The notes beneath the pieces were generated by a model. That model searched no databases, was not told the DNA's origin, and worked only from the letters and a program-made list of their open reading frames with translations. The translations under genes were made by a program, and so were the position numbers. Source: Carboxylicivirga marina (lineage in GTDB: Bacteria > Bacteroidota > Bacteroidia > Bacteroidales > Marinilabiliaceae). Taken from it: DNA of 64,000 nt. Positions 1 to 64,000 of this stretch are shown here, in pieces. Every line of letters starts with the position of its first letter. Within the stretch, counting starts at the first letter, position 1. The stretch lies in assembly GCF_016612505.1 (NCBI RefSeq), contig NZ_JAENRR010000003.1, positions 1 to 64,000 of the forward strand, in the 5' to 3' direction.

Positions 1-12
1 GCTAAAAATAAT

Positions 13-58
13 ACTGGAAATATACTTTAAAACTTATAGCATATCTCCAGTGTTTTTT
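13..58 (+). terminator. Probable terminator of a gene upstream of the window
   Basis: ACTGGA (13-18) pairs with TCCAGT (46-51), followed by GTTTTTT. The loop is long and AT-rich. The gene it would end lies outside the window. Confidence 0.45.
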
Positions 59-95
59 AGTTCGTAAGGATTAACTAATTAAACTAACTTTTGAA

Positions 96-935
96 ATGAT
101 GAGAAATTTTAGTTTGACTTTATTGTTATTTGTCAATGTTCTAGCAGTTTTGTCTCAAGAACAAGTTATCTATAAGCAGGTAGATTCCATAAAACTGGGA
201 ATGGAGGTATTCCGGCCGAATAAAGAGAGTGTTGATGATTTATATCCTGCCATTGTTTTCTTTTTTGGTGGTGGGTGGCAAAGGGGTAGTTTAAATCAAT
301 TTAAAGCACATGCCAACTATCTTTCTCAAAGAGGGATGGTGTGCTTTTTGGTTGATTACAGAGTGAATAAGAGGCATCAAACGACACCTTTTGAATCGCT
401 AAAGGATGCGAAGTCTGCCATTCGTTTTATACGAGCAAATGCTCGTAAATGGCATGTTAATCCTGAACAAATTGTAGCTGCTGGAGGTTCCGCGGGAGGT
501 CATTTGGCTGCTGCTTCAGCATTGATTGACCATTATGACGATGTTTCAGATTCAATTTCCGTTAGCTGTAAACCGAATGCGTTGATATTTTTTAACCCGG
601 TTATTGATAATGGACCCGGTGGCTATGGTTATGAGCGTATTGGGGATGCTTATAAGGACTTTTCACCACTTCATAATATTATAAAAGATGCACCTCCTAC
701 AATAATGTTTCTTGGAACAGAAGATCATTTAATACCTGTAGAAACTGTAAAATATTATCAAACGGTGATGGAAAAGGTGGGGAGCAGATGTGATTTATAT
801 CTTTATGATGGTGAAGGGCATGGTTTTTTTAACCGGAGCAACTTAAAATTTTACCAAGAAACGCTGGTAAAAGCTGATTCCTTCTTGATATCGATTAATT
901 ATCTTCAGAAGGAACCATACATTGAAATAAGATAA
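96..935 (+). CDS. Secreted alpha/beta hydrolase (carbohydrate esterase/lipase-like)
   Basis: This 279-aa protein starts with a signal peptide (about residues 1-20, ending VLSQEQ). It has the alpha/beta-hydrolase layout: an oxyanion-type GGGW stretch after FFF, the nucleophile elbow GGSAGG with Ser about 132, an Asp candidate in GTEDHLIP and a His candidate in EGHGFF near the C-terminus. Proteins of this type in Bacteroidota loci often remove acetyl or other ester groups from polysaccharides (family knowledge; the substrate here is not shown). ATG at 96 and 99 are both possible. It converges on the Nudix-type regulator with a 17-bp gap. A peptidase S9-like or lipase role cannot be excluded. 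Confidence 0.8.
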   Translation: MMRNFSLTLLLFVNVLAVLSQEQVIYKQVDSIKLGMEVFRPNKESVDDLYPAIVFFFGGGWQRGSLNQFKAHANYLSQRGMVCFLVDYRVNKRHQTTPFESLKDAKSAIRFIRANARKWHVNPEQIVAAGGSAGGHLAAASALIDHYDDVSDSISVSCKPNALIFFNPVIDNGPGGYGYERIGDAYKDFSPLHNIIKDAPPTIMFLGTEDHLIPVETVKYYQTVMEKVGSRCDLYLYDGEGHGFFNRSNLKFYQETLVKADSFLISINYLQKEPYIEIR

Positions 936-952
936 TCAGGTATGTTACTTAC

Positions 953-1636
953 TTACAAGTCAAATGTAAAGCCTTTATCTTTAAGTTTTTCGTAAATATT
1001 GAGATCAAACTTATAAAGATTTGCTGCCCGATGTGATACATTCTCTTGTTTTTTGCCCGTATCGTTTAGCAATTTCATTTTAAGTAACTTTCTTCTGAAG
1101 TTAGGTTTGTCAAATTTGGTCTCTAAAATGGCTTCGTATAACGATTGCAGTTGTAGTAAGGTAAATTCAAGTGGCAATAATTTGAATCCAATAGGCTCAT
1201 GTCTGACTATCTGCTTCAACCTGTTTAATCCGAATTGTAAAATTTCTTGATGATCAAAAATCAATTCAGGGTGATTTTTAACCGGGAACCATTGAACTTC
1301 ATAGACCGATTCGCTGGCTTCAACCTTTATGTCGCTGTATTTGACAAGTGAAAAGTATGTGATGGTGATAACCCGTTTCTTCGGATAGCGGTTTACATCT
1401 CCAAATGCCTTCAACTGTTCAAGGTATACATGATCAAGGCCGGTGTGTATTTTCAGAACCCGAGAAGCTGCCGCATCAATATTCTCATCATAATTGACAT
1501 ATCCGCCCGGCAAGGCCCATTCACCTCGGCTTTTACCTGCTGCCCATTTGAGTAATAAGGTGTGTAGTTCGTCATTATGAAATGAAAATATTATGCAGTC
1601 TATTGAAATATTACTAATCGCTTTTGTTCCTGTCAT
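953..1636 (-). CDS. NrtR/AraR-like Nudix-family transcriptional regulator
   Basis: This 227-aa protein has an N-terminal Nudix-like domain (about 1-140) and a C-terminal winged-helix DNA-binding domain (about 150-227), the NrtR-type architecture. The Nudix signature is degraded: the GX5E part is kept (GGYVNYDE), but the REXXEE part reads SRVLKIHTGL, so the catalytic glutamates are missing. That suggests ligand sensing rather than hydrolysis. In Bacteroidetes a protein of this architecture controls arabinose use, so a pentose-related effector is plausible here next to GH10/GH43 genes (inference). It is divergent from the first sulfatase operon, and the 180-bp gap between them holds repeated TAGTCA motifs that could be its sites. 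Confidence 0.85.
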   Translation of the reverse strand: MTGTKAISNISIDCIIFSFHNDELHTLLLKWAAGKSRGEWALPGGYVNYDENIDAAASRVLKIHTGLDHVYLEQLKAFGDVNRYPKKRVITITYFSLVKYSDIKVEASESVYEVQWFPVKNHPELIFDHQEILQFGLNRLKQIVRHEPIGFKLLPLEFTLLQLQSLYEAILETKFDKPNFRRKLLKMKLLNDTGKKQENVSHRAANLYKFDLNIYEKLKDKGFTFDL

Positions 1637-1670
1637 ATCAGTACTTGTAAATAATTAGATCATTTGATAA

Positions 1671-1761
1671 TAGTCAAAAATAGAATTATTTATTTGGATA
1701 ATTCTTAAAAAGAAATTACACTTGTAGTCAAAATGACAAAAAGATGTATTCGTTGTGACTA
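1671..1761. promoter_or_regulatory. Candidate regulator sites (TAGTCA repeats) between the nrtR-like gene and the sulfatase operon
   Basis: TAGTCAAAA occurs at 1671-1679 and 1725-1733, and its inverted form TTGTGACTA at 1753-1761. The second copy also forms the small palindrome GTCAAAATGAC (1727-1737). These sit in the divergent intergenic region of the Nudix-type regulator. Assignment to that regulator is inference from position and symmetry. Confidence 0.35.
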
Positions 1762-1851
1762 TAAGAGAATGCAAAAATAAAAGTTTAACAATAACTTCAA
1801 AATCTTTCAGAGAGATATATGTTTAGTCCACTACTTACAAGTAAAATAACA

Positions 1852-3288
1852 ATGAAAAAAATCAACATTATTGGTGTAATTATTATACTAATATCCTGTT
1901 ATGCGTGCCAAAGAAACAATGAGCAGTCTGCACAAAAAAAGAATGTGCTATTTATTGCTGTTGATGATTTGCGCTTGCAAGCTGGTGTTTATGGTAAAAA
2001 TCAAATGAAAACACCTTCAATAGATCAATTAGGAGCTGAAGGTATTGTGTTTGATAAGGCCTACTGTGCGGTTCCAGTTTGCGGAGCATCAAGGGCTAGT
2101 TTAATGAGTGGATTAAGACCAACGCCATCTCGTTTTGTTAATTATTATACCAAAAAAGATAATGATGCTCCTAAGGTTCCTAGTATCGCCAAATGGTTTA
2201 AAGAGAAAGGGTATACAACTTTATCACGAGGTAAAATATATCATTTCTGGAAGGATGATACCTTGGCCTGGTCAGATACGCCGTACATACCACAAACGGG
2301 TGTTGGTTTTCAAAACTATTTGACAGAGGAATCTTTGAGTATTGTAAAGGCAAACCAGACTGCAGAGCAACCAAATCGTATTAAAGGACCGGCGTTTGAG
2401 TCTCCTGATGTGGCTGATAATGCCTATCCGGACGGATTGTTAACAGAACAGGTTGTAAAAGATTTAAAACATTTTGCCGAGAATGAAGAGCCATTTTTTC
2501 TGGCTGTTGGTTTCTGGAAACCACATTTACCTTTTAATGCACCTAAAAAGTATTGGGATTTATATGATGAATCCGATCTTAAATTAGCAGACAATCCGGA
2601 AATGCCAGAAGGAGCACCTGCACAAGCCCATCACAACTGGAACGAACTAAGAGGGATGTACACGGGTATTCCACAGGAAGGGCCTGTATCTGACGAATTA
2701 GCAAAAAAGCTCATCCACGGGTATTACGCATGTGTGAGTTATACAGACGCACAAATTGGTATGATACTAAAGGAGTTGAAACACTTAGGTTTAGATGAAA
2801 ATACAGTGGTTGTGCTTTGGGGTGATCATGGATGGCACCTGGGCGATCATGGTCTGTGGTGTAAGCATTGTCATTTTGATAAAGTGCTTAATGCGCCACT
2901 CATTATAAAAGATCCTGAAATAAAGAGTGGTAAAACATCCTCGCTGGTTGAATTTATTGATATTTACCCGACACTTTGTGAATTATCAGGTATAGAACAG
3001 CCAACGCATTTAGATGGAAAAAGTCTTAAAAATGTCATGAAGGATCCTTCAGCTGTACATAAGGAAGCGGTGTTTGCCAGATATCACAATGGTGAATCTG
3101 TAAGAACGGATCAGTACTTATATACCCAGTGGTTAAATGATGGAAAAGTGGTAGCTGATATGCTGTATGATCATGCAAATGATCCGGATGAAAATATAAA
3201 TGTATCCAAGGACCCTGCATATAGCGATGTAGTTAAAGAGTTAGCTGCCTTATTGGAAGAGAACCGAAATGCTTTGAATAAACAATAA
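1852..3288 (+). CDS. S1-family sulfatase, lipoprotein (iduronate-2-sulfatase-like)
   Basis: About 478 aa from ATG 1852; an upstream in-frame ATG at 1819 would add 11 residues. I prefer 1852 because it gives a compact MKK lipoprotein signal with LISC/CYAC lipobox candidates. The sulfatase core is clear: metal-binding VDDLR near the N-terminus, the formylglycine motif CGASR (Cys about 77, the CxASR variant), GKIYH, and the GDHGWHLGDHG metal/active-site block. It would hydrolyse a sulfate ester on a sugar; the C(G)ASRAS form is typical of iduronate-2-sulfatase-like S1 enzymes. It is the first gene of an operon and its stop touches the next ATG (TAAATG). Confidence 0.93.
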   Translation: MKKINIIGVIIILISCYACQRNNEQSAQKKNVLFIAVDDLRLQAGVYGKNQMKTPSIDQLGAEGIVFDKAYCAVPVCGASRASLMSGLRPTPSRFVNYYTKKDNDAPKVPSIAKWFKEKGYTTLSRGKIYHFWKDDTLAWSDTPYIPQTGVGFQNYLTEESLSIVKANQTAEQPNRIKGPAFESPDVADNAYPDGLLTEQVVKDLKHFAENEEPFFLAVGFWKPHLPFNAPKKYWDLYDESDLKLADNPEMPEGAPAQAHHNWNELRGMYTGIPQEGPVSDELAKKLIHGYYACVSYTDAQIGMILKELKHLGLDENTVVVLWGDHGWHLGDHGLWCKHCHFDKVLNAPLIIKDPEIKSGKTSSLVEFIDIYPTLCELSGIEQPTHLDGKSLKNVMKDPSAVHKEAVFARYHNGESVRTDQYLYTQWLNDGKVVADMLYDHANDPDENINVSKDPAYSDVVKELAALLEENRNALNKQ

Positions 3289-4941
3289 ATGCAAAGTTTT
3301 ATGAGGATGTTTTTAAGGGTGATAGGTTTGTTGTGTTGGCTGGCTAGTATTATTTCTTGTCAGAATCCAGTCAATAGTAAAAATAACAAGCAGAAACCCA
3401 ACGTCGTTTTTATTATATGTGATGATTTAAATGATGCCATTGGTGGTATTGGAATGGGGGGACACCCACAAGCCTTAACGCCGAATCTTGATAAGATGAT
3501 AAACGAGGGGGTGAGCTTTAGTAATGCACAAAGCAACTGTCCGGTTTGTGGGCCATCTAGAGCAAGTTTGTGGAGTGGCCTTTATCCGCACTCAACAGGT
3601 TATTTCGGATATAAGCAACAACAGTATCACTGGCGAAACAATGAAGTTTTAAAGAACTCAGTGACTTTAGTTGAGCATTTGGCAGCAAATGATTACCAGG
3701 TGTATGGAACGGGGAAAATTCATCACAATGGGCATGAGGATTTTAGTGTCTTTAATAATAAGGATGGCTCTAACGGATTTGAAGTAGGCCCATCATTTGG
3801 TCCTTACCCATGGGACGGAGATCCGGCAAAAGCAGCTGTTAATATTAGAGGCGTTAAACACCCTGACTTACCTGAGGCTTATGAAAGTAATTCGTGCTGG
3901 GATAGTTTTGGACCCGTTAAGAATCTTTCTGAAACAATGAAAGGGAAAGGAACCTGGTTGTATAATCACGATGAAGAAGAATACAGGTACGTTAGTGAAG
4001 ATGACCGCGATTTAATGCCTGATGAGCGATGCGTTGAATATGTAAAAGAAGTATTAGCGGATGAGCATAAAAATCCGTTTTTTCTGGCAGTTGGATTTAA
4101 TCGCCCTCATTCGCCATGTTATGTTCCGGAAAAATATTTCGACATGTTTCCTTTGGAAACACTGGAGCTTGCGCCCTATCTTGTAAATGACTTGGCAGAT
4201 TGTGCTCCTTCCTTATGGAAAACACTTGATGTGGGCATGGGAGCAACAGGCTTTCAAAAGTATGATAAACTCGATAAAGTAGGTAAAGACATGCTGTTGA
4301 GATGGACACAAGCCTATTTAGCTTGTGTGGCTTTTGTTGATGATCAGATAGGTCAAACCATTGAGGCGATTAAAAGCAGTCCATACGGAGACAATACAAT
4401 CATTGTGGTAACTAGTGATCATGGATACCATATGGGCGAAAAGGAATATATTTTCAAAAATAGCCTTTGGGAAGAAAGTGCGCGGGTGCCTCTAATCTTT
4501 CAAGGTCCTGGCGTGGCAAAAGGGCAAAGTTGTGAAGTGCCTGTATCATTAATTGATATTTACCCGACAATGATTGATTTATGTGGGCTGCCAGGGGAGC
4601 CAAATGTGAATGGTAATCAGAAAAAGATTGACGGATATAGCCTTGTTCCATTGTTGTTAAACCCTGTAAAAGGCCAATGGAGTGGAAATGATTATGCCAT
4701 TACCGCGATTGCTTCCTCTGAAGCATTAGCTAAAGATGAATCGGCTAAACCGGAAACACAACATTACTCCATTAGAACTAAAAAATATAGATATGTATTG
4801 TGCCGTAATGGAGAGGAAGAATTGTATGACCATTCGGGGGATCCTTATGAATGGAAAAATGTAGCAGGACAAGAGCAGTATATGGCTGACAAATTGAGAC
4901 TAAAAGAGATAATCATCAATACATGTTATAAGAATAAGTAA
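3289..4941 (+). CDS. S1-family sulfatase, lipoprotein
   Basis: A 550-aa sulfatase. In-frame ATGs at 3289, 3301 and 3307 all precede a lipoprotein signal (ASIISC lipobox). The core has CDDLND for metal binding, the canonical formylglycine motif CGPSR (Cys about 87), the GTGKIHH block and SDHGYHMGEKEY. It begins directly after the preceding sulfatase stop and overlaps the GH10 start by one base (TAATG), which indicates translational coupling. Sequence differs clearly from the upstream sulfatase, so the two probably act on different sulfate positions (inference). Confidence 0.93.
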   Translation: MQSFMRMFLRVIGLLCWLASIISCQNPVNSKNNKQKPNVVFIICDDLNDAIGGIGMGGHPQALTPNLDKMINEGVSFSNAQSNCPVCGPSRASLWSGLYPHSTGYFGYKQQQYHWRNNEVLKNSVTLVEHLAANDYQVYGTGKIHHNGHEDFSVFNNKDGSNGFEVGPSFGPYPWDGDPAKAAVNIRGVKHPDLPEAYESNSCWDSFGPVKNLSETMKGKGTWLYNHDEEEYRYVSEDDRDLMPDERCVEYVKEVLADEHKNPFFLAVGFNRPHSPCYVPEKYFDMFPLETLELAPYLVNDLADCAPSLWKTLDVGMGATGFQKYDKLDKVGKDMLLRWTQAYLACVAFVDDQIGQTIEAIKSSPYGDNTIIVVTSDHGYHMGEKEYIFKNSLWEESARVPLIFQGPGVAKGQSCEVPVSLIDIYPTMIDLCGLPGEPNVNGNQKKIDGYSLVPLLLNPVKGQWSGNDYAITAIASSEALAKDESAKPETQHYSIRTKKYRYVLCRNGEEELYDHSGDPYEWKNVAGQEQYMADKLRLKEIIINTCYKNK

Positions 4942-6059
4942 TGAAGAGGAAAATTGACATAGTTCTGTTCTTATGGCTTGGTTGTTTGCTCCAAAGCGCA
5001 GGGCAAAATAATAACAATGGCTTAGCTGAGCTTTTTCAGGATCACTTTAAAGTTGGTGCAGCCATAAGTAACCGACTTTATAATGCTCATAACAGTGACC
5101 TAGATACGATTGTCCGAAATAATTTCAATTCTGTTGTGGCGGTGAATTGTATGAAAAGTGAACGTATTCAGCCTGACGAAGGAGTTTTTGTATTTAAAGA
5201 TGCAGATAGTTTCGTTAAGTATGGAGAGGCCAATGACATGTTCATTGTAGGCCATACGCTTGTTTGGCATTCTCAAGCACCTGATTGGTTTTTCGTTGAT
5301 GAAGCTGGGAATAATGTATCGAGAGAGGTGCTTATAGACCGTATGGAAAAGCATATCAAAACCCTTGTAGGAAGGTATAAAGGGCGAGTACATGGCTGGG
5401 ATGTCGTTAATGAAGCTGTGGTAAGCGAGGGAGATGGCTGGCGGCGAAGCAAGTGGTATGAAATCATCGGCGAAGAGTACGTGGAGCTAGCTTTTCAATT
5501 TGCACATGAAGCCGATCCTGATGCCGAATTATATTATAACGACTATAATCTTTATGTGCCAGCACGCCGGGAGGCAACGATAAAGGTGGTTAAGCGATTA
5601 CTTGATAAAGGCATTCGTATAGATGGCATTGGCATGCAAGCACATTATTTACTTGATACTCCTCTTGAGCAAATTAAAACAAGTGTTGATGCATTTGCCA
5701 GTTTGGGGGTAAATGTATTGGTGACTGAATTGGATATTTCAGTGCTTCCGTTTCCAAATGAAAATGTGAGTGCGGATGTCGGACTTTCAATAGAATATAA
5801 GGAAAAATACGATCCATATAGGAACGGATTACCAAATGAGATGGAGCAAAAACTGAGGGATAAATACGTTGATCTGTTCAAAATATATATGAGCCAGAAA
5901 GCTGTTAGTCGGGTTACTTTCTGGGGTGTTAGCGATCGATATTCCTGGAAAAATAATTTTCCGGTGAAGAATAGAACGGATTATCCTCTATTGTGGGATC
6001 GTGAGTTTAAACCAAAAGTTGCCTTTCATGGCATATGTGATTTAATGAAGAAACAATAA
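4941..6059 (+). CDS. GH10 endo-beta-1,4-xylanase-like glycoside hydrolase, secreted
   Basis: A 372-aa protein with a signal peptide (about 1-21, ending LQSAGQ) and one full GH10 domain. The acid/base Glu is in WDVVNEA (about E158) and the nucleophile in VTELDI (about E263). The HTLVWHSQAPDWF substrate-binding stretch and C-terminal TFWGVSDRYSWKN block are GH10 hallmarks. Expected action is internal cleavage of beta-1,4-xylan-type chains in the periplasm or at the surface. It is the first of three GH10 paralogs in 8.5 kb, each downstream of or near a sulfatase. The one-base overlap with the upstream sulfatase makes a sulfated xylan-like substrate reasonable (inference). Confidence 0.93.
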   Translation: MKRKIDIVLFLWLGCLLQSAGQNNNNGLAELFQDHFKVGAAISNRLYNAHNSDLDTIVRNNFNSVVAVNCMKSERIQPDEGVFVFKDADSFVKYGEANDMFIVGHTLVWHSQAPDWFFVDEAGNNVSREVLIDRMEKHIKTLVGRYKGRVHGWDVVNEAVVSEGDGWRRSKWYEIIGEEYVELAFQFAHEADPDAELYYNDYNLYVPARREATIKVVKRLLDKGIRIDGIGMQAHYLLDTPLEQIKTSVDAFASLGVNVLVTELDISVLPFPNENVSADVGLSIEYKEKYDPYRNGLPNEMEQKLRDKYVDLFKIYMSQKAVSRVTFWGVSDRYSWKNNFPVKNRTDYPLLWDREFKPKVAFHGICDLMKKQ

Positions 6060-6125
6060 GTAATTTTTCTGCAGGATGAGTATCAAACTGTTGGAATTGA
6101 GAATTATAATTTAAGAAATAAATTA

Positions 6126-7574
6126 ATGACGAATAAATTATCCATAAGAGAGAAGGTGGCATATAGTCTGGGAGACCTGGCAGCTAACCTTGTTTTTCAA
6201 ACATTAATGACTTACCTGGCCTATTTCTATACCGATATTTATGGATTGGAAACGAAGGATGCCTCTGCTGTCATATTAATTGTAGGTCTAGTTGCGGCCT
6301 TTGGGTTTAATCCTATTATGGGCGCCATTGCAGATAGAACTGCTACCAAATGGGGTAAATTCAGACCTTGGATACTCTGGACTGCTATTCCTCTGGGGGT
6401 GATAGCTTTATTGGCATTTAGCACCCCTGATTTTTCGTATAAAGGTAAATTGATTTATGCCGTCGTCACCTATACTTTACTCTTGCTTTTATATGCTGCC
6501 AATAACCTGCCTTATTCGGCTTTAAGCGGTGTGATTACAGGTGATATGAAAGAACGTAATAGCATTTCATCATATCGATTTGTAGCTGTTATGTTCGCCC
6601 AGTTTTTTGTGCAGGTTTTTATGTTGGCCATTATCGAGTCGGCAGGAGGTGGCGATAAAGCTTTGGGTATTGAAATAGTCATGACATGGTTGGCTGTCAT
6701 AGGCACTGTGATGTTGTTAATTACGTTTATCTTTACACGTGAGCGAATTGTGCCTAAACCTGAGCAAAAATCAAGTGTGATTGAGGATTTGGCCGATCTG
6801 GTTAAAAATAAGCCATGGGTCATTATATTGGCTGTAACAACTTTGTTATTTATTACGCTTGCGATGAAGGGTGGGTCGTATGTGTATTATTTTCAGAACT
6901 ATATCGATGCGGGAAGCCTCACTTTATTTATTCAGCCGATACTAAATTTCCTAACAGCAATTGGGCTTAATTTCTTTGGGGAGAATCCTGTGTCTGCTGG
7001 CTTTGGCTTATTCAATGCAGGCGGTATCATTTTTATGATAGTTGGTATTTCCTTGTCAAAACGATTTGCAGACAGGTATGGTAAACGAGATGTGTTTATA
7101 ACAGCACTGTTTATTTCTACAATCTTTATTGTTTTGTTCTACTTCTTTAGTCCGGAGTCTATTGGTCTGATATTCATATCTCAGATACTCCATGGCTTTT
7201 TCTATGGACTTACCATTCCTCTATTGTGGGCCATGATTGCTGATGTAGCTGACTATTCAGAGTGGAAAAATAACCGCAGGGCAACAGCTATTATTTTCTC
7301 TGCCATGATGGTAGGCCTAAAAGGAGGATTAAGTATCGGAGGAGCCCTGGTCACATGGATTTTAGGATTATACGGATACTTAACAAAAGAGGCAATGTTT
7401 ATGGGTGAAAATCTGATGCAACCAGATAGTGCTGTTCATGGAACCAAAATGTTAGTAAGCGTCTTTCCAGCCATTCCATTCTTTATAGCTATTGGCCTGC
7501 TTTTCTTTTATGAAATAAATAAAAGCACGGAAGTGATGATTGAAACAGAATTAAATGAACGAAGAAAGAACTAA
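6126..7574 (+). CDS. GPH-family sugar:cation symporter (xyloside transporter-like)
   Basis: A 482-aa polytopic inner-membrane protein with about 12 hydrophobic segments. The N-terminal REKVAYSLGDLAANLVFQ and the DRTATKWGKFRPW loop are typical of the glycoside-pentoside-hexuronide symporter family (MelB/XynP type). It should import oligosaccharides released by the GH10 enzymes, with cation symport. Its 3' end overlaps the upstream-most candidate start of the cytoplasmic GH43 gene, so the two form a transport-plus-cleavage unit as in xylan operons of other Bacteroidetes (family knowledge). Exact substrate is not visible in the sequence. Confidence 0.9.
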   Translation: MTNKLSIREKVAYSLGDLAANLVFQTLMTYLAYFYTDIYGLETKDASAVILIVGLVAAFGFNPIMGAIADRTATKWGKFRPWILWTAIPLGVIALLAFSTPDFSYKGKLIYAVVTYTLLLLLYAANNLPYSALSGVITGDMKERNSISSYRFVAVMFAQFFVQVFMLAIIESAGGGDKALGIEIVMTWLAVIGTVMLLITFIFTRERIVPKPEQKSSVIEDLADLVKNKPWVIILAVTTLLFITLAMKGGSYVYYFQNYIDAGSLTLFIQPILNFLTAIGLNFFGENPVSAGFGLFNAGGIIFMIVGISLSKRFADRYGKRDVFITALFISTIFIVLFYFFSPESIGLIFISQILHGFFYGLTIPLLWAMIADVADYSEWKNNRRATAIIFSAMMVGLKGGLSIGGALVTWILGLYGYLTKEAMFMGENLMQPDSAVHGTKMLVSVFPAIPFFIAIGLLFFYEINKSTEVMIETELNERRKN

Positions 7575-7578
7575 AAAA

Positions 7579-8601
7579 ATGAAACAAGATAAATACGATA
7601 TACTTGAAGAAAAAGCAATTTCACAACCATTGGTTGAACATATATATACGGCGGACCCATCTGCACACGTTTTTAATGGTCGTTTGTATATTTACCCTTC
7701 ACATGACATTGAAGCAGGTATTCCTTTTAATGATAACGGGGATCATTTTGATATGAGGGATTATCACGTTCTTTCCATGGATGAAATTGGAGGAGAAGTG
7801 ACGGATCACGGTAATGTACTGGATGTAAAAGATATTCCATGGGCCGGCAGGCAATTATGGGATTCGGATGCAACTCATAAAGATGGCAAGTATTACCTGT
7901 ACTTTCCGCTAAAGGACAAGAATGATATTTTCCGTATTGGTGTAGCCATCAGTGATAAGCCCGAAGGGCCATTTGTTCCAGAAGAAAGGCCTATTGATGG
8001 TAGTTACAGTATCGATCCGGCTGTGTTTGAAGATGAAGATGGCAGCCATTATATGTATTTTGGTGGTATATGGGGTGGACAGCTGCAACGCTATCGAAAC
8101 AATAAAGCCCAGGAAGCAGGTTGTGAACCAGCCGACAAAGAACCAGCACTATGTCCTAAAGTAGTACGCCTAAGTGATAATATGCTTGAGTTTGGAGAGG
8201 AACCAAAAGATTTGGTTATTCTAGATCAGGAAGGTAATCCTTTACAAGCAGGAGACCACGAACGTCGCTTCTTTGAAGCCTCCTGGATGCATAAATATAA
8301 AGGGAAATACTATTTCTCATACTCAACAGGCAATACTCACAAAATATGTTATGCCACCGGAGATAATCCATATGGCCCATTCACCTATCAGGGTGTTATA
8401 CTGGAGCCTGTTGTAGGGTGGACAACGCACCATTCAGTTGTTGAATTCAAAGGAAAGTGGTATTTATTTTATCATGACTGCATCCTGTCTAAAGGTGAAA
8501 CACACCTGAGGTCTGTTAAATGTACTGAATTACAATATAATGATGAGGGGGACATTCAGACCATAAAACCCTATCTCGCTGCTGAAGAAATGAATATTTA
8601 A
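7579..8601 (+). CDS. GH43 beta-xylosidase/arabinofuranosidase-like enzyme, cytoplasmic
   Basis: About 340 aa from ATG 7579; ATG 7555 lies inside the symporter gene and would add eight residues. There is no signal peptide, so it should act in the cytoplasm. A five-bladed GH43 fold is indicated by the three acidic residues: TADPSAH (D about 26), YSIDPAVFED (D about 146) and FFEASWM (E about 233). YIYPSHD is typical of the GH43_1-like beta-xylosidases linked to GPH transporters. It would cleave imported xylo-oligosaccharides. Arabinofuranosidase activity is an alternative that sequence alone cannot exclude. Confidence 0.9.
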   Translation: MKQDKYDILEEKAISQPLVEHIYTADPSAHVFNGRLYIYPSHDIEAGIPFNDNGDHFDMRDYHVLSMDEIGGEVTDHGNVLDVKDIPWAGRQLWDSDATHKDGKYYLYFPLKDKNDIFRIGVAISDKPEGPFVPEERPIDGSYSIDPAVFEDEDGSHYMYFGGIWGGQLQRYRNNKAQEAGCEPADKEPALCPKVVRLSDNMLEFGEEPKDLVILDQEGNPLQAGDHERRFFEASWMHKYKGKYYFSYSTGNTHKICYATGDNPYGPFTYQGVILEPVVGWTTHHSVVEFKGKWYLFYHDCILSKGETHLRSVKCTELQYNDEGDIQTIKPYLAAEEMNI

Positions 8602-8644
8602 TGGATAAATAAACCCGATTAGTTTAATTTAAATCAAATGCCTT

Positions 8645-9469
8645 ATGAAAAAAATTACTTTTTTATTTATTGTTTCATTTTTATGTTTTTCGGCATATGC
8701 TCAGGAAAACCTATTGGAAACAGCAGGGAAGAATCCTTCATTAAATGCAAAAGATGCCAGTGATTTATCCCAGGGTTGTTGGTGGTGGAGTGGTTATCAG
8801 ACAGGTTTGGGTGGCAATATGGTTGCAGCAACACCAGGTCAGGGGAATGATGATACTTCTTGCGGAAAGGTTGAGTTTAACGGAGCGTTGGATGCTTCAA
8901 CCTTCAAATGGGGAGCTCAGCATCAATGGATCGATATCACAAGTGGGGTAGCACATACCTGTTCTTATTGGATTAAGTCCGATACTGATGCGAAAGTGAT
9001 TGGGATTAGAGTTAATTATGATACTGATGGTGCCAGCAATTGGGAAGGCGCAACTGGTAAAGAAACAACCGTTGATATAGCAGATGGTTGGGTGTTTGAT
9101 AGTTTTGTATTTCCGGCAGATGCGCAAGCTAATAATGGTAGCGCACCAACTGCCTTAAAGATTATTGCCTGTGGAGCCTCCACGACAGGAGCTTTCTATA
9201 TTGACAATGTAAGTCTTTATGAAGGAACCGCAACCAGCATTAATAAAACAGAAGTTGAAAAGTTAAGAGTGTCAGTTGCACCTGATGGTTCAAAATTGGC
9301 TCTGTTTGGTGACTTAAATAGTGTAGTTGAAATTTATGGAGTAACTGGTTCATTATTGATTCAAACCAACGTTATTGGTCAAAACCCAATGGTTGATATT
9401 TCCGGATTAAACAGGGGTAATATTTATATAGCAAAAGTTGGCGATCAGATAGTGAAGTTTGTTAAGTAA
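8645..9469 (+). CDS. Secreted CBM-like beta-sandwich protein with T9SS C-terminal tail
   Basis: A 274-aa protein with a signal peptide (ending SAYAQ), a Trp-rich carbohydrate-binding-like beta-sandwich (about 22-195; QGCWWWSGYQTG, then GAFYIDNVSLYEGT as the typical last strand of CBM4/9/22-like domains) and a C-terminal type A T9SS sorting domain (about 205-274, ending GNIYIAKVGDQIVKFVK). There is no catalytic domain, so it is probably a surface glycan-binding protein. It closes the first operon, 43 bp after GH43. The CBM family assignment is by fold pattern only. Confidence 0.75.
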   Translation: MKKITFLFIVSFLCFSAYAQENLLETAGKNPSLNAKDASDLSQGCWWWSGYQTGLGGNMVAATPGQGNDDTSCGKVEFNGALDASTFKWGAQHQWIDITSGVAHTCSYWIKSDTDAKVIGIRVNYDTDGASNWEGATGKETTVDIADGWVFDSFVFPADAQANNGSAPTALKIIACGASTTGAFYIDNVSLYEGTATSINKTEVEKLRVSVAPDGSKLALFGDLNSVVEIYGVTGSLLIQTNVIGQNPMVDISGLNRGNIYIAKVGDQIVKFVK

Positions 9470-9494
9470 CTTCTTATTTATAAAATTGACATTT

Positions 9495-9541
9495 ACCCCA
9501 TAGTTGCTTTTTGGTTATAGTTGATTAAGTAGCTGTGGGGT
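9495..9541 (+). terminator. Hairpin terminator after the first operon
   Basis: ACCCCATAGTT (9495-9505) pairs with AGCTGTGGGGT (9531-9541) with two G-T pairs, followed by ATTTTA. It overlaps a possible GTG start at 9535, which argues that the next gene starts downstream of it. Confidence 0.5.
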
Positions 9542-9546
9542 ATTTT

Positions 9547-10701
9547 ATGATTAATAAGATGAAAGATAAGTTATTAATTGCCTTAAGTATATTGCTATGT
9601 TCTTCTTGTGCTCATTTAAAACAAAAAAGGGACTCACGTGAGAGCTTAAAGGAATCATATGAGCAAGCCTTTATAATTGGTACGGCAGTAAGTGAAGAGA
9701 TTATTCTAAAAGATACTCTGTCTAAAAATATTGTTTTAAAACATTTTAATACTATTACTCCCGAGAATGTAATGAAAGCTGAGGTAATTAATCCTGAGCC
9801 AGGAGTTTATAATTTTAAACCTGCTGATGACTTTGTTGACTTTGGGCAAAAGAATCAAATGTTTATTGTGGGGCACACTCTTGTTTGGCACAACCAAACA
9901 CCTGACTGGTTTTTTGGGAAAAAAGATGGATCAAAACGGGATAAGAAAGAGTTAGTGAGTCTGATAAAATCATATATCGATACTGTAGTGGGGCGATATA
10001 GAGGTCGTGTTCATGCCTGGGATGTTGTGAATGAAGTTATTGATGAAAATGGTGAATATCGATCAACAACTTGGGTTAATGGGATTGGTAATGGAGATGA
10101 ACTTGTTGAATTGGCTTTTAAAAGTGCGCAAGAAACTGATCCTGATGCTGAATTATATTACAATGATTTTAATGTCTGGCGACCTGCAAAAAGGGATGGG
10201 ATAGTCCGATTAGTAAGAATGTTGCAGAAAAAAGGAATCCGAATTGATGGAGTTGGAATGCAAGCGCACTGGGGACTTAACTATCCAAAAAACGAATATA
10301 TAGAGGCGGCCATTGATACATTTGCTTCATTAGGGATTAAAGTAATGATCTCAGAACTGGATATAGATATTTTACCTTTAACAAAAGAGGGGCAGATAAT
10401 TGGCAGATGTTTTACTGAAAAACAATTCCAGCTTGAAGAATTTGAAGACTTTCTAGATCCTTATAAAGAGGGAATTCCTGATGAAATAGAAAAGAAATTA
10501 ACGAATCGATATACCGAACTTTTTCAAATATTTAATTCAAAGAGTGATAAAATCTCCAGAGTCACTTTTTGGGGGGTTCACGACGGTATGTCATGGAAAA
10601 ATACATATCCAATTCCTAACCGAACAAACTACCCATTGCTTTTTAATAGAGATAAATCAGCCAAGCCTGTGGTAAGGAAATTAATAGAATTGGCTAATTA
10701 A
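9547..10701 (+). CDS. GH10 xylanase-like glycoside hydrolase, lipoprotein
   Basis: About 384 aa from ATG 9547; ATG 9559 is also possible. The GTG at 9535 lies in a hairpin and is rejected. Signal with LLCSSC lipobox, then one GH10 domain: HTLVWHNQTPDWF, acid/base Glu in WDVVNEV (about E163), nucleophile in SELDID (about E270), and TFWGVHDGMSWKN at the C-terminus. It stands alone between two terminators, so it is probably transcribed separately from the sulfatase operons around it. It is more AT-rich than the first GH10 and clearly diverged from it, so this is an old paralog rather than a recent duplicate. Confidence 0.92.
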   Translation: MINKMKDKLLIALSILLCSSCAHLKQKRDSRESLKESYEQAFIIGTAVSEEIILKDTLSKNIVLKHFNTITPENVMKAEVINPEPGVYNFKPADDFVDFGQKNQMFIVGHTLVWHNQTPDWFFGKKDGSKRDKKELVSLIKSYIDTVVGRYRGRVHAWDVVNEVIDENGEYRSTTWVNGIGNGDELVELAFKSAQETDPDAELYYNDFNVWRPAKRDGIVRLVRMLQKKGIRIDGVGMQAHWGLNYPKNEYIEAAIDTFASLGIKVMISELDIDILPLTKEGQIIGRCFTEKQFQLEEFEDFLDPYKEGIPDEIEKKLTNRYTELFQIFNSKSDKISRVTFWGVHDGMSWKNTYPIPNRTNYPLLFNRDKSAKPVVRKLIELAN

Positions 10702-10810
10702 GCATGTGTTGCTCTGAATAATTGAATCGTATTAGATAAATTATCGCTTCTATAATTTTATAAACATTAAAGTAAGCTTCGTAATCCCGGAAACGTTATT
10801 GAAGCATTCG

Positions 10811-10840
10811 GGAGACTGCACCAATGGTAGTCTCCTTTTT
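10811..10840 (+). terminator. Rho-independent terminator after the lone GH10 gene
   Basis: GGAGACT (10811-10817) pairs with AGTCTCC (10829-10835), an inner ACC/GGT pair closes the loop, and TTTTT follows. A classic intrinsic terminator. Confidence 0.85.
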
Positions 10841-10860
10841 AAAGTCTAAATTATTGTACA

Positions 10861-12321
10861 ATGTTAATTCATATTAAAGTATTTTTATTGGCATGCTTCA
10901 TTTTAATAGTTGGTGCTGTCACTTTTAGTTGCTCGAATAGTAAAATAAAGACTACAAGTGAGCAATGGCAAAGTAAACCCAATATGATTTTCTATTTAGC
11001 TGATGATCAGGATGTATATGATTATGGTTGTTACGGGAATGAAAAAATTCATACGCCGGCAGTAGACAGATTGGCAAAAGAAGGGATGTTGTTTACAAAT
11101 GCTTTTACCGGCCAGGCGATATGTGCACCCAGTCGTAGCCAATTATATACCGGTAATTATCCGCTGAAAAATGGTGTATTTATAAACCATATTCATGCAA
11201 AAAGCGATCAGGTTAGCGTTACGGCCTATCTTGGTTATTTAGGTTATGACGTTATTCTGGCTGGGAAAAGTCATGTTGGACCATCAAGTGTTTTTAACTG
11301 GACAAAAGAGTGGGAGCCAGTTCATAAAGAAGGTGTTCCAAGAAAATACCTCCCCTTTGATAGTATCGATAATTATTTGGCTAATGCCGATAAACCATTT
11401 TGTATGTTTATTACCTCAGAATATCCCCATGGTCCCTACTTTGATGTTATGCCAGAGGATATTGATAAGTATAAGTTTTATCCTCATACAGAAAAAGGAA
11501 AAGATAATCCAGTTTCATTAAAGCGCACTGCTGGCTACTACAGAAGTGTGGAAGAAGACAATAAGCAACTGGAGGAAGTGCTCGTCAAGGTAGATAAATA
11601 TTTGGATGAGAATACGATGTTTATTTATAGTGCAGACCATGGAAGAAGTGGTAAGTTTACAGTTTATGATCGAGGGCTTAATATTCCGTTTATTGTTCGA
11701 TGGCCAGGTGTTGTGAAGAAAAATAGCAGGTCTGATGCTTTGATTCATTATACCGATGTACTGCCGACATTTATAGATATGGCAGGTGGTCAAAAACCTG
11801 AAGGAATGGATGGCATAAGTTTCCTTGATATATTAAATGGGAATGATATAGACATTCATAAGTATGTGTATGGTGTCCAGACCAATCAGAATATTCAGAA
11901 AGATGCTGTTTTCCCGGCTCGTATGGTGCGCAGTAATAAATACAAGTATATCTGCAATTTCAATTCAATTGAGGTTGTGGAGAATAATCTGAGAGAGAAT
12001 GAATTTGTGAATGCCTTCATAAAAAGAGGTGCAATGCAATTTAAGAATCATCCGTATGAAGAACTTTACGATATTGTAAACGATCCTTTTGAGCGGAATA
12101 ATCTTGCGAAAGATGATGATTACAGGGAAATAAAAGATGAATTACGAACCGAGCTTTACATGTGGATGGCAGAACAAGGGGATTTCCTGGTTAAAGAAAA
12201 CTACATGCCTCTGCTTAAACCAATCCACCATCACCTGGATCGAAGTTCTAAATTCAAACAAGTGCCCGCTGAATTAGAAAATACATTGAATGAGGAAGAT
12301 TATTTGGAGTTACATTATTAA
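10861..12321 (+). CDS. S1-family sulfatase (heparan N-sulfatase/S1_8-like), lipoprotein or secreted
   Basis: A 486-aa sulfatase with a signal sequence ending near VTFSCSNS (lipobox-like). Active-site features are LADDQD, the formylglycine motif CAPSR (Cys about 88) and SADHGRSGKFTVYDRG near residue 260. The YLADDQDVYDYGCYG opening followed by CAPSRSQLYTG resembles the N-sulfoglucosamine sulfohydrolase-like subgroup, although the substrate may differ. It starts 20 bp after a terminator, so a promoter must lie in that terminator region or readthrough occurs. The following GH10 start is 13 bp beyond its stop. Confidence 0.92.
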   Translation: MLIHIKVFLLACFILIVGAVTFSCSNSKIKTTSEQWQSKPNMIFYLADDQDVYDYGCYGNEKIHTPAVDRLAKEGMLFTNAFTGQAICAPSRSQLYTGNYPLKNGVFINHIHAKSDQVSVTAYLGYLGYDVILAGKSHVGPSSVFNWTKEWEPVHKEGVPRKYLPFDSIDNYLANADKPFCMFITSEYPHGPYFDVMPEDIDKYKFYPHTEKGKDNPVSLKRTAGYYRSVEEDNKQLEEVLVKVDKYLDENTMFIYSADHGRSGKFTVYDRGLNIPFIVRWPGVVKKNSRSDALIHYTDVLPTFIDMAGGQKPEGMDGISFLDILNGNDIDIHKYVYGVQTNQNIQKDAVFPARMVRSNKYKYICNFNSIEVVENNLRENEFVNAFIKRGAMQFKNHPYEELYDIVNDPFERNNLAKDDDYREIKDELRTELYMWMAEQGDFLVKENYMPLLKPIHHHLDRSSKFKQVPAELENTLNEEDYLELHY

Positions 12322-12334
12322 ATGGCATAGAGGT

Positions 12335-13483
12335 ATGAGAGAATTAGCAGTAATATTTTTAGCTCTTTTGATGGTGTCTTGTCAACCAAAAGATAAGCTT
12401 GAAAAAGGATTGGCCGATTCCTACAAAGATCATTTTATGATCGGCACTTTATATCATGGTGAGGTATTAGGCAATGATATAGTGAATCCTTATTTAGAGG
12501 AAGAATATGCCATTACCGAAAGAGAGTTTAATGTGATAACAGCTGAAAATTGTATGAAACCGATGCATATCATTGGTGAAAAAGGAGAATACAATTTTGA
12601 TGAGGCAGATCGTTTTGTAAAATATGCTTCGGATAAAGGCCTCACGATTGTGGGGCATACATTGGTTTGGAAAAACAGCGCACCGGATTGGTTCTTTAAG
12701 AATGAAAATGGTGATGCCGTTAGCCGTGATGTGCTAATAGCTCGTATGACCGAATATATCGATACCGTTGTTAGCAGATACAAAGGTAAAATAGCCTATT
12801 GGGATGTAGTAAATGAGGCTGTAGATGTTTTTCCGGATGGAAAAGGTGGACGAGTCGCTAAATTGAAATCTACGCCATGGTATGACATAATTGGTGATGA
12901 TTATATAGAAATTGCATACCGAACTGCGCATAAAGCTGATCCTAGCTGTAAGCTTCTATATAATGACTATAACATGTACAATAAAGAAAAGACGGACTTT
13001 ATTGTTAATATGGTAAATGACTTCAAAAGCAAAGGAGTGCCAATTCATGGTATTGGTTCGCAAGCCCATATGTTTATAGAGCATCCTAAGTTAGATCAGA
13101 TAGAATATTGGTTAAGGAAGTGTGCTGACAAGCAAATACCATTACATGTGACAGAAATGGATATTAGTGTATTGCCTAATGCATGGAAGCACAGAGGAGC
13201 GAGTGTAGAAGATAATTTTGAACTGGCTGAGGAATTCAATCCATATTCTGAAGGTATTTCACACGATTTGCTCGAACAGCAAGCGAAACGATACGCTGAT
13301 GTTTTTAGCCTTTTTTTGAAATATAGTGAGAATGTTGAGCGTGTAACCCTTTGGGGAGTTTGGGATGGAAATTCCTGGCGCAACTATCATCCTATGAAAG
13401 GACGTACAGACTACCCTTTATTATTCGATAGAAATTTTCAGAAGAAGCCAGCTTATGAAGCATTACAGAAACTAATTGATTAA
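12335..13483 (+). CDS. GH10 xylanase-like glycoside hydrolase, lipoprotein
   Basis: About 382 aa from ATG 12335, preceded by AGAGGT. An in-frame ATG at 12290 inside the sulfatase gene is rejected because only 12335 gives a clean lipoprotein signal (LLMVSC). The GH10 domain has WDVVNEA (acid/base about E161), TEMDIS (nucleophile about E274), and TLWGVWDGNSWRN. The substrate stretch reads HTLVWKNSAPDWF, with Lys where the other two GH10s have His, which may alter subsite preference (inference). It forms a two-gene unit with the upstream sulfatase. Confidence 0.92.
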   Translation: MRELAVIFLALLMVSCQPKDKLEKGLADSYKDHFMIGTLYHGEVLGNDIVNPYLEEEYAITEREFNVITAENCMKPMHIIGEKGEYNFDEADRFVKYASDKGLTIVGHTLVWKNSAPDWFFKNENGDAVSRDVLIARMTEYIDTVVSRYKGKIAYWDVVNEAVDVFPDGKGGRVAKLKSTPWYDIIGDDYIEIAYRTAHKADPSCKLLYNDYNMYNKEKTDFIVNMVNDFKSKGVPIHGIGSQAHMFIEHPKLDQIEYWLRKCADKQIPLHVTEMDISVLPNAWKHRGASVEDNFELAEEFNPYSEGISHDLLEQQAKRYADVFSLFLKYSENVERVTLWGVWDGNSWRNYHPMKGRTDYPLLFDRNFQKKPAYEALQKLID

Positions 13484-13641
13484 CAATTTAGAGTCCTCAA
13501 AAACCCAAGTTTGGATAAATAACCGGATAAATTAGCACAGATAATAACCCATTCAGAAATTCTTACATTATCATTTACACTTTTTACAACTTTTCATTTA
13601 GCTATTTGGAAGAGAAAAATGACCACTCATGCTAAGAAGTA

Positions 13642-13777
13642 GCGTTGTAAATACCCTCTTTTTTGTCTAAAATTCCCAAAGCCTTAAAAGTTGGTGAGAA
13701 TTGCCACATAACGCCGTAATTGCAGTGTTTCTAGCGGAAAACACGGTTATATATTATTTACGCAATATTTACAACGC
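13642..13777. repeat. Nested inverted repeats in a 440-bp noncoding stretch
   Basis: A perfect 12-bp inverted repeat GCGTTGTAAATA (13642-13653) / TATTTACAACGC (13766-13777) encloses a second pair ATAAC (13708-13712) / GTTAT (13746-13750), which encloses GTGTTT (13725-13730) / AAACAC (13739-13744). The whole could fold as a long hairpin. Further TTGTAAATA-like words flank it. It may be a small non-autonomous mobile element or a structured RNA; it is not a canonical attC site. The remainder of 13484-13925 shows nothing recognisable. Confidence 0.45.
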
Positions 13778-13925
13778 AAACGCTGTAAGTGATTAAATGT
13801 CAGTATTTAGAAAATTCTGTATCGGTAAGTGAGGTTAATTGACTGATAATTAGAGTTGTAAATAATTCTGTGTAATATATCCAATAGGGGTTGATAAGTT
13901 GATAATCAAGGCTCTAGTGTGTTAG

Positions 13926-14171
13926 TTGATGTTTTTCTTGGGAATATATTTAATCTGTCAAAATTTGTTCAGTGTCACAAAACTACCGTTTGTTGAGACG
14001 ATTCTCTATTCTGTATTATCATTGACAGTCTCAAAAACTGGTTTCATTAATGTGTTTCACGGTTTGGCCTTAAAAGAAACAGGAAAGAAAATAGGTTATG
14101 CATGGGTTCCTACCATAGAATTAACTTTGGAGGCCCAATTTGAGGTGTTGGGAAAAGAGGCGGCACTTTAG
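13926..14171 (+). CDS. Short unrecognised ORF (81 aa), doubtful
   Basis: The translation has a hydrophobic first half and an amphipathic second half ending with a stop before a convergent regulator gene. I recognise no family. It lies in the AT-rich noncoding stretch next to the inverted repeats. It could be a remnant of a longer gene or chance. Nothing upstream marks a clear promoter. Confidence 0.2.
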   Translation: MMFFLGIYLICQNLFSVTKLPFVETILYSVLSLTVSKTGFINVFHGLALKETGKKIGYAWVPTIELTLEAQFEVLGKEAAL

Positions 14172-14231
14172 TCTTTTAGGAGCCCAAAAGTGCAGTAAAG
14201 GAAGATTAATAATTTAATATTTGTTTGATTA

Positions 14232-15284
14232 TTAACGCATTAATCCCTCGTAATAGTCAATATTCTCCTTGTTTAGAATGTCAATTGGAATGTGGTTAGT
14301 TTTTGCAATTTTTTCTTTTCTAAAGATCGCATTAAACATAAGTACGATGGCATTGTATCCCTGTGATTTTGATTGTTGGCCGATTAGTATATCTATAACT
14401 CCCTCTTTCATGTATTGGATGTTTGCATCCAATGTGTCGAAACCGATGATCATTTTATCAGTATTTTTACTCTTTTTGAGAATAGATGCAATGCTATAGG
14501 CACGTGAGTTGGGAACGTATATTGCTTTAATATTTTGATGTTCTGACAGAAAATTAGCCAGTAGGTTTTCATGTATGCTATCTTTTTCATCAACCTTGAG
14601 ATTAAGGTGATGAACTGTTGGTTGTGTATTTTGATTCTCAAAAAACTCTACAAAACCTTCAATGCGGGCATGATGATGTGAATATTCCTGTTGTTCTTTT
14701 GAGATATAGGTAATTAAAATCTCCTGATTATTTCTTAATGCCATTCGGCAGAGGCTGGCTGCAACCTTGCCTGCGTCATATGCATTCTGACCGATAAATG
14801 ATAGGGGTGAGGCCTCCGAATGGTGAATGTTAATATGAATAAATGGAATTTCTAGTTTTATAAGTTTTTCAGCGAATAAGGTTGATTCTTCAAAAAATAT
14901 GGGAACGTAAATAATACCATCTGCTTTGCTCTCAATGGCATGGTCACAAGCTTCGTTAAAGGCATTCACACGAGGAGCAAAATAAATCTTTTCAATCAAT
15001 ACTTTGAAAGATGATAGCTCTTTAATAGCCTTGTCAATGCCAGCATCTGGTCGCTCCCAGTATTTAGTTTCCTTAGGATCGGGAAGAAGGCAAATGATCT
15101 TTAGCTCTTTTTTTAGCGCCAGATTACGCGCCATAATATCAGGTTCATAACCTAACTCTTTAACAGCTTTTTGAATCTTCTCAGCTGCTTTTTTTGAAAC
15201 TTTACCACGTTGATGGATATAGCGATCAACTGTACCTGCTGAAACTTCAGCTTTTTTTGCAATATCGACTATTCTGATTTTCAT
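14232..15284 (-). CDS. LacI-family transcriptional regulator
   Basis: About 350 aa from ATG 15284; an ATG at 15305 would add seven residues before the HTH. The N-terminal helix-turn-helix reads IRIVDIAKKAEVSAGTVDRY with the LacI hinge following (GKVSKKAAEKI...ELGYEPD). The rest (about 60-350) is a periplasmic-binding-protein-like effector domain (GFDTLDANIQYMKEGVIDILIGQQ). It sits downstream of the uxa operon on the same strand. It probably binds the palindrome between uxaB and kdgK and responds to a uronate or pathway intermediate (inference from context). Confidence 0.9.
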   Translation of the reverse strand: MKIRIVDIAKKAEVSAGTVDRYIHQRGKVSKKAAEKIQKAVKELGYEPDIMARNLALKKELKIICLLPDPKETKYWERPDAGIDKAIKELSSFKVLIEKIYFAPRVNAFNEACDHAIESKADGIIYVPIFFEESTLFAEKLIKLEIPFIHINIHHSEASPLSFIGQNAYDAGKVAASLCRMALRNNQEILITYISKEQQEYSHHHARIEGFVEFFENQNTQPTVHHLNLKVDEKDSIHENLLANFLSEHQNIKAIYVPNSRAYSIASILKKSKNTDKMIIGFDTLDANIQYMKEGVIDILIGQQSKSQGYNAIVLMFNAIFRKEKIAKTNHIPIDILNKENIDYYEGLMR

Positions 15285-15388
15285 ATTCTTGTAATCACTA
15301 ATCAATTGTCATATGGAACTCGCAAATTCTAATGATTCCCTTGTATGAGGAGTTATTAGAATTGGCTCGTTTCATGCCTTATAAAATA

Positions 15389-15415
15389 AGGACGCCAGTT
15401 ATTAACCAGCGTCCT
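15389..15415 (-). terminator. Terminator of the uxaB-uxaA-uxaC operon
   Basis: AGGACGC (15389-15395) pairs with GCGTCCT (15409-15415). Read on the minus strand it is followed by TATTTTAT, a U-rich tail, just after the uxaC stop. Confidence 0.7.
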
Positions 15416-15460
15416 GTTCTTTCAATTGTTGCATTCAAAGAAACTATTAATTGGGAAGAA

Positions 15461-16861
15461 TTAAAAGTTGAAATAGTTTTTAGCATTGTAGTAGCAGATG
15501 CCTTCCACATACTCCTTTAAAAGTTCCTTATCATGTGGGATAATGCCTTTTTCAACATCTTCAGCTAAAAGATTACATAGTATACGACGGAAATACTCAT
15601 GACGACTGTAGCTCAAAAAGCTTCTGGAGTCAGTTAACATTCCAACAAAGCGGCTTAGTAAGCCTAAGTTTGAAAGGGCATTCATCTGCTTCTCCATTCC
15701 ATCTTTCTGATCAAGGAACCACCAGCCAGAACCCCATTGTATTTTACCGGCTATTTTGCCATCCTGAAAATTACCCAACATGGTTGCATACACTTCGTTG
15801 TGTGCCGGGTTGAGGTTGTACAGTATCGTTTTCGTCAGTTTATCTTCAGTAGCCAATCGATTTAAAAACTTTGACAAATCTTTGGCTACCAAATCATCAC
15901 CAATTGAATCAAAACCAGTATCAGGACCAAGCTCGTTGTACATTTTAGTATTGCTGTTTCGAATGGCCCCAATGTGGAATTGCTGTGTCCAGCCTTTGTT
16001 ATGATCCATCACTGCCAACTCGTATAGCACGGCTGATTTATATTTTAATATTTCAGCCACGGTTAATGCTTGCTTATTTATAGCCTTAGTGAATATGGCT
16101 TCAATTTCCTGCGCGGTAAAGTCGTCGCAGAAGAAACGATCCAAACCATGATCAGATAGTTTACAGCCCATCTCTGCAAAAAAGTCCTGTCGTATTTGCA
16201 AGGCTTTTAACAGGTCAGCATAGTTTTGGATGGTAATACCTGAAGTTTCTGCTAATTTGGAGATATAAACATTGAAGTCATCCAGGTTATCAATTGCCAT
16301 GGCCTTGTCTGCTCTCCAGGTAGGAAAGACTTTTGTCTCGAAGCCCGAGTCTTTTATCATCTGGTGATATTCCAGTGAATCCACCGGGTCATCAGTGGTA
16401 CAGATGACTTCCACATTAGCTTGCTTGATAAGACCTTTACACGAAAATTCAGGGCTTTGTAATTTAGCATTACATTCGTCCCAAATAGTTTTTGCCGTGT
16501 TCTGATTTAAAATTGTTTTAATACCAAAGGGCTTGTTTAGCTCCAAATGCGTCCAGTGATACAACGGATTCCGTAAGGTGTAAGGCACAGTCTTCGCCCA
16601 GTTGTAAAACTTATCCCAATCGCTGACATCACCTGTTATTTCATTCTCCGGAATACCGTTGGTACGCATGGCACGCCATTTATAATGGTCGCCATACAGC
16701 CATATCTCTGTCAGGTTTTTAAAGTTTACGTCCTCCGCAATTTGTTGGGGTGGAATGTGACAGTGGTAATCAATAATAGGCAGGTTGGCTGCATAATCGT
16801 GATAAAGTTTCCTGGCTATGTCGTTCGACAAAAGAAAGTCATCGTGTATAAAAGTGCTCAT
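15461..16861 (-). CDS. uxaC: Glucuronate/galacturonate isomerase
   Basis: A 466-aa cytoplasmic enzyme of normal UxaC length. It converts D-galacturonate to tagaturonate (and D-glucuronate to fructuronate). Motifs include IIDYHCHIPPQQIAEDVNF near the N-terminus (metal-binding His-x-His), QFHIGAIRNSNTKMY, and the C-terminal LTDSRSFLSYSRHEYFRRILC. It is the last gene of the minus-strand uxaB-uxaA-uxaC operon, 16 bp after uxaA, and a terminator follows. With UxaB and UxaA next to it but no mannonate branch, the galacturonate direction is favoured. Confidence 0.96.
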   Translation of the reverse strand: MSTFIHDDFLLSNDIARKLYHDYAANLPIIDYHCHIPPQQIAEDVNFKNLTEIWLYGDHYKWRAMRTNGIPENEITGDVSDWDKFYNWAKTVPYTLRNPLYHWTHLELNKPFGIKTILNQNTAKTIWDECNAKLQSPEFSCKGLIKQANVEVICTTDDPVDSLEYHQMIKDSGFETKVFPTWRADKAMAIDNLDDFNVYISKLAETSGITIQNYADLLKALQIRQDFFAEMGCKLSDHGLDRFFCDDFTAQEIEAIFTKAINKQALTVAEILKYKSAVLYELAVMDHNKGWTQQFHIGAIRNSNTKMYNELGPDTGFDSIGDDLVAKDLSKFLNRLATEDKLTKTILYNLNPAHNEVYATMLGNFQDGKIAGKIQWGSGWWFLDQKDGMEKQMNALSNLGLLSRFVGMLTDSRSFLSYSRHEYFRRILCNLLAEDVEKGIIPHDKELLKEYVEGICYYNAKNYFNF

Positions 16862-16877
16862 TATTATATTGTTTTAA

Positions 16878-18368
16878 TTATAAGGTAACGCCACTCTTAA
16901 AAATGGCTATCTCCTTAAAGTTCGTTAGTTCGTGTTTTAGTTTTTTGCCATTAGCAATTTCAATCAGAAAATCAGTGAATTGTTCTCTGAGCTCGTCCAT
17001 GGTAACTTCACCATCTACCAATCCGCCGGCATTGAAATCCATCCAGTTTTGTTTGTGGTTAAACAGTTTGGAGTTAGTAGCTATTTTCATGGTAGGAACA
17101 AAGCTGCCGAAAGGTGTTCCTCGGCCTGTTGTAAAAAGTACCATCTGGCAACCGGTAAAGCCAAGTGCCGAGCTGGCAATTAAATCGTTGCCTGGCGACC
17201 ATAACAAGTTCAGTCCAGGTGTTTTTATCTGCTCACCATAGTCAAGTACATCATTAACAATGGCATCGCCACCTTTTTGTACACAGCCTAATGATTTCTC
17301 TTCCAGTGTAGTGATACCGCCATTTTTGTTACCCGGTGAAGGGTTTTCGTAGATAGGCTGTTCGCTTGCTCTGAAATAATCTTTAAATCCGTTAATAAGG
17401 TCCACTGTTTTACAGAATACCTCATTGGACTCAGCCCGTTCCATCAGTATGGTTTCAGCGCCAAACATTTCAGGTACCTCGGTCAATACCGTTGTACCAC
17501 CCTGGGCTACCAGCCAGTCAGAGAATCTGCCCAAGAGAGGATTGGCGGTTATACCGGAGAACCCGTCACTACCACCGCACTTCAAACCAATCTTTAGTTT
17601 GGCAACGGAAACCGCTTCACGCTTATCGGCTTTCATTTTTTCGCACAGTTCCTTTACCATCTCCAGTCCGGTTTCCACTTCATCTTCCACCTCTTGAGAG
17701 ATTAGAAACTTCACTCGTTCCTTGTCCCATTTGCCAATAATCTCTTGCAGCTGAGAAACCTGGTTGTTTTCACAACCCAATCCCAGTACCAGAACTCCAC
17801 CTGCGTTTGGGTGTTTAATGGCAGCCGCCAGTGCTTTTTGTGTATTGAGGTGGTCGCCTCCTAATTGTGAACAACCATATTGGTGACTTAGGACCAATAT
17901 GTCGTCCAGGTGACTGGTGTCTGCTTCAGCTTTTAACTGGTCAACAATAAGTTTAGCCTGGCCGTTGACACAACCAACAGTTGGAATTATCCATAGCTCA
18001 TTACGAATACCAACATCACCATTTTTACGCACATAGCCATCAAATGTACGGTCTTCCTTAGGGATGGTTAAGGCTTGTCCTTTAGGAGTATATTGGTACT
18101 CCAGGTTTTCGTCAAGGCCAGTTGTAACATTGTGCGAGTGCACATGTTGTCCGGTTGAAATGTTCTCTTTAGCCAAACCAATGGAATAGCCATATTTAAT
18201 GATGTGTTCACCTTTGGCAATAGGGGCGATGGCAATTTTATGTCCTTGCGGAATATCAGACTGAACTGATATTTTGCTGGCATCTACATCTAGTATGGCA
18301 CCCACTGAAATGGTTTCAAGCGCCACCATCACATTATCGTTAAGGTGTATATGTAATATCTTATTCAT
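16878..18368 (-). CDS. uxaA: Altronate dehydratase
   Basis: A 496-aa UxaA/GarD-family protein that dehydrates D-altronate to 2-keto-3-deoxygluconate. It carries an N-terminal SAF domain (about 1-90; HIHLNDNVMVALETI) fused to the dehydratase domain (about 110-496; GYVRKNGDVGIRNELWIIPT, LSHQYGCSQLGGDH, GLKCGGSDGFSGITANP). The conserved cysteines in GCSQ, GCENNQ and KCGGSD fit the Fe-dependent family. Middle gene of the minus-strand operon, 10 bp after uxaB. Confidence 0.96.
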   Translation of the reverse strand: MNKILHIHLNDNVMVALETISVGAILDVDASKISVQSDIPQGHKIAIAPIAKGEHIIKYGYSIGLAKENISTGQHVHSHNVTTGLDENLEYQYTPKGQALTIPKEDRTFDGYVRKNGDVGIRNELWIIPTVGCVNGQAKLIVDQLKAEADTSHLDDILVLSHQYGCSQLGGDHLNTQKALAAAIKHPNAGGVLVLGLGCENNQVSQLQEIIGKWDKERVKFLISQEVEDEVETGLEMVKELCEKMKADKREAVSVAKLKIGLKCGGSDGFSGITANPLLGRFSDWLVAQGGTTVLTEVPEMFGAETILMERAESNEVFCKTVDLINGFKDYFRASEQPIYENPSPGNKNGGITTLEEKSLGCVQKGGDAIVNDVLDYGEQIKTPGLNLLWSPGNDLIASSALGFTGCQMVLFTTGRGTPFGSFVPTMKIATNSKLFNHKQNWMDFNAGGLVDGEVTMDELREQFTDFLIEIANGKKLKHELTNFKEIAIFKSGVTL

Positions 18369-18378
18369 GGTTCTGTTT

Positions 18379-19818
18379 TTAGATAATTTGTTTTAGTGCA
18401 GGCTTAATTCCTTGTTCCATAATGGATTCAATGTAGCCGGCAACAGCAGCACTTAGTCCTTCCACTGTTGACAGGTCTGTGTTCCAGATAGCCTTATTCG
18501 AAAGGATATTGGCTGTTAATGTGCTGTAGGATTCCATCTTATTCCATTCAGCCTGGATGAAGTTAACATGCTCAGGTGTGTCTTTGATTGTGAATTCGAG
18601 GTTGTTGTACTGACCTCGATAAAGGACGAGTAAAGCAGCCAATGAGAAACTAAGCTTTGCAGGTAGCTTGCCTGTACGATGCAGGCTATCCATCAATGAC
18701 GGATAATCACGTGTCATCCATTTCGAAATTGAGTTCAGTGAGATATCTTTTAAGAAGTGACGAATGTATGGATTGAAAAAGCGTTCAAGAATTTCACCGG
18801 CAAAAACCTTTAATGCATTCTTATCACCTTCGATATTCGGAATCACTTCCTGAGCCACCATTTCGTTAATGAATGAGGCAAGTGTAAGGTCATCAAAAGC
18901 TTCTTTAACGGTTTGGTGACCGCTTAACAAACCAACAGGTACCAATGCCGTATGAGCCCCATTCAGGATACGTACTTTCTTATCGCGGAACTTGGTCATG
19001 TCCTCCAACCAAACAACGTTTAGTCCAGCTTTGTCAAACGGATATTTCTCACGAACAGATTGTGGCGCTTCAATGGCCCATAGGTGGAAATATTCGCCAG
19101 CTACTACCAGGTTGTCCTCGAACCCCAATTTAGTTTGAATATCTTTTATATTGTCCTTGGGGAAGCCAGGTACAATTCTGTCAACAAGTGTATTACAGAA
19201 TGTGCAGCAGGTGTTAATCCAGTTAATGAATTCCTCCTCCAGTTTGTTGGCAACAGATAGCTCAAGTACAATTTCTTTCAGGGTACTGGCATTTTTATCA
19301 ATCAGTTCGCAGCAAAAAAAAGTAAGGCCTTTGTCCGTGGCTCCCTTAAAATGTTTGTATCGTTCGTAAAGTAATTGAGTGACCTTTCCCGGGAAAGATT
19401 TGGGAGGCAAAGCAAAAATATCCTCATTATCAATGCGGCTGATGCCTGCTTCAGTTGTGTTAGAAACTACAAGTTCCAATTCAGGATTCAGAAAGTAGCC
19501 CTTGTATGCCTCATATTGAGTATAAGGATTAATAGCATCCATAATGCAATCGACTAACTCGGTTTCCTCTACTGGCTGACCATCCTTAATACCTTGCAAT
19601 AATACATGGTATAAGTTGTCTTGCTTATTAAGGATGTCTACCATGCCCTGTGCTAATGGCTGAACCACCACTACACCATTGTTGGTGCCAAGGGTTGAGT
19701 TCGACTTATTTATCATCCAGTCGACAAAGGCCCTTAAAAAATTACCTTCACCAAACTGTAGTATTTTAAATTGATGTTCTCTCACACTGGTATAACTAGT
19801 TCTGTTGAGTGATTTCAT
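18379..19818 (-). CDS. uxaB: Tagaturonate reductase
   Basis: A 479-aa member of the mannitol dehydrogenase family that reduces tagaturonate to altronate with NADH. The N-terminal nucleotide-binding region (FGEGNFLRAFVDWMINK) and the catalytic-region motif RILNGAHTALVPVGLLSG with Lys/His/Asn residues typical of the family are present. Fructuronate reductase UxuB is the close alternative, but the GEGNFLRAFVDW form and adjacency to uxaA favour UxaB. First gene of the minus-strand operon, reading away from the symmetric operator at 19870-19883. Confidence 0.93.
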   Translation of the reverse strand: MKSLNRTSYTSVREHQFKILQFGEGNFLRAFVDWMINKSNSTLGTNNGVVVVQPLAQGMVDILNKQDNLYHVLLQGIKDGQPVEETELVDCIMDAINPYTQYEAYKGYFLNPELELVVSNTTEAGISRIDNEDIFALPPKSFPGKVTQLLYERYKHFKGATDKGLTFFCCELIDKNASTLKEIVLELSVANKLEEEFINWINTCCTFCNTLVDRIVPGFPKDNIKDIQTKLGFEDNLVVAGEYFHLWAIEAPQSVREKYPFDKAGLNVVWLEDMTKFRDKKVRILNGAHTALVPVGLLSGHQTVKEAFDDLTLASFINEMVAQEVIPNIEGDKNALKVFAGEILERFFNPYIRHFLKDISLNSISKWMTRDYPSLMDSLHRTGKLPAKLSFSLAALLVLYRGQYNNLEFTIKDTPEHVNFIQAEWNKMESYSTLTANILSNKAIWNTDLSTVEGLSAAVAGYIESIMEQGIKPALKQII

Positions 19819-19852
19819 GCGATTATGTTTTTGACCTTAAATAATGTTTGGA

Positions 19853-19901
19853 CAAATATATTATAAAAATGTGTGCGCACACACAAAAATATTTATATTT
19901 G
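19853..19901. promoter_or_regulatory. Divergent promoter pair around a perfect palindromic operator
   Basis: TATATTTG, a match to the Bacteroidetes -7 consensus TAnnTTTG, occurs at 19894-19901 on the plus strand (toward kdgK) and at 19860-19853 on the minus strand (toward uxaB). Between them lies TGTGTGCGCACACA (19870-19883), a perfect 14-bp palindrome, 9-10 bp from each -7 element, covering the -33 region of both. A central CG is typical of LacI-family operators. The likely binder is the LacI-type regulator at 14232-15284. TTTACG/CGTAAA (19915-19929) just downstream may be a second site or a leader hairpin. Confidence 0.7.
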
Positions 19902-20091
19902 CACAAAACAGTTTTTTACGATTCGTAAATGTGACTCAAATACAACATGGCTAGCTGTGAGAAATAGCAAATGGGTACAACGTTTTGCTGTGTTTATTGA
20001 ATCATAGCTTAATAGTAAAAAAACGATAGTAAAAAAAGAGAAGGTTATTGTGAGATAGCCCTGAAAATATTAACGAAATTAATTTTAAGCT

Positions 20092-21129
20092 ATGACCCAA
20101 AAGGTAATCACTTTCGGAGAAATAATGCTCCGTTTATCTACACCTGGATATCAGCGATTTTCTCAATCCACTGAGTTAGATATTTGTTATGGAGGAGGAG
20201 AAGCTAATGTGGCCTACTCGCTTGCTAATTATGGAATTGAAGCATCTTTGGTAACGCGCTTGCCAAAGAATGATATTGGCGACTCGTGCATGAAAGAATT
20301 ACGAAAATACGGTGTTAATACAGATAATATCTTATTTGGAGGTGAACGCCTAGGTATCTATTTTTTAGAAACGGGTGCTGTAGCCCGTGCCAGTAAAGTT
20401 GTTTACGATAGAGCTCATTCTTCATTTTCTACCATCGAACCGGGTATGGTGAATTGGGATGAAGTTTTGAAAGGTGCCAATTTCTTTCATTGGACCGGTA
20501 TTACGCCTGCAGTATCGCAGGGTGCTGCTGATGCTTGCCTGGAAGCTATAGAAGCTGCCAACCGATTGGGAGTGACTGTTTCGTGCGATTTAAATTATCG
20601 CAAAAACCTGTGGAAGTATGGTAAAAAGGCTTCTGAAGTGATGCCTGCTTTGGTTGCTGGATGTGATATTGTACTTGGTAACGAAGAAGATGCGGCTATG
20701 GTTTTAGGAATTCATCCGGAAGGCATGGATGTGACCAGTGGACATGTTGAGGCTGAGGCCTATCGCAGTGTTTCACAGCAAATAATGAAACAATACCCGC
20801 GCGTAAAGAAGGTGATAACCACGTTACGAGGCTCTATAAATGCCAACCACAATACCTGGTCAGGAGTATTATTTGATGGTGAAACTTTATACAAGGCGGC
20901 CGACTATCAGATAACGCATATTGTTGATCGTGTGGGAGGTGGCGACTCTTTTATGGGTGGACTTATCTATGGTTTGTTAACATACGAAGGAGATGACCAG
21001 AAAGCCCTGGAATTTGCCACGGCAGCCTCCTGTCTGAAACATACCATTCATGGAGATTATAATTTGGTGACGGTTGACGAAGTTGAGAAATTGATGGGAG
21101 GAGATGCTTCTGGTCGGGTTTCCCGATAA
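20092..21129 (+). CDS. kdgK: 2-keto-3-deoxygluconate kinase (PfkB family)
   Basis: A 345-aa PfkB-type sugar kinase that phosphorylates 2-keto-3-deoxygluconate to KDPG with ATP. Visible motifs are ITFGEIMLRLSTPGYQRF at the N-terminus, GGGEANVAYSLA (substrate lid region) and the anion-hole motif DRVGGGDSFMGG near residue 280 with the catalytic Asp. It heads the plus-strand operon from the symmetric operator, with a leader of about 185 nt. Confidence 0.94.
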   Translation: MTQKVITFGEIMLRLSTPGYQRFSQSTELDICYGGGEANVAYSLANYGIEASLVTRLPKNDIGDSCMKELRKYGVNTDNILFGGERLGIYFLETGAVARASKVVYDRAHSSFSTIEPGMVNWDEVLKGANFFHWTGITPAVSQGAADACLEAIEAANRLGVTVSCDLNYRKNLWKYGKKASEVMPALVAGCDIVLGNEEDAAMVLGIHPEGMDVTSGHVEAEAYRSVSQQIMKQYPRVKKVITTLRGSINANHNTWSGVLFDGETLYKAADYQITHIVDRVGGGDSFMGGLIYGLLTYEGDDQKALEFATAASCLKHTIHGDYNLVTVDEVEKLMGGDASGRVSR

Positions 21130-21315
21130 ACGCGTCATCGTATGTATATAGGATTACTAAAAAATACATGTTCGAATAATAGTTTTTTTTGAAGGAGTAA
21201 AAGTAAGGGGGGAGATTAAGTTCTTCATCCTTTTTACTAAAAAGTAATTGATATTAACCGGACAGAAGAGGGATATACCAGTAGTGGTTAATACTTGTGT
21301 CGTTTATTATAAAAT

Positions 21316-21984
21316 ATGGCTAAGTATTCAAGGATAGAAGTGTTTCAGGCGATGAAGGAAACAGGCGCCGTACCCGTTTTTTATCATGCCGATATTGCAG
21401 TGTGCAAAGCAGTTGTTAAAGCATGTTATAATGGTGGTATACGCGTATTTGAGTTTGTTAACCGGGGTGATTTTGCACACGAGTTATTCACTGAACTTAA
21501 TAAATATGCATTGTCAGAACTCCCTGGTATGATAATGGGAGCTGGCTCTATCGTCGAAGAAGGAACAACTGCATTATACGTTCAGAATGGTGCTAACTTT
21601 ATTGTATCACCATTATTAAATGAGGAAATGGCACGTATTTGCAATCGTCGGAAAATTATGTGGTCACCCGGTTGTGGAACAATCTCAGAAATTAATCAGG
21701 CACAGGAGCTGGGTGCAGAAGTTGTTAAAGTGTTTCCGGCCTCTGAAGTTGGAGGCCCATCGTTTGTAAAGGCGGTGAAGGCACCAATGCCCTGGACCGA
21801 CATTATGCCTACCGGAGGCGTGAGCTGTGAAAAAGAGAATCTGGAACAATGGTTTGCTGCAGGAGTAACCTGTGTGGGTATGGGGTCTAATCTGTTTCCA
21901 AAATCAATCATGGAGAACAAGGATTGGAAAGCACTTGAAGAAAAAACAAGATTGCTAATTGAGACAATCAAGAATCTGCGCTAG
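21316..21984 (+). CDS. kdgA: 2-keto-3-deoxy-6-phosphogluconate aldolase
   Basis: A 222-aa class I aldolase of the KDPG/KHG family that splits KDPG to pyruvate and glyceraldehyde-3-phosphate. The Schiff-base Lys is in EVVKVFPASEVG. MGAGSIVEEG, SPGCGTISEI and DIMPTGGVS are further family motifs. It follows kdgK after 186 bp and finishes the shared part of both uronate branches. Confidence 0.95.
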   Translation: MAKYSRIEVFQAMKETGAVPVFYHADIAVCKAVVKACYNGGIRVFEFVNRGDFAHELFTELNKYALSELPGMIMGAGSIVEEGTTALYVQNGANFIVSPLLNEEMARICNRRKIMWSPGCGTISEINQAQELGAEVVKVFPASEVGGPSFVKAVKAPMPWTDIMPTGGVSCEKENLEQWFAAGVTCVGMGSNLFPKSIMENKDWKALEEKTRLLIETIKNLR

Positions 21985-22001
21985 CGTCTGAGATGAGTGC
22001 G

Positions 22002-22020
22002 TTTCCCAATTAGCGGGAAA
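22002..22020 (+). other. Intergenic hairpin between kdgA and the hexuronate transporter gene
   Basis: TTTCCC (22002-22007) pairs with GGGAAA (22015-22020), and flanking TGCGT/ACGCA extends the stem with mismatches. No U-tract follows, so it more likely affects mRNA processing or readthrough than full termination. Confidence 0.35.
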
Positions 22021-22081
22021 GAAAAACGCAGAGACAAGAAAATCAAATTTGAATTCAGAATTAACTAAATAGAAAAAGTTT

Positions 22082-23545
22082 ATGTCAACGAGCGAGATTA
22101 AACGCAATATGACAAAGTACAGATGGACGATTTGTTCTTTATTGTTTTTTGCTACAACAATTAATTATTTGGATAGGCAGGTGTTATCATTAACCTGGAA
22201 AGATTTTATTGCACCCGAGTTTCATTGGACCAATAGTCATTATGGAAATATAACAGCACTTTTTTCAGTGTTTTATGCCATTGGGTTATTGGTGGCCGGC
22301 CGTTTTGTTGATTGGATGGATACTAAAAAAGGCTTTCTGTGGGCCATTGGAGTATGGTCTGTTGGTGCTGTGTTACACGCATTTTGCGGAATTGCTACAT
22401 CAGGTATTGTCGCGGGTGAGTGGTTTGTGGGTTTTAAAGGTGCACGAGAAGCTATAGAACATGTACAAAATGTTTCGCGAGTAGTTAACGTGAGTGTGGT
22501 GATGTTTATTTTTGCCCGCTTCGTATTGGCTATTGGTGAAGCCGGTAACTTTCCGGCGGCCATTAAAGCTACGGCAGAGTATTTTCCTAAGAAAGACCGC
22601 GCCTATGCGACCAGTATTTTCAATGCAGGCGCAACAGTTGGCGCCTTGGCTGCACCTATAACCATTCCGGTTATTGCCTCGCATTTTGGCTGGGAAATGG
22701 CTTTTATTATTATTGGTGCATTAGGATTTATCTGGATGGGATTTTGGCAGTTTATGTATAAAAAACCACATCAACACCCTAAGGTAAATGAGGCTGAGTT
22801 GGAGTATATTAGTCAGGATGATGACAGTTTTACCAATACTGCTGATGATTCAAATGCCCCACGAATACCATTTTTTCAGACATTTAAATATCGTCAAACA
22901 TGGGCTTTTTTGGCTGGTAAGTTTATGACGGATGGGGTGTGGTGGTTCTTCTTGTTTTGGACGCCAGCCTACTTGAGTGATGTATACGGTTTAGCATCAG
23001 ATAGCACCATGGCGCAGGTATTGCTATTTGTTTTGTATGCGATTACTTTATTATCCATAATCGGAGGCTGGTTGCCAACCTATTTCGTGGATAAAAAAGG
23101 AATGAATCCTTATGCAGGAAGGATGCGTTCGATGCTAATTTTTGCATTTTTTCCTTTATTAGCTTTATTGGCACAGCCGCTAGGCGCTTATTCCTATTGG
23201 TTTCCCGTAATCATCATAGGTATAGCAGGTGCTGCACATCAGGCCTGGTCAGCCAATATTTTCTCAGTGGTGGGCGATATGTTTCCCAAAACGGCTATTG
23301 CAACAGTAACCGGTATTGGCGGTATGGCCGGAGGTCTTGGTTCTTTTACGATCAATAAAGGTTCAGGTATGCTTTTTGATTTTGCTCAGAATACCAATAT
23401 GAAGTTTATGGGCTTTGAGGGGATTAAGTCAGGTTATTTCATCATCTTCTCCATTTGTGCTGTGGCCTATATAATAGGCTGGGTAATTATGAAGTCGTTG
23501 GTGCCAAAGTATCAGCCGATTGTTTTGGATGAAACCAGCAAATAA
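22082..23545 (+). CDS. MFS hexuronate transporter (ExuT-like)
   Basis: A 487-aa inner-membrane major facilitator with about 12 predicted segments. Family motifs: TTINYLDRQVLSLTWKDF at the first helix, RFVLAIGEAGNFPAAIKATAEYFPKKDRA in helices 4-5, and FNAGATVGALAAP, which match the anion:cation symporter (ExuT/GudP) subfamily. It should import galacturonate and/or glucuronate. Placement between kdgA and kduI in the uronate operon supports this. Compared with E. coli ExuT there is a longer loop after helix 3 (about residues 100-140). Confidence 0.9.
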   Translation: MSTSEIKRNMTKYRWTICSLLFFATTINYLDRQVLSLTWKDFIAPEFHWTNSHYGNITALFSVFYAIGLLVAGRFVDWMDTKKGFLWAIGVWSVGAVLHAFCGIATSGIVAGEWFVGFKGAREAIEHVQNVSRVVNVSVVMFIFARFVLAIGEAGNFPAAIKATAEYFPKKDRAYATSIFNAGATVGALAAPITIPVIASHFGWEMAFIIIGALGFIWMGFWQFMYKKPHQHPKVNEAELEYISQDDDSFTNTADDSNAPRIPFFQTFKYRQTWAFLAGKFMTDGVWWFFLFWTPAYLSDVYGLASDSTMAQVLLFVLYAITLLSIIGGWLPTYFVDKKGMNPYAGRMRSMLIFAFFPLLALLAQPLGAYSYWFPVIIIGIAGAAHQAWSANIFSVVGDMFPKTAIATVTGIGGMAGGLGSFTINKGSGMLFDFAQNTNMKFMGFEGIKSGYFIIFSICAVAYIIGWVIMKSLVPKYQPIVLDETSK

Positions 23546-23554
23546 ATATTTTTT

Positions 23555-24400
23555 ATGACAACAGTGAATTACGATCGTCGCAGGGCCTGTCATCCGGGTG
23601 ACGTGAAGCAATACGATACAGAGAGATTAAGAAAAGAGTTTTTAGTTGAGACACTTTTTGTAAAGGATGAAATCAACCTGAGTTACTCACAGTATGAGCG
23701 TTATATTTTAGGAGGCGCTTTCCCGGTGGAGAAGGCTTTGGTGATGGAAACCATTGATGCCATTAAGTCGGAGTTCTTTTGCGAACGCCGCGAACTGGGT
23801 GTTATCAATATTGCCGGTGATGGTGTGGTTAAGGTTGATGGAAAAGAGTATCCGCTAACAGCCAAGGAAGCGATTTATATTGGCCGTGGCAGCAAGGAGA
23901 TTGTTTTTTCAAGTGAGGATAAAAACAACCCGGCTAAGTTCTACTTTAGCTCTACACCTGCTCACAAAGAGTATCCAACCACGGTTGTGAATAAGGAAAA
24001 AGCCAATATTCTGAACCTGGGTTCTCAAGCCACCAGTAACGAACGTACCATTTACCAGTTAATCGTTCCGGGTATTGTAGAATCGTGTCAGTTAGTGATG
24101 GGATTAACGGAGTTGTACGAAGGCTCGGTGTGGAACACCATGCCAAGCCATACGCATGATCGCCGCATGGAGGCATACTTCTATTTTGAAGTACCACAAG
24201 GTCAGGCGGTGTGTCATTTGATGGGTGAGCCGCAGGAAACACGCCACCTGTTTATGCTCAACGAGCAGGCGGTGTTCTCTCCAGAGTGGGGCATTCACTC
24301 AGGTGTGGGAACCAGCAACTATTCGTTCATCTGGGGTATGGGAGGTGAAAACCTTGATTATACCGATATGGATCATGTACAACCATTTGAGTTAAGATAA
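23555..24400 (+). CDS. kduI: 5-keto-4-deoxyuronate isomerase
   Basis: A 281-aa cupin-type enzyme that isomerises 4-deoxy-L-threo-5-hexosulose uronate to 3-deoxy-D-glycero-2,5-hexodiulosonate. The metal-binding motif MPSHTHDRRMEAYFYFEVP (His, His, Glu ligands) is clear. Length is standard. It handles uronate made by polysaccharide lyases plus GH105, so its presence shows that unsaturated uronic sugars are produced by this organism. It is 9 bp after the transporter and 4 bp before kduD. Confidence 0.96.
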   Translation: MTTVNYDRRRACHPGDVKQYDTERLRKEFLVETLFVKDEINLSYSQYERYILGGAFPVEKALVMETIDAIKSEFFCERRELGVINIAGDGVVKVDGKEYPLTAKEAIYIGRGSKEIVFSSEDKNNPAKFYFSSTPAHKEYPTTVVNKEKANILNLGSQATSNERTIYQLIVPGIVESCQLVMGLTELYEGSVWNTMPSHTHDRRMEAYFYFEVPQGQAVCHLMGEPQETRHLFMLNEQAVFSPEWGIHSGVGTSNYSFIWGMGGENLDYTDMDHVQPFELR

Positions 24401-24404
24401 GCGT

Positions 24405-25202
24405 ATGTTGGAGGGTGTTTTTGGACTACAAGGTAAAGTTGCCTTAGTAACAGGAGGAACGCACGGTATTGGTTTGTCCATTGGAGTTGCTTTAGGAAAG
24501 GCAGGTGCAACGGTGTGTATCAATGCTCGTTCTACAGGCAAATTAGATGCCTGTAAAGAGGAATTTGCCGATGAGGGAATTGATGTGTATACCGTAGCTT
24601 TTGATGTGACCAAAGAAGAAGAGGTTGATAAAGGCATTTCTCAAATAGAAAAGGACGTCGGACAAATAGATATTTTAGTTAATAATGCAGGCATTATAAA
24701 ACGCATTCCGATACTGGATATGCCAGTTGATGACTTTAAGGAAGTATTGGAAGTTGATTTAGTAGGACCTTTCATTGTTTCCAAGAGAGTTGTTCCAAAG
24801 ATGATTGAAAAACTATCAGGTAAGGTGATTAACATATGTTCGATGATGAGTGAATATGGGCGTAACTCGGTATCGGCGTATGCTTCAGCCAAAGGAGGCC
24901 TAAAGCTATTAACCGCTAATATGTGTTGTGAGTGGGCTAAATATGGTCTTCAGATTAACGGTATTGGTCCAGGATATATTGCTACTTCTCAAACTGCACC
25001 AATCCGTGAAGATGGGCATCCGTTTAATGATCTTGTCATGACAAGAACTCCGGCTGCTCGTTGGGGAAAACCTGAAGATGTAGGAAATGCAGCTGTGTTT
25101 TTAGCATCTAAGGCAAGTGATTTTGTCAATGGACATGTATTATATGTCGATGGAGGTATTTTGGCCAACTTTGGTTATGTGGAAAACGAAAATGCTATTT
25201 AA
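24405..25202 (+). CDS. kduD: 2-dehydro-3-deoxy-D-gluconate 5-dehydrogenase (SDR)
   Basis: A 265-aa short-chain dehydrogenase that reduces 3-deoxy-D-glycero-2,5-hexodiulosonate to 2-keto-3-deoxygluconate. TGGTHGIG (cofactor), NNAGI, and YASAK (catalytic Tyr and Lys, in VSAYASAKGG) are visible. Gene order kduI-kduD with a 4-bp gap supports the specific assignment over a generic SDR. It ends the operon before a strong terminator. Confidence 0.94.
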   Translation: MLEGVFGLQGKVALVTGGTHGIGLSIGVALGKAGATVCINARSTGKLDACKEEFADEGIDVYTVAFDVTKEEEVDKGISQIEKDVGQIDILVNNAGIIKRIPILDMPVDDFKEVLEVDLVGPFIVSKRVVPKMIEKLSGKVINICSMMSEYGRNSVSAYASAKGGLKLLTANMCCEWAKYGLQINGIGPGYIATSQTAPIREDGHPFNDLVMTRTPAARWGKPEDVGNAAVFLASKASDFVNGHVLYVDGGILANFGYVENENAI

Positions 25203-25261
25203 TGATAAGTAATTATTATTAGTAGGTTTTAAGGAACTGTTTTCTCCAGTTATGGCTAGAG

Positions 25262-25296
25262 TGCCACGTGCAATTTGTATTGCATGTGGCATTTTT
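25262..25296 (+). terminator. Terminator after kduD
   Basis: TGCCACGTGCAAT (25262-25274) pairs with ATTGCATGTGGCA (25279-25291) with one G-T pair, then TTTTT. A strong intrinsic terminator separating the uronate operon from the HTCS-box-controlled genes. Confidence 0.88.
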
Positions 25297-25400
25297 AGTT
25301 TGCCGAAATTAGCAAGATATGTCCAGGTCGATTGCAGCTTGTTTATTGCCCTTAAATCCTTTTAAAAAGTGATTTACGTAATTTGAGATAGGCTTTCGAT

Positions 25401-25464
25401 GTACAAATTCGTAAAAAAACTGTACAATCAATTACAACAATAAATGGCACGCTCTTTAGTTTTG
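25401..25464 (+). promoter_or_regulatory. HTCS-type box and promoter for GH105 (copy 1 of 5)
   Basis: GTACAAATT (25401) and GTACAAT (25422) form a direct repeat with 21-bp spacing and an A-tract between. TAGTTTTG (25457-25464) matches TAnnTTTG, with its final G 42 bp after the second GTAC. Transcription would begin near 25470, which supports ATG 25490 over ATG 25469 as the start of the GH105 gene. Confidence 0.65.
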
Positions 25465-25489
25465 GAACATGTCTAAAGAGTTTAATTAT

Positions 25490-26743
25490 ATGAAGCCATT
25501 AAGTGTTGTTATACTTATAATTATTGCAGGTGCTGTGACGGTTGTTTGTTCTAATTATGACACACATTCTACATACTCACTCTCACAGGAACAAGTAAAA
25601 TCTATAACTCAAAAAGTTGCCGATAGACAAATTCTAGCTGTCGAAGACCTGTCTATTCAGCGAACCGCTTCAGGTATCCAACAAGAGAATGCCGAAATGT
25701 GGAGTAAGACTAACAATAATATGCCAGGTTTATATAACAAAAACAGGCATGAAATATCCTGGACCAATAGCGTTTTATATGCCGGTATGTATAGGTGGAG
25801 TGAGATTGCTGATGAACCGGGGAAATATAGAGAATGGCTTTTAAGCATAGGCGAAGAAAATGACTGGAAGCTAGGGGGGCGTTTATATCACGCCGAAGAT
25901 TACGCCATCGGGCAATTGTATACATCTCTGTATCAGGACTGTGGTAGTCAAGAAATGATATTTCCAACAATCAGCAACTTTGATTCCATATTAGTCAATC
26001 GAAAAACCGGTTCACTGGAGTGCGTTTCACTTGCTGAGGTTAAAGCCGGTAAAAACGAAACGGATTGTTATAACCGCTGGGGCTGGGCCGATGCATTATT
26101 TATGGCTCCTCCGGTATGGGCCAGATTGGCACGTATAACAGGTGAGAGGAAATACCTGGAGTTTATGGATGAAGAGTACCATGCTACCTATGATTTTCTT
26201 TATGATAAAAGTGAAAAGCTTTTTTTTCAGGATGCTTCTTATTTCTCTTTGAAAGAGAAAAATGGGCGGAAGATATTTGAGTCGAAAGGTAATGGTTTGA
26301 TTTTCGCAGGATTAGCCCTTGTGATTTCTGACTTGCCAAAAGACTGGCCCGGACGTCAGTTTTATGTTTCTTTATTTAAAAATATGGCCTACCAGCTTAA
26401 ACTCCTTCAGTGTGAGGATGGAACCTGGAGAAAGGGATTACTGGGAGATGTTGGTGATTATCCGAATATGGATATGGGGGGAACTGCTTTATTTACGCAT
26501 GGACTAGCATATGGTATCAATAATGAAATGTTGCCAAGAGCGGATTTTGAACCTGTTGTTTTTAAAGCCTGGGAAGCTTTAACACCTTGTGTGACTACTG
26601 AAGGTGTATTGGATTATAAGCAAACGATGGATGTAGGCATTGGCGATGATTACCCTGCTAAAGAAGAAGTGACTGATGTTGGTGCTTTTTTGGCGGCCGG
26701 GTCGGAAGTGTATAAGCTTGTAAAAAGGACGTACCATAATTAA
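25490..26743 (+). CDS. GH105 unsaturated uronyl hydrolase
   Basis: About 417 aa from ATG 25490, with a hydrophobic signal ending AVTVVCSN (possible lipoprotein). The (alpha/alpha)6 barrel of GH105 is indicated by RWGWADALFMAPPVWARL with the catalytic-region Asp, DGTWRKGLLGDVGDYPNMDMGGTA and the C-terminal EEVTDVGAFLAAGSEVYKL. It removes a 4,5-unsaturated uronic residue from the end of lyase products, feeding KduI/KduD encoded just upstream. First gene after an HTCS-type box. Confidence 0.9.
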   Translation: MKPLSVVILIIIAGAVTVVCSNYDTHSTYSLSQEQVKSITQKVADRQILAVEDLSIQRTASGIQQENAEMWSKTNNNMPGLYNKNRHEISWTNSVLYAGMYRWSEIADEPGKYREWLLSIGEENDWKLGGRLYHAEDYAIGQLYTSLYQDCGSQEMIFPTISNFDSILVNRKTGSLECVSLAEVKAGKNETDCYNRWGWADALFMAPPVWARLARITGERKYLEFMDEEYHATYDFLYDKSEKLFFQDASYFSLKEKNGRKIFESKGNGLIFAGLALVISDLPKDWPGRQFYVSLFKNMAYQLKLLQCEDGTWRKGLLGDVGDYPNMDMGGTALFTHGLAYGINNEMLPRADFEPVVFKAWEALTPCVTTEGVLDYKQTMDVGIGDDYPAKEEVTDVGAFLAAGSEVYKLVKRTYHN

Positions 26744-26813
26744 TAAGTACAAATCAACTACCCTATACTTTAATAATAAATTATTGTTAATCAACTAAAT
26801 AAATCATTTAATT

Positions 26814-27323
26814 ATGAAAACAAAAGTGCTGTTATTAATGCTTGTAACCCTTAGCTTATCTATCAATGCTGTTGCGCAAATTAAAAATGGTGATATGGAA
26901 AAAACCCGTAATACCAAATGGCCATGGAATTTGCATGTAAATAATGCCGGTACAGAAACACCAGGTGCAGCAACAATGAGCTACGAAGCTTATGATGCTC
27001 TTACAACCGGTCATTTTTTGCAAGTGGTGGTGACTGCGGCTAATACTGAGAAACCATGGAATTTGAGAGTGAAACAAGGAAATGTGGTTGTTGGTGCAAG
27101 TGATATCAAAATAACCTTTAAAGCAAGAGGTACTGTAGGAGGTGAGCTTTTGAGAATCAAATATGATGGAGATGGAAAGCCTCAAGCTGATTTTACCTTA
27201 ACCACAACCTGGGAAGAATATGAATTGGTTTTGCCTGCTACTTCTCAAGGCACAACAGGTACAATCTCATTATGGACAAAAAGTGTAGGTACATATCAGT
27301 TTGATGATGTGGTTTTAAAGTAA
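26814..27323 (+). CDS. Secreted CBM-like protein without sorting tail
   Basis: A 169-aa protein: signal peptide (ending INAVAQ) followed by a single beta-sandwich domain (IKNGDMEKTRNTKWPWNLHV start, GTYQFDDVVLK end) like CBM4/9/22-type modules. It stops right after the domain. The next gene encodes a close paralog that continues into a T9SS tail. It would be periplasmic or freely secreted (inference). No HTCS box was seen directly upstream, so it is probably cotranscribed with the GH105 gene. Confidence 0.7.
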   Translation: MKTKVLLLMLVTLSLSINAVAQIKNGDMEKTRNTKWPWNLHVNNAGTETPGAATMSYEAYDALTTGHFLQVVVTAANTEKPWNLRVKQGNVVVGASDIKITFKARGTVGGELLRIKYDGDGKPQADFTLTTTWEEYELVLPATSQGTTGTISLWTKSVGTYQFDDVVLK

Positions 27324-27430
27324 ATTAAAACCTTTATCGTGTTCTTTTTTAGCCATTAATTTAATCTGGCAATAGTAGAAAGGATGATGATTTGGCTTTA
27401 TTACGCTGGTTATTAATGTATTGACGTTAT

Positions 27431-27494
27431 GTATGAATTTGTAAAAAATACGTACGCATGTGAACAGGCACCAACAGTCTTTCTTCTACTTTTA
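27431..27494 (+). promoter_or_regulatory. HTCS-type box and promoter for the CBM-like gene (copy 2 of 5)
   Basis: GTATGAATTTGT (27431) and GTACGCAT (27452) lie 21 bp apart with an A-tract between. TACTTTTA (27487-27494) sits at the same -7 position as in the other copies. The second half-site is the least conserved of the five. Confidence 0.5.
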
Positions 27495-27533
27495 AATCAA
27501 TAAATTTTATTAAAAAACTAAATTCATTTTATT

Positions 27534-28298
27534 ATGAAAGCAAAACTACTTTTTATAATGCTTGTAAGCTTAGGGCTGTCTGTCAATACTATTGCACAAA
27601 TTAAAAATGGCGATATGGAAACTATCGGTAATCCAACCTGGCCCTGGAATTTAAGTGTAAATAATACTGCAACTACTACAACTCCAGGAGCAGCAACAAA
27701 AACCTACGAAGCTTATGATGCCCCGGCAACCGGTCATTTTCAGCAAGTGGTAGTGACCGCTGCTAATACTGATGAACCATGGAATTTGAGGCTTAAACAA
27801 AATAATGTGGCTGTTGGCGCAAGTGATACCAAAATTATCTTTAAAGCAAGAGGCACTGTGGGTGGAGAACTTTTGAAAATTAGGTGTAGTATAGATAATA
27901 CAAACAGATCACAGGCTGATTTTACCTTAACGACAACCTGGACAGAATATGAATTAATCCTTGATGAAATTTTGAAAGGTAAAGCAAATGAACTTTCATT
28001 CTGGACACAAAGTGTAGGTACATATCAATTTGATGATGTGGCTTTAAGTAGCACACCAACTGCCATATCAGACGATGTGATGGCTGGTGTAAAGGTTTGG
28101 TATATTGCCTCTGATAATACGCTTAACATCGATGGTATTACAGCTAATATGGTTAGTGTTTATTCATTGAGCGGTGCCAAGGTAGCTGAATACAGTGCAC
28201 CTGGTTTAGTGCTTACGTTAGGTAATATTCCTTCAGGGCTTTATGTGGTATCAGTTGCTACTGATGCCGGTACAAAAGTGGTGAAGATTAAAAAATAA
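27534..28298 (+). CDS. Secreted CBM-like protein with T9SS C-terminal tail
   Basis: A 254-aa paralog of the preceding gene: signal peptide (ending VNTIAQ), CBM-like domain (about 22-175) with the same opening IKNGDME and closing GTYQFDDVAL, then a type A T9SS domain (about 180-254; VSVYSLSGAKVAEY, PSGLYVVSV, TKVVKIKK). The two CBM domains are strongly similar at the nucleotide level, which points to tandem duplication. Likely surface-anchored glycan binding. It has its own HTCS-type box and its own terminator. Confidence 0.75.
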   Translation: MKAKLLFIMLVSLGLSVNTIAQIKNGDMETIGNPTWPWNLSVNNTATTTTPGAATKTYEAYDAPATGHFQQVVVTAANTDEPWNLRLKQNNVAVGASDTKIIFKARGTVGGELLKIRCSIDNTNRSQADFTLTTTWTEYELILDEILKGKANELSFWTQSVGTYQFDDVALSSTPTAISDDVMAGVKVWYIASDNTLNIDGITANMVSVYSLSGAKVAEYSAPGLVLTLGNIPSGLYVVSVATDAGTKVVKIKK

Positions 28299-28312
28299 TT
28301 AATTACACGTCC

Positions 28313-28353
28313 TTAAAAATCGTCTTTGAACATTGTTTAAAGACGATTTTTAA
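28313..28353 (+). terminator. Terminator after the second CBM-like gene
   Basis: A perfect 15-bp stem, TTAAAAATCGTCTTT (28313-28327) with AAAGACGATTTTTAA (28339-28353), and a short inner AAC/GTT pairing. The right arm provides the T-rich tail. Confidence 0.85.
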
Positions 28354-28402
28354 TATTTGGGTGCTTGTTTTATAGATTATTTCGCAAACAAAGTTAGTTA
28401 AT

Positions 28403-31357
28403 ATGAGAAAATTATTCTGCCTGCTTTTTTTAATTCCATTATTGTTAAAAGGGCAGCCGCAAAGTATTGTGCTGAATGGTCAATGGCAATGTGGCGAAAA
28501 TCGTGTGTATAACAGAGAGGTGAGTGTGCCTGGCCTGGCAAGCGACCCTACCAAAATCAACAAAGGAGTACTTTGGTATAAAAAGGAAATAGTATTGCCG
28601 GAGGGGACCTGGTTAAATGCAACGCTCGAACTAAAAGGTGCCCGTTTTATGCCTAAGGTGTATGTCGATGGTGATTTGGTATCAGAAACAGCCGGAGGAA
28701 TGGCGCCCACATTGCACCCCTTAAAACATAAAAATATAAAGCCGGGCAAAAAGGTAAGTATCGAAATTGCCTTAGCATCTTTAAAAGATATGCCAAAAAC
28801 CGATGCTTCGCGGATTCCCAAAGCCGATTACTGGCGCTCCGACGTGGCGGCTCACCTATGGGATGATGTGGTATTAAAAGTACATGGCGCAGCATCCATA
28901 AATCACGTACATGGGTATTCTGTTTTGAAAGAAGATGCCGTTAAGATTAAATACCGCCTGGAGAGTGAATCAGCGTCAGACTATTCGGCCTTGCAGATTT
29001 CTATTATAGATGATAAAGGCACTACTGTTATTGATAAGAGCTATAAAATTAGTGATAATAAGGGAGATCTCACCATACCGGTTTCAGGTAAACTAAAGTT
29101 ATGGGAGCCTGAAACACCTCACCTGTATCGTATAGTTACGCAACTGAAAAAGGGTAAAAAAGTTATTGATACAGATACCTGTAATTATGGGCATCGCGAA
29201 TTTAAGGTTGTCGGAAAGCAGTTCGAACTCAACGGACACCCTGTTAAAATGCGTGCAGCATCTGTGGTATGGTACCGTTGGTTGCGTTACCCCGAAGTCA
29301 AAGAATTGGCATGGGACACGAATTGGTTCGAAGAAAATATTATCAAACGCATGAAAGCACATGGGGCTAACACCTTGCGTTTTCATTTGGGGATGCCTCC
29401 GCAAAAGTTTTTGGATTTATGTGATAAACATGGATTACTGGTTCAGGCTGAATGGCATTTCTTTCATGGTTTGGAAGCTTCAAAAGAAAGCCTGTCGGAA
29501 CAATGGGCATCCTGGTTCGATGTGTCATCACGTTACCCCAGCAATGTGCTGATGCACGGCTGGAATGAAACCGATGAAGAGCAACTGAAAATAGCCTACG
29601 AGGCCATCAGTGAGGTAGCCGAAGACTATCCCGGTCTGGTTATCGGCCATCGCGATGTGATTCATGTACATAAATACTGGTGGAGCTTGTTTGAGAATGT
29701 GGGGGTTTTCTATGACAGTTATGATGAATTTCCTTTGCCTGTAATGGCTGATGAATATGGTGGTAACTATCTCAATGAATACGGTGATATTGGAGGTTAT
29801 CCTATGGTGGAGTCGGCCTATGCACGTTTTTTAGGAAAGGGGCATAGTAAGGCTCAGCGTTTTTACCATCACGCCTTGTCCAATGCAAAAATATCGGAAT
29901 ATTGGAGAACTATTGGCGTAGCCGGCTTTTCACCATTTTGCGCGTTGGGCTCACCGGAAGATGGTAATCATTGGTTCTTAGGAGATATTACACAAGGCAA
30001 TCCCATGCCGGTATGGAATGCACTTACGGCTGCCTGGTCGCCTGTAAGTGTGAGCCTGAATATCTGGAACAGAAATTTTTTACCCGGACAAGAAATAACA
30101 GTACCTGTAGTATTGTTTAATGATACTGAAATGGACAAAACGATTCGTGTAAAATATTCACTCGAAGATCCTCAATACCGACAAGCTGTGTGGTTCGAAA
30201 TTAAAGAACTACCTGTAAGTAAATACTCCCGAGCTGAAAATGAAATACAACTTGCTTTACCACAAAAAGAAGGAGACTGGTTGCTAAAAGCCGAGGTGCT
30301 GAATGCTCCTTGTAGCATTAAACATCCCGTTGTCTCAGAGTGGGATATCAGAACCATAGCACCAAAGGTAAACACGGAGTTGCTATCCCTAAATATTGGA
30401 GTAACAGAGGATGATCATCATTTGCATACTTTTTTACAGCAGAATAAACTTTCAAAAGTCTCCGCTTTTAATAATAAAGCAGATGTCATTTTAGTATCAC
30501 GTCACACATGGGATAATCATATAGGTAACAAAACTTTTATACAACAAATTGAAACAGCTATTACGAATGGAACAAATGTAATATTGTTGGATGTAGGACC
30601 ATACCTGTTAGGCCAGGGATACAATAATAGCTTACAAGATTTGCAAGGTGTTAGAAAAAGTGCGGGCCAGAGTTTAGCTCAGATTAATTTGCCCCTAGGC
30701 GTTAAGGCTTCTTTTAAAGAGGTGGCTGAACCCGAAAGTCATATTCATCCCAATGTGAAACAATCGCCATTATGGAAGCATCTTTCTAAAGAATCAACCT
30801 GGCTGTGGAATGGTTTAAAAGGAGGTTTAATTGTTCCATCTGTTGGTCTTGAATTAAGCGGTTTAAGTCAGGCCTCTTTCGTAGAGAGTTGGTCGGGAAA
30901 AGGTGCTGATGTAGAAAAGATTAAGAAGGGAAGTTACTATGCTTATGAGCTGGAAGGATTTTATGCCTATTCCGCTTTGCCCAACGATAAGGCACTTCAG
31001 GACTCACTTCGTAAGGCAGTTAAATTTTTAGTAGAAGATGCACCTGCTCTTAAGCAACGTGTTAATCCGAACGCTAAAATTTTAAAGACTGATTTGGTGC
31101 AACTATATAAAAAATCTGCCGATGGAAAAGCAGAAGCCTTAATTGCTCATGCATCAGCTGGACGCAATTTGGTGAAAGCTCCTGTTTATGAAGTCAACTT
31201 TGGTAAGGGGTATGGACAGTTAATGATTAGCCAGTTAATAACGCATCAACGTTTGGATAAGAACTTACAGCCAAATACATTGCATGAAATTGCTTACGAC
31301 CCGGTAGCAGTGCAAATGGTACTCAATATGATTGATTACCTGAGTCAAAAGAAATAA
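28403..31357 (+). CDS. GH2-family glycoside hydrolase, secreted
   Basis: A 984-aa protein with a signal peptide (ending LLKGQPQ) and the GH2 order: sugar-binding beta-sandwich (about 20-165), immunoglobulin-like domain (about 165-275), TIM barrel (about 275-570) and C-terminal domains. Acid/base Glu is in HGWNETDEEQ and the nucleophile candidate in VMADEYGGNY. It removes a terminal beta-linked sugar (galactose, glucuronate or similar; not resolved by sequence). The C-terminal 400 residues include a possible Rossmann/ThuA-like stretch (NVILLDVGPYLLGQGYNNSL) unusual for minimal GH2s. Single-gene unit between two strong terminators. Confidence 0.88.
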   Translation: MRKLFCLLFLIPLLLKGQPQSIVLNGQWQCGENRVYNREVSVPGLASDPTKINKGVLWYKKEIVLPEGTWLNATLELKGARFMPKVYVDGDLVSETAGGMAPTLHPLKHKNIKPGKKVSIEIALASLKDMPKTDASRIPKADYWRSDVAAHLWDDVVLKVHGAASINHVHGYSVLKEDAVKIKYRLESESASDYSALQISIIDDKGTTVIDKSYKISDNKGDLTIPVSGKLKLWEPETPHLYRIVTQLKKGKKVIDTDTCNYGHREFKVVGKQFELNGHPVKMRAASVVWYRWLRYPEVKELAWDTNWFEENIIKRMKAHGANTLRFHLGMPPQKFLDLCDKHGLLVQAEWHFFHGLEASKESLSEQWASWFDVSSRYPSNVLMHGWNETDEEQLKIAYEAISEVAEDYPGLVIGHRDVIHVHKYWWSLFENVGVFYDSYDEFPLPVMADEYGGNYLNEYGDIGGYPMVESAYARFLGKGHSKAQRFYHHALSNAKISEYWRTIGVAGFSPFCALGSPEDGNHWFLGDITQGNPMPVWNALTAAWSPVSVSLNIWNRNFLPGQEITVPVVLFNDTEMDKTIRVKYSLEDPQYRQAVWFEIKELPVSKYSRAENEIQLALPQKEGDWLLKAEVLNAPCSIKHPVVSEWDIRTIAPKVNTELLSLNIGVTEDDHHLHTFLQQNKLSKVSAFNNKADVILVSRHTWDNHIGNKTFIQQIETAITNGTNVILLDVGPYLLGQGYNNSLQDLQGVRKSAGQSLAQINLPLGVKASFKEVAEPESHIHPNVKQSPLWKHLSKESTWLWNGLKGGLIVPSVGLELSGLSQASFVESWSGKGADVEKIKKGSYYAYELEGFYAYSALPNDKALQDSLRKAVKFLVEDAPALKQRVNPNAKILKTDLVQLYKKSADGKAEALIAHASAGRNLVKAPVYEVNFGKGYGQLMISQLITHQRLDKNLQPNTLHEIAYDPVAVQMVLNMIDYLSQKK

Positions 31358-31394
31358 TACATCTTTTTCAATAATAAAACATAAATCTGATTTA

Positions 31395-31432
31395 TTGGAG
31401 GAATTACGCATTAAGTATGCTAATTCCTCCAA
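31395..31432 (+). terminator. Strong palindromic terminator after GH2
   Basis: TTGGAGGAATTA (31395-31406) pairs perfectly with TAATTCCTCCAA (31421-31432), and an inner GCAT/ATGC closes the loop. It is nearly symmetric, so it could act in both directions. There is no strong U-tract. Confidence 0.65.
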
Positions 31433-31617
31433 ATTGTATAACGAATTATAATTGCAGTGAACATATTTGTATATATTATTTCATATTACGTGTCAGATAC
31501 TGTTATCAATTATTTAATGTTCAATTGAAACCCAGTTAATGTAAAAAATAATTGATCTCATACTTAAATCAATTAATAGTAATTACTTTTGCTTTGTGCT
31601 TCTATGAATTAATTAGG

Positions 31618-34600
31618 ATGGTTAAGTCACTTCAAAAATATTTTCTGTTGTTTATTGGTGCTTTGGTTTTTCATTGCTCCAATGCTACTGTACGTTTTGA
31701 GCAACTTAATGTACTAAATCCATACGACGCACATAGTATAGAGGCCATTACGCAAGATTCTGTCGGAAACATATGGTTTGCTTTCTCCGGTGGGGTAAGC
31801 CGATACGATGGTAATTCTATTAAAAAGTTTTATTATCAAACCAATAATGAAGTAGGCTCTTCAAATATTGAAAGAATTCGACATCTCAAAGCACTGGGTA
31901 ACAAGCTTTGGATGAGGTCTAATTCAAATGTGTATGCCTTTGATTTGATGACAGAACAGTTTAAGGTATTTCATACGGGTCGTTCAGTTGATTTTGCCGG
32001 TCATCATTCTGATGTGTGGGTGGCTACTCCCACACGTATCTATAATCTTTTAAACGATCAACAATCAATACCAATAGAATTGTTACCCCGAGAACAAATA
32101 GCTAAAATGCAATTGTTCAATCATTTATTATATGTTGGTACTTCACAAAGGTTAGTTGTTTATAATTTAAATACCTACAAAGAAGAAGTACTATTGTCTG
32201 ATGTTGAGGTTTCGGCCATATTCGTAGATAGTCGTCAAACAATATGGCTGGTCGATACCAATCAGGGTGTGATTAAGACCCTAAGTAATGGCACAACTCA
32301 AAAATATACTAAAAATGACGGGATTCTTTCATATGATATTAGTTGCTTTGAGGAAGATAATGATGGAAGCATCTGGATGGGAGGCTTAAAGGGAATAAAT
32401 GAAATTGCATTGAGCGGCCAAATTAAGCAATTTCAATACCAGCGAAATAATGCGTGGGGTCCTTCTAATAATTCAGTTTTATCTTTATTTAAAGATAGAG
32501 ACGGAGGTATTTGGGCAGGAACTTATAACGGAGGCATCAATTACTTCAATCCAACTGATCACCTTTATTATTTATTTGAGGAAGATCTTACGGAAAACAG
32601 AGGGCTTAGCTATAAAGTGGTTAGTCAGATGAGTGAGGATACTATGGGGAATGTATGGATTTGTACCGAAGGTGGTTGGCTTAATTATCTGGATCGTCAA
32701 ACCAATCGTTTCATATACTACCCCCCACTTGTTTTAAACGATGGGACAATTATAAAAAATGTAAAATCTATTTATAAGGAGAATGATCAAAATTTATGGC
32801 TTGGTACTTTTAATGGAGGACTGGTAAAGCTTGATGTTGATAAACAATCCTATACCAGTTATGCCCGTCAGCAAAATGGACAATACCTGACAAGGGCTAA
32901 TCGAATTAACGATATAAAAGCATTTGATAAGAAATTGTATATGGCCACACATATGGCTGTTCAGGTATTTGATACCGAAACAGAGCAGTTAACTTACCTG
33001 TTCTCAGAACGAAACAAAAAGCAGCATAATATCTATAATTTTCTTAGGTGTATTGAGATTAAAGAAGGTGTGTTATGGACAGGTGGAAGTAACGGTTTAA
33101 TAAAATACGATCTTAATTCTAAAACCATAAAACGTTATTTTTATGATGAAAAGGCACAAGGCTCTTTAAGTTCAAATCAAGTTCATGACTTATTTGTGGA
33201 TAGTTATAATAACTTATGGGTTGCCACATCAAATGGCCTGAATAAATACAATCCTGAAGATGATAATTTTGAAGTGTTCGATAAGCAGGATGGTATGGAA
33301 AATGATTTTGTGGTAAGTATAGCAGAGTTAGAGCCAAATATACTTATTGTTGGCACGAAAATCGGCGTTTGCATTCTGGATTTCAAGAATAATGTTATTG
33401 AAAACATAGATAGATTTAACGGATTACCCATAAACGCACCGAACTTAACCAGCATTCTTGTTATGAATAATGATGATGTTTTTGTGGGTGGTATTGATGG
33501 TTTATGTGTTTTTAATTACAGAAGTGTTCTGGATTCAAAGGAAATAAATGCGCCACGACTTACTAAATTGTTGGTTAATAATAAGGAAGTGAACCCCAAT
33601 GATACAACAGGCATTTTAGAACAGTCTTTTATATTGACAGATGAAATTGTTCTTAACCACCAGCATACTTCATTTTCGATAGAGTTTCACGATAATCACT
33701 TTTTTACACATCAGCGTCAAAAGCTAAAATATAAACTGGAAGGTTTTGATAGCAATTGGTTAGAGTCAGCTAGCAATAGCGTTAATTATATGAATTTGAA
33801 TCCGGGTAAGTACACACTTTTTGTAGCCAATAGTAAAGAACCAAGCTTGTTTCGGAAACTTGACATTACCATAAAGCCTCATCCTTTGCAGAGCCCTGTG
33901 GCTTATATATTGTATGTTATCCTAATATTATTAATGATTTTGTATTACAATAGATTGCATCTTATCCGAAGGCGTTTGAAAGACAGTGTTCTGATAAAAG
34001 AACGGGAAAAAGCATATGAAGTTGAAATGAATCAATCTAAATTGCGTTTTTTTACCAATATATCTCACGAATTCAGAACGCCATTAACACTAATTGCAGG
34101 CCATGTGGAGGTTTTGTTATCAAGTAATTCTATCCGGCACAGCGATTATAAAAAGGTGTTAAGTATCAATCGAAATACTTCACGTTTAAATAACCTGATA
34201 ACTGAATTACTGGATTTTAGAAGGCAGGAAGCCGGACAGCTAAAACTAAAAGTAGGAGAGCATGACTTTATTACTTTCCTTGAGGAAATATTTTATTCTT
34301 TTATGGAGCTGGCAAAACATAAGAACATTGATTACCAAATTGATTATACACACAAGCCAATGCGTGTTTGGTTTGACAGTCTGCACCTTGAAAAGGTTTT
34401 TTATAATTTACTTTCCAACGCATTTAAGTTTACTCCCGATGGCGGACATGTTTTGATGAGTATTACAGAGGAGAGTGATGTTTTGGATATTAAAGTTGCA
34501 GATTCGGGTCGTGGTATACCGCATGATAGCCTGGAAACTATTTTTGATCGTTTCAATCAGTTAGACAATATGTCATCCGATGATATTAGGGGAAGTGGCA

Positions 34601-35574
34601 TAGGTTTGGCACTTACCAAAGGTATTGTTGAAGCACATCACGGTGAGATTAAGGTGTCTAGTTCGCTAAATAAGGGTTCAGTATTTACTGTTCGTATGCC
34701 TTTAGGAAAGGAACATTTTTCAGATGATCAGTTGTGTGAAACACAAGCTACTGATACCCTTATTAAAGAAGGTTCAATTGATGATGTTATTGAAGTGCCA
34801 ACGGAAGAAAAAGATAAAGAAAAGCTTTTAATTGTAGAAGATAATATAGAAGTGCAGGGACTTCTTTTCGACCTGCTTAATCCACTTTTCGAAGTAACAC
34901 TTGCAGCTAACGGTGTAGAGGGTTTGCAAAAGGCACTGGAACTTCAGCCTGTTATAATTGTGAGTGATGTACTGATGCCTCAAATGACCGGAACAGAGAT
35001 GTGCAGTAATCTCAAAACTAATGTGAATACCTCGCATATACCTATTATTTTACTAACAGCCAGAACAGCTGAAGAATATAAAATAGAGGGACTGGATACA
35101 GGTGCTGATGATTATATTACAAAGCCTTTTAATTCAAGAGTTCTAGTAGCTCGAATTAATAATATCATTAACAATCGCAAGGCTTTACAAGCCAGATTCT
35201 CCCAAAATCCATCTTTAAATGTAAAATCCATTGCAAAGAATAAAATTGATAAAGAATTTATTGAAAAAGCAAAAGAGGCTGTAGAGAATAATATTGATAA
35301 TGCTCAATATGATGTTGCTGCTCTTGGTAAGGACTTGCAGCTGGGGCGTACCGTCTTATATTCGAAAATGAAAGCCATAACCGGTAAAACACCCAATGCC
35401 TTCATTATGTCTTTCCGTCTTGAAAAAAGTAAGCAGTTGCTAATGGAGAATCCAGGAGAGGCAATATCTAAAATTGCATACGATTGTGGTTTTACTTCTC
35501 AGCAATATTTTAGTAAAATGTTTAAAGATCAGTTTGGTGTAACCCCTAAAAAATACATCAATAGTCATATTTAG
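31618..35574 (+). CDS. Hybrid two-component system regulator (HTCS)
   Basis: About 1318 aa from ATG 31618; a TTG at 31552 lies upstream and does not add a better signal. Order: signal peptide, periplasmic two-propeller sensor of reg_prop repeats (SVGNIWFAFSGGVSRYDG, DGSIWMGGLKGI, DGGIWAGTYNGGI and more), Y_Y_Y domain, membrane span (about 758-781), HisKA with HEFRTPLT (His about 817), HATPase (DSGRGIP, GSGIGLALTKGIV), receiver domain with DVLMPQMTG (Asp about 1117) and a C-terminal AraC-type HTH (about 1231-1318). It would sense an oligosaccharide in the periplasm and activate the polysaccharide genes. It is the only HTCS in the window, so it is the best candidate to bind the five 21-bp-spaced direct-repeat boxes. 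Confidence 0.96.
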   Translation: MVKSLQKYFLLFIGALVFHCSNATVRFEQLNVLNPYDAHSIEAITQDSVGNIWFAFSGGVSRYDGNSIKKFYYQTNNEVGSSNIERIRHLKALGNKLWMRSNSNVYAFDLMTEQFKVFHTGRSVDFAGHHSDVWVATPTRIYNLLNDQQSIPIELLPREQIAKMQLFNHLLYVGTSQRLVVYNLNTYKEEVLLSDVEVSAIFVDSRQTIWLVDTNQGVIKTLSNGTTQKYTKNDGILSYDISCFEEDNDGSIWMGGLKGINEIALSGQIKQFQYQRNNAWGPSNNSVLSLFKDRDGGIWAGTYNGGINYFNPTDHLYYLFEEDLTENRGLSYKVVSQMSEDTMGNVWICTEGGWLNYLDRQTNRFIYYPPLVLNDGTIIKNVKSIYKENDQNLWLGTFNGGLVKLDVDKQSYTSYARQQNGQYLTRANRINDIKAFDKKLYMATHMAVQVFDTETEQLTYLFSERNKKQHNIYNFLRCIEIKEGVLWTGGSNGLIKYDLNSKTIKRYFYDEKAQGSLSSNQVHDLFVDSYNNLWVATSNGLNKYNPEDDNFEVFDKQDGMENDFVVSIAELEPNILIVGTKIGVCILDFKNNVIENIDRFNGLPINAPNLTSILVMNNDDVFVGGIDGLCVFNYRSVLDSKEINAPRLTKLLVNNKEVNPNDTTGILEQSFILTDEIVLNHQHTSFSIEFHDNHFFTHQRQKLKYKLEGFDSNWLESASNSVNYMNLNPGKYTLFVANSKEPSLFRKLDITIKPHPLQSPVAYILYVILILLMILYYNRLHLIRRRLKDSVLIKEREKAYEVEMNQSKLRFFTNISHEFRTPLTLIAGHVEVLLSSNSIRHSDYKKVLSINRNTSRLNNLITELLDFRRQEAGQLKLKVGEHDFITFLEEIFYSFMELAKHKNIDYQIDYTHKPMRVWFDSLHLEKVFYNLLSNAFKFTPDGGHVLMSITEESDVLDIKVADSGRGIPHDSLETIFDRFNQLDNMSSDDIRGSGIGLALTKGIVEAHHGEIKVSSSLNKGSVFTVRMPLGKEHFSDDQLCETQATDTLIKEGSIDDVIEVPTEEKDKEKLLIVEDNIEVQGLLFDLLNPLFEVTLAANGVEGLQKALELQPVIIVSDVLMPQMTGTEMCSNLKTNVNTSHIPIILLTARTAEEYKIEGLDTGADDYITKPFNSRVLVARINNIINNRKALQARFSQNPSLNVKSIAKNKIDKEFIEKAKEAVENNIDNAQYDVAALGKDLQLGRTVLYSKMKAITGKTPNAFIMSFRLEKSKQLLMENPGEAISKIAYDCGFTSQQYFSKMFKDQFGVTPKKYINSHI

Positions 35575-35625
35575 TGTCTGTAAGAAAATACTTTTATTCT
35601 TAAGGTTTTGTAAGAAGGTCCAAAA

Positions 35626-35658
35626 CACAAGCCTGCCTGAGGGTAGGCAGGGCTTGTG
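35626..35658. terminator. Palindrome after the HTCS gene (terminator or REP-like element)
   Basis: CACAAGCCTGCCT (35626-35638) pairs with AGGCAGGGCTTGTG (35645-35658) with one bulge. It is GC-rich against an AT-rich background, and such palindromes recur in some Bacteroidetes genomes. The rest of the 338-bp gap holds an 8-2-8 palindrome TTAAATCA/TGATTTAA near 35816-35833 and otherwise nothing clear. Confidence 0.55.
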
Positions 35659-35912
35659 GAGCTTGAAAAAAAGTGTTTAACTTGTGTAAATGAGTATTTT
35701 CAGGCAAGCATAACGTAGTCGTTTGAGTTTTCTTGCGAAGACTATATAATAATGGATGATAATTACATTTTAGTCACTTGTATAAAATCATAAAAAAAGA
35801 GGATAATTCTTAAAATTAAATCATTTGATTTAACGCATTTTTGTGTTGCTCCTTTTGTGAGTTAAGGATTTGTGTACAATTATTTTATCCCTTTTTTAAT
35901 CATCTGTTATTT

Positions 35913-37868
35913 ATGTATACGATGAGACAAATATTATCAGTTAGCTTACTTTGTGTTATATTGTATTCCTGTCACAACAAAGATGAAAAACCAAATATCC
36001 TTTGGATCACCATCGAAGATACCTCTCCTCATTTTATGGCGAATTATGGCAATAGCATTAATACAACGCCAACGATGGATCAATTGGGTCAGGAAGGCGT
36101 TGTATTTACCAATGCTTTTGCACCGGGAGCGGTATGCTCTTCAAGCCGTAGTAGTATCATAACCGGTTGTTCAACTGAAGCACTGGGAACAGGTAACCAT
36201 CGCAGTAAATATAAGTTACCCGATTTTATCAAAGGATTCCCATATTACTTAAATGAAGCGGGTTATTTTACAACTAATAATGTAAAAACTGATTACAATG
36301 TACAAAATGAACAGGCCTTCATAAAGGAAGCCTGGCATGAAAACAGTCAAAAAGCAGGCTGGTGGAACCGGAAAGAAGGGCAGCCGTTCTTTTCGGTGTT
36401 TAACTACAATAGTTGTCATCAAAGCCGTACCATGACTTTCCCATGGGCCTTATATGAAAATGAAATATTAAAGCGTTTATCCGAATTTGACCATATTGCC
36501 GCTGAAGATATTGAGATGCCGCCTTTTTACCGGGATTCAGAAGAGATGAGAAAGCAGGTTTCGCGCGTTTACAATAGTCTGCGCAAGACGGACCATGAAG
36601 TTCAGTTACTTCTGGACCGGTTGGAGAAAGATGGGTTAAAAGAGAATACCATCATTTTTGTTTATGCTGATCACGGTCAGGGTATTCCGCGAGGCAAATG
36701 CACTTCTATAGGATTCGGCCATCGCGTTCCTTTTTATATTTGGTTTCCTGAAAAATATAAACATTTATCGCCATGGGGTGTGCAGGAGATTACGGATGAA
36801 CTCATCTCTTTTGAAGATTTGGCTCCAACAATATTAAGCCTGGCAGGCTGTGACATACCTGAATATATGAAAGGCAGGCCATTTATGGGATCAGAACGAA
36901 AAAAACCGGTACCTTATGTATTTGGTTCACGCAACCGATTAGATGACACACCTGGTTTGGAACGTACTGTTTTCTATGGACGATTTGTTTATTCCCGCAA
37001 CTTCTACCCGCATTTGCCGGTGCAGCGTTATCAAAAATATGCCGATGTGAGTGATATTGTAAGAACTATTCGAAAAGATGCGGCAGAAGGATTATTAAAT
37101 GAGGTCCAGTTTGATTTGGTCAAGCAACCAAGAGCAGTGGAATATTTGTTTGATCTTAAAAATGATAAGTGGGAGTTAAATAATCTGGCTGATCATTCAG
37201 ACTATCAGGAAGATTTGGAACGTTTAGGGAAAGTCGTTAGTGAGCGCATTGTTCAAGTTAAGGATATTCACTTCTTGCCGGAAGAATTAATGCTTGAAAG
37301 GTCTCAAAATTCAAGTGCTTACGAAGCACGCTTGCAAAGCAATAATTTACCTATTGCTGAAATTCTAGAAGTGGCAGATATGGTAGGGCGTGAAAAAAAA
37401 ACGCAATCTTTTCTGCCTTACCTGAAGGATGAAAGAGAAGAAATTCGCTACTGGGCAGCCGTAGGCTTAAACTTTATTGGTCAAACTAAAGGAATTGAGA
37501 AGCCCTTGAAAGATGCTTTACGAGACTCTTCATCATATGTGCAGGCAGAGATGGCTACCTTATTATATAAAACTGGCAAAAATACTGAGGCAAAGACAGT
37601 GTTAAACCAGCTTATTATCGGTGCTAATAAATATGCTTCACACCATGCTATGCAGCAGGTCTTATACCTACCTGAACTAGCAAATGATTTTAAAACGGAA
37701 TTTCAAAAAGTCAAAGACCGCTACGGTGAAAACAGAGTACCTGGTTTTGACTATAATGTTCAGAATTCAGTAGAGATGTTTTTCTATATATATGATAATC
37801 ATCCACTCTATTATTCGAGAGACAAGCGCTGGATAGATGATATAAGTAAAACGAAAAAATCATGGTAA
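35913..37868 (+). CDS. S1-family sulfatase with C-terminal HEAT-like repeats and atypical CSSSR motif
   Basis: About 651 aa from ATG 35913 (ATG 35922 is also possible; a more upstream ATG at 35841 gives a poor N-terminus). Lipoprotein signal (ILYSCHN). The sulfatase core has TIEDTSPH for metal binding and YADHGQGIPRGK. At the formylglycine site the motif reads C-S-S-S-R (Cys about 75), with Ser where Pro or Ala is usual. After the core, about 520-620, the sequence forms helical HEAT-like repeats (EIRYWAAVGLNFIGQ, YVQAEMATLLYKTG). Function is a predicted sulfate ester hydrolase; maturation at the atypical motif is uncertain. Confidence 0.87.
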   Translation: MYTMRQILSVSLLCVILYSCHNKDEKPNILWITIEDTSPHFMANYGNSINTTPTMDQLGQEGVVFTNAFAPGAVCSSSRSSIITGCSTEALGTGNHRSKYKLPDFIKGFPYYLNEAGYFTTNNVKTDYNVQNEQAFIKEAWHENSQKAGWWNRKEGQPFFSVFNYNSCHQSRTMTFPWALYENEILKRLSEFDHIAAEDIEMPPFYRDSEEMRKQVSRVYNSLRKTDHEVQLLLDRLEKDGLKENTIIFVYADHGQGIPRGKCTSIGFGHRVPFYIWFPEKYKHLSPWGVQEITDELISFEDLAPTILSLAGCDIPEYMKGRPFMGSERKKPVPYVFGSRNRLDDTPGLERTVFYGRFVYSRNFYPHLPVQRYQKYADVSDIVRTIRKDAAEGLLNEVQFDLVKQPRAVEYLFDLKNDKWELNNLADHSDYQEDLERLGKVVSERIVQVKDIHFLPEELMLERSQNSSAYEARLQSNNLPIAEILEVADMVGREKKTQSFLPYLKDEREEIRYWAAVGLNFIGQTKGIEKPLKDALRDSSSYVQAEMATLLYKTGKNTEAKTVLNQLIIGANKYASHHAMQQVLYLPELANDFKTEFQKVKDRYGENRVPGFDYNVQNSVEMFFYIYDNHPLYYSRDKRWIDDISKTKKSW

Positions 37869-38024
37869 GTAGCCGGTAATATTTGCACGGTTTAACGTTT
37901 TTGTGTACTGTTTAAAAGAATAAAACAGGCTTAATACGAAAGTTACCTGCCATTAATGATTGAACCCATGTCGCGAATAAGAATCTGGCAAATGGCTGTA
38001 ATTAATAATCTTAAGAACTAAAAT

Positions 38025-39491
38025 ATGAAAAAAATGTTTCTTCCAGGCTTTTTACTAGTCGCTTTAGTGTTAGTAAGTGCTTGTGCAACAGATAAAGAAT
38101 ATAATGCTAAGCCCAATGTATTATTGCTCTATATGGATGACCTTCGCCCTCAGTTAGGGTGTTATGATAACACACAAGCGTTATCACCAAATATTGATGC
38201 TTTGGCTAGTAATGGCATAACATTCACAAATGCGTATTGTAATGTGGCGGTTTGTGGAGCATCCAGAGCGAGTATGTTAACGGGAATGCGCCCTACAAAA
38301 AATCGGTTCAGGAATTACAATACCTTTGTTCAGGAGGATACACCCGAAGCCATTACTTTACCTCAATTGTTTAAAAACAATGGATATACTACCATTTCAA
38401 ACGGAAAAATATACCATCATCTGGATGATCGGATTAGTGATTGGGATGAGGTATGGCGTCCATATGCTTTTGAAAAAAATCCTGAAGGTTTGGCTCCAAC
38501 AGACTGGTGGCAGTCACTATGGAGAGATTATATGTTGCCTGAGAATATAGAGGTTTATAAGACTACCGATCGAGGGCCTGCTTTCGAAAGTGCAGATGTT
38601 AATGATACGGCCTATATTGATGGTTTAATGACACAAAAGGTGATCAGAGACTTGGTTAAATTAAAGAAGGAAGATAAACCGTTTTTCCTGACAGCTGGTT
38701 TTATCAGTCCCCACTTACCATTTAACGCACCCTCGCATCACTGGGATAAATACAGCCGTGATAGCATTCAACAGCCTTACAATAATTTTATTCCTGAAAA
38801 TGCCCCATTGTTATCTATTTCACAATCAAACGAACTACGCCAGTATACCAGTATTCCTCCCAAAGGAGAGCAGGTGAGTGACTCGACAGCTATAAGTCTG
38901 ATTCATGGGTATTATGCAACGGTTAGTTACGTTGATGTTTTGATAGGCCATATTCTGAGCAAATTGAAAGAATTGGAATTGGATAAAAATACGATTGTTA
39001 TCTTAGTGTCCGACCATGGTTATAACCTACAAGAACATACCCAATGGGCAAAATGGACGAGCCATCGAACATCAATGCAAGTGCCACTCATAATATCATC
39101 TCCATTCTTAAAACATAAACATATCACCGATGCGTTGGTTGAGCTGGTTGATATTTATCCAACGCTGGCTGAATTGTGCGGATTGCCGGTGCCTGAAAAT
39201 CAATTGGAAGGAGCCAGTTTGCTACAAATATTGAATGGGAAGGATTTAAAGGGTAAAGATCACGTGTTTATAAATAACGCAAACGCATATACCGTTAAAA
39301 CGTCCAAGTATTGTTATACGGAATTCATTAACCCTAAGAATGATAAAACCATCGCCCGTACCTTATATGATCACCAAAGTGATCCGGATGAAAATGTAAA
39401 TGTAGCAGAAGATATAGCATATAAAGAGGTGGTGGTTCATATGCATGGTATATTGCATACTGCCTATGAAAAAAATGTGTATGGAAAATAG
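38025..39491 (+). CDS. S1-family sulfatase, lipoprotein (iduronate-2-sulfatase-like)
   Basis: A 488-aa paralog of the first sulfatase in the window. Lipoprotein signal (LVLVSACATD), MDDLRPQLGCY for metal binding, formylglycine motif CGASR (Cys about 77), NGKIYHH, and SDHGYNLQEHTQWAKWT. Compared with the first sulfatase, the second metal/active-site block reads NLQEHTQW rather than HLGDHGLW. It lies after the HEAT-repeat sulfatase with a 156-bp gap and before a terminator. Confidence 0.93.
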   Translation: MKKMFLPGFLLVALVLVSACATDKEYNAKPNVLLLYMDDLRPQLGCYDNTQALSPNIDALASNGITFTNAYCNVAVCGASRASMLTGMRPTKNRFRNYNTFVQEDTPEAITLPQLFKNNGYTTISNGKIYHHLDDRISDWDEVWRPYAFEKNPEGLAPTDWWQSLWRDYMLPENIEVYKTTDRGPAFESADVNDTAYIDGLMTQKVIRDLVKLKKEDKPFFLTAGFISPHLPFNAPSHHWDKYSRDSIQQPYNNFIPENAPLLSISQSNELRQYTSIPPKGEQVSDSTAISLIHGYYATVSYVDVLIGHILSKLKELELDKNTIVILVSDHGYNLQEHTQWAKWTSHRTSMQVPLIISSPFLKHKHITDALVELVDIYPTLAELCGLPVPENQLEGASLLQILNGKDLKGKDHVFINNANAYTVKTSKYCYTEFINPKNDKTIARTLYDHQSDPDENVNVAEDIAYKEVVVHMHGILHTAYEKNVYGK

Positions 39492-39651
39492 AAATGGGCT
39501 AAGATTTTAGTATGCATGATGAGAGTCTGATTTCCCTCATCTATCACTCCGGGTTACTAACATTTGAACCCTCAAAGTATTTATGGTCATTTATAAGGAA
39601 ACCTCCTGAAGTAACAAATACCAGATATATTTTTAATGATTCATAAAATGG

Positions 39652-39687
39652 CAGCCCGTATATTCTTTATTTGGGCTGTTGTTTTAT
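39652..39687 (+). terminator. Terminator before the large HTCS-box operon
   Basis: CAGCCC (39652-39657) pairs with GGGCTG (39673-39678), followed by TTGTTTTAT. The 379-bp gap it sits in also holds the HTCS-type box; the stretch 39492-39650 shows nothing clear. Confidence 0.65.
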
Positions 39688-39724
39688 AAGGGTTTGTAAC
39701 TATTATACAGTCGTTTTTTTAACC

Positions 39725-39788
39725 GTACGATTTTCTAAAAAAAACGTACAATGCTTTCTGATTTTGTATAGCGATTCCCCTTTCTTGC
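39725..39788 (+). promoter_or_regulatory. HTCS-type box and promoter of the ten-gene operon (copy 3 of 5)
   Basis: GTACGATTTTCT (39725) and GTACAATGCTTTCTGATTT (39746) are 21 bp apart, separated by an A-tract. A weak -7 (TTTCTTGC, 39781-39788) lies at the same distance as in the other copies. It drives GH105 and probably the nine genes behind it. Confidence 0.65.
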
Positions 39789-39870
39789 ATCTTATATCAA
39801 AGTCGATTTTTGATTTGGTTTATAGTCAAGAAGCGAATGTATAGTAAATGATAATTGATGTAAAATAGAA

Positions 39871-41019
39871 ATGAATATGAATAGTTGGCAAAAAATATCG
39901 GTGACCATTTTATTCCTTGCCTTGGGATGGGGAATATCCGCTCAGGAATCATTCGACCTGACTAAATGGCCTGAAGGTAAAACACCGGAACAGATAGGCA
40001 TGAGAATCGCCAATAAGTATCTCTCTTTACCGCATTCGCATTGGGGAAAGTATCGTAAGGCTGCGAATCGGATTACCTACCCTGATGTCTGCACATGGTT
40101 AGGAGGACTTTGGTTTGCCAAGGCAACACACAATGAGGATTTGCTCACCCGTCTCGAAGAACGTTTCCTGCCTCTGTATAGCGATGAGAAGCACTTGCTC
40201 CCCACGCCTGATCATGTTGATAACAATGTATTTGGTGCAGTGCCTTTAGAGCTGTACCTGCAGGGAAAAGGAAAACCCTATTTAGAGCTTGGCCTTTATT
40301 ATGCCGACAGCCAGTGGGAAGTGCCGGCAGATGTTAAACCAGAGCAAAAGGATTATGCCGACAAAGGATATTCCTGGCAAACCAGAATTTGGATTGATGA
40401 CATGTTCATGATCACCGCAGTGCAGACACAAGCTTACCGTGCTTCAGGTGATCGAACGTATATCGACCGTGCAGCCAAAGAGATGGTTTTGTATCTGGAC
40501 GAAATCCAATTGAAAAATGGTTTGTTCCATCATTCGCCGGATGCCCCCTTTGCCTGGGGAAGGGGTAATGGATGGATGGCCGTAGGCATGGCTGAATTGT
40601 TGAGAGCCCTGCCGGATGACCATCCGCACAAGGCGCGTATTATGCAAGGTTACCTCAAAATGATGGCTACTTTGCTTACTTATCAGGCAGAAGATGGCAT
40701 GTGGCGTCAACTTATTGATGACACAGATTCTTGGAAGGAAACATCTGGAACTGCCATGTTTACTTATGCTTTAATCAGAGGTGTAAAGAACGGATGGCTT
40801 GATGAGAAAAGCTATAGTATCGCCGCCCGTAAGGGGTGGCTGGCCTTAACGGCTTATTTAAACGACGAAGATAAGCTTACAGAAGTGTGTGGTGGTACGA
40901 ATATCGGTTTCGATCGGACTCATTATATGAACAGGCCAAGGATTGAAGGCGACCTGCATGGACAAGCTCCTTTTTTGTGGTGTGCGGCCGCACTGCTTGG
41001 GACAAATGTTAACTTTTAA
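39871..41019 (+). CDS. GH105 unsaturated uronyl hydrolase, secreted
   Basis: A 382-aa protein (ATG 39871 or 39877) with a signal peptide ending GWGISAQ. GH105/GH88-type alpha-barrel motifs: TRIWIDDMFMITAVQTQAYR with the catalytic-region Asp, FAWGRGNGWMAVGMAELL and TSGTAMFTYALIRGV. It differs clearly from the GH105 at 25490, so the two probably take different unsaturated uronides or linkages (inference). First gene of the HTCS-box operon and 11 bp before the beta-propeller gene. Confidence 0.92.
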   Translation: MNMNSWQKISVTILFLALGWGISAQESFDLTKWPEGKTPEQIGMRIANKYLSLPHSHWGKYRKAANRITYPDVCTWLGGLWFAKATHNEDLLTRLEERFLPLYSDEKHLLPTPDHVDNNVFGAVPLELYLQGKGKPYLELGLYYADSQWEVPADVKPEQKDYADKGYSWQTRIWIDDMFMITAVQTQAYRASGDRTYIDRAAKEMVLYLDEIQLKNGLFHHSPDAPFAWGRGNGWMAVGMAELLRALPDDHPHKARIMQGYLKMMATLLTYQAEDGMWRQLIDDTDSWKETSGTAMFTYALIRGVKNGWLDEKSYSIAARKGWLALTAYLNDEDKLTEVCGGTNIGFDRTHYMNRPRIEGDLHGQAPFLWCAAALLGTNVNF

Positions 41020-41030
41020 TTATCCTGATT

Positions 41031-42305
41031 ATGAATAAGATTCTATATTTCCTGTTCTTTACTGTTATAGCGATTGGTTGTAACGATAAAGTTGATGTAG
41101 ATCCTGATAAAGAACTTAAAGAAGAGGACAATGAAGTAACTGAGATAGAGCAAAATCCTGCTATGATTATACCCCCTAATTATGAGGGTTTTAAACCACC
41201 GGCTGCAGGGGAATGGTTTACTGATCCGGCATTTGGTACGCCAATCAAGCGGCTAAGCGATGAACAAAACATTCTAGGTTGGAACAGTGAACGGGCCATG
41301 TTTAGTGCTGACGACAAATATTTCGCTATTGCTAAAAGTAACCCATACAAACTCGGTTTGTTCGATGGCAGAACGGGTGATTTTATTAAAGATTTACCAG
41401 TTTCATGGAAAGACAACTCCGAATTCCGATGGAGCTATGATCCGCAGATGTTGGTCTATCCTAAGGAGAACAGGTTAATGGCCTACAATGTGGAGACTGA
41501 TGAAGAAACCATTCTAAAAGAGTTTCCTGAAACATTAGGAAAAGGAAAAAGGAACCGTTTATGCGGTGGCGACGGCAATGATTTCGACGATTCCGGCGAA
41601 TGGCTACTTCTAAACATGGGAGACACCATGTTTGCGTATAATATTCGTACCGGTGAAGAAGGACCAAAGAAGGATATGTCAGCATATGATTGGAATTACT
41701 GTACACTCAGTGCCAGTGGAAATTACATATTAGCCAACACGGAAGATCAAGGACAGGTTTTGTTTAACAGAAACTGGGATTTCTTACGTACAATCTTGCC
41801 CAATAATTCGCATTTAGATTTTGGGTATTTAAACGGCACTGAGGAGTGTTTGGTTTCCCGTATTCCTGAGTGGAATGATGGTAAGTTATGGTGGGCAGAA
41901 CATGGTGTGGGTAATGGTAGCTTTCTGGCTGCACGTCTGTCAGATGGAAAAATATTCGAATTGTTAAGGACTACCAAGTGGTTTAGCCCGATGGTTTCTG
42001 CAGTAGCGGGATCTAACAAGCAATATGTTTGTTTGGCCATGAGAGGGCATGATCTCGATCCTACCCAAGAATGGCACCCCTATTTTGGAGAGCTGATTTT
42101 GTTACCACTTAAGACCGGAGAGATTAAACCAATACGTCTGGCGCATCACCGTTGCCGAAATGTAGAAGGGGGCATTGATTTTTGGAATCAACCAGAACAA
42201 TGGATCAATCATGCCGGTGACCGCCTCTTTTTTAGAAGCAACATGGATAATTTTTTAAATGAAGATGCCAAACACGACTTATATATGATCGAGCTAGACT
42301 TGTAG
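41031..42305 (+). CDS. Uncharacterised beta-propeller lipoprotein
   Basis: A 424-aa protein with a lipoprotein signal (TVIAIGCND lipobox). After a short acidic linker it has repeated propeller-like blades: FTDPAFGTPIKRLSDE, ERAMFSADDKYFAIAK, LCGGDGNDFDDSGEWLLL, LSASGNYILANTEDQ, WINHAGDRLFFRSNMDN. The layout recalls beta-propeller oligogalacturonate or ulvan lyases, but I do not recognise the family and cannot name catalytic residues. Conserved acidic and Asn/His clusters between blades (CGGDGNDFDD, INHAGDRLFF) are shared with the paralog at 52745. A glycan-binding or lyase role is inferred from context. Confidence 0.7.
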   Translation: MNKILYFLFFTVIAIGCNDKVDVDPDKELKEEDNEVTEIEQNPAMIIPPNYEGFKPPAAGEWFTDPAFGTPIKRLSDEQNILGWNSERAMFSADDKYFAIAKSNPYKLGLFDGRTGDFIKDLPVSWKDNSEFRWSYDPQMLVYPKENRLMAYNVETDEETILKEFPETLGKGKRNRLCGGDGNDFDDSGEWLLLNMGDTMFAYNIRTGEEGPKKDMSAYDWNYCTLSASGNYILANTEDQGQVLFNRNWDFLRTILPNNSHLDFGYLNGTEECLVSRIPEWNDGKLWWAEHGVGNGSFLAARLSDGKIFELLRTTKWFSPMVSAVAGSNKQYVCLAMRGHDLDPTQEWHPYFGELILLPLKTGEIKPIRLAHHRCRNVEGGIDFWNQPEQWINHAGDRLFFRSNMDNFLNEDAKHDLYMIELDL

Positions 42306-42351
42306 ATAGATTTAGCAGAGAAAAAGGTAGAAAAAAACAATAAAATAGGTA

Positions 42352-42441
42352 ATGAAACGAGCATGATAAAAGATTTCTCACGCATGAGGATGCTTGAATT
42401 CTGCGAGTTCCATGCGACCATAAAAAACAAAATTTAAACGC
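42352..42441 (+). repeat. Intergenic repeat unit, copy 1 (90 bp)
   Basis: The unit begins ATGAAACGAGCATGA, contains TCACGCATGAGGATG and GAGTTCCAT, and ends AATTTAAACGC before the next unit. Exactly 90 bp, tandem with copy 2, between the beta-propeller and GH3 genes. Confidence 0.75.
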
Positions 42442-42531
42442 ATGAAACGAGCCATGAGTATACGTTACTCACACATGAAGATGATTGTTTCTGGCGAGTT
42501 CCATATGGCAAATGAAAGAAAATATAATCAT
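42442..42531 (+). repeat. Intergenic repeat unit, copy 2 (90 bp)
   Basis: ATGAAACGAGCCATGAG at the left, TCACACATGAAGATGATT and GAGTTCCATATGGC inside, ending TATAATCAT directly before ATG 42532 of the GH3 gene. It stays open in the GH3 frame, giving a false upstream start at 42442. Confidence 0.75.
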
Positions 42532-44847
42532 ATGAAACATAGTATAATATTTCTGTTTGTAATAGTCGGTGTTATTGGATGTAACAACGTCGACAGCTAT
42601 AATAATCCACTCTATTTGGATGCATCAGCTCCTGTTAAAGAGAGAGTAAATGACCTTATGGGTCGTATGACGCTTGAAGAAAAGGTAGCCCAAATGTGTC
42701 AGTATGTGGGTTTGGAGCATATCAAAAAAGCAGAGAAAAACCTCACCAAAGAGGAGATGGCCAATAGTGACGCCCATGGGTATTATCCTGGCCTTCACTC
42801 TTCGGAAATAGCAAAAATGGTTGAGCAGGGAATGATTGGCTCTTTCCTGCACGTTCTTGACGTTAATGAAGCGAACTACCTGCAAACTTTGGCTCAGAAA
42901 AGCAGGTTGAAAATACCTTTGCTTTTAGGTGATGATGCCATTCATGGCTGTGGATTGGTGAATGGAGCAACGGTTTACCCAACGCCAATTTCTTTGGCCA
43001 GCACCTGGGATACAGCACTGGTAAAAAAAATGTCAGTTGAAACGGCCCGGGAAATGAGAGCCACAGGTTCGCATTGGAACTTTACACCCAATATTGATTT
43101 GGCCAGAGATGCCCGATGGGGACGAGTTGGAGAGACTTTTGGCGAAGATCCCTGTTTGGTTTCAGCAATGGGCGTGGCAATGATTAACGGTTTACAGCAA
43201 GGTGATTTTACAGGAGACCAAAAAGTATTGGCTTGTGGAAAACATTTGCTGGGCGGAGGAGAATCCATTAACGGCATTAATGCTGCACCAACCGAACTTT
43301 CAGAAAGAACCATTCGTGAGTTGCACTTGCCTCCTTTCAAGGCGGCTGTTGATGCAGGTGTTTTTACGGTGATGACTGCTCATAATGAGTTAAACAGAAT
43401 TCCATGCCATGCCAACAAATGGTTGATGCAGGATATAATGCGTGATGAATTTGGTTTTGATGGCTTTTATGTGAGCGACTGGATGGATATTGAGCGACTT
43501 AAAAATACACACTTCGTCGCAGAAACACAAAAAGATGCGTGTTTTATCACGATTGAGGCCGGAATGGATATGCACATGCACGGACCGGGTTTTCTCGAAC
43601 CTACTTTAGAGTTGATTAAAGAAGGAAAGCTTTCTGAAGAACGTATTGATGCGAGTGTCCGCTTAATTTTAGAGGCTAAATTTAAACTGGGTCTTTTTGA
43701 AAAACAGCAAATAACAGAGCAAGAAACTTCCGAAGCTCTTTTTGCGGAAGAGCATCAAATAACAGCCTTGGAGGCCGCCCGAAAATCAATTGTACTTTTG
43801 AAAAACACCGGAATACTTCCTCTGAAGAAAGAGAAATACAAAAACATACTGGTAACCGGACCAAATGCCAATAATCAAACTATTTTAGGCGACTGGGCTT
43901 TTAAGCAGCCGGATGAAAATGTTACCACCATTCTTGAAGGGATAAAGCAAATAGACGATCAGGTCAACATAATGCACTATGACTATGCGTGGGATTTTCG
44001 TAAGAAGTCGGAAAAACAAGTAACTGAAGCAACGGCAATGGCTCAAAAAGCCGATTTAGCCATTGTGGTAGTTGGCGAAAACTCGGGACGATGGATGAAA
44101 GACCGGAAAGAAAGATCCTGTGGAGAAAACTACGACAGGGATAACCTACAGTTGGTAGGTTTGCAGCAGCAGTTGGTTGAATCCATCTATAATACCGGAA
44201 CACCAACCATAGTGGTTTTAGTAAATGGGCGACCCCTATCAACGACATGGATTGCAGACCATGTCCCTGCATTGATTGAAGCATGGGAACCCGGCTGTTT
44301 CGGTGGGCAGGCTGTTGCAGAGATTCTTTATGGCGATGTAAACCCGTCAGGAAAATTGCCGATGACAGTGCCTCAGAGTGTTGGGCAGATAAAGATGTTT
44401 TACAACCACCAGCCATCGCATTATTTCCGCAACTATGTCAATAACAAAACAGGAGATTTATTTTCATTTGGCTATGGCTTGTCTTACAGTACTTTTGAAT
44501 ATGCCGAGCCTGTGTTGTCAAACTCTGCCATCAATAAAAATGAATCCATTGAAATTTCAGTTGAGATAACCAATTCATCGGATATTGATGGTGAAGAGGT
44601 CGTTCAATTGTATATCCAGGATCAATATGCTTCTGTATGTCGCCCTGTAAAGGAGCTAAAGGACTTTAAACGCATTGCTATAAAAGCAGGTCAAACACAA
44701 AAAGTGAGTTTTACGATTACGCCTGATATGTTGTCCTTTTTAGATATAGACATGAATCCTATAATCGAAAAAGGAACTTTTATTGCCATGATCGGAGGTT
44801 CATCGCGTAATGAGGATTTGAGAAAAATAGAGTTCGAAGTTAAGTAA
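42532..44847 (+). CDS. GH3-family glycoside hydrolase, lipoprotein
   Basis: About 771 aa from ATG 42532, where a lipoprotein signal begins (MKHSIIFLFVIVGVIGC). The upstream in-frame ATG 42442 lies in the repeat and is rejected. GH3 order: (beta/alpha)8 domain with LLGDDAIHGCG and nucleophile Asp in GFYVSDWMD, then alpha/beta sandwich (ILVTGPNANNQ, VVVGENSGRW) and fibronectin-III-like C-terminal domain (EEVVQLYIQDQYASVCRPVKEL). Acts on terminal beta-linked glucose or xylose; beta-xylosidase is attractive here but not shown. Confidence 0.93.
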   Translation: MKHSIIFLFVIVGVIGCNNVDSYNNPLYLDASAPVKERVNDLMGRMTLEEKVAQMCQYVGLEHIKKAEKNLTKEEMANSDAHGYYPGLHSSEIAKMVEQGMIGSFLHVLDVNEANYLQTLAQKSRLKIPLLLGDDAIHGCGLVNGATVYPTPISLASTWDTALVKKMSVETAREMRATGSHWNFTPNIDLARDARWGRVGETFGEDPCLVSAMGVAMINGLQQGDFTGDQKVLACGKHLLGGGESINGINAAPTELSERTIRELHLPPFKAAVDAGVFTVMTAHNELNRIPCHANKWLMQDIMRDEFGFDGFYVSDWMDIERLKNTHFVAETQKDACFITIEAGMDMHMHGPGFLEPTLELIKEGKLSEERIDASVRLILEAKFKLGLFEKQQITEQETSEALFAEEHQITALEAARKSIVLLKNTGILPLKKEKYKNILVTGPNANNQTILGDWAFKQPDENVTTILEGIKQIDDQVNIMHYDYAWDFRKKSEKQVTEATAMAQKADLAIVVVGENSGRWMKDRKERSCGENYDRDNLQLVGLQQQLVESIYNTGTPTIVVLVNGRPLSTTWIADHVPALIEAWEPGCFGGQAVAEILYGDVNPSGKLPMTVPQSVGQIKMFYNHQPSHYFRNYVNNKTGDLFSFGYGLSYSTFEYAEPVLSNSAINKNESIEISVEITNSSDIDGEEVVQLYIQDQYASVCRPVKELKDFKRIAIKAGQTQKVSFTITPDMLSFLDIDMNPIIEKGTFIAMIGGSSRNEDLRKIEFEVK

Positions 44848-44908
44848 TGGTATTTGATGAGGGCGTGAATAACAGTCCAGCCTGATTAATTCATACCTGA
44901 AAATTGGA

Positions 44909-46489
44909 ATGGTAATGAAAGTGAAATTAATTTTAGGAGTATTAGCCATCGGCGTATTGTCCGTCTTACTTCTCTCTTGTGAGAATGAACAAAAACAGAA
45001 ACGTCCAAACATTCTGTTCATCATGGCAGATGATCATACATCGCAATCCATTTCGGCTTATGGAACCATTTTTGGAGACATATTTACCACTCCAAATATA
45101 GATCGGTTGGCAAATGAAGGTATGATATTCAACAACGTATATTGTACCAACGCTATATGTGGTCCAAGCAGGGCAACCATTCTTACCGGGAAATATAGCC
45201 ACGTAAATAGTTACTTTAAAAATGAAAGTGGCGGGCAGTTTAACGAAAAACAATGGACTTTTATAAAGGCCTTGAACGATAATGGATATCAGACTTCACT
45301 CTTTGGTAAATGGCACCTTGGTTCTGAACCGGTTGGTTTTGACTATTTCAAGTATCACAATAATAAGAGTCAGCAGGGCGATTATTATGATCCTTTGTAT
45401 AATGAGAATGGAAAAAATGTCAGAGAAGAAGGTTATGCAACGACCCTAACAGGCGACTTTATTTTGAACTGGCTGGAGAATGGACGTGACAAGGATAAGC
45501 CTTTTGCAGCTTTGCTTCATTTCAAAGCACCACATCGTCCCTGGAAACCTGAAGAAAAGTATAAAGATCTGTTCAAAGGCATAGAGATGCCCTATCCCGA
45601 TAATTTTAATGATGATTATAAAGGACGTGAACTTACTGCCGGTGATACCTGGATGACCATGGACTATTTCAATCGAATTGATATGAAAGTAACAGCTCCG
45701 GAAGGACTCGAAGGGAAAGAGTTATGGCAATGGAAAACACATGGAAACAATCCGGATGAAGCATGGTTACCCGAAGGTTGTAAAACACAGGAAGAGGCTC
45801 GTAAATGGAAATACCAGCGATATATTAAAGATTACCTGGCCTGTGTCAAGTCGGTTGATGACAATGTAGGACGCGTATTAGATTATTTGGATGCGAACGG
45901 TTTGGCCGAGAATACCATTGTTGTTTACACCGGTGATCAAGGTTTTTATCTAGGTGAACATGGATGGTTTGATAAACGATTTATGTACGAAACATCCTCT
46001 AAAATGCCATTCATTGTTCGTTATCCTGAAAAAGTAGCAGCTAAATCTCAAAGTAACGATATCATTACCAATGCCGATTTTGCACCAACACTGCTTGATT
46101 TTGCTAATGTTGATGTTCCTGAAGCAATACAAGGTCGAAGCTTTGCTGAGAACCTGCAAGGTCAAACACCTGCCGATTGGCGAAAAAGCTATTATTATCA
46201 GTATTACGAGTATCCTTTTTGGCATCATGTGCAACCTCATTATGGCGTGAGAAACGAACGATATAAGTTGATTCATTTTTATTATAATATGGATGTGTGG
46301 GAATTTTATGATCTGGAGAAAGATCCAAATGAAATGAATAATGCCATTGCCGATCCTGCTTATGCAGAAATAATTAAGGAGATGAAGATTGATATTGTGA
46401 ACCATCAGAACAACTTGTGTATTGATAAGTCACTTGGCGTTATGCGCACTATGACTGATGCTGAATTAGGATTGGTAGGCGGGCACTAG
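44909..46489 (+). CDS. S1-family sulfatase, lipoprotein (N-acetylglucosamine-6-sulfatase-like)
   Basis: A 526-aa sulfatase (ATG 44909 or 44915) with lipoprotein signal (VLLLSCEN). MADDHTSQSISAYG for metal binding, formylglycine motif CGPSR (Cys about 84), FGKWHLG, and TGDQGFYLGEHGWFDKRF as the second metal block. The Asp-His-Thr-Ser opening and GDQGFYLGEHGWFDKRFMYE are typical of S1 enzymes near GlcNAc-6-sulfatases; the actual sugar may differ. It sits 61 bp after GH3 and 24-42 bp before the next sulfatase. Confidence 0.93.
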   Translation: MVMKVKLILGVLAIGVLSVLLLSCENEQKQKRPNILFIMADDHTSQSISAYGTIFGDIFTTPNIDRLANEGMIFNNVYCTNAICGPSRATILTGKYSHVNSYFKNESGGQFNEKQWTFIKALNDNGYQTSLFGKWHLGSEPVGFDYFKYHNNKSQQGDYYDPLYNENGKNVREEGYATTLTGDFILNWLENGRDKDKPFAALLHFKAPHRPWKPEEKYKDLFKGIEMPYPDNFNDDYKGRELTAGDTWMTMDYFNRIDMKVTAPEGLEGKELWQWKTHGNNPDEAWLPEGCKTQEEARKWKYQRYIKDYLACVKSVDDNVGRVLDYLDANGLAENTIVVYTGDQGFYLGEHGWFDKRFMYETSSKMPFIVRYPEKVAAKSQSNDIITNADFAPTLLDFANVDVPEAIQGRSFAENLQGQTPADWRKSYYYQYYEYPFWHHVQPHYGVRNERYKLIHFYYNMDVWEFYDLEKDPNEMNNAIADPAYAEIIKEMKIDIVNHQNNLCIDKSLGVMRTMTDAELGLVGGH

Positions 46490-46531
46490 TGAAATTGAAG
46501 ATGTAATTGCACAATGTTTAAAAAAAAAATA

Positions 46532-48187
46532 ATGAGAAATATGCGTTATTTAATTGTATTTGGTCTTTTATTATTTGCACCTTTTGTTAAGGCACAAGAA
46601 CCTTATAATATCCTATGGCTTAGTTGCGAAGATATTGATCCTATTTTATCATGTTACGGAACAGAAGGCATAGAAACGCCAAATATAGATCGTTTAGCGA
46701 AAGAGGGAATAAAGTTTACCAATGCTTATTCCACTGCGGGTGTTTGTGCGCCAAGTCGATCGTCAATTATTACCGGGATGTATCCGGTTAGTATTGGTAC
46801 TCATAACATGCGAACAGCCAAACATGTGGGATACAACGGAATTGATGGTGAGACATATCCTTCTCATCAGGCCATTACCGGAAAGCACGGACGCAATATA
46901 CCTGCCTACTCAGCTGTTCTGCCTGCCGAAGTAAAATGTTTTACCGAGTACCTGCGTAATGCCGGTTATTTCTGTACCAATAATGCCAAATGTGATTATC
47001 AATTCTATCCTCCATTTACAGCTTGGGATGAGAATGGTAAAACAGCCGGTTATGAAAATACTCCTGTAGGGATGCCATTCTTTTCAGTGTATAACCACGA
47101 GGTGTCTCATGAGTCAAGGATTTGGAAGAAGGCCAAAGATCCTATGTTGGTAAATCCTGAGGAACTAAAAATACCGGCTTATTATCCGGATCTGCCTGTG
47201 GTTAGAAAGGATGTGGGGAGAAAATACTCAAACATCGTTGAATTGGACGCCTTAATTGGACAGCGTTTGGATAAATTGGAAAAAGAGGGTTTGTTGGATA
47301 AAACAATCATCTTCTTTTGGAGCGATCATGGAGGACCTCTATTACGTCAGAAAAGAGCAGTGGGTAATACAGGTTTACACGTGCCTTTAATCGTTAGATT
47401 CCCCGATGGTAGAGATGCAGGAACGGTGAATGAGGATTTAGTCTCATTAATGGACCTGGCACCAACAGTTTTATCCCTGGCAGGAATAAAACCACCTGAA
47501 CACATGCAGGGTAAAGCATTCTTAGGAGCTTGTAAAGATGAAAAAAGAGAAGCTGTTTTTGGCTCTGCCGATCGTTTTGATGAGGTATATGACTTTTCCC
47601 GTTCGGTCATTGATGGCAAGTTTTCATACATTCGAAATTTTGATCCCGGCACTCCATTGATTTACAGAAACCAGTATCGAGAGCAGATTGAAATGACCAG
47701 TGTTCTTATTGAAATGGATAAAAACGAAGAACTGACTGATGGTGCTGCCTATATTTTTAAGGATACCAGAGAAGTTGAGGAGCTTTACGATTTAGAAAAC
47801 GATCCCTACGAGGTGAACAATCTGGCTCATGATCCTGCTTACAAGGAGCAATTGCAAAAAATGAGAAAACAATTGGCCGATTGGCAATTGGCAATAGGAG
47901 ATAAAGGTTTGATAGATGAATACAACCTTGTGCAGATGTTTTGGCCGAACCTTATTCAACCCTCAACAGAGGATGTTATTGTTGTTAAAAGCAATAAAGG
48001 CATTGTTTTGTCATGTGCTACCAAAGGTGCTTCAATAGGTTATCAGATCGATGATCAGATCGGAGGGAACCGTTGGATGCTATATAGCAAACCTATTAAG
48101 TTAAAAGCCGGACAGAAGCTGGTGACAAGGGCAAAGCGCATAGGGTATAAAACAAGTCGCCCCGTTAAATGCTTGAATGTCAAATAA
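46532..48187 (+). CDS. S1-family sulfatase with C-terminal beta-sandwich domain
   Basis: About 551 aa from ATG 46532 (ATGs at 46514 and 46541 are also possible), signal peptide ending FVKAQ. Core: LSCEDIDPILSCYG (metal), formylglycine motif CAPSR (Cys about 72), SDHGGPLLRQKR. The heparan N-sulfatase-like opening CYGTEGIETPNIDRLA is present. After the sulfatase fold a C-terminal domain of about 85 residues (DVIVVKSNKGIVLSCATKG to SRPVKCLNVK) resembles the chitobiase/beta-hexosaminidase C-terminal domain and may bind substrate. Confidence 0.9.
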   Translation: MRNMRYLIVFGLLLFAPFVKAQEPYNILWLSCEDIDPILSCYGTEGIETPNIDRLAKEGIKFTNAYSTAGVCAPSRSSIITGMYPVSIGTHNMRTAKHVGYNGIDGETYPSHQAITGKHGRNIPAYSAVLPAEVKCFTEYLRNAGYFCTNNAKCDYQFYPPFTAWDENGKTAGYENTPVGMPFFSVYNHEVSHESRIWKKAKDPMLVNPEELKIPAYYPDLPVVRKDVGRKYSNIVELDALIGQRLDKLEKEGLLDKTIIFFWSDHGGPLLRQKRAVGNTGLHVPLIVRFPDGRDAGTVNEDLVSLMDLAPTVLSLAGIKPPEHMQGKAFLGACKDEKREAVFGSADRFDEVYDFSRSVIDGKFSYIRNFDPGTPLIYRNQYREQIEMTSVLIEMDKNEELTDGAAYIFKDTREVEELYDLENDPYEVNNLAHDPAYKEQLQKMRKQLADWQLAIGDKGLIDEYNLVQMFWPNLIQPSTEDVIVVKSNKGIVLSCATKGASIGYQIDDQIGGNRWMLYSKPIKLKAGQKLVTRAKRIGYKTSRPVKCLNVK

Positions 48188-48200
48188 AAATTACAAAGGC

Positions 48201-48301
48201 ATGAAACGATCATGAAAAATCGCATCCAATTTTCCACACAAGAGGATGATTAGATTTTTCTTGAGAGTTCCATATGGCCAATGAGAGTAAACTATAATCA
48301 T
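48201..48301 (+). repeat. Intergenic repeat unit, copy 3 (101 bp)
   Basis: ATGAAACGATCATGA at the left, CCACACAAGAGGATGATT and GAGAGTTCCATATGGCC inside, ending TATAATCAT immediately before ATG 48302 of the GH28 gene. Confidence 0.75.
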
Positions 48302-49654
48302 ATGAAAAATTGTTTTTTTAATAAAATAGCACTTTTAATACTGGGTATCACTATCTTGTGTGTTAATAATGCTAATGCACAAGGCTGGGAGAAAGCACAA
48401 GAGATCATAGAAGGTATTCAAGAGCCTTCGTTCCCTAATCGCAGTTTTAATGTGCGTGATTTGGGTGCTATTGGAGATGGAAAGCACAACGATTTGCCAG
48501 CAATACAAAGCGCGATTAATATCTGTAGCCAGGCAGGTGGAGGAAGAGTTGTTATTCCTGAGGGAGAATACTGGCTGGAAGGTCCAATCCATTTCAGAAG
48601 TAATGTAAACCTGTATTTAAGCGAAGAGAGTATTATTCGTTTTAGTGCAGAGCCAGCGGATTTTTTACCCCTTGTTTTTACACGTTGGGAAGGGACGGAA
48701 CTTTTTAATTATTCCCCTTTTATTTATGCAAACAGCTGCACAAATATTGCTATCAACGGCTCCGGCACCATTGACGGTAATGCCAAAGATACTTTTGCTC
48801 CCTGGTTAGAGAAACAAACGCCGGATCAGAATAATTTGCGCGATATGGGTGATAAAGGAGTCCCTGTTGAACAACGTGTATTCGGAGAGGGACATTGGTT
48901 GCGGCCATCCTTTATTCAGTTTATCAATTGCCACCGAGTAAAAATGGAGGGAGTTAAGGTAATAGAATCGCCATTCTGGATTATTCATCCGGTCTATTCT
49001 TCTCATATCATCATGCGCAATCTGCATATTGAGAGTTTCCGTCTCAATAACGATGGTATCGATTTGGACTCATGTACCGATGCACTGGTTGAAGGGTGTA
49101 CATTCAGTACCGGAGATGACGCTGTGGTCATCAAATCCGGACGCGATTATGAAGGACGTCAGTTAGCAAGACCTTCGGAGAATATAGTGATTCGTAACAA
49201 TACCTGTCTTGAAGTACATAACGGCATAGCGATTGGCAGCGAGATGTCCGGCTCTGTACGCAATGTGTTTATCGAAAACAATACCATCAAAAGCGGACGT
49301 CATCTGATCTATTTTAAGGCCAATCTTGACCGTGGTGGCATGATTGAGAATGTAAGTGTAAGGAATATTGAGGTAGGGCAGGCGACTAAAGCTTTAATTT
49401 ATTTTCAAACAGATTACCATAGTTTCCGTGGGGGGCATTTCCCTCCTACCTTCCGAAACTTTCATATAGAGAATGTTACATGTGAAGAAACCGGCTATGG
49501 CATTAGAGTGCAAGGGCATATTGAATCACCAATCACAAATGTACACATCAAAAATGTGACCATCGAGAAAGCCCAGTTACCTGTGAAAATACATGAGCAT
49601 GACCAGGTTCTGCTGGAAAATGTAACGATCAACGGAAAAAACTATTCTAATTAA
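48302..49654 (+). CDS. GH28 polygalacturonase-family enzyme, secreted
   Basis: About 450 aa from ATG 48302 (signal peptide ending NNANAQ); the in-frame ATG 48281 lies in the repeat. A right-handed beta-helix with the GH28 catalytic set: NNDGIDLDS (Asp), TGDDAVVIKSG (Asp-Asp), HNGIAIGSE (the usual His-Gly site, here HNG) and HLIYFKA (the RIK-equivalent position). The opening FNVRDLGAIGDGKHND is typical of exo-acting bacterial polygalacturonases. It would release galacturonate or a related uronate for the UxaCBA branch. Confidence 0.92.
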   Translation: MKNCFFNKIALLILGITILCVNNANAQGWEKAQEIIEGIQEPSFPNRSFNVRDLGAIGDGKHNDLPAIQSAINICSQAGGGRVVIPEGEYWLEGPIHFRSNVNLYLSEESIIRFSAEPADFLPLVFTRWEGTELFNYSPFIYANSCTNIAINGSGTIDGNAKDTFAPWLEKQTPDQNNLRDMGDKGVPVEQRVFGEGHWLRPSFIQFINCHRVKMEGVKVIESPFWIIHPVYSSHIIMRNLHIESFRLNNDGIDLDSCTDALVEGCTFSTGDDAVVIKSGRDYEGRQLARPSENIVIRNNTCLEVHNGIAIGSEMSGSVRNVFIENNTIKSGRHLIYFKANLDRGGMIENVSVRNIEVGQATKALIYFQTDYHSFRGGHFPPTFRNFHIENVTCEETGYGIRVQGHIESPITNVHIKNVTIEKAQLPVKIHEHDQVLLENVTINGKNYSN

Positions 49655-49661
49655 TTGAAAG

Positions 49662-51287
49662 ATGAATTTAAAGAAGTATATATATTCAGGATTGGGACTG
49701 GCAATTGCTATAGTTTTTGCCAGCCTTGTATTCCTGCCGAAGAAATCTGTGAATGGGGAGCAACCTAATATCATTTTCTTTATTGCTGATGATATGACTC
49801 CTGAAATGTTTAATTGTCTACCAGAAGGGCGAGGTAAAAACCTGACCCCAAACCTTGACCGATTAGCACGAGAGGGAGTTTTTATGGCCAATCAGCGCGT
49901 TGTGTCACCGGTTTGTACGCCTAGTCGATATAATTCTTTGACAGGAAATTATGCAAGCAGAGCCATTAATGCCGAGTTTCTTGAGGATACGGAAAAAAAT
50001 GAAGGCCAGACAGTGGTTAACTTTAATACCCATATCGTTCCGGGAAAGAACAAAACCATGGGAAGTTATTTTCAGGAACTAGGCTATAAAACCGGATTCG
50101 TTGGTAAAAACCATGTGGTTGAAAGCCTTTCTCAAATTAATGATGATGACAAGCCGGATCTTTACGCCGATCCTAATGACCCAAAGGTTAGAGCAGAACT
50201 CGAACACAGGCATCATTTACTACAGGAAGATATTAAAAATTGCGGTTTCGATTTTGCAGATAATCTGTATCATAATAATCCCAGTTGGTTAGGCGTTAAA
50301 GCTTTGGCGGCACAGAATATGGATTGGATTGCAGAGGGCGGATTAAGGTTTATAGAAACCTATAAAGATGAACCTTTCTTTATGTATTTTGCCACAACAC
50401 TTCCGCATGACCCATTAAATCCTGAAAATTCATATGATGCTGATCCCCGAATTACGGCTAAAGGCTATTTGGATGAACCTTTAAACGTACTGCCACCACG
50501 TGAAACCCTCAAGAGCCGAATTAAAGAGGCTGGTCTGGAAGGGAAAGAAGAAACCAATTTATTATGGCTGGACGATGCTTTGGGTGCTTTACTGGATAAA
50601 CTGGAAGCAACCGGTACTATTGATAACACCATAATCCTGTTCTTTACTGATCATGGGCAGCATAACAAAGGGACACTGTACGAGGGCGGTATTCACTCGC
50701 AAAGTATTGTATGGCGCAGTTCCGGGTTCGAGTGCGGACAGACATGTGATGTGATGGTCTCAAATATAGATTTTTTACCTACGCTGCTTGATTTTGCTGG
50801 TTATGAAAGTCCGGATGCTATTTGCGATGGAAAAAGTTTCAAGGCGGCCCTGGAAGGAGGTGATTACACGGAACGAGAAAGCATGTACCATGAATTGGGG
50901 TATGCCCGTGCCGTAGTAAAAGGCAAGTTCAAATTTTTAACACTCAACTATCCGGAATTTGCACAGAATGCAACGCTTGAAGAACGCACAAAAATGTTGG
51001 ATGACTATAATGAATTGAGGCGTTCTTTTGGAGGGAAAGCAATTAATTTGGACCCTACTTTACCGTATGGTCATCTGGAACTCTATCCGGGAGGAGGGGG
51101 TGCCGAGAAAAATACTTTCGGTAAAAAGCCCGCTTTTTTTGAAGCAGAACAACTCTATGATCTTGAAGCTGACCCCGATGAGAATTTCAATTTGGCGAAC
51201 GATCCTGCGTTTGCAGAGAAACTCATTGAAATGCGCAATGAACTGAAAACTTACTTAGATAAACTACCCGGGCAGTTTGTGAAATAA
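49662..51287 (+). CDS. S1-family sulfatase, secreted
   Basis: A 541-aa sulfatase beginning 7 bp after GH28. The N-terminus is one hydrophobic segment (IYSGLGLAIAIVFASLVF), either a signal peptide or membrane anchor. IADDMTPEMFNCLPEG for metal binding, formylglycine motif CTPSR (Cys about 85), FVGKNHVVE (Asn where GKWH is usual), and TDHGQHNKGTLYEGG. The GKNHVV variant and the GTLYEGGIHSQSIVW block set it apart from the other sulfatases here and suggest a distinct S1 subfamily. Confidence 0.9.
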   Translation: MNLKKYIYSGLGLAIAIVFASLVFLPKKSVNGEQPNIIFFIADDMTPEMFNCLPEGRGKNLTPNLDRLAREGVFMANQRVVSPVCTPSRYNSLTGNYASRAINAEFLEDTEKNEGQTVVNFNTHIVPGKNKTMGSYFQELGYKTGFVGKNHVVESLSQINDDDKPDLYADPNDPKVRAELEHRHHLLQEDIKNCGFDFADNLYHNNPSWLGVKALAAQNMDWIAEGGLRFIETYKDEPFFMYFATTLPHDPLNPENSYDADPRITAKGYLDEPLNVLPPRETLKSRIKEAGLEGKEETNLLWLDDALGALLDKLEATGTIDNTIILFFTDHGQHNKGTLYEGGIHSQSIVWRSSGFECGQTCDVMVSNIDFLPTLLDFAGYESPDAICDGKSFKAALEGGDYTERESMYHELGYARAVVKGKFKFLTLNYPEFAQNATLEERTKMLDDYNELRRSFGGKAINLDPTLPYGHLELYPGGGGAEKNTFGKKPAFFEAEQLYDLEADPDENFNLANDPAFAEKLIEMRNELKTYLDKLPGQFVK

Positions 51288-51317
51288 TACTATTAGAAAA
51301 TAGTAAATAGACTCAAA

Positions 51318-52721
51318 ATGAATTACAAAAGGTTCTTATCGATTATTGTATTGAGTATAATAAGTGCGAGTTCTTTAGTAAGCGCTCAGCAAAAGCCAAA
51401 TTTTATTGTTATAATGGCCGATGACCTCGGATATGCCGATGTGGGCTATAATGGTTGTACCGATATACCGACCCCTAATATAGATGCGTTAGCTGAAAGT
51501 GGCGTGCAGTTTTCAAGTGGATATGCTGCTTATTCGGTATGTGGACCTAGTCGTGCAGGGTTTATTACAGGACGCTATCAGCAGCGCTTTGGGTCCGAAC
51601 GCAATCCGCAATACCGACCTAATGACCCCAATATGGGACTGCCTAAAAGTGAAAAAACAATTGCCGAAGTATTGAAACCGGTTGGTTACACATCAAAAAT
51701 TATTGGTAAATGGCATCTTGGAGCGCATAAAGAAACGCACCACCCATTAAATCGTGGATTTGATGAGTTCTATGGACATCTTGGCGGAAGTCATTATTAT
51801 TATCAGAAGGCGATGCGTTATAAAGACTCGTATAATCTCACTAAAGATAACGAAGAGATTGAGCAAATGAGAACCTGGATACTTCGCGATCACACACCCG
51901 TAGAGTTCAAGAAACATCTGACGGAACAGTTTTCTGACGAGGCAGTAGACTTTATCGATCGCCATAAGGAAAAACCATTTTTTCTATTTATGTCGTATAA
52001 CGCTCCACATACTCCATTGCACCCGGCGGAGGAACATCTGAAGCGGGTATCGCACATACAAGACAAGAACAGGAAACTCTATGCAGGGTTGGTTGTAGGT
52101 CTAGATGATGGTGTTGGTCAGATAATGAAAAAGCTTCGTGAATGCGGACTGGAAGAAAATACAATTGTGTTTTTCATGTCCGATAATGGAGGTAAAATGA
52201 AATGGGGTGCTAATAACGGTGTTCTTCGTGGAGATAAAGGCTCTTCTTTTGAGGGAGGATTTCGAGTGCCGTTTTTGATGAAGTGGAAAGGGGTTACCAA
52301 GCCTTCGGTCTACGACCAGCCCGTCAATTCATTGGATGTACTGGCTACCATTGCTGATTTAACCGATGCTCCTCTTAATCCTGAGAAACCGCTCGATGGA
52401 GTAAATCTTATCCCTTATGTTACGGGTGCAAAACAGGGTGCGCCACACAAAGCTATTTATCTGAGGGGCAACGGGTCAAAAGGCACTTATGCCGTACGTA
52501 TGGGAGACTATAAAATTATTACACAAAATGAAGGAGCGTGGCGTCAGTTGTATAATTTGAAAGATGATATTAGCGAAGAAAATAATATGGTCAAAACATC
52601 TCCTGAGCGTTATCAAGAGATTGACAAGCTGCGTATTGAATGGAGCAAAGGTTTGATTGAACCAGCCTATTTAGGACTGGAACACATCAAGAAGTTTAAG
52701 GACAACAAGAATAAGAAGTAA
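51318..52721 (+). CDS. S1-family arylsulfatase-like sulfatase, secreted
   Basis: A 467-aa protein, signal peptide ending SSLVSAQ. Strong arylsulfatase A-type features: IVIMADDLGYADVGYNG, formylglycine motif CGPSR (Cys about 75), IGKWHLG, SDNGGKMKWGANNG and GDKGSSFEGGFRVPFL. Between the preceding sulfatase (30-bp gap) and a beta-propeller gene (24-bp gap), so one transcript is likely. Confidence 0.93.
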   Translation: MNYKRFLSIIVLSIISASSLVSAQQKPNFIVIMADDLGYADVGYNGCTDIPTPNIDALAESGVQFSSGYAAYSVCGPSRAGFITGRYQQRFGSERNPQYRPNDPNMGLPKSEKTIAEVLKPVGYTSKIIGKWHLGAHKETHHPLNRGFDEFYGHLGGSHYYYQKAMRYKDSYNLTKDNEEIEQMRTWILRDHTPVEFKKHLTEQFSDEAVDFIDRHKEKPFFLFMSYNAPHTPLHPAEEHLKRVSHIQDKNRKLYAGLVVGLDDGVGQIMKKLRECGLEENTIVFFMSDNGGKMKWGANNGVLRGDKGSSFEGGFRVPFLMKWKGVTKPSVYDQPVNSLDVLATIADLTDAPLNPEKPLDGVNLIPYVTGAKQGAPHKAIYLRGNGSKGTYAVRMGDYKIITQNEGAWRQLYNLKDDISEENNMVKTSPERYQEIDKLRIEWSKGLIEPAYLGLEHIKKFKDNKNKK

Positions 52722-52744
52722 TTATTACCTTAATTAATAATCTA

Positions 52745-54250
52745 ATGGGTTTTCATAAAAGGATATTGATTGTACTACTAATTTTAATGTCACACGCTTT
52801 TACAGTTGTTTTAGGTCAAATAATCTTGCCATCCGATTATGAAACATTTAAGCCGCCTGTTGCAGGTGAATGGTTCACCGACCCGGTCTTCGGTACACAA
52901 ATCAAGCGGCTGACTGATACCCAGAGTGTTTTTGGATTCAATGGTGAGCGAGCCATGTTCAGTTCAGACGATCAATACTTTGTTATCGCAGTCGATCTCC
53001 CTGCTCCCAAGAGGCTTCATTTGTTCGATGGCCGAACCGGTGATTTAATCCGCATACTACCAAACTTCGTATCGGATCGTACAATCGTTCGCTGGGCTTA
53101 TGATCCGGAGGTGCTGGTGTATGCAGAGGGAAACAAATTAATGGGTTTTAACGTCGTGACCGATGCAACAACCACCCTGGGCACCTTTTCTGAACCGATC
53201 GGCGACGCAACGGGTAAGTTGTGTGGTGGTGACGGCAATGACTTTGACGACACCGGAGAATGGTTACTGTTGAACAAGGGCCCTCAGGATGCAAATGGGC
53301 TGCCTGGTGAAATGTTTGCCTATAACATACGCACCGGCGAAACAGGTCCGGTAAAGGACATGTCAAGCTACTTATTAGACTATTGTACCATAAGTCCTAG
53401 TGGGCAGTATATTGTGGGAACCTCTTTTGACCCAGCCGCTGCAACACCAGGAGTGGGTAAAAAATGGATATGGAACCGGGACTGGACGAATGAACGAGAA
53501 ATCACGAAAAGTGATGGCTCAAGAATTGGGAACGCGCACATGGATCTGGCGTATCAGGACGGTACGGACGAGGAGTGCCTGGTCACTAAACTTAGTGGAG
53601 GCATTTGGGCTATTCGCTTTTCGGATCTGAAGCAATTTAATATCCTTGCTGCGAGTGAGCTGAGCGTCATTATGTACAGTGCAGTAGGAGGGTCGAGCCG
53701 AAACCATATTTTTCTTGCCGTGGAGTCCAAAGGGCTCGATCCAAATGTAGAGTGGTTTCCCTACTTAGGAGAACTTGTACAGGTGCCACTGGTCACAACG
53801 GGAACGGGTGCGATTAGCCGGGTGGCCCATCATAGGGCGCGTACCCAAGACGGTTCTTTCCATTATTTCGCCGATCAACCAGAACCTTGGATTAATCACG
53901 CCGGTGACCGCCTCTTCTTTCGCAGCAACATGGATAATTATACCGAACCAGGTAAGAACGACCTGTACATGATTGAAATTAATAAACCGCCCCTGGGTAC
54001 TAATGATGAAATTCAAAAAAATAATGAGATACAGGTCTATCCAAATCCTATCAATGACTTTGTGTACGTGTCATTATCTAGTCGAGCTACTCAATATCAA
54101 TACCAAATATTCAACTTATCCGGAGAGGTGGTGCAAGAAGGACTCCTTGATAGTAATAAAATAAATGGTTCTTCTCTCCGCTCGGGCGTATATGTTTTAA
54201 ATATTCTCTCACAAAGTGAAAGCTACAGTATAAAGGTCGTTAAGAATTAA
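52745..54250 (+). CDS. Uncharacterised beta-propeller protein with T9SS tail
   Basis: A 501-aa paralog of the lipoprotein at 41031: signal peptide (ending VVLGQ) then the same blade series (YETFKPPVAGEWFTDPVFGT, ERAMFSSDDQYFVIA, LCGGDGNDFDDTGEWLLL, ISPSGQYIVG, AHMDLAYQDGTDEECLV, EPWINHAGDRLFFRSNMDN). It ends with a type A T9SS sorting domain (about 420-501; IQVYPNPINDFVYVSLS, GVYVLNI, SIKVVKN). So this copy should be at the cell surface while the paralog is lipid-anchored. Catalytic role is not proven; candidate lyase or glycan binder. Confidence 0.72.
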   Translation: MGFHKRILIVLLILMSHAFTVVLGQIILPSDYETFKPPVAGEWFTDPVFGTQIKRLTDTQSVFGFNGERAMFSSDDQYFVIAVDLPAPKRLHLFDGRTGDLIRILPNFVSDRTIVRWAYDPEVLVYAEGNKLMGFNVVTDATTTLGTFSEPIGDATGKLCGGDGNDFDDTGEWLLLNKGPQDANGLPGEMFAYNIRTGETGPVKDMSSYLLDYCTISPSGQYIVGTSFDPAAATPGVGKKWIWNRDWTNEREITKSDGSRIGNAHMDLAYQDGTDEECLVTKLSGGIWAIRFSDLKQFNILAASELSVIMYSAVGGSSRNHIFLAVESKGLDPNVEWFPYLGELVQVPLVTTGTGAISRVAHHRARTQDGSFHYFADQPEPWINHAGDRLFFRSNMDNYTEPGKNDLYMIEINKPPLGTNDEIQKNNEIQVYPNPINDFVYVSLSSRATQYQYQIFNLSGEVVQEGLLDSNKINGSSLRSGVYVLNILSQSESYSIKVVKN

Positions 54251-54284
54251 TTGGAAGGTTTTTCCATTGAAATATTAGAATATT

Positions 54285-56822
54285 ATGAAATACATCATTC
54301 AATCGATAAAAACAATTAGTTTCATCCTTATTCTGGGGTTGGGTATTCAATTAGCACATGCGCAACCCCCCGTGCACGGTCCAACAACAGTTCCGTATTC
54401 TGCATTTAACACACGTTTACAAGAGTATGTAAATACGAACCCTAACGAGGCACAAAAGGGAATTATTGATGTTACCCTCTCTCCGTATAGTGCGGCAGGC
54501 GACGGCAATACTGACGATACTCAGGCCTTACAAAATGCAATAGATGATGCCTACGATAATAACTTTGCTGTATATCTTCCTGCCGGTAAAATATTTTTGG
54601 TATCGCAACAACTTAAACTGATCACTGTTACTGAAAGTCGCCGATATGGCCATCAATTACTTGGGGATGCCAATGGGAATAAACCCATTATTCGATTGAT
54701 TGATGGAAGTGGAATCGGGGGAGCTAATAATTATGATGACGCACTAATACGTTTCCAATATGACAATGGTCAAGGAGGCACTGAACCTGCCAAACATTAC
54801 ACAGCTACTTTTCGGAATATTGATATTGATATGGGAAACAACCCTGCCGCAACCGCCCTTACAATGGCAGGAGCTCAACATTGTGTGATAGAAGATATTA
54901 AAATATACGGCGAGGCATTCAATGTTGGAATAAAAGATCTACCGGGTTCTGGTGGTGGTTCTGTAAATGTTCACATTATAGGCGGAAATATAGGAATTCA
55001 TCAAGACCAAAATCGCTCATGTCCCACGCTGATTGGATTGGTGCTGGAAGAACAAAAAGACTATGGTATTAAACTCACAAATACGCAAGGGCCATTAGTG
55101 ATAGCCGGATTTAAAATTAGCAGTACGCAAGCACTATCTGCAAACTATAATGGAATTTATCTCAATAATAAAAATTTTAATGAGACTGTAATAGGAGAAA
55201 TTACTGTTGTTGACCATAGCCTTGCAGATTTATGCCTTACCGATGGTAGTATCGAAGTATCTGGAGTGAATGGCGTTGGAATTAGAAATGGAAGACAAGA
55301 TTTGAGCCTGGTGAATGTGTATATTAAAGCAAACAAATTGATTGAAAATGGAGTACATACAGCCCCTTATTCTTTTATTCAAGGGGATGAAAATCAATGG
55401 AAAAAAATCAGTCAACATTATTATACATCAATCCTCGATCAATCGTCGGTAGTGATAGACGGTCAATCATTGAATGACAGGACCAATAGTTACGAATCCA
55501 CAGGAACAATAACGGATGAAACACCTGATGAATCAATTTACAGTAAACATTCATACGGAGAAATACCGGATTTTAACAATCCAAACCTGGTTGACATTAC
55601 CACTTATGGAGCAACAACAGCCAACCAAAATCCGGATGACGATGATGCGCTTGCCATACAGAGTGCCATTGATGATGTTTCCAATCCTGAAAGCGCTAAT
55701 TATGGGAAAACGGTTTTAATTCCGCGCGGAAATTTTGGTATAGACAACCCTATTGTGGTAAAAAAAGGAGTGAAACTGATTGGTACAGCAAAAAACATCT
55801 CAACCATATACGCAAACAATCCATGGAAAAACGAAAACGGGGCAATAATTACAACAGTTGATGATGCTAATGGAGAAATTATTCTCAGCGATTTCTCCAT
55901 CATGGGGTATCCACGCATGTGTTACCTGCGTGTTCAAAGTGGTAATAGCGTGGTTAGAGATATTATGACTGAAGACAAAATTGCCTGGGGCTGGCCCGGC
56001 ACAACAGACGACTGGAAAAGGGTTAATCCTAGAGTGGCAACATATCTTGATTTTACAATGAATGCAGGAGGCAAGGTTTATCAAGTTTGTACAGGTCAAC
56101 TTACAAAACATGACCGATGGAATCCATCTCCAAATGAGCCCGATTATCATCATGTTAGTATTAAAAATACCAGTAACCCACTTGCATTCTATCAAATCAG
56201 TGTGGAGCATCATGTATTTTCACCAAAGGTACTTGTAGAAGATGCATCTAACCTGACCATATTTGGTTTTAAGTACGAGGGTCCTGCAGAACTCCTTCAT
56301 ATCATAAATTCCGATAATATTAAAATATGTGGCGGTAACGGAAATTATTACATGGACAGAGAAGGCGACCAGGCAATAATTAATATTAGTAATTCCACTA
56401 ATATCTTGTTGCGAAATATGGCCCGAAAAACGCTACACGGAAGATATATTTTTGGTAGGGATTACCCAGTAAATGACATTACAAAGTTTTGGGTTTTAGA
56501 TTCGGAAACAGAGGTAAGCCCATACCATGCCATTTTATGGTATAAAAAGGATAGTGATACGCCTGCTGCCACTAATGATGAGATTCAAAAAAATAATGAG
56601 ATACAGGTCTATCCAAATCCTATTGACGACTTTGTATACGTTTCATTATCTAATCAAGCGGCTCAATGTCAATATAGGATACTCGACTTATCCGGCCGAC
56701 TAATGCAACAAGGATTTTTAAAACGTAATCAAATCAATTGTTCTTCTCTAAGGCCGGGCGTATATGTGTTAAATATTTCTTCAGAAAGTGGAAGCTACAG
56801 TATCAAGGTCGTGAAGAATTAA
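54285..56822 (+). CDS. Double beta-helix (pectate-lyase-3-like) protein with T9SS tail
   Basis: An 845-aa protein: signal peptide (ending LAHAQ), two pectate-lyase_3-type right-handed beta-helix units, each opened by the same motif type (GDGNTDDTQALQNAIDDAY near 60; NPDDDDALAIQSAIDDV near 445 followed by GKTVLIPRGNFG), then a type A T9SS tail (about 760-845) that is nearly identical in DNA to that of the upstream beta-propeller gene. Two tandem helix units recall GH55-type folds. Catalytic class is not recognised. It closes the operon before a perfect terminator. Confidence 0.75.
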   Translation: MKYIIQSIKTISFILILGLGIQLAHAQPPVHGPTTVPYSAFNTRLQEYVNTNPNEAQKGIIDVTLSPYSAAGDGNTDDTQALQNAIDDAYDNNFAVYLPAGKIFLVSQQLKLITVTESRRYGHQLLGDANGNKPIIRLIDGSGIGGANNYDDALIRFQYDNGQGGTEPAKHYTATFRNIDIDMGNNPAATALTMAGAQHCVIEDIKIYGEAFNVGIKDLPGSGGGSVNVHIIGGNIGIHQDQNRSCPTLIGLVLEEQKDYGIKLTNTQGPLVIAGFKISSTQALSANYNGIYLNNKNFNETVIGEITVVDHSLADLCLTDGSIEVSGVNGVGIRNGRQDLSLVNVYIKANKLIENGVHTAPYSFIQGDENQWKKISQHYYTSILDQSSVVIDGQSLNDRTNSYESTGTITDETPDESIYSKHSYGEIPDFNNPNLVDITTYGATTANQNPDDDDALAIQSAIDDVSNPESANYGKTVLIPRGNFGIDNPIVVKKGVKLIGTAKNISTIYANNPWKNENGAIITTVDDANGEIILSDFSIMGYPRMCYLRVQSGNSVVRDIMTEDKIAWGWPGTTDDWKRVNPRVATYLDFTMNAGGKVYQVCTGQLTKHDRWNPSPNEPDYHHVSIKNTSNPLAFYQISVEHHVFSPKVLVEDASNLTIFGFKYEGPAELLHIINSDNIKICGGNGNYYMDREGDQAIINISNSTNILLRNMARKTLHGRYIFGRDYPVNDITKFWVLDSETEVSPYHAILWYKKDSDTPAATNDEIQKNNEIQVYPNPIDDFVYVSLSNQAAQCQYRILDLSGRLMQQGFLKRNQINCSSLRPGVYVLNISSESGSYSIKVVKN

Positions 56823-56849
56823 AAGGAAGTTTCAGTATTTATTGAATAG

Positions 56850-56880
56850 CAGCTTGCATGATGATGCAAGCTGTTTTTTT
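56850..56880 (+). terminator. Terminator after the T9SS double beta-helix gene
   Basis: CAGCTTGCAT (56850-56859) pairs perfectly with ATGCAAGCTG (56864-56873) around GATG, followed by seven Ts. The following HTCS-type box begins four bases later. Confidence 0.92.
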
Positions 56881-56883
56881 AAC

Positions 56884-56948
56884 GGATAATTTTCAAAAAA
56901 AAACGTACAATTCTTTCTGATTTCGTGAAGATATTCACCTTACTTTCG
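56884..56948 (+). promoter_or_regulatory. HTCS-type box and promoter (copy 4 of 5)
   Basis: GGATAATTTTCA (56884) and GTACAATTCTTTCTGATTT (56905) are 21 bp apart with an A-tract between. TACTTTCG (56941-56948) is a near match to TAnnTTTG at the expected position. It lies directly after a terminator, so it marks a new transcript for the second double beta-helix gene. Confidence 0.65.
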
Positions 56949-57034
56949 ACTTATTAAAATGTCTTTTTTTTGATTCGTTTGAAACGAATAAATGTATTAT
57001 TGAAAACAATAATTTTAAAATAATTGAAAAAATC

Positions 57035-59290
57035 ATGAAATCTATAAAACAGGCACTAAAAGCAGTTAGTTCTATCCTTTTTCTAAGTATAGTAGTGCAA
57101 TTGGCAAATGCGCAAACTGTTGAGCATCGTACCACCACTACAACTGTTTCTGAATTTAACAGTCGATTAAAACAATATGCACAGATTAACCCCGATAAAA
57201 CACACAAAGGAGTTATTGATGTAACCTGCCAACCATACAACGCCAAGGGCGATGGTATTAATGATGACACTCAGGCCATTCAGGATGCCATTGACGATGC
57301 CTACCCAAATAGTTTTATGGTATACCTGCCAGCCGGAAAAACCTTTTTAGTATCGAAACAGCTTAAATTGATAGCATCATTGGAAACGCGTCAATACGGA
57401 CATCAATTCATTGGGGCTGAAAAAGGTAAAAAACCGGTAATTCGCTTAAAAGATGGAAGCACAATTGATGACAATATATTGGTATTTTTTCAATTGAATA
57501 GTCCCACAAAAGGCAAAGCCCCGGCCAGTCATTATGGATTTACGTTTAGAAACATAAATGTTGATTTGGGAAACAATCCCGAAGCCATTGGTATTATGGC
57601 AGCAGGAGCGCAGCAATGTGTTCTTGAGAATACAAAAATATACGGAAAAGCATTTAAAGCAGGAATTAAAGATTTACCAGGCTCAGGCGGTGGTTGTGTG
57701 AATATACATATTGTGGGTGGCGATATTGGTATCGACCAGAATCAGCACCGTGCCAACCCTACCATTGAAGGCTTGATTCTTGAAGGACAAAAAGAATATG
57801 GTATAAAAATTAAAAATGTAAGAGGGCCATTGGTATTAGCCGGGTTTAAAATAACAGCGCCCCAAGATGCCTCTGCCAATTACAGAGCAATACATCTTAA
57901 TAATACTTATGGTGACATTAAGGAATCAGGAGCACTTCATCATGCTATTGCGGATATGTGTCTTACAGATGGAAGTATTGAAGTGCCGGGAGAAGGAGGT
58001 ATTGCCATCTCAAACGGCTCACAGGATGTAACCCTTGTGAATGTATACATAAAAGCCGACAAACTGATCGAGAGCGGCGTAACTACAGCTCCATACTCGT
58101 ATATCGCAGGGGATAATAGCAAGTGGAAGAAAATCACTAAATACATGTTTACCTCAAAATTGGATAAAGCATCGGTGGTAGTTAATGGGAAAGAGTTGAG
58201 CGACAGAACAAAGAATTATGAATATTCGGAAAAAGTAATCGACAAAGATCCAAAGGAAGACATTTACAGCAAACACTCGTATGGTGAAATGCCCGATTTT
58301 AACGACCCGAATATAGTGGATATTGTAGCATACGGAGCAACTCGTGCCAACGAAAATGCTGATGATAACGATGCCATTGCCATTCAGAAAGCACTTGACG
58401 ATGTTTCAAACCCAAAGAGCAAGAACTACGGTAAAACAGTTTTAATTCCTCGCGGTAATTTCGATTTGGGGCAAGCTCTTTTTGTAAAAAAAGGAACTAA
58501 ACTTATTGGTACAGCTAAAAGTAGTTCGAAACTGGTGGCAAAAACAGCATGGGACTATAAGGATGGAGCCATTATTAATACAGCCGACGATGCCGAAGGA
58601 AACATTATTCTCAGCGATTTTACAATCATGGGGCATCCTCGTATGTGCTATCTGCGTGTGCAAAGTGCAAATACAATAGTACGTGATATAGTTACCGAAG
58701 ATAAACGCCGATATGGCTGGCCACAAGCCGACAACTGGAAGAAAAACAAAAAGAAAGGCGCTGCATACATCGAATTCTGTAAAAATGCAGGAGGTAAGGT
58801 ATATCATATTTCAGCAGACCATATTGCGCTTGACGATCGTTACCGTTCCAATGTTCCTGTTTCTGGCTATCATATTGTAGATGTAAACAATACAACCAAT
58901 CCTCTAACATTCTACCAGCTTAGTGTTGAGCATCACCCGCACTCACCATCTATTATGATTAAAAATGCGAAGAATACCACAATATTTGGTATGAAATACG
59001 AAGGTCCGGCAGAGCATCTCAATATAGTTGATTCCGAAAATATACAAGTAATTGGAGGCTCGGGTAATTATTATATGGATAGAGAATACGACCGTGCAAT
59101 AGTTGTAATTAGCAACTCAAAAGATATTGTATTGCGCAATTTAACGCGTAAGAGCAAAAGTGGTAAACTGTTTAATAGAACTGTAAAAGATATTACTAAA
59201 TACTGGATTGTGGATTCAGAAACTAAAGTAACAGGCGATTATTCGGTTCTATGGTATGAAAATGGAGTTTTGGACAGGCCGAATCGGTGA
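57035..59290 (+). CDS. Double beta-helix (pectate-lyase-3-like) protein without sorting tail
   Basis: A 751-aa paralog of the upstream 845-aa protein: signal peptide (ending LANAQ) and the same two helix units (GDGINDDTQAIQDAIDDAY near 65; NADDNDAIAIQKALDDV near 450). It stops where the paralog enters the T9SS tail. High conservation between the paralogs is concentrated in NIHIVGGDIGI/GSGGG and the second half (PRMCYLRVQS, SVEHH, GNYYMDRE), a good place to look for catalytic residues. Without the tail it is probably periplasmic (inference). It may share a transcript with the sulfatase 259 bp downstream; a weak hairpin (AGTGTT/AACACT) lies in between. Confidence 0.75.
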   Translation: MKSIKQALKAVSSILFLSIVVQLANAQTVEHRTTTTTVSEFNSRLKQYAQINPDKTHKGVIDVTCQPYNAKGDGINDDTQAIQDAIDDAYPNSFMVYLPAGKTFLVSKQLKLIASLETRQYGHQFIGAEKGKKPVIRLKDGSTIDDNILVFFQLNSPTKGKAPASHYGFTFRNINVDLGNNPEAIGIMAAGAQQCVLENTKIYGKAFKAGIKDLPGSGGGCVNIHIVGGDIGIDQNQHRANPTIEGLILEGQKEYGIKIKNVRGPLVLAGFKITAPQDASANYRAIHLNNTYGDIKESGALHHAIADMCLTDGSIEVPGEGGIAISNGSQDVTLVNVYIKADKLIESGVTTAPYSYIAGDNSKWKKITKYMFTSKLDKASVVVNGKELSDRTKNYEYSEKVIDKDPKEDIYSKHSYGEMPDFNDPNIVDIVAYGATRANENADDNDAIAIQKALDDVSNPKSKNYGKTVLIPRGNFDLGQALFVKKGTKLIGTAKSSSKLVAKTAWDYKDGAIINTADDAEGNIILSDFTIMGHPRMCYLRVQSANTIVRDIVTEDKRRYGWPQADNWKKNKKKGAAYIEFCKNAGGKVYHISADHIALDDRYRSNVPVSGYHIVDVNNTTNPLTFYQLSVEHHPHSPSIMIKNAKNTTIFGMKYEGPAEHLNIVDSENIQVIGGSGNYYMDREYDRAIVVISNSKDIVLRNLTRKSKSGKLFNRTVKDITKYWIVDSETKVTGDYSVLWYENGVLDRPNR

Positions 59291-59549
59291 GGAATTATAA
59301 AGTAAAAAAATGATAAGCTTTGCAAAGGCTGGAATCGAGAGAGCATCGAGCCAGTGTTTTTCGGATTGAAGAACACTTCCAATGAATTATTAGGATGCTG
59401 AGAAGTAAATGTATTGAAGTTACTATTTAACCTTCCTAACAAGAAAAGCCACGATTGAAGGATAGTAAGTTTATAAAATAACTAATGACGAGTTGCTTAG
59501 TGTTTTATAAAGCATCAGTTGGCTATGATATGTATAATAAATTAAAGTA

Positions 59550-60971
59550 ATGAAAAAATTGAGTGTATTGAAAACGATTTATTTCAGCTTGGCTGTTTTG
59601 CTATTTTCCTGTAGCAGTAAAACTGGAAATAAGGATGGTGTTCAAAAGCCTGCTCAACCAAATATTGTTATTCTTTTGGCTGATGATATGGGCTATGGTG
59701 AATTAGGCTGTTACGGGCAGGAAGTCATCAAAACACCTAACATTGATAAAATGGCCAGTGAAGGCATGCGTTTTACACAATTTTATGCCGGAAGTTCTGT
59801 TTGTGCTCCTTCGAGAGGTGTATTAATGACGGGGATTCAGGTAGGGAAGTTAAATGTACGTGGTAATTATGGTCATGTTGAGGATGGAAACTGGGGGCGT
59901 GTGGCACTTAAAAAGTCAGAACTTACAATCGGCGAAATGCTGAAGGGTGCAGGTTACCAAACCGCTTTTATAGGAAAATGGCACTTAGGCATACCGCAGG
60001 ATGTAAACACATGGGCAGCCGGGCGCGGTTTTGATTATGCCATCCAGGAACAATGGGGTGAGAAGGCCGAGGGCGGAAAGTTTGAAGTGAACGACCATTG
60101 GATCAATGGTAGGGACAGCGTTATTCATTATGATTGGAAGCAGTATGATTGCAAGGATGTTTTCCGAACCAATCTGGCTATCGACTTTCTCGACAAAAAT
60201 CGTGATACGCAAAAACCTTTATTCCTGGTGATGTCGTATCGTACCCCGCACGCCCATGAACCGGATTTAAGGGAAGCAGAACGCTATAAGGAATTTGGCT
60301 GGCCTGAAATTGAGCGACGCCATGCCTCACGTATAAGCATGCTGGATGAGCAGGTTCAACGATTGCTTGATAAAATGGATGCAATGGGTGAATTGGATAA
60401 TACCCTGGTGATTTTCACCAGTGATAATGGTCCCCAAGCTGAAAAAAAACACAGCGATCTGTTCTTTAAAAGCTCCGGTGGGCTAAAAGGAAAAAAGAGA
60501 GATATGTACGAAGGAGGTGTTCGCGTACCAATGATAGCCTGGTGGAAAGGTAAAATTCAAGGAGGTACCACTTCTGATCATGCAGGGATTTTCTACGACA
60601 TCATGCCAACCCTGGCAGAAGCAGCAGGAATAGAAGCTCCTGAGCAAACAGATGGCATCTCTTTCTTACCCGAGTTAATGAATAAAACTCAAAAAGAACA
60701 CGAGCACCTATATTGGGAATTACAGGTAGGATCAACGCCAAATGGCTACAGGCAGGCTCTGCGCAAAGACCAATGGAAAGTGGTACGTTACAAGCAAAGT
60801 GGTAAGCCCGAACTCTATAATGTTGAGGAGGATTTGTATGAGGAGTCCGACCAGGCTCAGAAGCGTACTGAGTTGTTAATGGAAATGGATGACTTAATGA
60901 AGAGTCAGAGTGAGGCCAATTCACATTGGCCATTTTCGGGGAATAGGATGAAACGAACATGTAAATTTTAA
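59550..60971 (+). CDS. S1-family arylsulfatase-like sulfatase, lipoprotein
   Basis: A 473-aa sulfatase with lipoprotein signal (LLFSCSSK). Arylsulfatase A-type motifs: LLADDMGYGELGCYG, formylglycine motif CAPSR (Cys about 85), IGKWHLG, SDNGPQAEKK and GGLKGKKRDMYEGGVRVP. Its last codons (MKRTCKF and stop) lie inside intergenic repeat copy 4, so the natural C-terminus has probably been replaced by the repeat. Confidence 0.93.
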   Translation: MKKLSVLKTIYFSLAVLLFSCSSKTGNKDGVQKPAQPNIVILLADDMGYGELGCYGQEVIKTPNIDKMASEGMRFTQFYAGSSVCAPSRGVLMTGIQVGKLNVRGNYGHVEDGNWGRVALKKSELTIGEMLKGAGYQTAFIGKWHLGIPQDVNTWAAGRGFDYAIQEQWGEKAEGGKFEVNDHWINGRDSVIHYDWKQYDCKDVFRTNLAIDFLDKNRDTQKPLFLVMSYRTPHAHEPDLREAERYKEFGWPEIERRHASRISMLDEQVQRLLDKMDAMGELDNTLVIFTSDNGPQAEKKHSDLFFKSSGGLKGKKRDMYEGGVRVPMIAWWKGKIQGGTTSDHAGIFYDIMPTLAEAAGIEAPEQTDGISFLPELMNKTQKEHEHLYWELQVGSTPNGYRQALRKDQWKVVRYKQSGKPELYNVEEDLYEESDQAQKRTELLMEMDDLMKSQSEANSHWPFSGNRMKRTCKF

Positions 60972-61048
60972 TCTTAAAAATTACACACAGGGTAATGATT
61001 AAAATTTCTTGAGAGTTCCATGTGACAACTGAAAGAAAGTTTAAACAT
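60948..61048 (+). repeat. Intergenic repeat unit, copy 4 (101 bp), overlapping a sulfatase 3' end
   Basis: ATGAAACGAACATG at the left overlaps the sulfatase gene; inside are ACACACAGGGTAATGATT and GAGAGTTCCATGTG; it ends TTTAAACAT before copy 5. Confidence 0.72.
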
Positions 61049-61159
61049 ATGAAACGAGCTATGCGGATAGATTCTCACACAGGAGCATGATTAATTTTGG
61101 CGAGTTCCATCCCGAAAAATCGGGACAAGTAGTGGCAATAAAAAACAAAATATAATCAT
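61049..61159 (+). repeat. Intergenic repeat unit, copy 5 (111 bp), with an inserted hairpin
   Basis: ATGAAACGAGCTATG at the left, TCACACAGGAGCATGATT and GAGTTCCAT inside, ending TATAATCAT. Compared with copy 2 it carries about 22 extra bases in the CCATATGG site, including the perfect hairpin TCCCGA/TCGGGA (61110-61125). No gene start follows; ATGAAATAG stops at once. The rest of the gap up to the HTCS-type box holds only a weak AAACCT/AGGTTT hairpin (61198-61217). Confidence 0.72.
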
Positions 61160-61260
61160 ATGAAATAGGTGATGCTGACATACGAAATATGCATAAGAAA
61201 CCTATATAATAAGGTTTAGCATATGGATTTGAAGGGTAAATGATGGTCTGGTTTTTAAAC

Positions 61261-61325
61261 GGATAAATTTCTAAAAAAAGCGTACAATCCTTTCTGAATT
61301 TATACATCTATTACCCTTTTTTTGC
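61261..61325 (+). promoter_or_regulatory. HTCS-type box and promoter of susC (copy 5 of 5)
   Basis: GGATAAATTTCT (61261) and GTACAATCCTTTCTGAATT (61282) are 21 bp apart with an A-tract between. A weak -7 (TTTTTTGC) ends at 61325, in register with the other copies. The susC ATG is about 140 bp further on. Confidence 0.65.
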
Positions 61326-61465
61326 ACTTGTTAATTTGTCTTTTGGCATTCATTGTAATTAAGAAACCTATTATTATAATGGATGCCTATAGTAAAATAG
61401 AAACCTCAAAATTCAGTATAGAATTTTAAGAGAAAATATTTATTATCATTTCAAATCAGTTATTT

Positions 61466-64000
61466 ATGAAAAAAAATGTCAAAGGATTGTGGAGTACTAA
61501 GATCACGATAATGATCTTCTTATCTCTATTCATGAGCACAGCTATATTTGCTCAGCAAATTCCTATTACAGGTAAGGTAATACAAGCCGACGGGGAAACT
61601 CTTCCGGGTGTTTCGGTATTGATTAAAGGGACATCTCAAGGTACAATTACCGACATCGATGGTGTTTATCGTTTAAATGCCCCTTCCGATGCGACTCTTG
61701 TGTTTTCTTTTATAGGTTTTACTCCTCAGGAGGTAGCTGTAAATAAGAGAAATACTATTAATATAATACTGGAAACCGATGTTGTAAATTTGAATGAAGT
61801 TGTTGCTGTAGGTTATGGTACGGTACACAAAAAAGACCTTACAGGCTCCGTAACTTCAGTAAAAGTTAATGAAACAGCTGCTCAACAAAACATTACTGTA
61901 GATCAATTACTACAAGGTAGGGCAGCAGGTGTTCAGGTTACACAAAATGCCGGGGCCCCTGGTTCGGGTGTCACAGTAAAAATTAGAGGAGCCAGCAGTT
62001 TAAGAGGTAATAACGAGCCTTTATATGTTGTAGATGGTGTTATTATTGCTTCTGCCGGTGAAGATACGCAAAACCCTGAGGGTGGAAATAGCCTGCAAGA
62101 GGTTCAAAATGGACTAAATGGTATTAACCCAAGGGATATTGAGAGTATGCAGGTTTTAAAAGATGCTTCAGCAACGGCTATTTATGGTTCCCGAGGGGCT
62201 AATGGTGTTATTATCATTACCACTAAGAAAGGACGTAAAGGAAAGATGGCTGTTACGGGTTTTGCAAACACATCCGTTTCAGCAATTGATAAAAAAATTG
62301 ATGTCTTAAGTGCTATAGAGTATGCTCAATATAGAAATGAATCCAATAGCGTTCCTTTATACCATATAAGTGATGGTCAGGTATATCAGATTCTTAATAG
62401 TGACACGGATCCTGTAATAGCAGAGCAGGCACTAATTCAAAATCATTGGCAAGATGATATCTATAAGCAAGGTTTTTCAAAAAGCTTTGGTGGTTCTTTT
62501 AGTGGCGGTTCAGACACAGGCAACTTTTATGTTTCTGCAGGCTATAACGACCAGGGGGGTGTTGTTGAGAATTCAAGATTTCAATCAGGAAATTTAAGTA
62601 TCAACCTCACTCAGAATTTATCTGACAAATTAAAATTAGACACAAGAGTTAGTGGCTTTTACGCCAACGGCAGTTTTGCTCAAGATGGAAGTAGATCTGG
62701 AGGTGGCGGAAGCTTCATAAATAATATTCTTCGATATAACCCCTTAACAGGTGGTGTTGGACAAGATTTTAGTGACGATCAGATACAAACTGCCTCACCG
62801 CTTTCTTGGATTAATGATTTTGAAGACCTTACAGAAGAAAGCCGTTTTAGAGGTGCCCTTAGTCTTACTTATAAGTTTAACATTAAAGGTTTAAGCTATA
62901 AATTGCAGGCAGGAGGCGATATTCGTGACAAAGAGCGCAGACGCTTTTATGGGCCCACAACAAGCACTGGTAGAACTTCCAATGGACAATTATCTATATC
63001 CAAATTAAACACCAAGTCTTACCAAATCAATAACTTACTAAATTATAATCGAACTTTTAACAAAAAGCACAGGCTAAATGCCGTAGCAGGTGTAACTTAT
63101 GATGTTCGTGATGTTAGCAATACACTTTATCAAATTTCAGACTTCTCAACATTTTTGTTTGGAGCAGAAATACCTAATTATGGACAACTTGTAAACCGAC
63201 CTTATACAGAGATTCCAAAAAAAACCCAATTACTGTCCTATTTATCTCGTTTTAATTATACTTTCGATAATAAATACATTTTTACGGGTACGTATAGAAT
63301 TGATGGGTCTTCAAAATTCTCTAAAGAAAATAGGTACAGTGCCTTCCCATCATTTTCCTTTGCTTGGTTAAGTAGTAATGAAAACTTTTTAGAGAACTCA
63401 GAAATCCTAAATAACTTAAAATTAAGAGCTGGATGGGGTAAAACAGGAAACCAGGCCATTCAACCTTACCAAACATTTGCAAATTATAGCGACGTATTGT
63501 ACGGTAAATCTGGAAATGGAACAGAAATTGGTTTTGCACCTGTAAACATCGGAAATTCAGACCTAATTTGGGAAACAACAACACAGATTAACTTAGGTGT
63601 GGATTTCGGTTTATTTAATGATAGGATATTAGGTAATGTAGATTTGTATTCTAAACAAACAGATGATTTATTACAATTAGAAAAACTTCCAACATCCACA
63701 GGGTTTAGCCAATTATTAATTAACAGAGGAAGTGTTGAAACAAAAGGTTTGGAGTTAACGCTTAGTGGTGTTTTGGTCGATAAGAACGATTTTAATGTAG
63801 AGATTGGTGGTAATATCGCTTTTAATAGAAATAAAATTTTAAACTTGGGCATTCCTGAATCTGGGGTTTATATTGATGGCTCGCTACAACAACGTTCATT
63901 TTATATAGGAGATGAAATATCTACAGGTAAGTATTTCGGTGTTCCTGCCAATATTTTCATTGAGGGCGAGCAAGTAGGTTTATTTTACGGATTTAAAACA
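61466..64000 (+). CDS. SusC/RagA-family TonB-dependent outer-membrane receptor (3' end outside window)
   Basis: 845 codons are visible from ATG 61466 and the frame is open to the window end, so the gene is partial. Signal peptide ends IFAQQ; then a carboxypeptidase-D-like domain (about 30-115; GVSVLIKGTSQGTITDIDG), the SusC hallmark VVAVGYGTV, a plug domain (about 120-235; GAPGSGVTVKIRGASSLRG, YVVDGV, ATAIYGSRGANGVIIITTKKG) and the start of the 22-strand barrel. It would import oligosaccharides with a SusD-like lipoprotein, expected just downstream. Preceded by an HTCS-type box. Confidence 0.95.
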   Translation, partial: MKKNVKGLWSTKITIMIFLSLFMSTAIFAQQIPITGKVIQADGETLPGVSVLIKGTSQGTITDIDGVYRLNAPSDATLVFSFIGFTPQEVAVNKRNTINIILETDVVNLNEVVAVGYGTVHKKDLTGSVTSVKVNETAAQQNITVDQLLQGRAAGVQVTQNAGAPGSGVTVKIRGASSLRGNNEPLYVVDGVIIASAGEDTQNPEGGNSLQEVQNGLNGINPRDIESMQVLKDASATAIYGSRGANGVIIITTKKGRKGKMAVTGFANTSVSAIDKKIDVLSAIEYAQYRNESNSVPLYHISDGQVYQILNSDTDPVIAEQALIQNHWQDDIYKQGFSKSFGGSFSGGSDTGNFYVSAGYNDQGGVVENSRFQSGNLSINLTQNLSDKLKLDTRVSGFYANGSFAQDGSRSGGGGSFINNILRYNPLTGGVGQDFSDDQIQTASPLSWINDFEDLTEESRFRGALSLTYKFNIKGLSYKLQAGGDIRDKERRRFYGPTTSTGRTSNGQLSISKLNTKSYQINNLLNYNRTFNKKHRLNAVAGVTYDVRDVSNTLYQISDFSTFLFGAEIPNYGQLVNRPYTEIPKKTQLLSYLSRFNYTFDNKYIFTGTYRIDGSSKFSKENRYSAFPSFSFAWLSSNENFLENSEILNNLKLRAGWGKTGNQAIQPYQTFANYSDVLYGKSGNGTEIGFAPVNIGNSDLIWETTTQINLGVDFGLFNDRILGNVDLYSKQTDDLLQLEKLPTSTGFSQLLINRGSVETKGLELTLSGVLVDKNDFNVEIGGNIAFNRNKILNLGIPESGVYIDGSLQQRSFYIGDEISTGKYFGVPANIFIEGEQVGLFYGFKT

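Follow-up and report, generated by a model that had tools for sequence, protein, structure and literature searches.

The first 64,000 nucleotides of a Carboxylicivirga marina contig (NZ_JAENRR010000003.1), here called the window, carry a polysaccharide utilization locus (PUL) in which short direct repeats recur in front of genes. This raises the question of whether these repeats are the operators through which an HTCS regulator encoded in the same locus controls its genes.

The locus and its regulator

The PUL genes probably serve to degrade a single sulfated polysaccharide that contains uronic acid. The genes at 25469 and 39871 belong to the Pfam family Glyco_hydro_88, which takes in GH105 (the latter label being that of the sequence-only reading). 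The gene at 57035 encodes a beta-helix-type protein, and a TonB-dependent, susC-type gene is present at 61466. The genes previously named downstream of the repeats were thus correct as far as Pfam tells, except that the ORF at 27534, described as CBM-like, had no Pfam match. As had been proposed, an HTCS with an AraC-type output domain (HTH_18) is encoded in the locus, in an open reading frame that begins with TTG at 31552 and has an in-frame ATG at 31618:

31552..35574, forward strand: hybrid two-component regulator (HTCS), likely start ATG 31618

In a single chain, the protein combines a Reg_prop sensor with Y_Y_Y, HisKA, HATPase_c, Response_reg, and HTH_18, each of which scored above its Pfam cut-off. 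The scan of the PUL proteins revealed no second AraC-type or hybrid regulator. The translation of the HTCS contains TSHIPIILL, which corresponds to the S/CHIP motif found in receivers of the majority class (PMC11253607); this assignment refers to the motif itself and not to an alignment of its D and K partners, which lie in the DNA-binding domain. The DNA-binding domain has 17 other matches in the genome (E ≤ 1e-10), all of them at most 41% identical.

Architecture of the boxes

Five boxes with a 21-bp spacing had been described and all of them are present, with half-sites at 25401/25422, 27431/27452, 39725/39746, 56884/56905, and 61261/61282 and, as stated, an A-tract in between. A position weight matrix built from these five boxes yielded three more that were absent from the earlier list, at 26709, 35779, and C140:66404, the last of which lies past the window. 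The eight boxes, together with a hairpin next to box 6, are as follows:

25400..25429, forward strand: box 1 (GTACAAATT..GTACAATC), upstream of the GH105 gene at 25469
26709..26738, forward strand: box 2 (GTATAAGCT..GTACCATA), within the 3′ end of the GH105 gene, upstream of the ORF at 26814
27430..27459, forward strand: box 3 (GTATGAATT..GTACGCAT), upstream of the ORF at 27534 and a GH2 gene
35779..35808, forward strand: box 4 (GTATAAAAT..GGATAATT), upstream of the sulfatase gene listed from 35841
39724..39753, forward strand: box 5 (GTACGATTT..GTACAATG), upstream of the gene run starting at the GH105 gene at 39871
56848..56875, forward strand: intrinsic-terminator-like hairpin, after the preceding gene and directly before box 6
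56883..56912, forward strand: box 6 (GGATAATTT..GTACAATT), upstream of the beta-helix gene at 57035
61260..61289, forward strand: box 7 (GGATAAATT..GTACAATC), upstream of the susC gene at 61466
contig C140:66404, past the window: box 8, match to the five-box matrix with 16.3 bits

The sulfatase gene behind box 4 likely starts nearer 35913/35922. In all eight boxes the two half-sites point the same way at a spacing of about 21 bp, forming a head-to-tail pair with the approximate consensus GKAYRAWTT. The letters reported for the proximal half were right: GTAC occurs in all five original boxes and GTACAAT in four, the exception being GTACGCA at 27431. Distal halves include the variants GTAT and GGAT, and proximal halves reading GGAT and GGAC were found in boxes 4 and 8; variants in either half are expected if the half-sites are exchangeable. 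A GTAC pair with 21-bp spacing also occurs at 31690 inside the HTCS gene; the rest of the box is missing there, and the pair was rejected as a chance occurrence.

In seven of the eight boxes a −7-like element ends 39 to 40 bp after the end of the four-letter core of the proximal half-site, which would place the proximal half near −33. Those in the window are the following:

25457..25464, forward strand: TAGTTTTG, 39 bp after the proximal GTAC of box 1, 6/6 letters
26766..26773, forward strand: TACTTTAA, 39 bp after box 2, 4/6 letters, with an equal match ending at 37 bp
27487..27494, forward strand: TACTTTTA, 39 bp after box 3, 5/6 letters
35836..35843, forward strand: CATTTTTG, 39 bp after box 4, 5/6 letters
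56941..56948, forward strand: TACTTTCG, 40 bp after box 6, 5/6 letters
61317..61324, forward strand: TTTTTTTG, 39 bp after box 7, 5/6 letters

The sequence-only reading had put the last base of this element 41 to 43 bp after the second GTAC, which agrees with our data when counted from the first base of GTAC (42 to 43 bp). At box 5 (39725) the match is poor, the best one between 37 and 41 bp having 3/6 letters, at 38 or 39 bp. At offset 39 the match averaged 4.6 of 6 letters, compared with a mean of 2.1 over offsets, and none of 5,000 random placements reached the observed score. Several boxes have an equally good −7 match farther downstream as well, for example at 53 bp.

Recovery of the boxes and half-site pairs at homologous regulators

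When each of the five original boxes was left out in turn, it was outscored in the window, both strands considered, only by the four training boxes. The three added boxes represent a true hold-out of the five-box matrix, and in a leave-one-out test with all eight, the omitted box scored higher than any non-box position in 100 kb of sequence (~200,000 positions over both strands). The box at 66404 is weak, and matches as strong were obtained in two other loci (16.4 bits in L002 and 17.8 bits in L046), which presumably are due to chance. By matrix scan, the HTCS gene itself has no recognisable box.

All eight boxes lie upstream of genes of the one PUL. A genome search for the paired motif, as had been suggested for checking the proposal, supported this restriction: a degenerate pattern, written after the additional boxes had been seen and with the A-tract shortened to admit 26709, occurred at nine places in 5.65 Mb, seven of them in the PUL, compared with three places for the reversed pattern, and outside the PUL the motif was no commoner than this control. 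With up to three mismatches, the strict box was found in none of 70 other genomes of the family, so that phylogenetic footprinting of the boxes failed. Likewise, no HTCS ortholog with more than 42% identity was present in the 71 family genomes or 393 order genomes searched, which precluded footprinting across orthologous promoters.

More distant homologs of the HTCS (32 to 42% identical) were informative. Half-site pairs spaced by 21 or 22 bp and followed by a −7-like element flank 17 of 37 homologs, and in 13 of the 37 a pair lies upstream of the regulator's own gene. Requiring a −7-like element at 37 to 41 bp, we found the pair with a 21-bp spacing in 13 and with a 22-bp spacing in 7 of the 74 flanking segments, and with each of 22 other spacings in 0 to 2. 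This count omitted L037, a near copy of L036, L021, which is cut by a contig end, and four homolog matches without a locus. The −7 condition was added after counts of the best spacing per segment had proved unclear: these gave 31 bp in 9, 21 bp in 5, and 22 bp in 4 segments upstream of 38 homologs, and 21 and 22 bp in 5 each and 25 bp in 3 downstream. In a threshold count over the 74 segments without the condition, 21 and 22 bp still ranked first, if less sharply: 21 bp was found in 17, 22 bp in 12, 31 bp in 11, and 35 bp in 10. Behind the 31-bp peak there seems to be a GGATNAATA-like element that, in the homologs, follows the proximal half by about 10 bp. Among the homologs, the −7 offset was not sharply set apart from some other offsets. 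Offsets were also read from boxes of the relatives that had been picked by eye, and these are descriptive.

The surroundings of 11 HTCS homologs did not show the same PUL when 22 PUL proteins were compared by tblastn with 20 stretches (>150 bits); matches were restricted to HTCS, susC, and sulfatase genes, with 28 to 54% identity over the aligned part. A related-locus search of genome contigs gave three remote matches only (records Ohessyouella, Cohnella, and Anaerosacchariphilus), which were not used.

Proposed operator function and alternative explanations

At araI1-I2, AraC recognises directly repeated half-sites with a spacing of about 21 bp, of which the proximal one adjoins the −35 region, and the boxes resemble this arrangement; AraC differs in that it binds a soluble sugar directly, whereas an HTCS is a phosphorelay anchored in the membrane. 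Arrangements like that of the present boxes are known from gut Bacteroides, and the boxes are a new instance of this kind. For Bacteroides thetaiotaomicron, HTCS operators were predicted as direct repeats with tandem sites on average 21 bp apart, located in front of operons that belong to the regulator's own PUL, with related motifs for related HTCSs (Ravcheev et al. 2013, PMC3878776). Our boxes share the direct repeat, the spacing of ~21 bp, and the location in the own PUL, the comparison being one of layout, but belong to another organism and PUL, and section 8 of that study does not report a constant distance between the sites and a −7 element. Response-regulator fragments of BT4124 and BT4663 are described as binding susC-homolog promoters in gel shifts (PMC11253607), and with these proteins the C. 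marina HTCS shares the HTH_18 output, a susC-homolog promoter as putative target, and the SHIP receiver motif; its own binding is what we infer.

We consider it very likely that the boxes are operators of the HTCS at 31618, as proposed before; the restriction to the PUL, the presence of a single AraC-type regulator among the proteins scanned, and the pairs at the homologs all argue for it. On sensing an oligosaccharide in the periplasm, the HTCS would become phosphorylated at its receiver and set its DNA-binding domain free. The half-sites, 21 bp or two helix turns apart, would accommodate the two AraC-type domains of an HTCS dimer. The proximal half ends ~39 bp before the end of the predicted −7 element, as used by the Bacteroidetes primary sigma factor. 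This would bring the proximal domain to the −33 region or close to it, next to RNA polymerase, where it may activate in the manner of a class II AraC-type activator, with start sites predicted from the −7 elements. The regulon would be the PUL, seven of its boxes lying inside the window and the eighth past it; the boxes do precede PUL genes as claimed, but the list of five was incomplete and the predicted regulon is larger. Counted against this assignment were the HTCS gene lacking a box of its own, unlike the 13 homologs with an upstream pair, the poor −7 match of box 5, the weakness of the box at 66404, the unsharp −7 offset in homologs, and the lack of a close ortholog for footprinting.

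It is improbable that a different AraC-type or HTCS protein, from elsewhere in the genome, uses the boxes as its operators while the PUL HTCS binds something else. Cross-regulation between PULs is known in general and the genome offers the 17 other domain matches, but none exceeds 41% identity, the motif is not enriched outside the PUL, and similar pairs flank homologs of this very HTCS. Moreover, the pair test (threshold 9) was applied to the 500 bp that follow each of 11 other long regulators of this genome, which were classed as HTCSs from the length of their reading frames alone; it gave a single pair each for spacings of 22 and 12 bp and none for 21 bp.

Still less probable is a core-promoter or upstream A-tract feature serving RNA polymerase alone and shared through duplicated promoters. 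The A-tract at every box, the −7-like element at seven of eight, and the extended sequence GTACAATNCTTTCTGA common to boxes 5 to 7, which suggests their common descent, would fit such a feature; a general promoter feature should, however, recur genome-wide, which this pattern does not, and the other five boxes have little in common beyond half-sites, A-tract, and −7 element. That the boxes are chance similarities picked by eye can practically be dismissed: GTAC is palindromic, A-tracts are common, and an incomplete pair does occur at 31690, but chance does not account for the leave-one-out recovery, the genome restriction, or the spacing peak in the homologs.

With the boxes taken as HTCS operators, a wider reading can be put forward tentatively, and we regard it as somewhat doubtful: HTCS operators throughout the order might share a rigid geometry, a GKACRATT-like pair with a spacing of 21 or 22 bp about 38 to 40 bp before the −7 end, with PUL specificity coming mainly from the second helix-turn-helix, which would read the stretch downstream of the common half-site. 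If this were true, a spacing-plus-offset rule would suffice to derive HTCS regulons from sequence. For C. marina, the analysis provides a testable regulon of eight predicted operators and one likely cognate regulator, in a genome whose searched relatives offer no close ortholog of the HTCS. The results further suggest that HTCS operators have a spacing, and perhaps a promoter offset, of sufficient generality for regulons to be predicted from sequence even if the motif itself is uncharacterised.

Direct-repeat boxes in the polysaccharide utilization locus

The sequence-only reading had placed a direct repeat at 25401, 27431, 39725, 56884 and 61261 in DNA of Carboxylicivirga marina and proposed it as the operator of the hybrid two-component regulator (HTCS) encoded at 31618. 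All five boxes, which lie in a polysaccharide utilization locus (PUL), were confirmed at these coordinates, with half-sites spaced by exactly 21 bp and an A-tract inside. The distal half-site reads GTAC, GTAT or GGAT, then two bases, then ATT or TTT, and the proximal half-site begins with GTAC in all five boxes and reads GTACAAT in four of them. When a matrix of 30 bases was trained on four boxes and the fifth was scored on both strands of the window, the left-out box was in all five cases outscored in the window by the four training boxes only. The set was real but incomplete, as the five-box matrix added three members:

26709 (+ strand), 17.8 bits: box within the 3' end of the first GH105 gene, upstream of the ORF at 26814
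35779 (+ strand), 17.1 bits: box upstream of a sulfatase gene
C140:66404 (C140 being the same contig), 16.3 bits: box past the window, upstream of a further sulfatase gene, after susD

All remaining window positions scored at most 8.9, except the reverse strand of the 39725 box (15.3). In a leave-one-out analysis with eight boxes, each left-out box ranked above all non-box positions (~200,000 positions); with themselves included, the eight boxes scored 29.5 to 39.9 bits, and the next plus-strand position 9.5 (C140:25001 to 76000). The box at 66404 is the weakest claim in the set, because matches in two other fetched stretches (L002, 16.4; L046, 17.8), presumably due to chance, score as high. 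Since the proximal half carries GGAT at 35779 and GGAC at 66404, the half-site variants seem interchangeable between the distal and proximal positions.

The genome search for the paired motif, proposed in the same reading, gave matches largely confined to the PUL. Strict patterns matched PUL boxes only (two places with one pattern, three with another). A degenerate pattern of 29 bases, searched with up to two mismatches over the 5.65 Mb genome, yielded nine matches, seven of which were the boxes from 25401 to 61261, all on the plus strand; the two places outside the PUL were no excess over a reversed control (0 and 3). As this pattern was composed after the extra boxes were known, with its A-tract shortened to admit 26709, it tests the restriction to the PUL and not the discovery of the extra boxes.

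Position of the boxes relative to the -7 element

TAnnTTTG is given as the -7 consensus of the Bacteroidetes primary sigma factor in an excerpt of PMC7366714. In six boxes an element of this type ends 39 bp past the four letters of the proximal half; the match is 6/6 in one of them, 5/6 in four and 4/6 at 26709. Another box has it at 40 bp (5/6), and the best match at 39725 is just 3/6. Matches of equal quality also occur farther downstream of some boxes. Averaged over the eight stretches, the score was 4.6 of 6 at offset 39, against an all-offset mean of 2.1; when the stretches were placed at random 5000 times, no offset in any trial reached the observed value. The distance of 41-43 bp reported previously is correct if the count starts at the G of the second GTAC. 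Section 8 of PMC3878776 and the passages of PMC11253607 consulted state no fixed distance from operator to -7 element, and this geometry may perhaps not have been described before.

Downstream of box 35779, the TTG at 35841 that is listed as the sulfatase start overlaps the predicted -7 element. Translation probably begins at either of two ATGs (near 35913 and near 35922), from which the protein has a lipoprotein-like signal peptide at its N-terminus. The box at 56884 probably starts a new transcription unit, because a terminator-like hairpin of 12 pairs directly precedes it; ahead of the box at 39725, the scan detected no terminator.

The HTCS and its homologs

31552-35574: HTCS ORF, with two-component propeller sensor, Y_Y_Y, HisKA, HATPase_c, receiver and AraC-type HTH_18 domains

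Of the 40 proteins scanned (window 10861 to C140:76286), no other is an AraC-type or hybrid regulator; they include one LacI-type regulator, at 14232. The HTCS contains the SHIP receiver motif, which part of PMC11253607 connects with a DNA-binding domain kept inhibited until phosphorylation occurs. Elsewhere in the genome, 17 sequences match its own DNA-binding domain (E <= 1e-10), all with at most 41% identity. Another 11 long regulators of the genome, classed as HTCSs by reading-frame length, were tested in the 500 bp that follow each for half-site pairs with a -7-like element (threshold 9); two pairs resulted, spaced by 22 and 12 bp, and 21-bp spacing was absent.

The HTCS homologs used share 32-42% identity, two of them (L046 and L047) being aligned just from residue 207 on, and the fetched surroundings of 11 homologs did not show this PUL. 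A nine-base half-site matrix, built from this PUL alone, was run on 74 segments flanking 37 homologs, comparing spacings of 12 to 35 bp, with a -7-like element required at 37-41 bp (5 of 6 letters). At threshold 9, 21-bp pairs occurred in 13 segments and 22-bp pairs in seven, with 0 to 2 for each of the 22 other spacings; at threshold 13 there were five, five and none, respectively. The 20 pair-bearing segments represent 17 homologs from at least four families (f1, f41, f60, f64), and the counts are not independent because several genomes are close kin. Without the -7 condition, threshold 9 gave 17 segments with pairs at 21 bp, 12 at 22 bp, 11 for the 31-bp spacing and 10 for 35 bp, and the single best spacing per segment gave no clear outcome. 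The -7 offset in the homologs is not sharply unique: 21-bp pairs at threshold 11 had eight matches at offsets 35-39, seven at 55-59 and five at 20-24. A half-site pair upstream of the HTCS gene itself in 13/37 homologs suggests that these genes may be autoregulated.

Upstream of the HTCS genes in the fetched stretches L032-L036, L038-L041 and L048, a 21-bp repeat of the TGTACAATT..TGAACTATT type is followed ~38 bp further by a TTCCTTTG-like element, which points to autoregulation of these genes. Several of these upstream regions have a GGATNAATA-like element ~10 bp past the proximal half.

Predicted regulon and mechanism

No box was found upstream of the HTCS gene of this PUL, which fits a statement in an extract of PMC6874557 that constitutive low-level expression is typical of such regulators. 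The PUL adjoins another cluster:

14232-25202: uronate catabolism cluster with the LacI-type regulator (14232), UxaC, altronate dehydratase, a mannitol-type dehydrogenase, PfkB kinase, KDPG aldolase, an MFS transporter, KduI and an SDR

The matrix scan found no box at the uronate catabolic genes (15-25 kb), and the cluster is possibly under the LacI-type regulator. Past the window, at C140:68302-71755 (L001:8302-11755), a transposase gene lies 3' of the last boxed sulfatase, and the sulfatase after it seems split across three reading frames (175, 265 and 173 aa).

The PUL encodes two GH105-type proteins, GH28, GH2, GH3, beta-helix proteins, SusC, SusD and sulfatases (seven in its window portion and one after susD), a gene content that suggests a sulfated polymer with uronic acid as the substrate.

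In Bacteroides thetaiotaomicron, HTCS motifs were predicted as direct repeats (Ravcheev et al. 2013, PMC3878776), with tandem sites on average 21 bp apart and one motif described as 12-bp sites separated by a spacer of 9 bp; the PUL boxes resemble them in being direct repeats of 21 bp. Because of these predictions and the gel shifts of HTCS fragments with susC-homolog promoters reported in part of PMC11253607, direct-repeat HTCS operators are already known as a kind, of which the PUL boxes are another predicted case. By analogy with the family, the HTCS would bind the boxes, be phosphorylated and activate transcription there; most likely, a dimer on the two tandem half-sites would do so with its proximal domain adjoining RNA polymerase.
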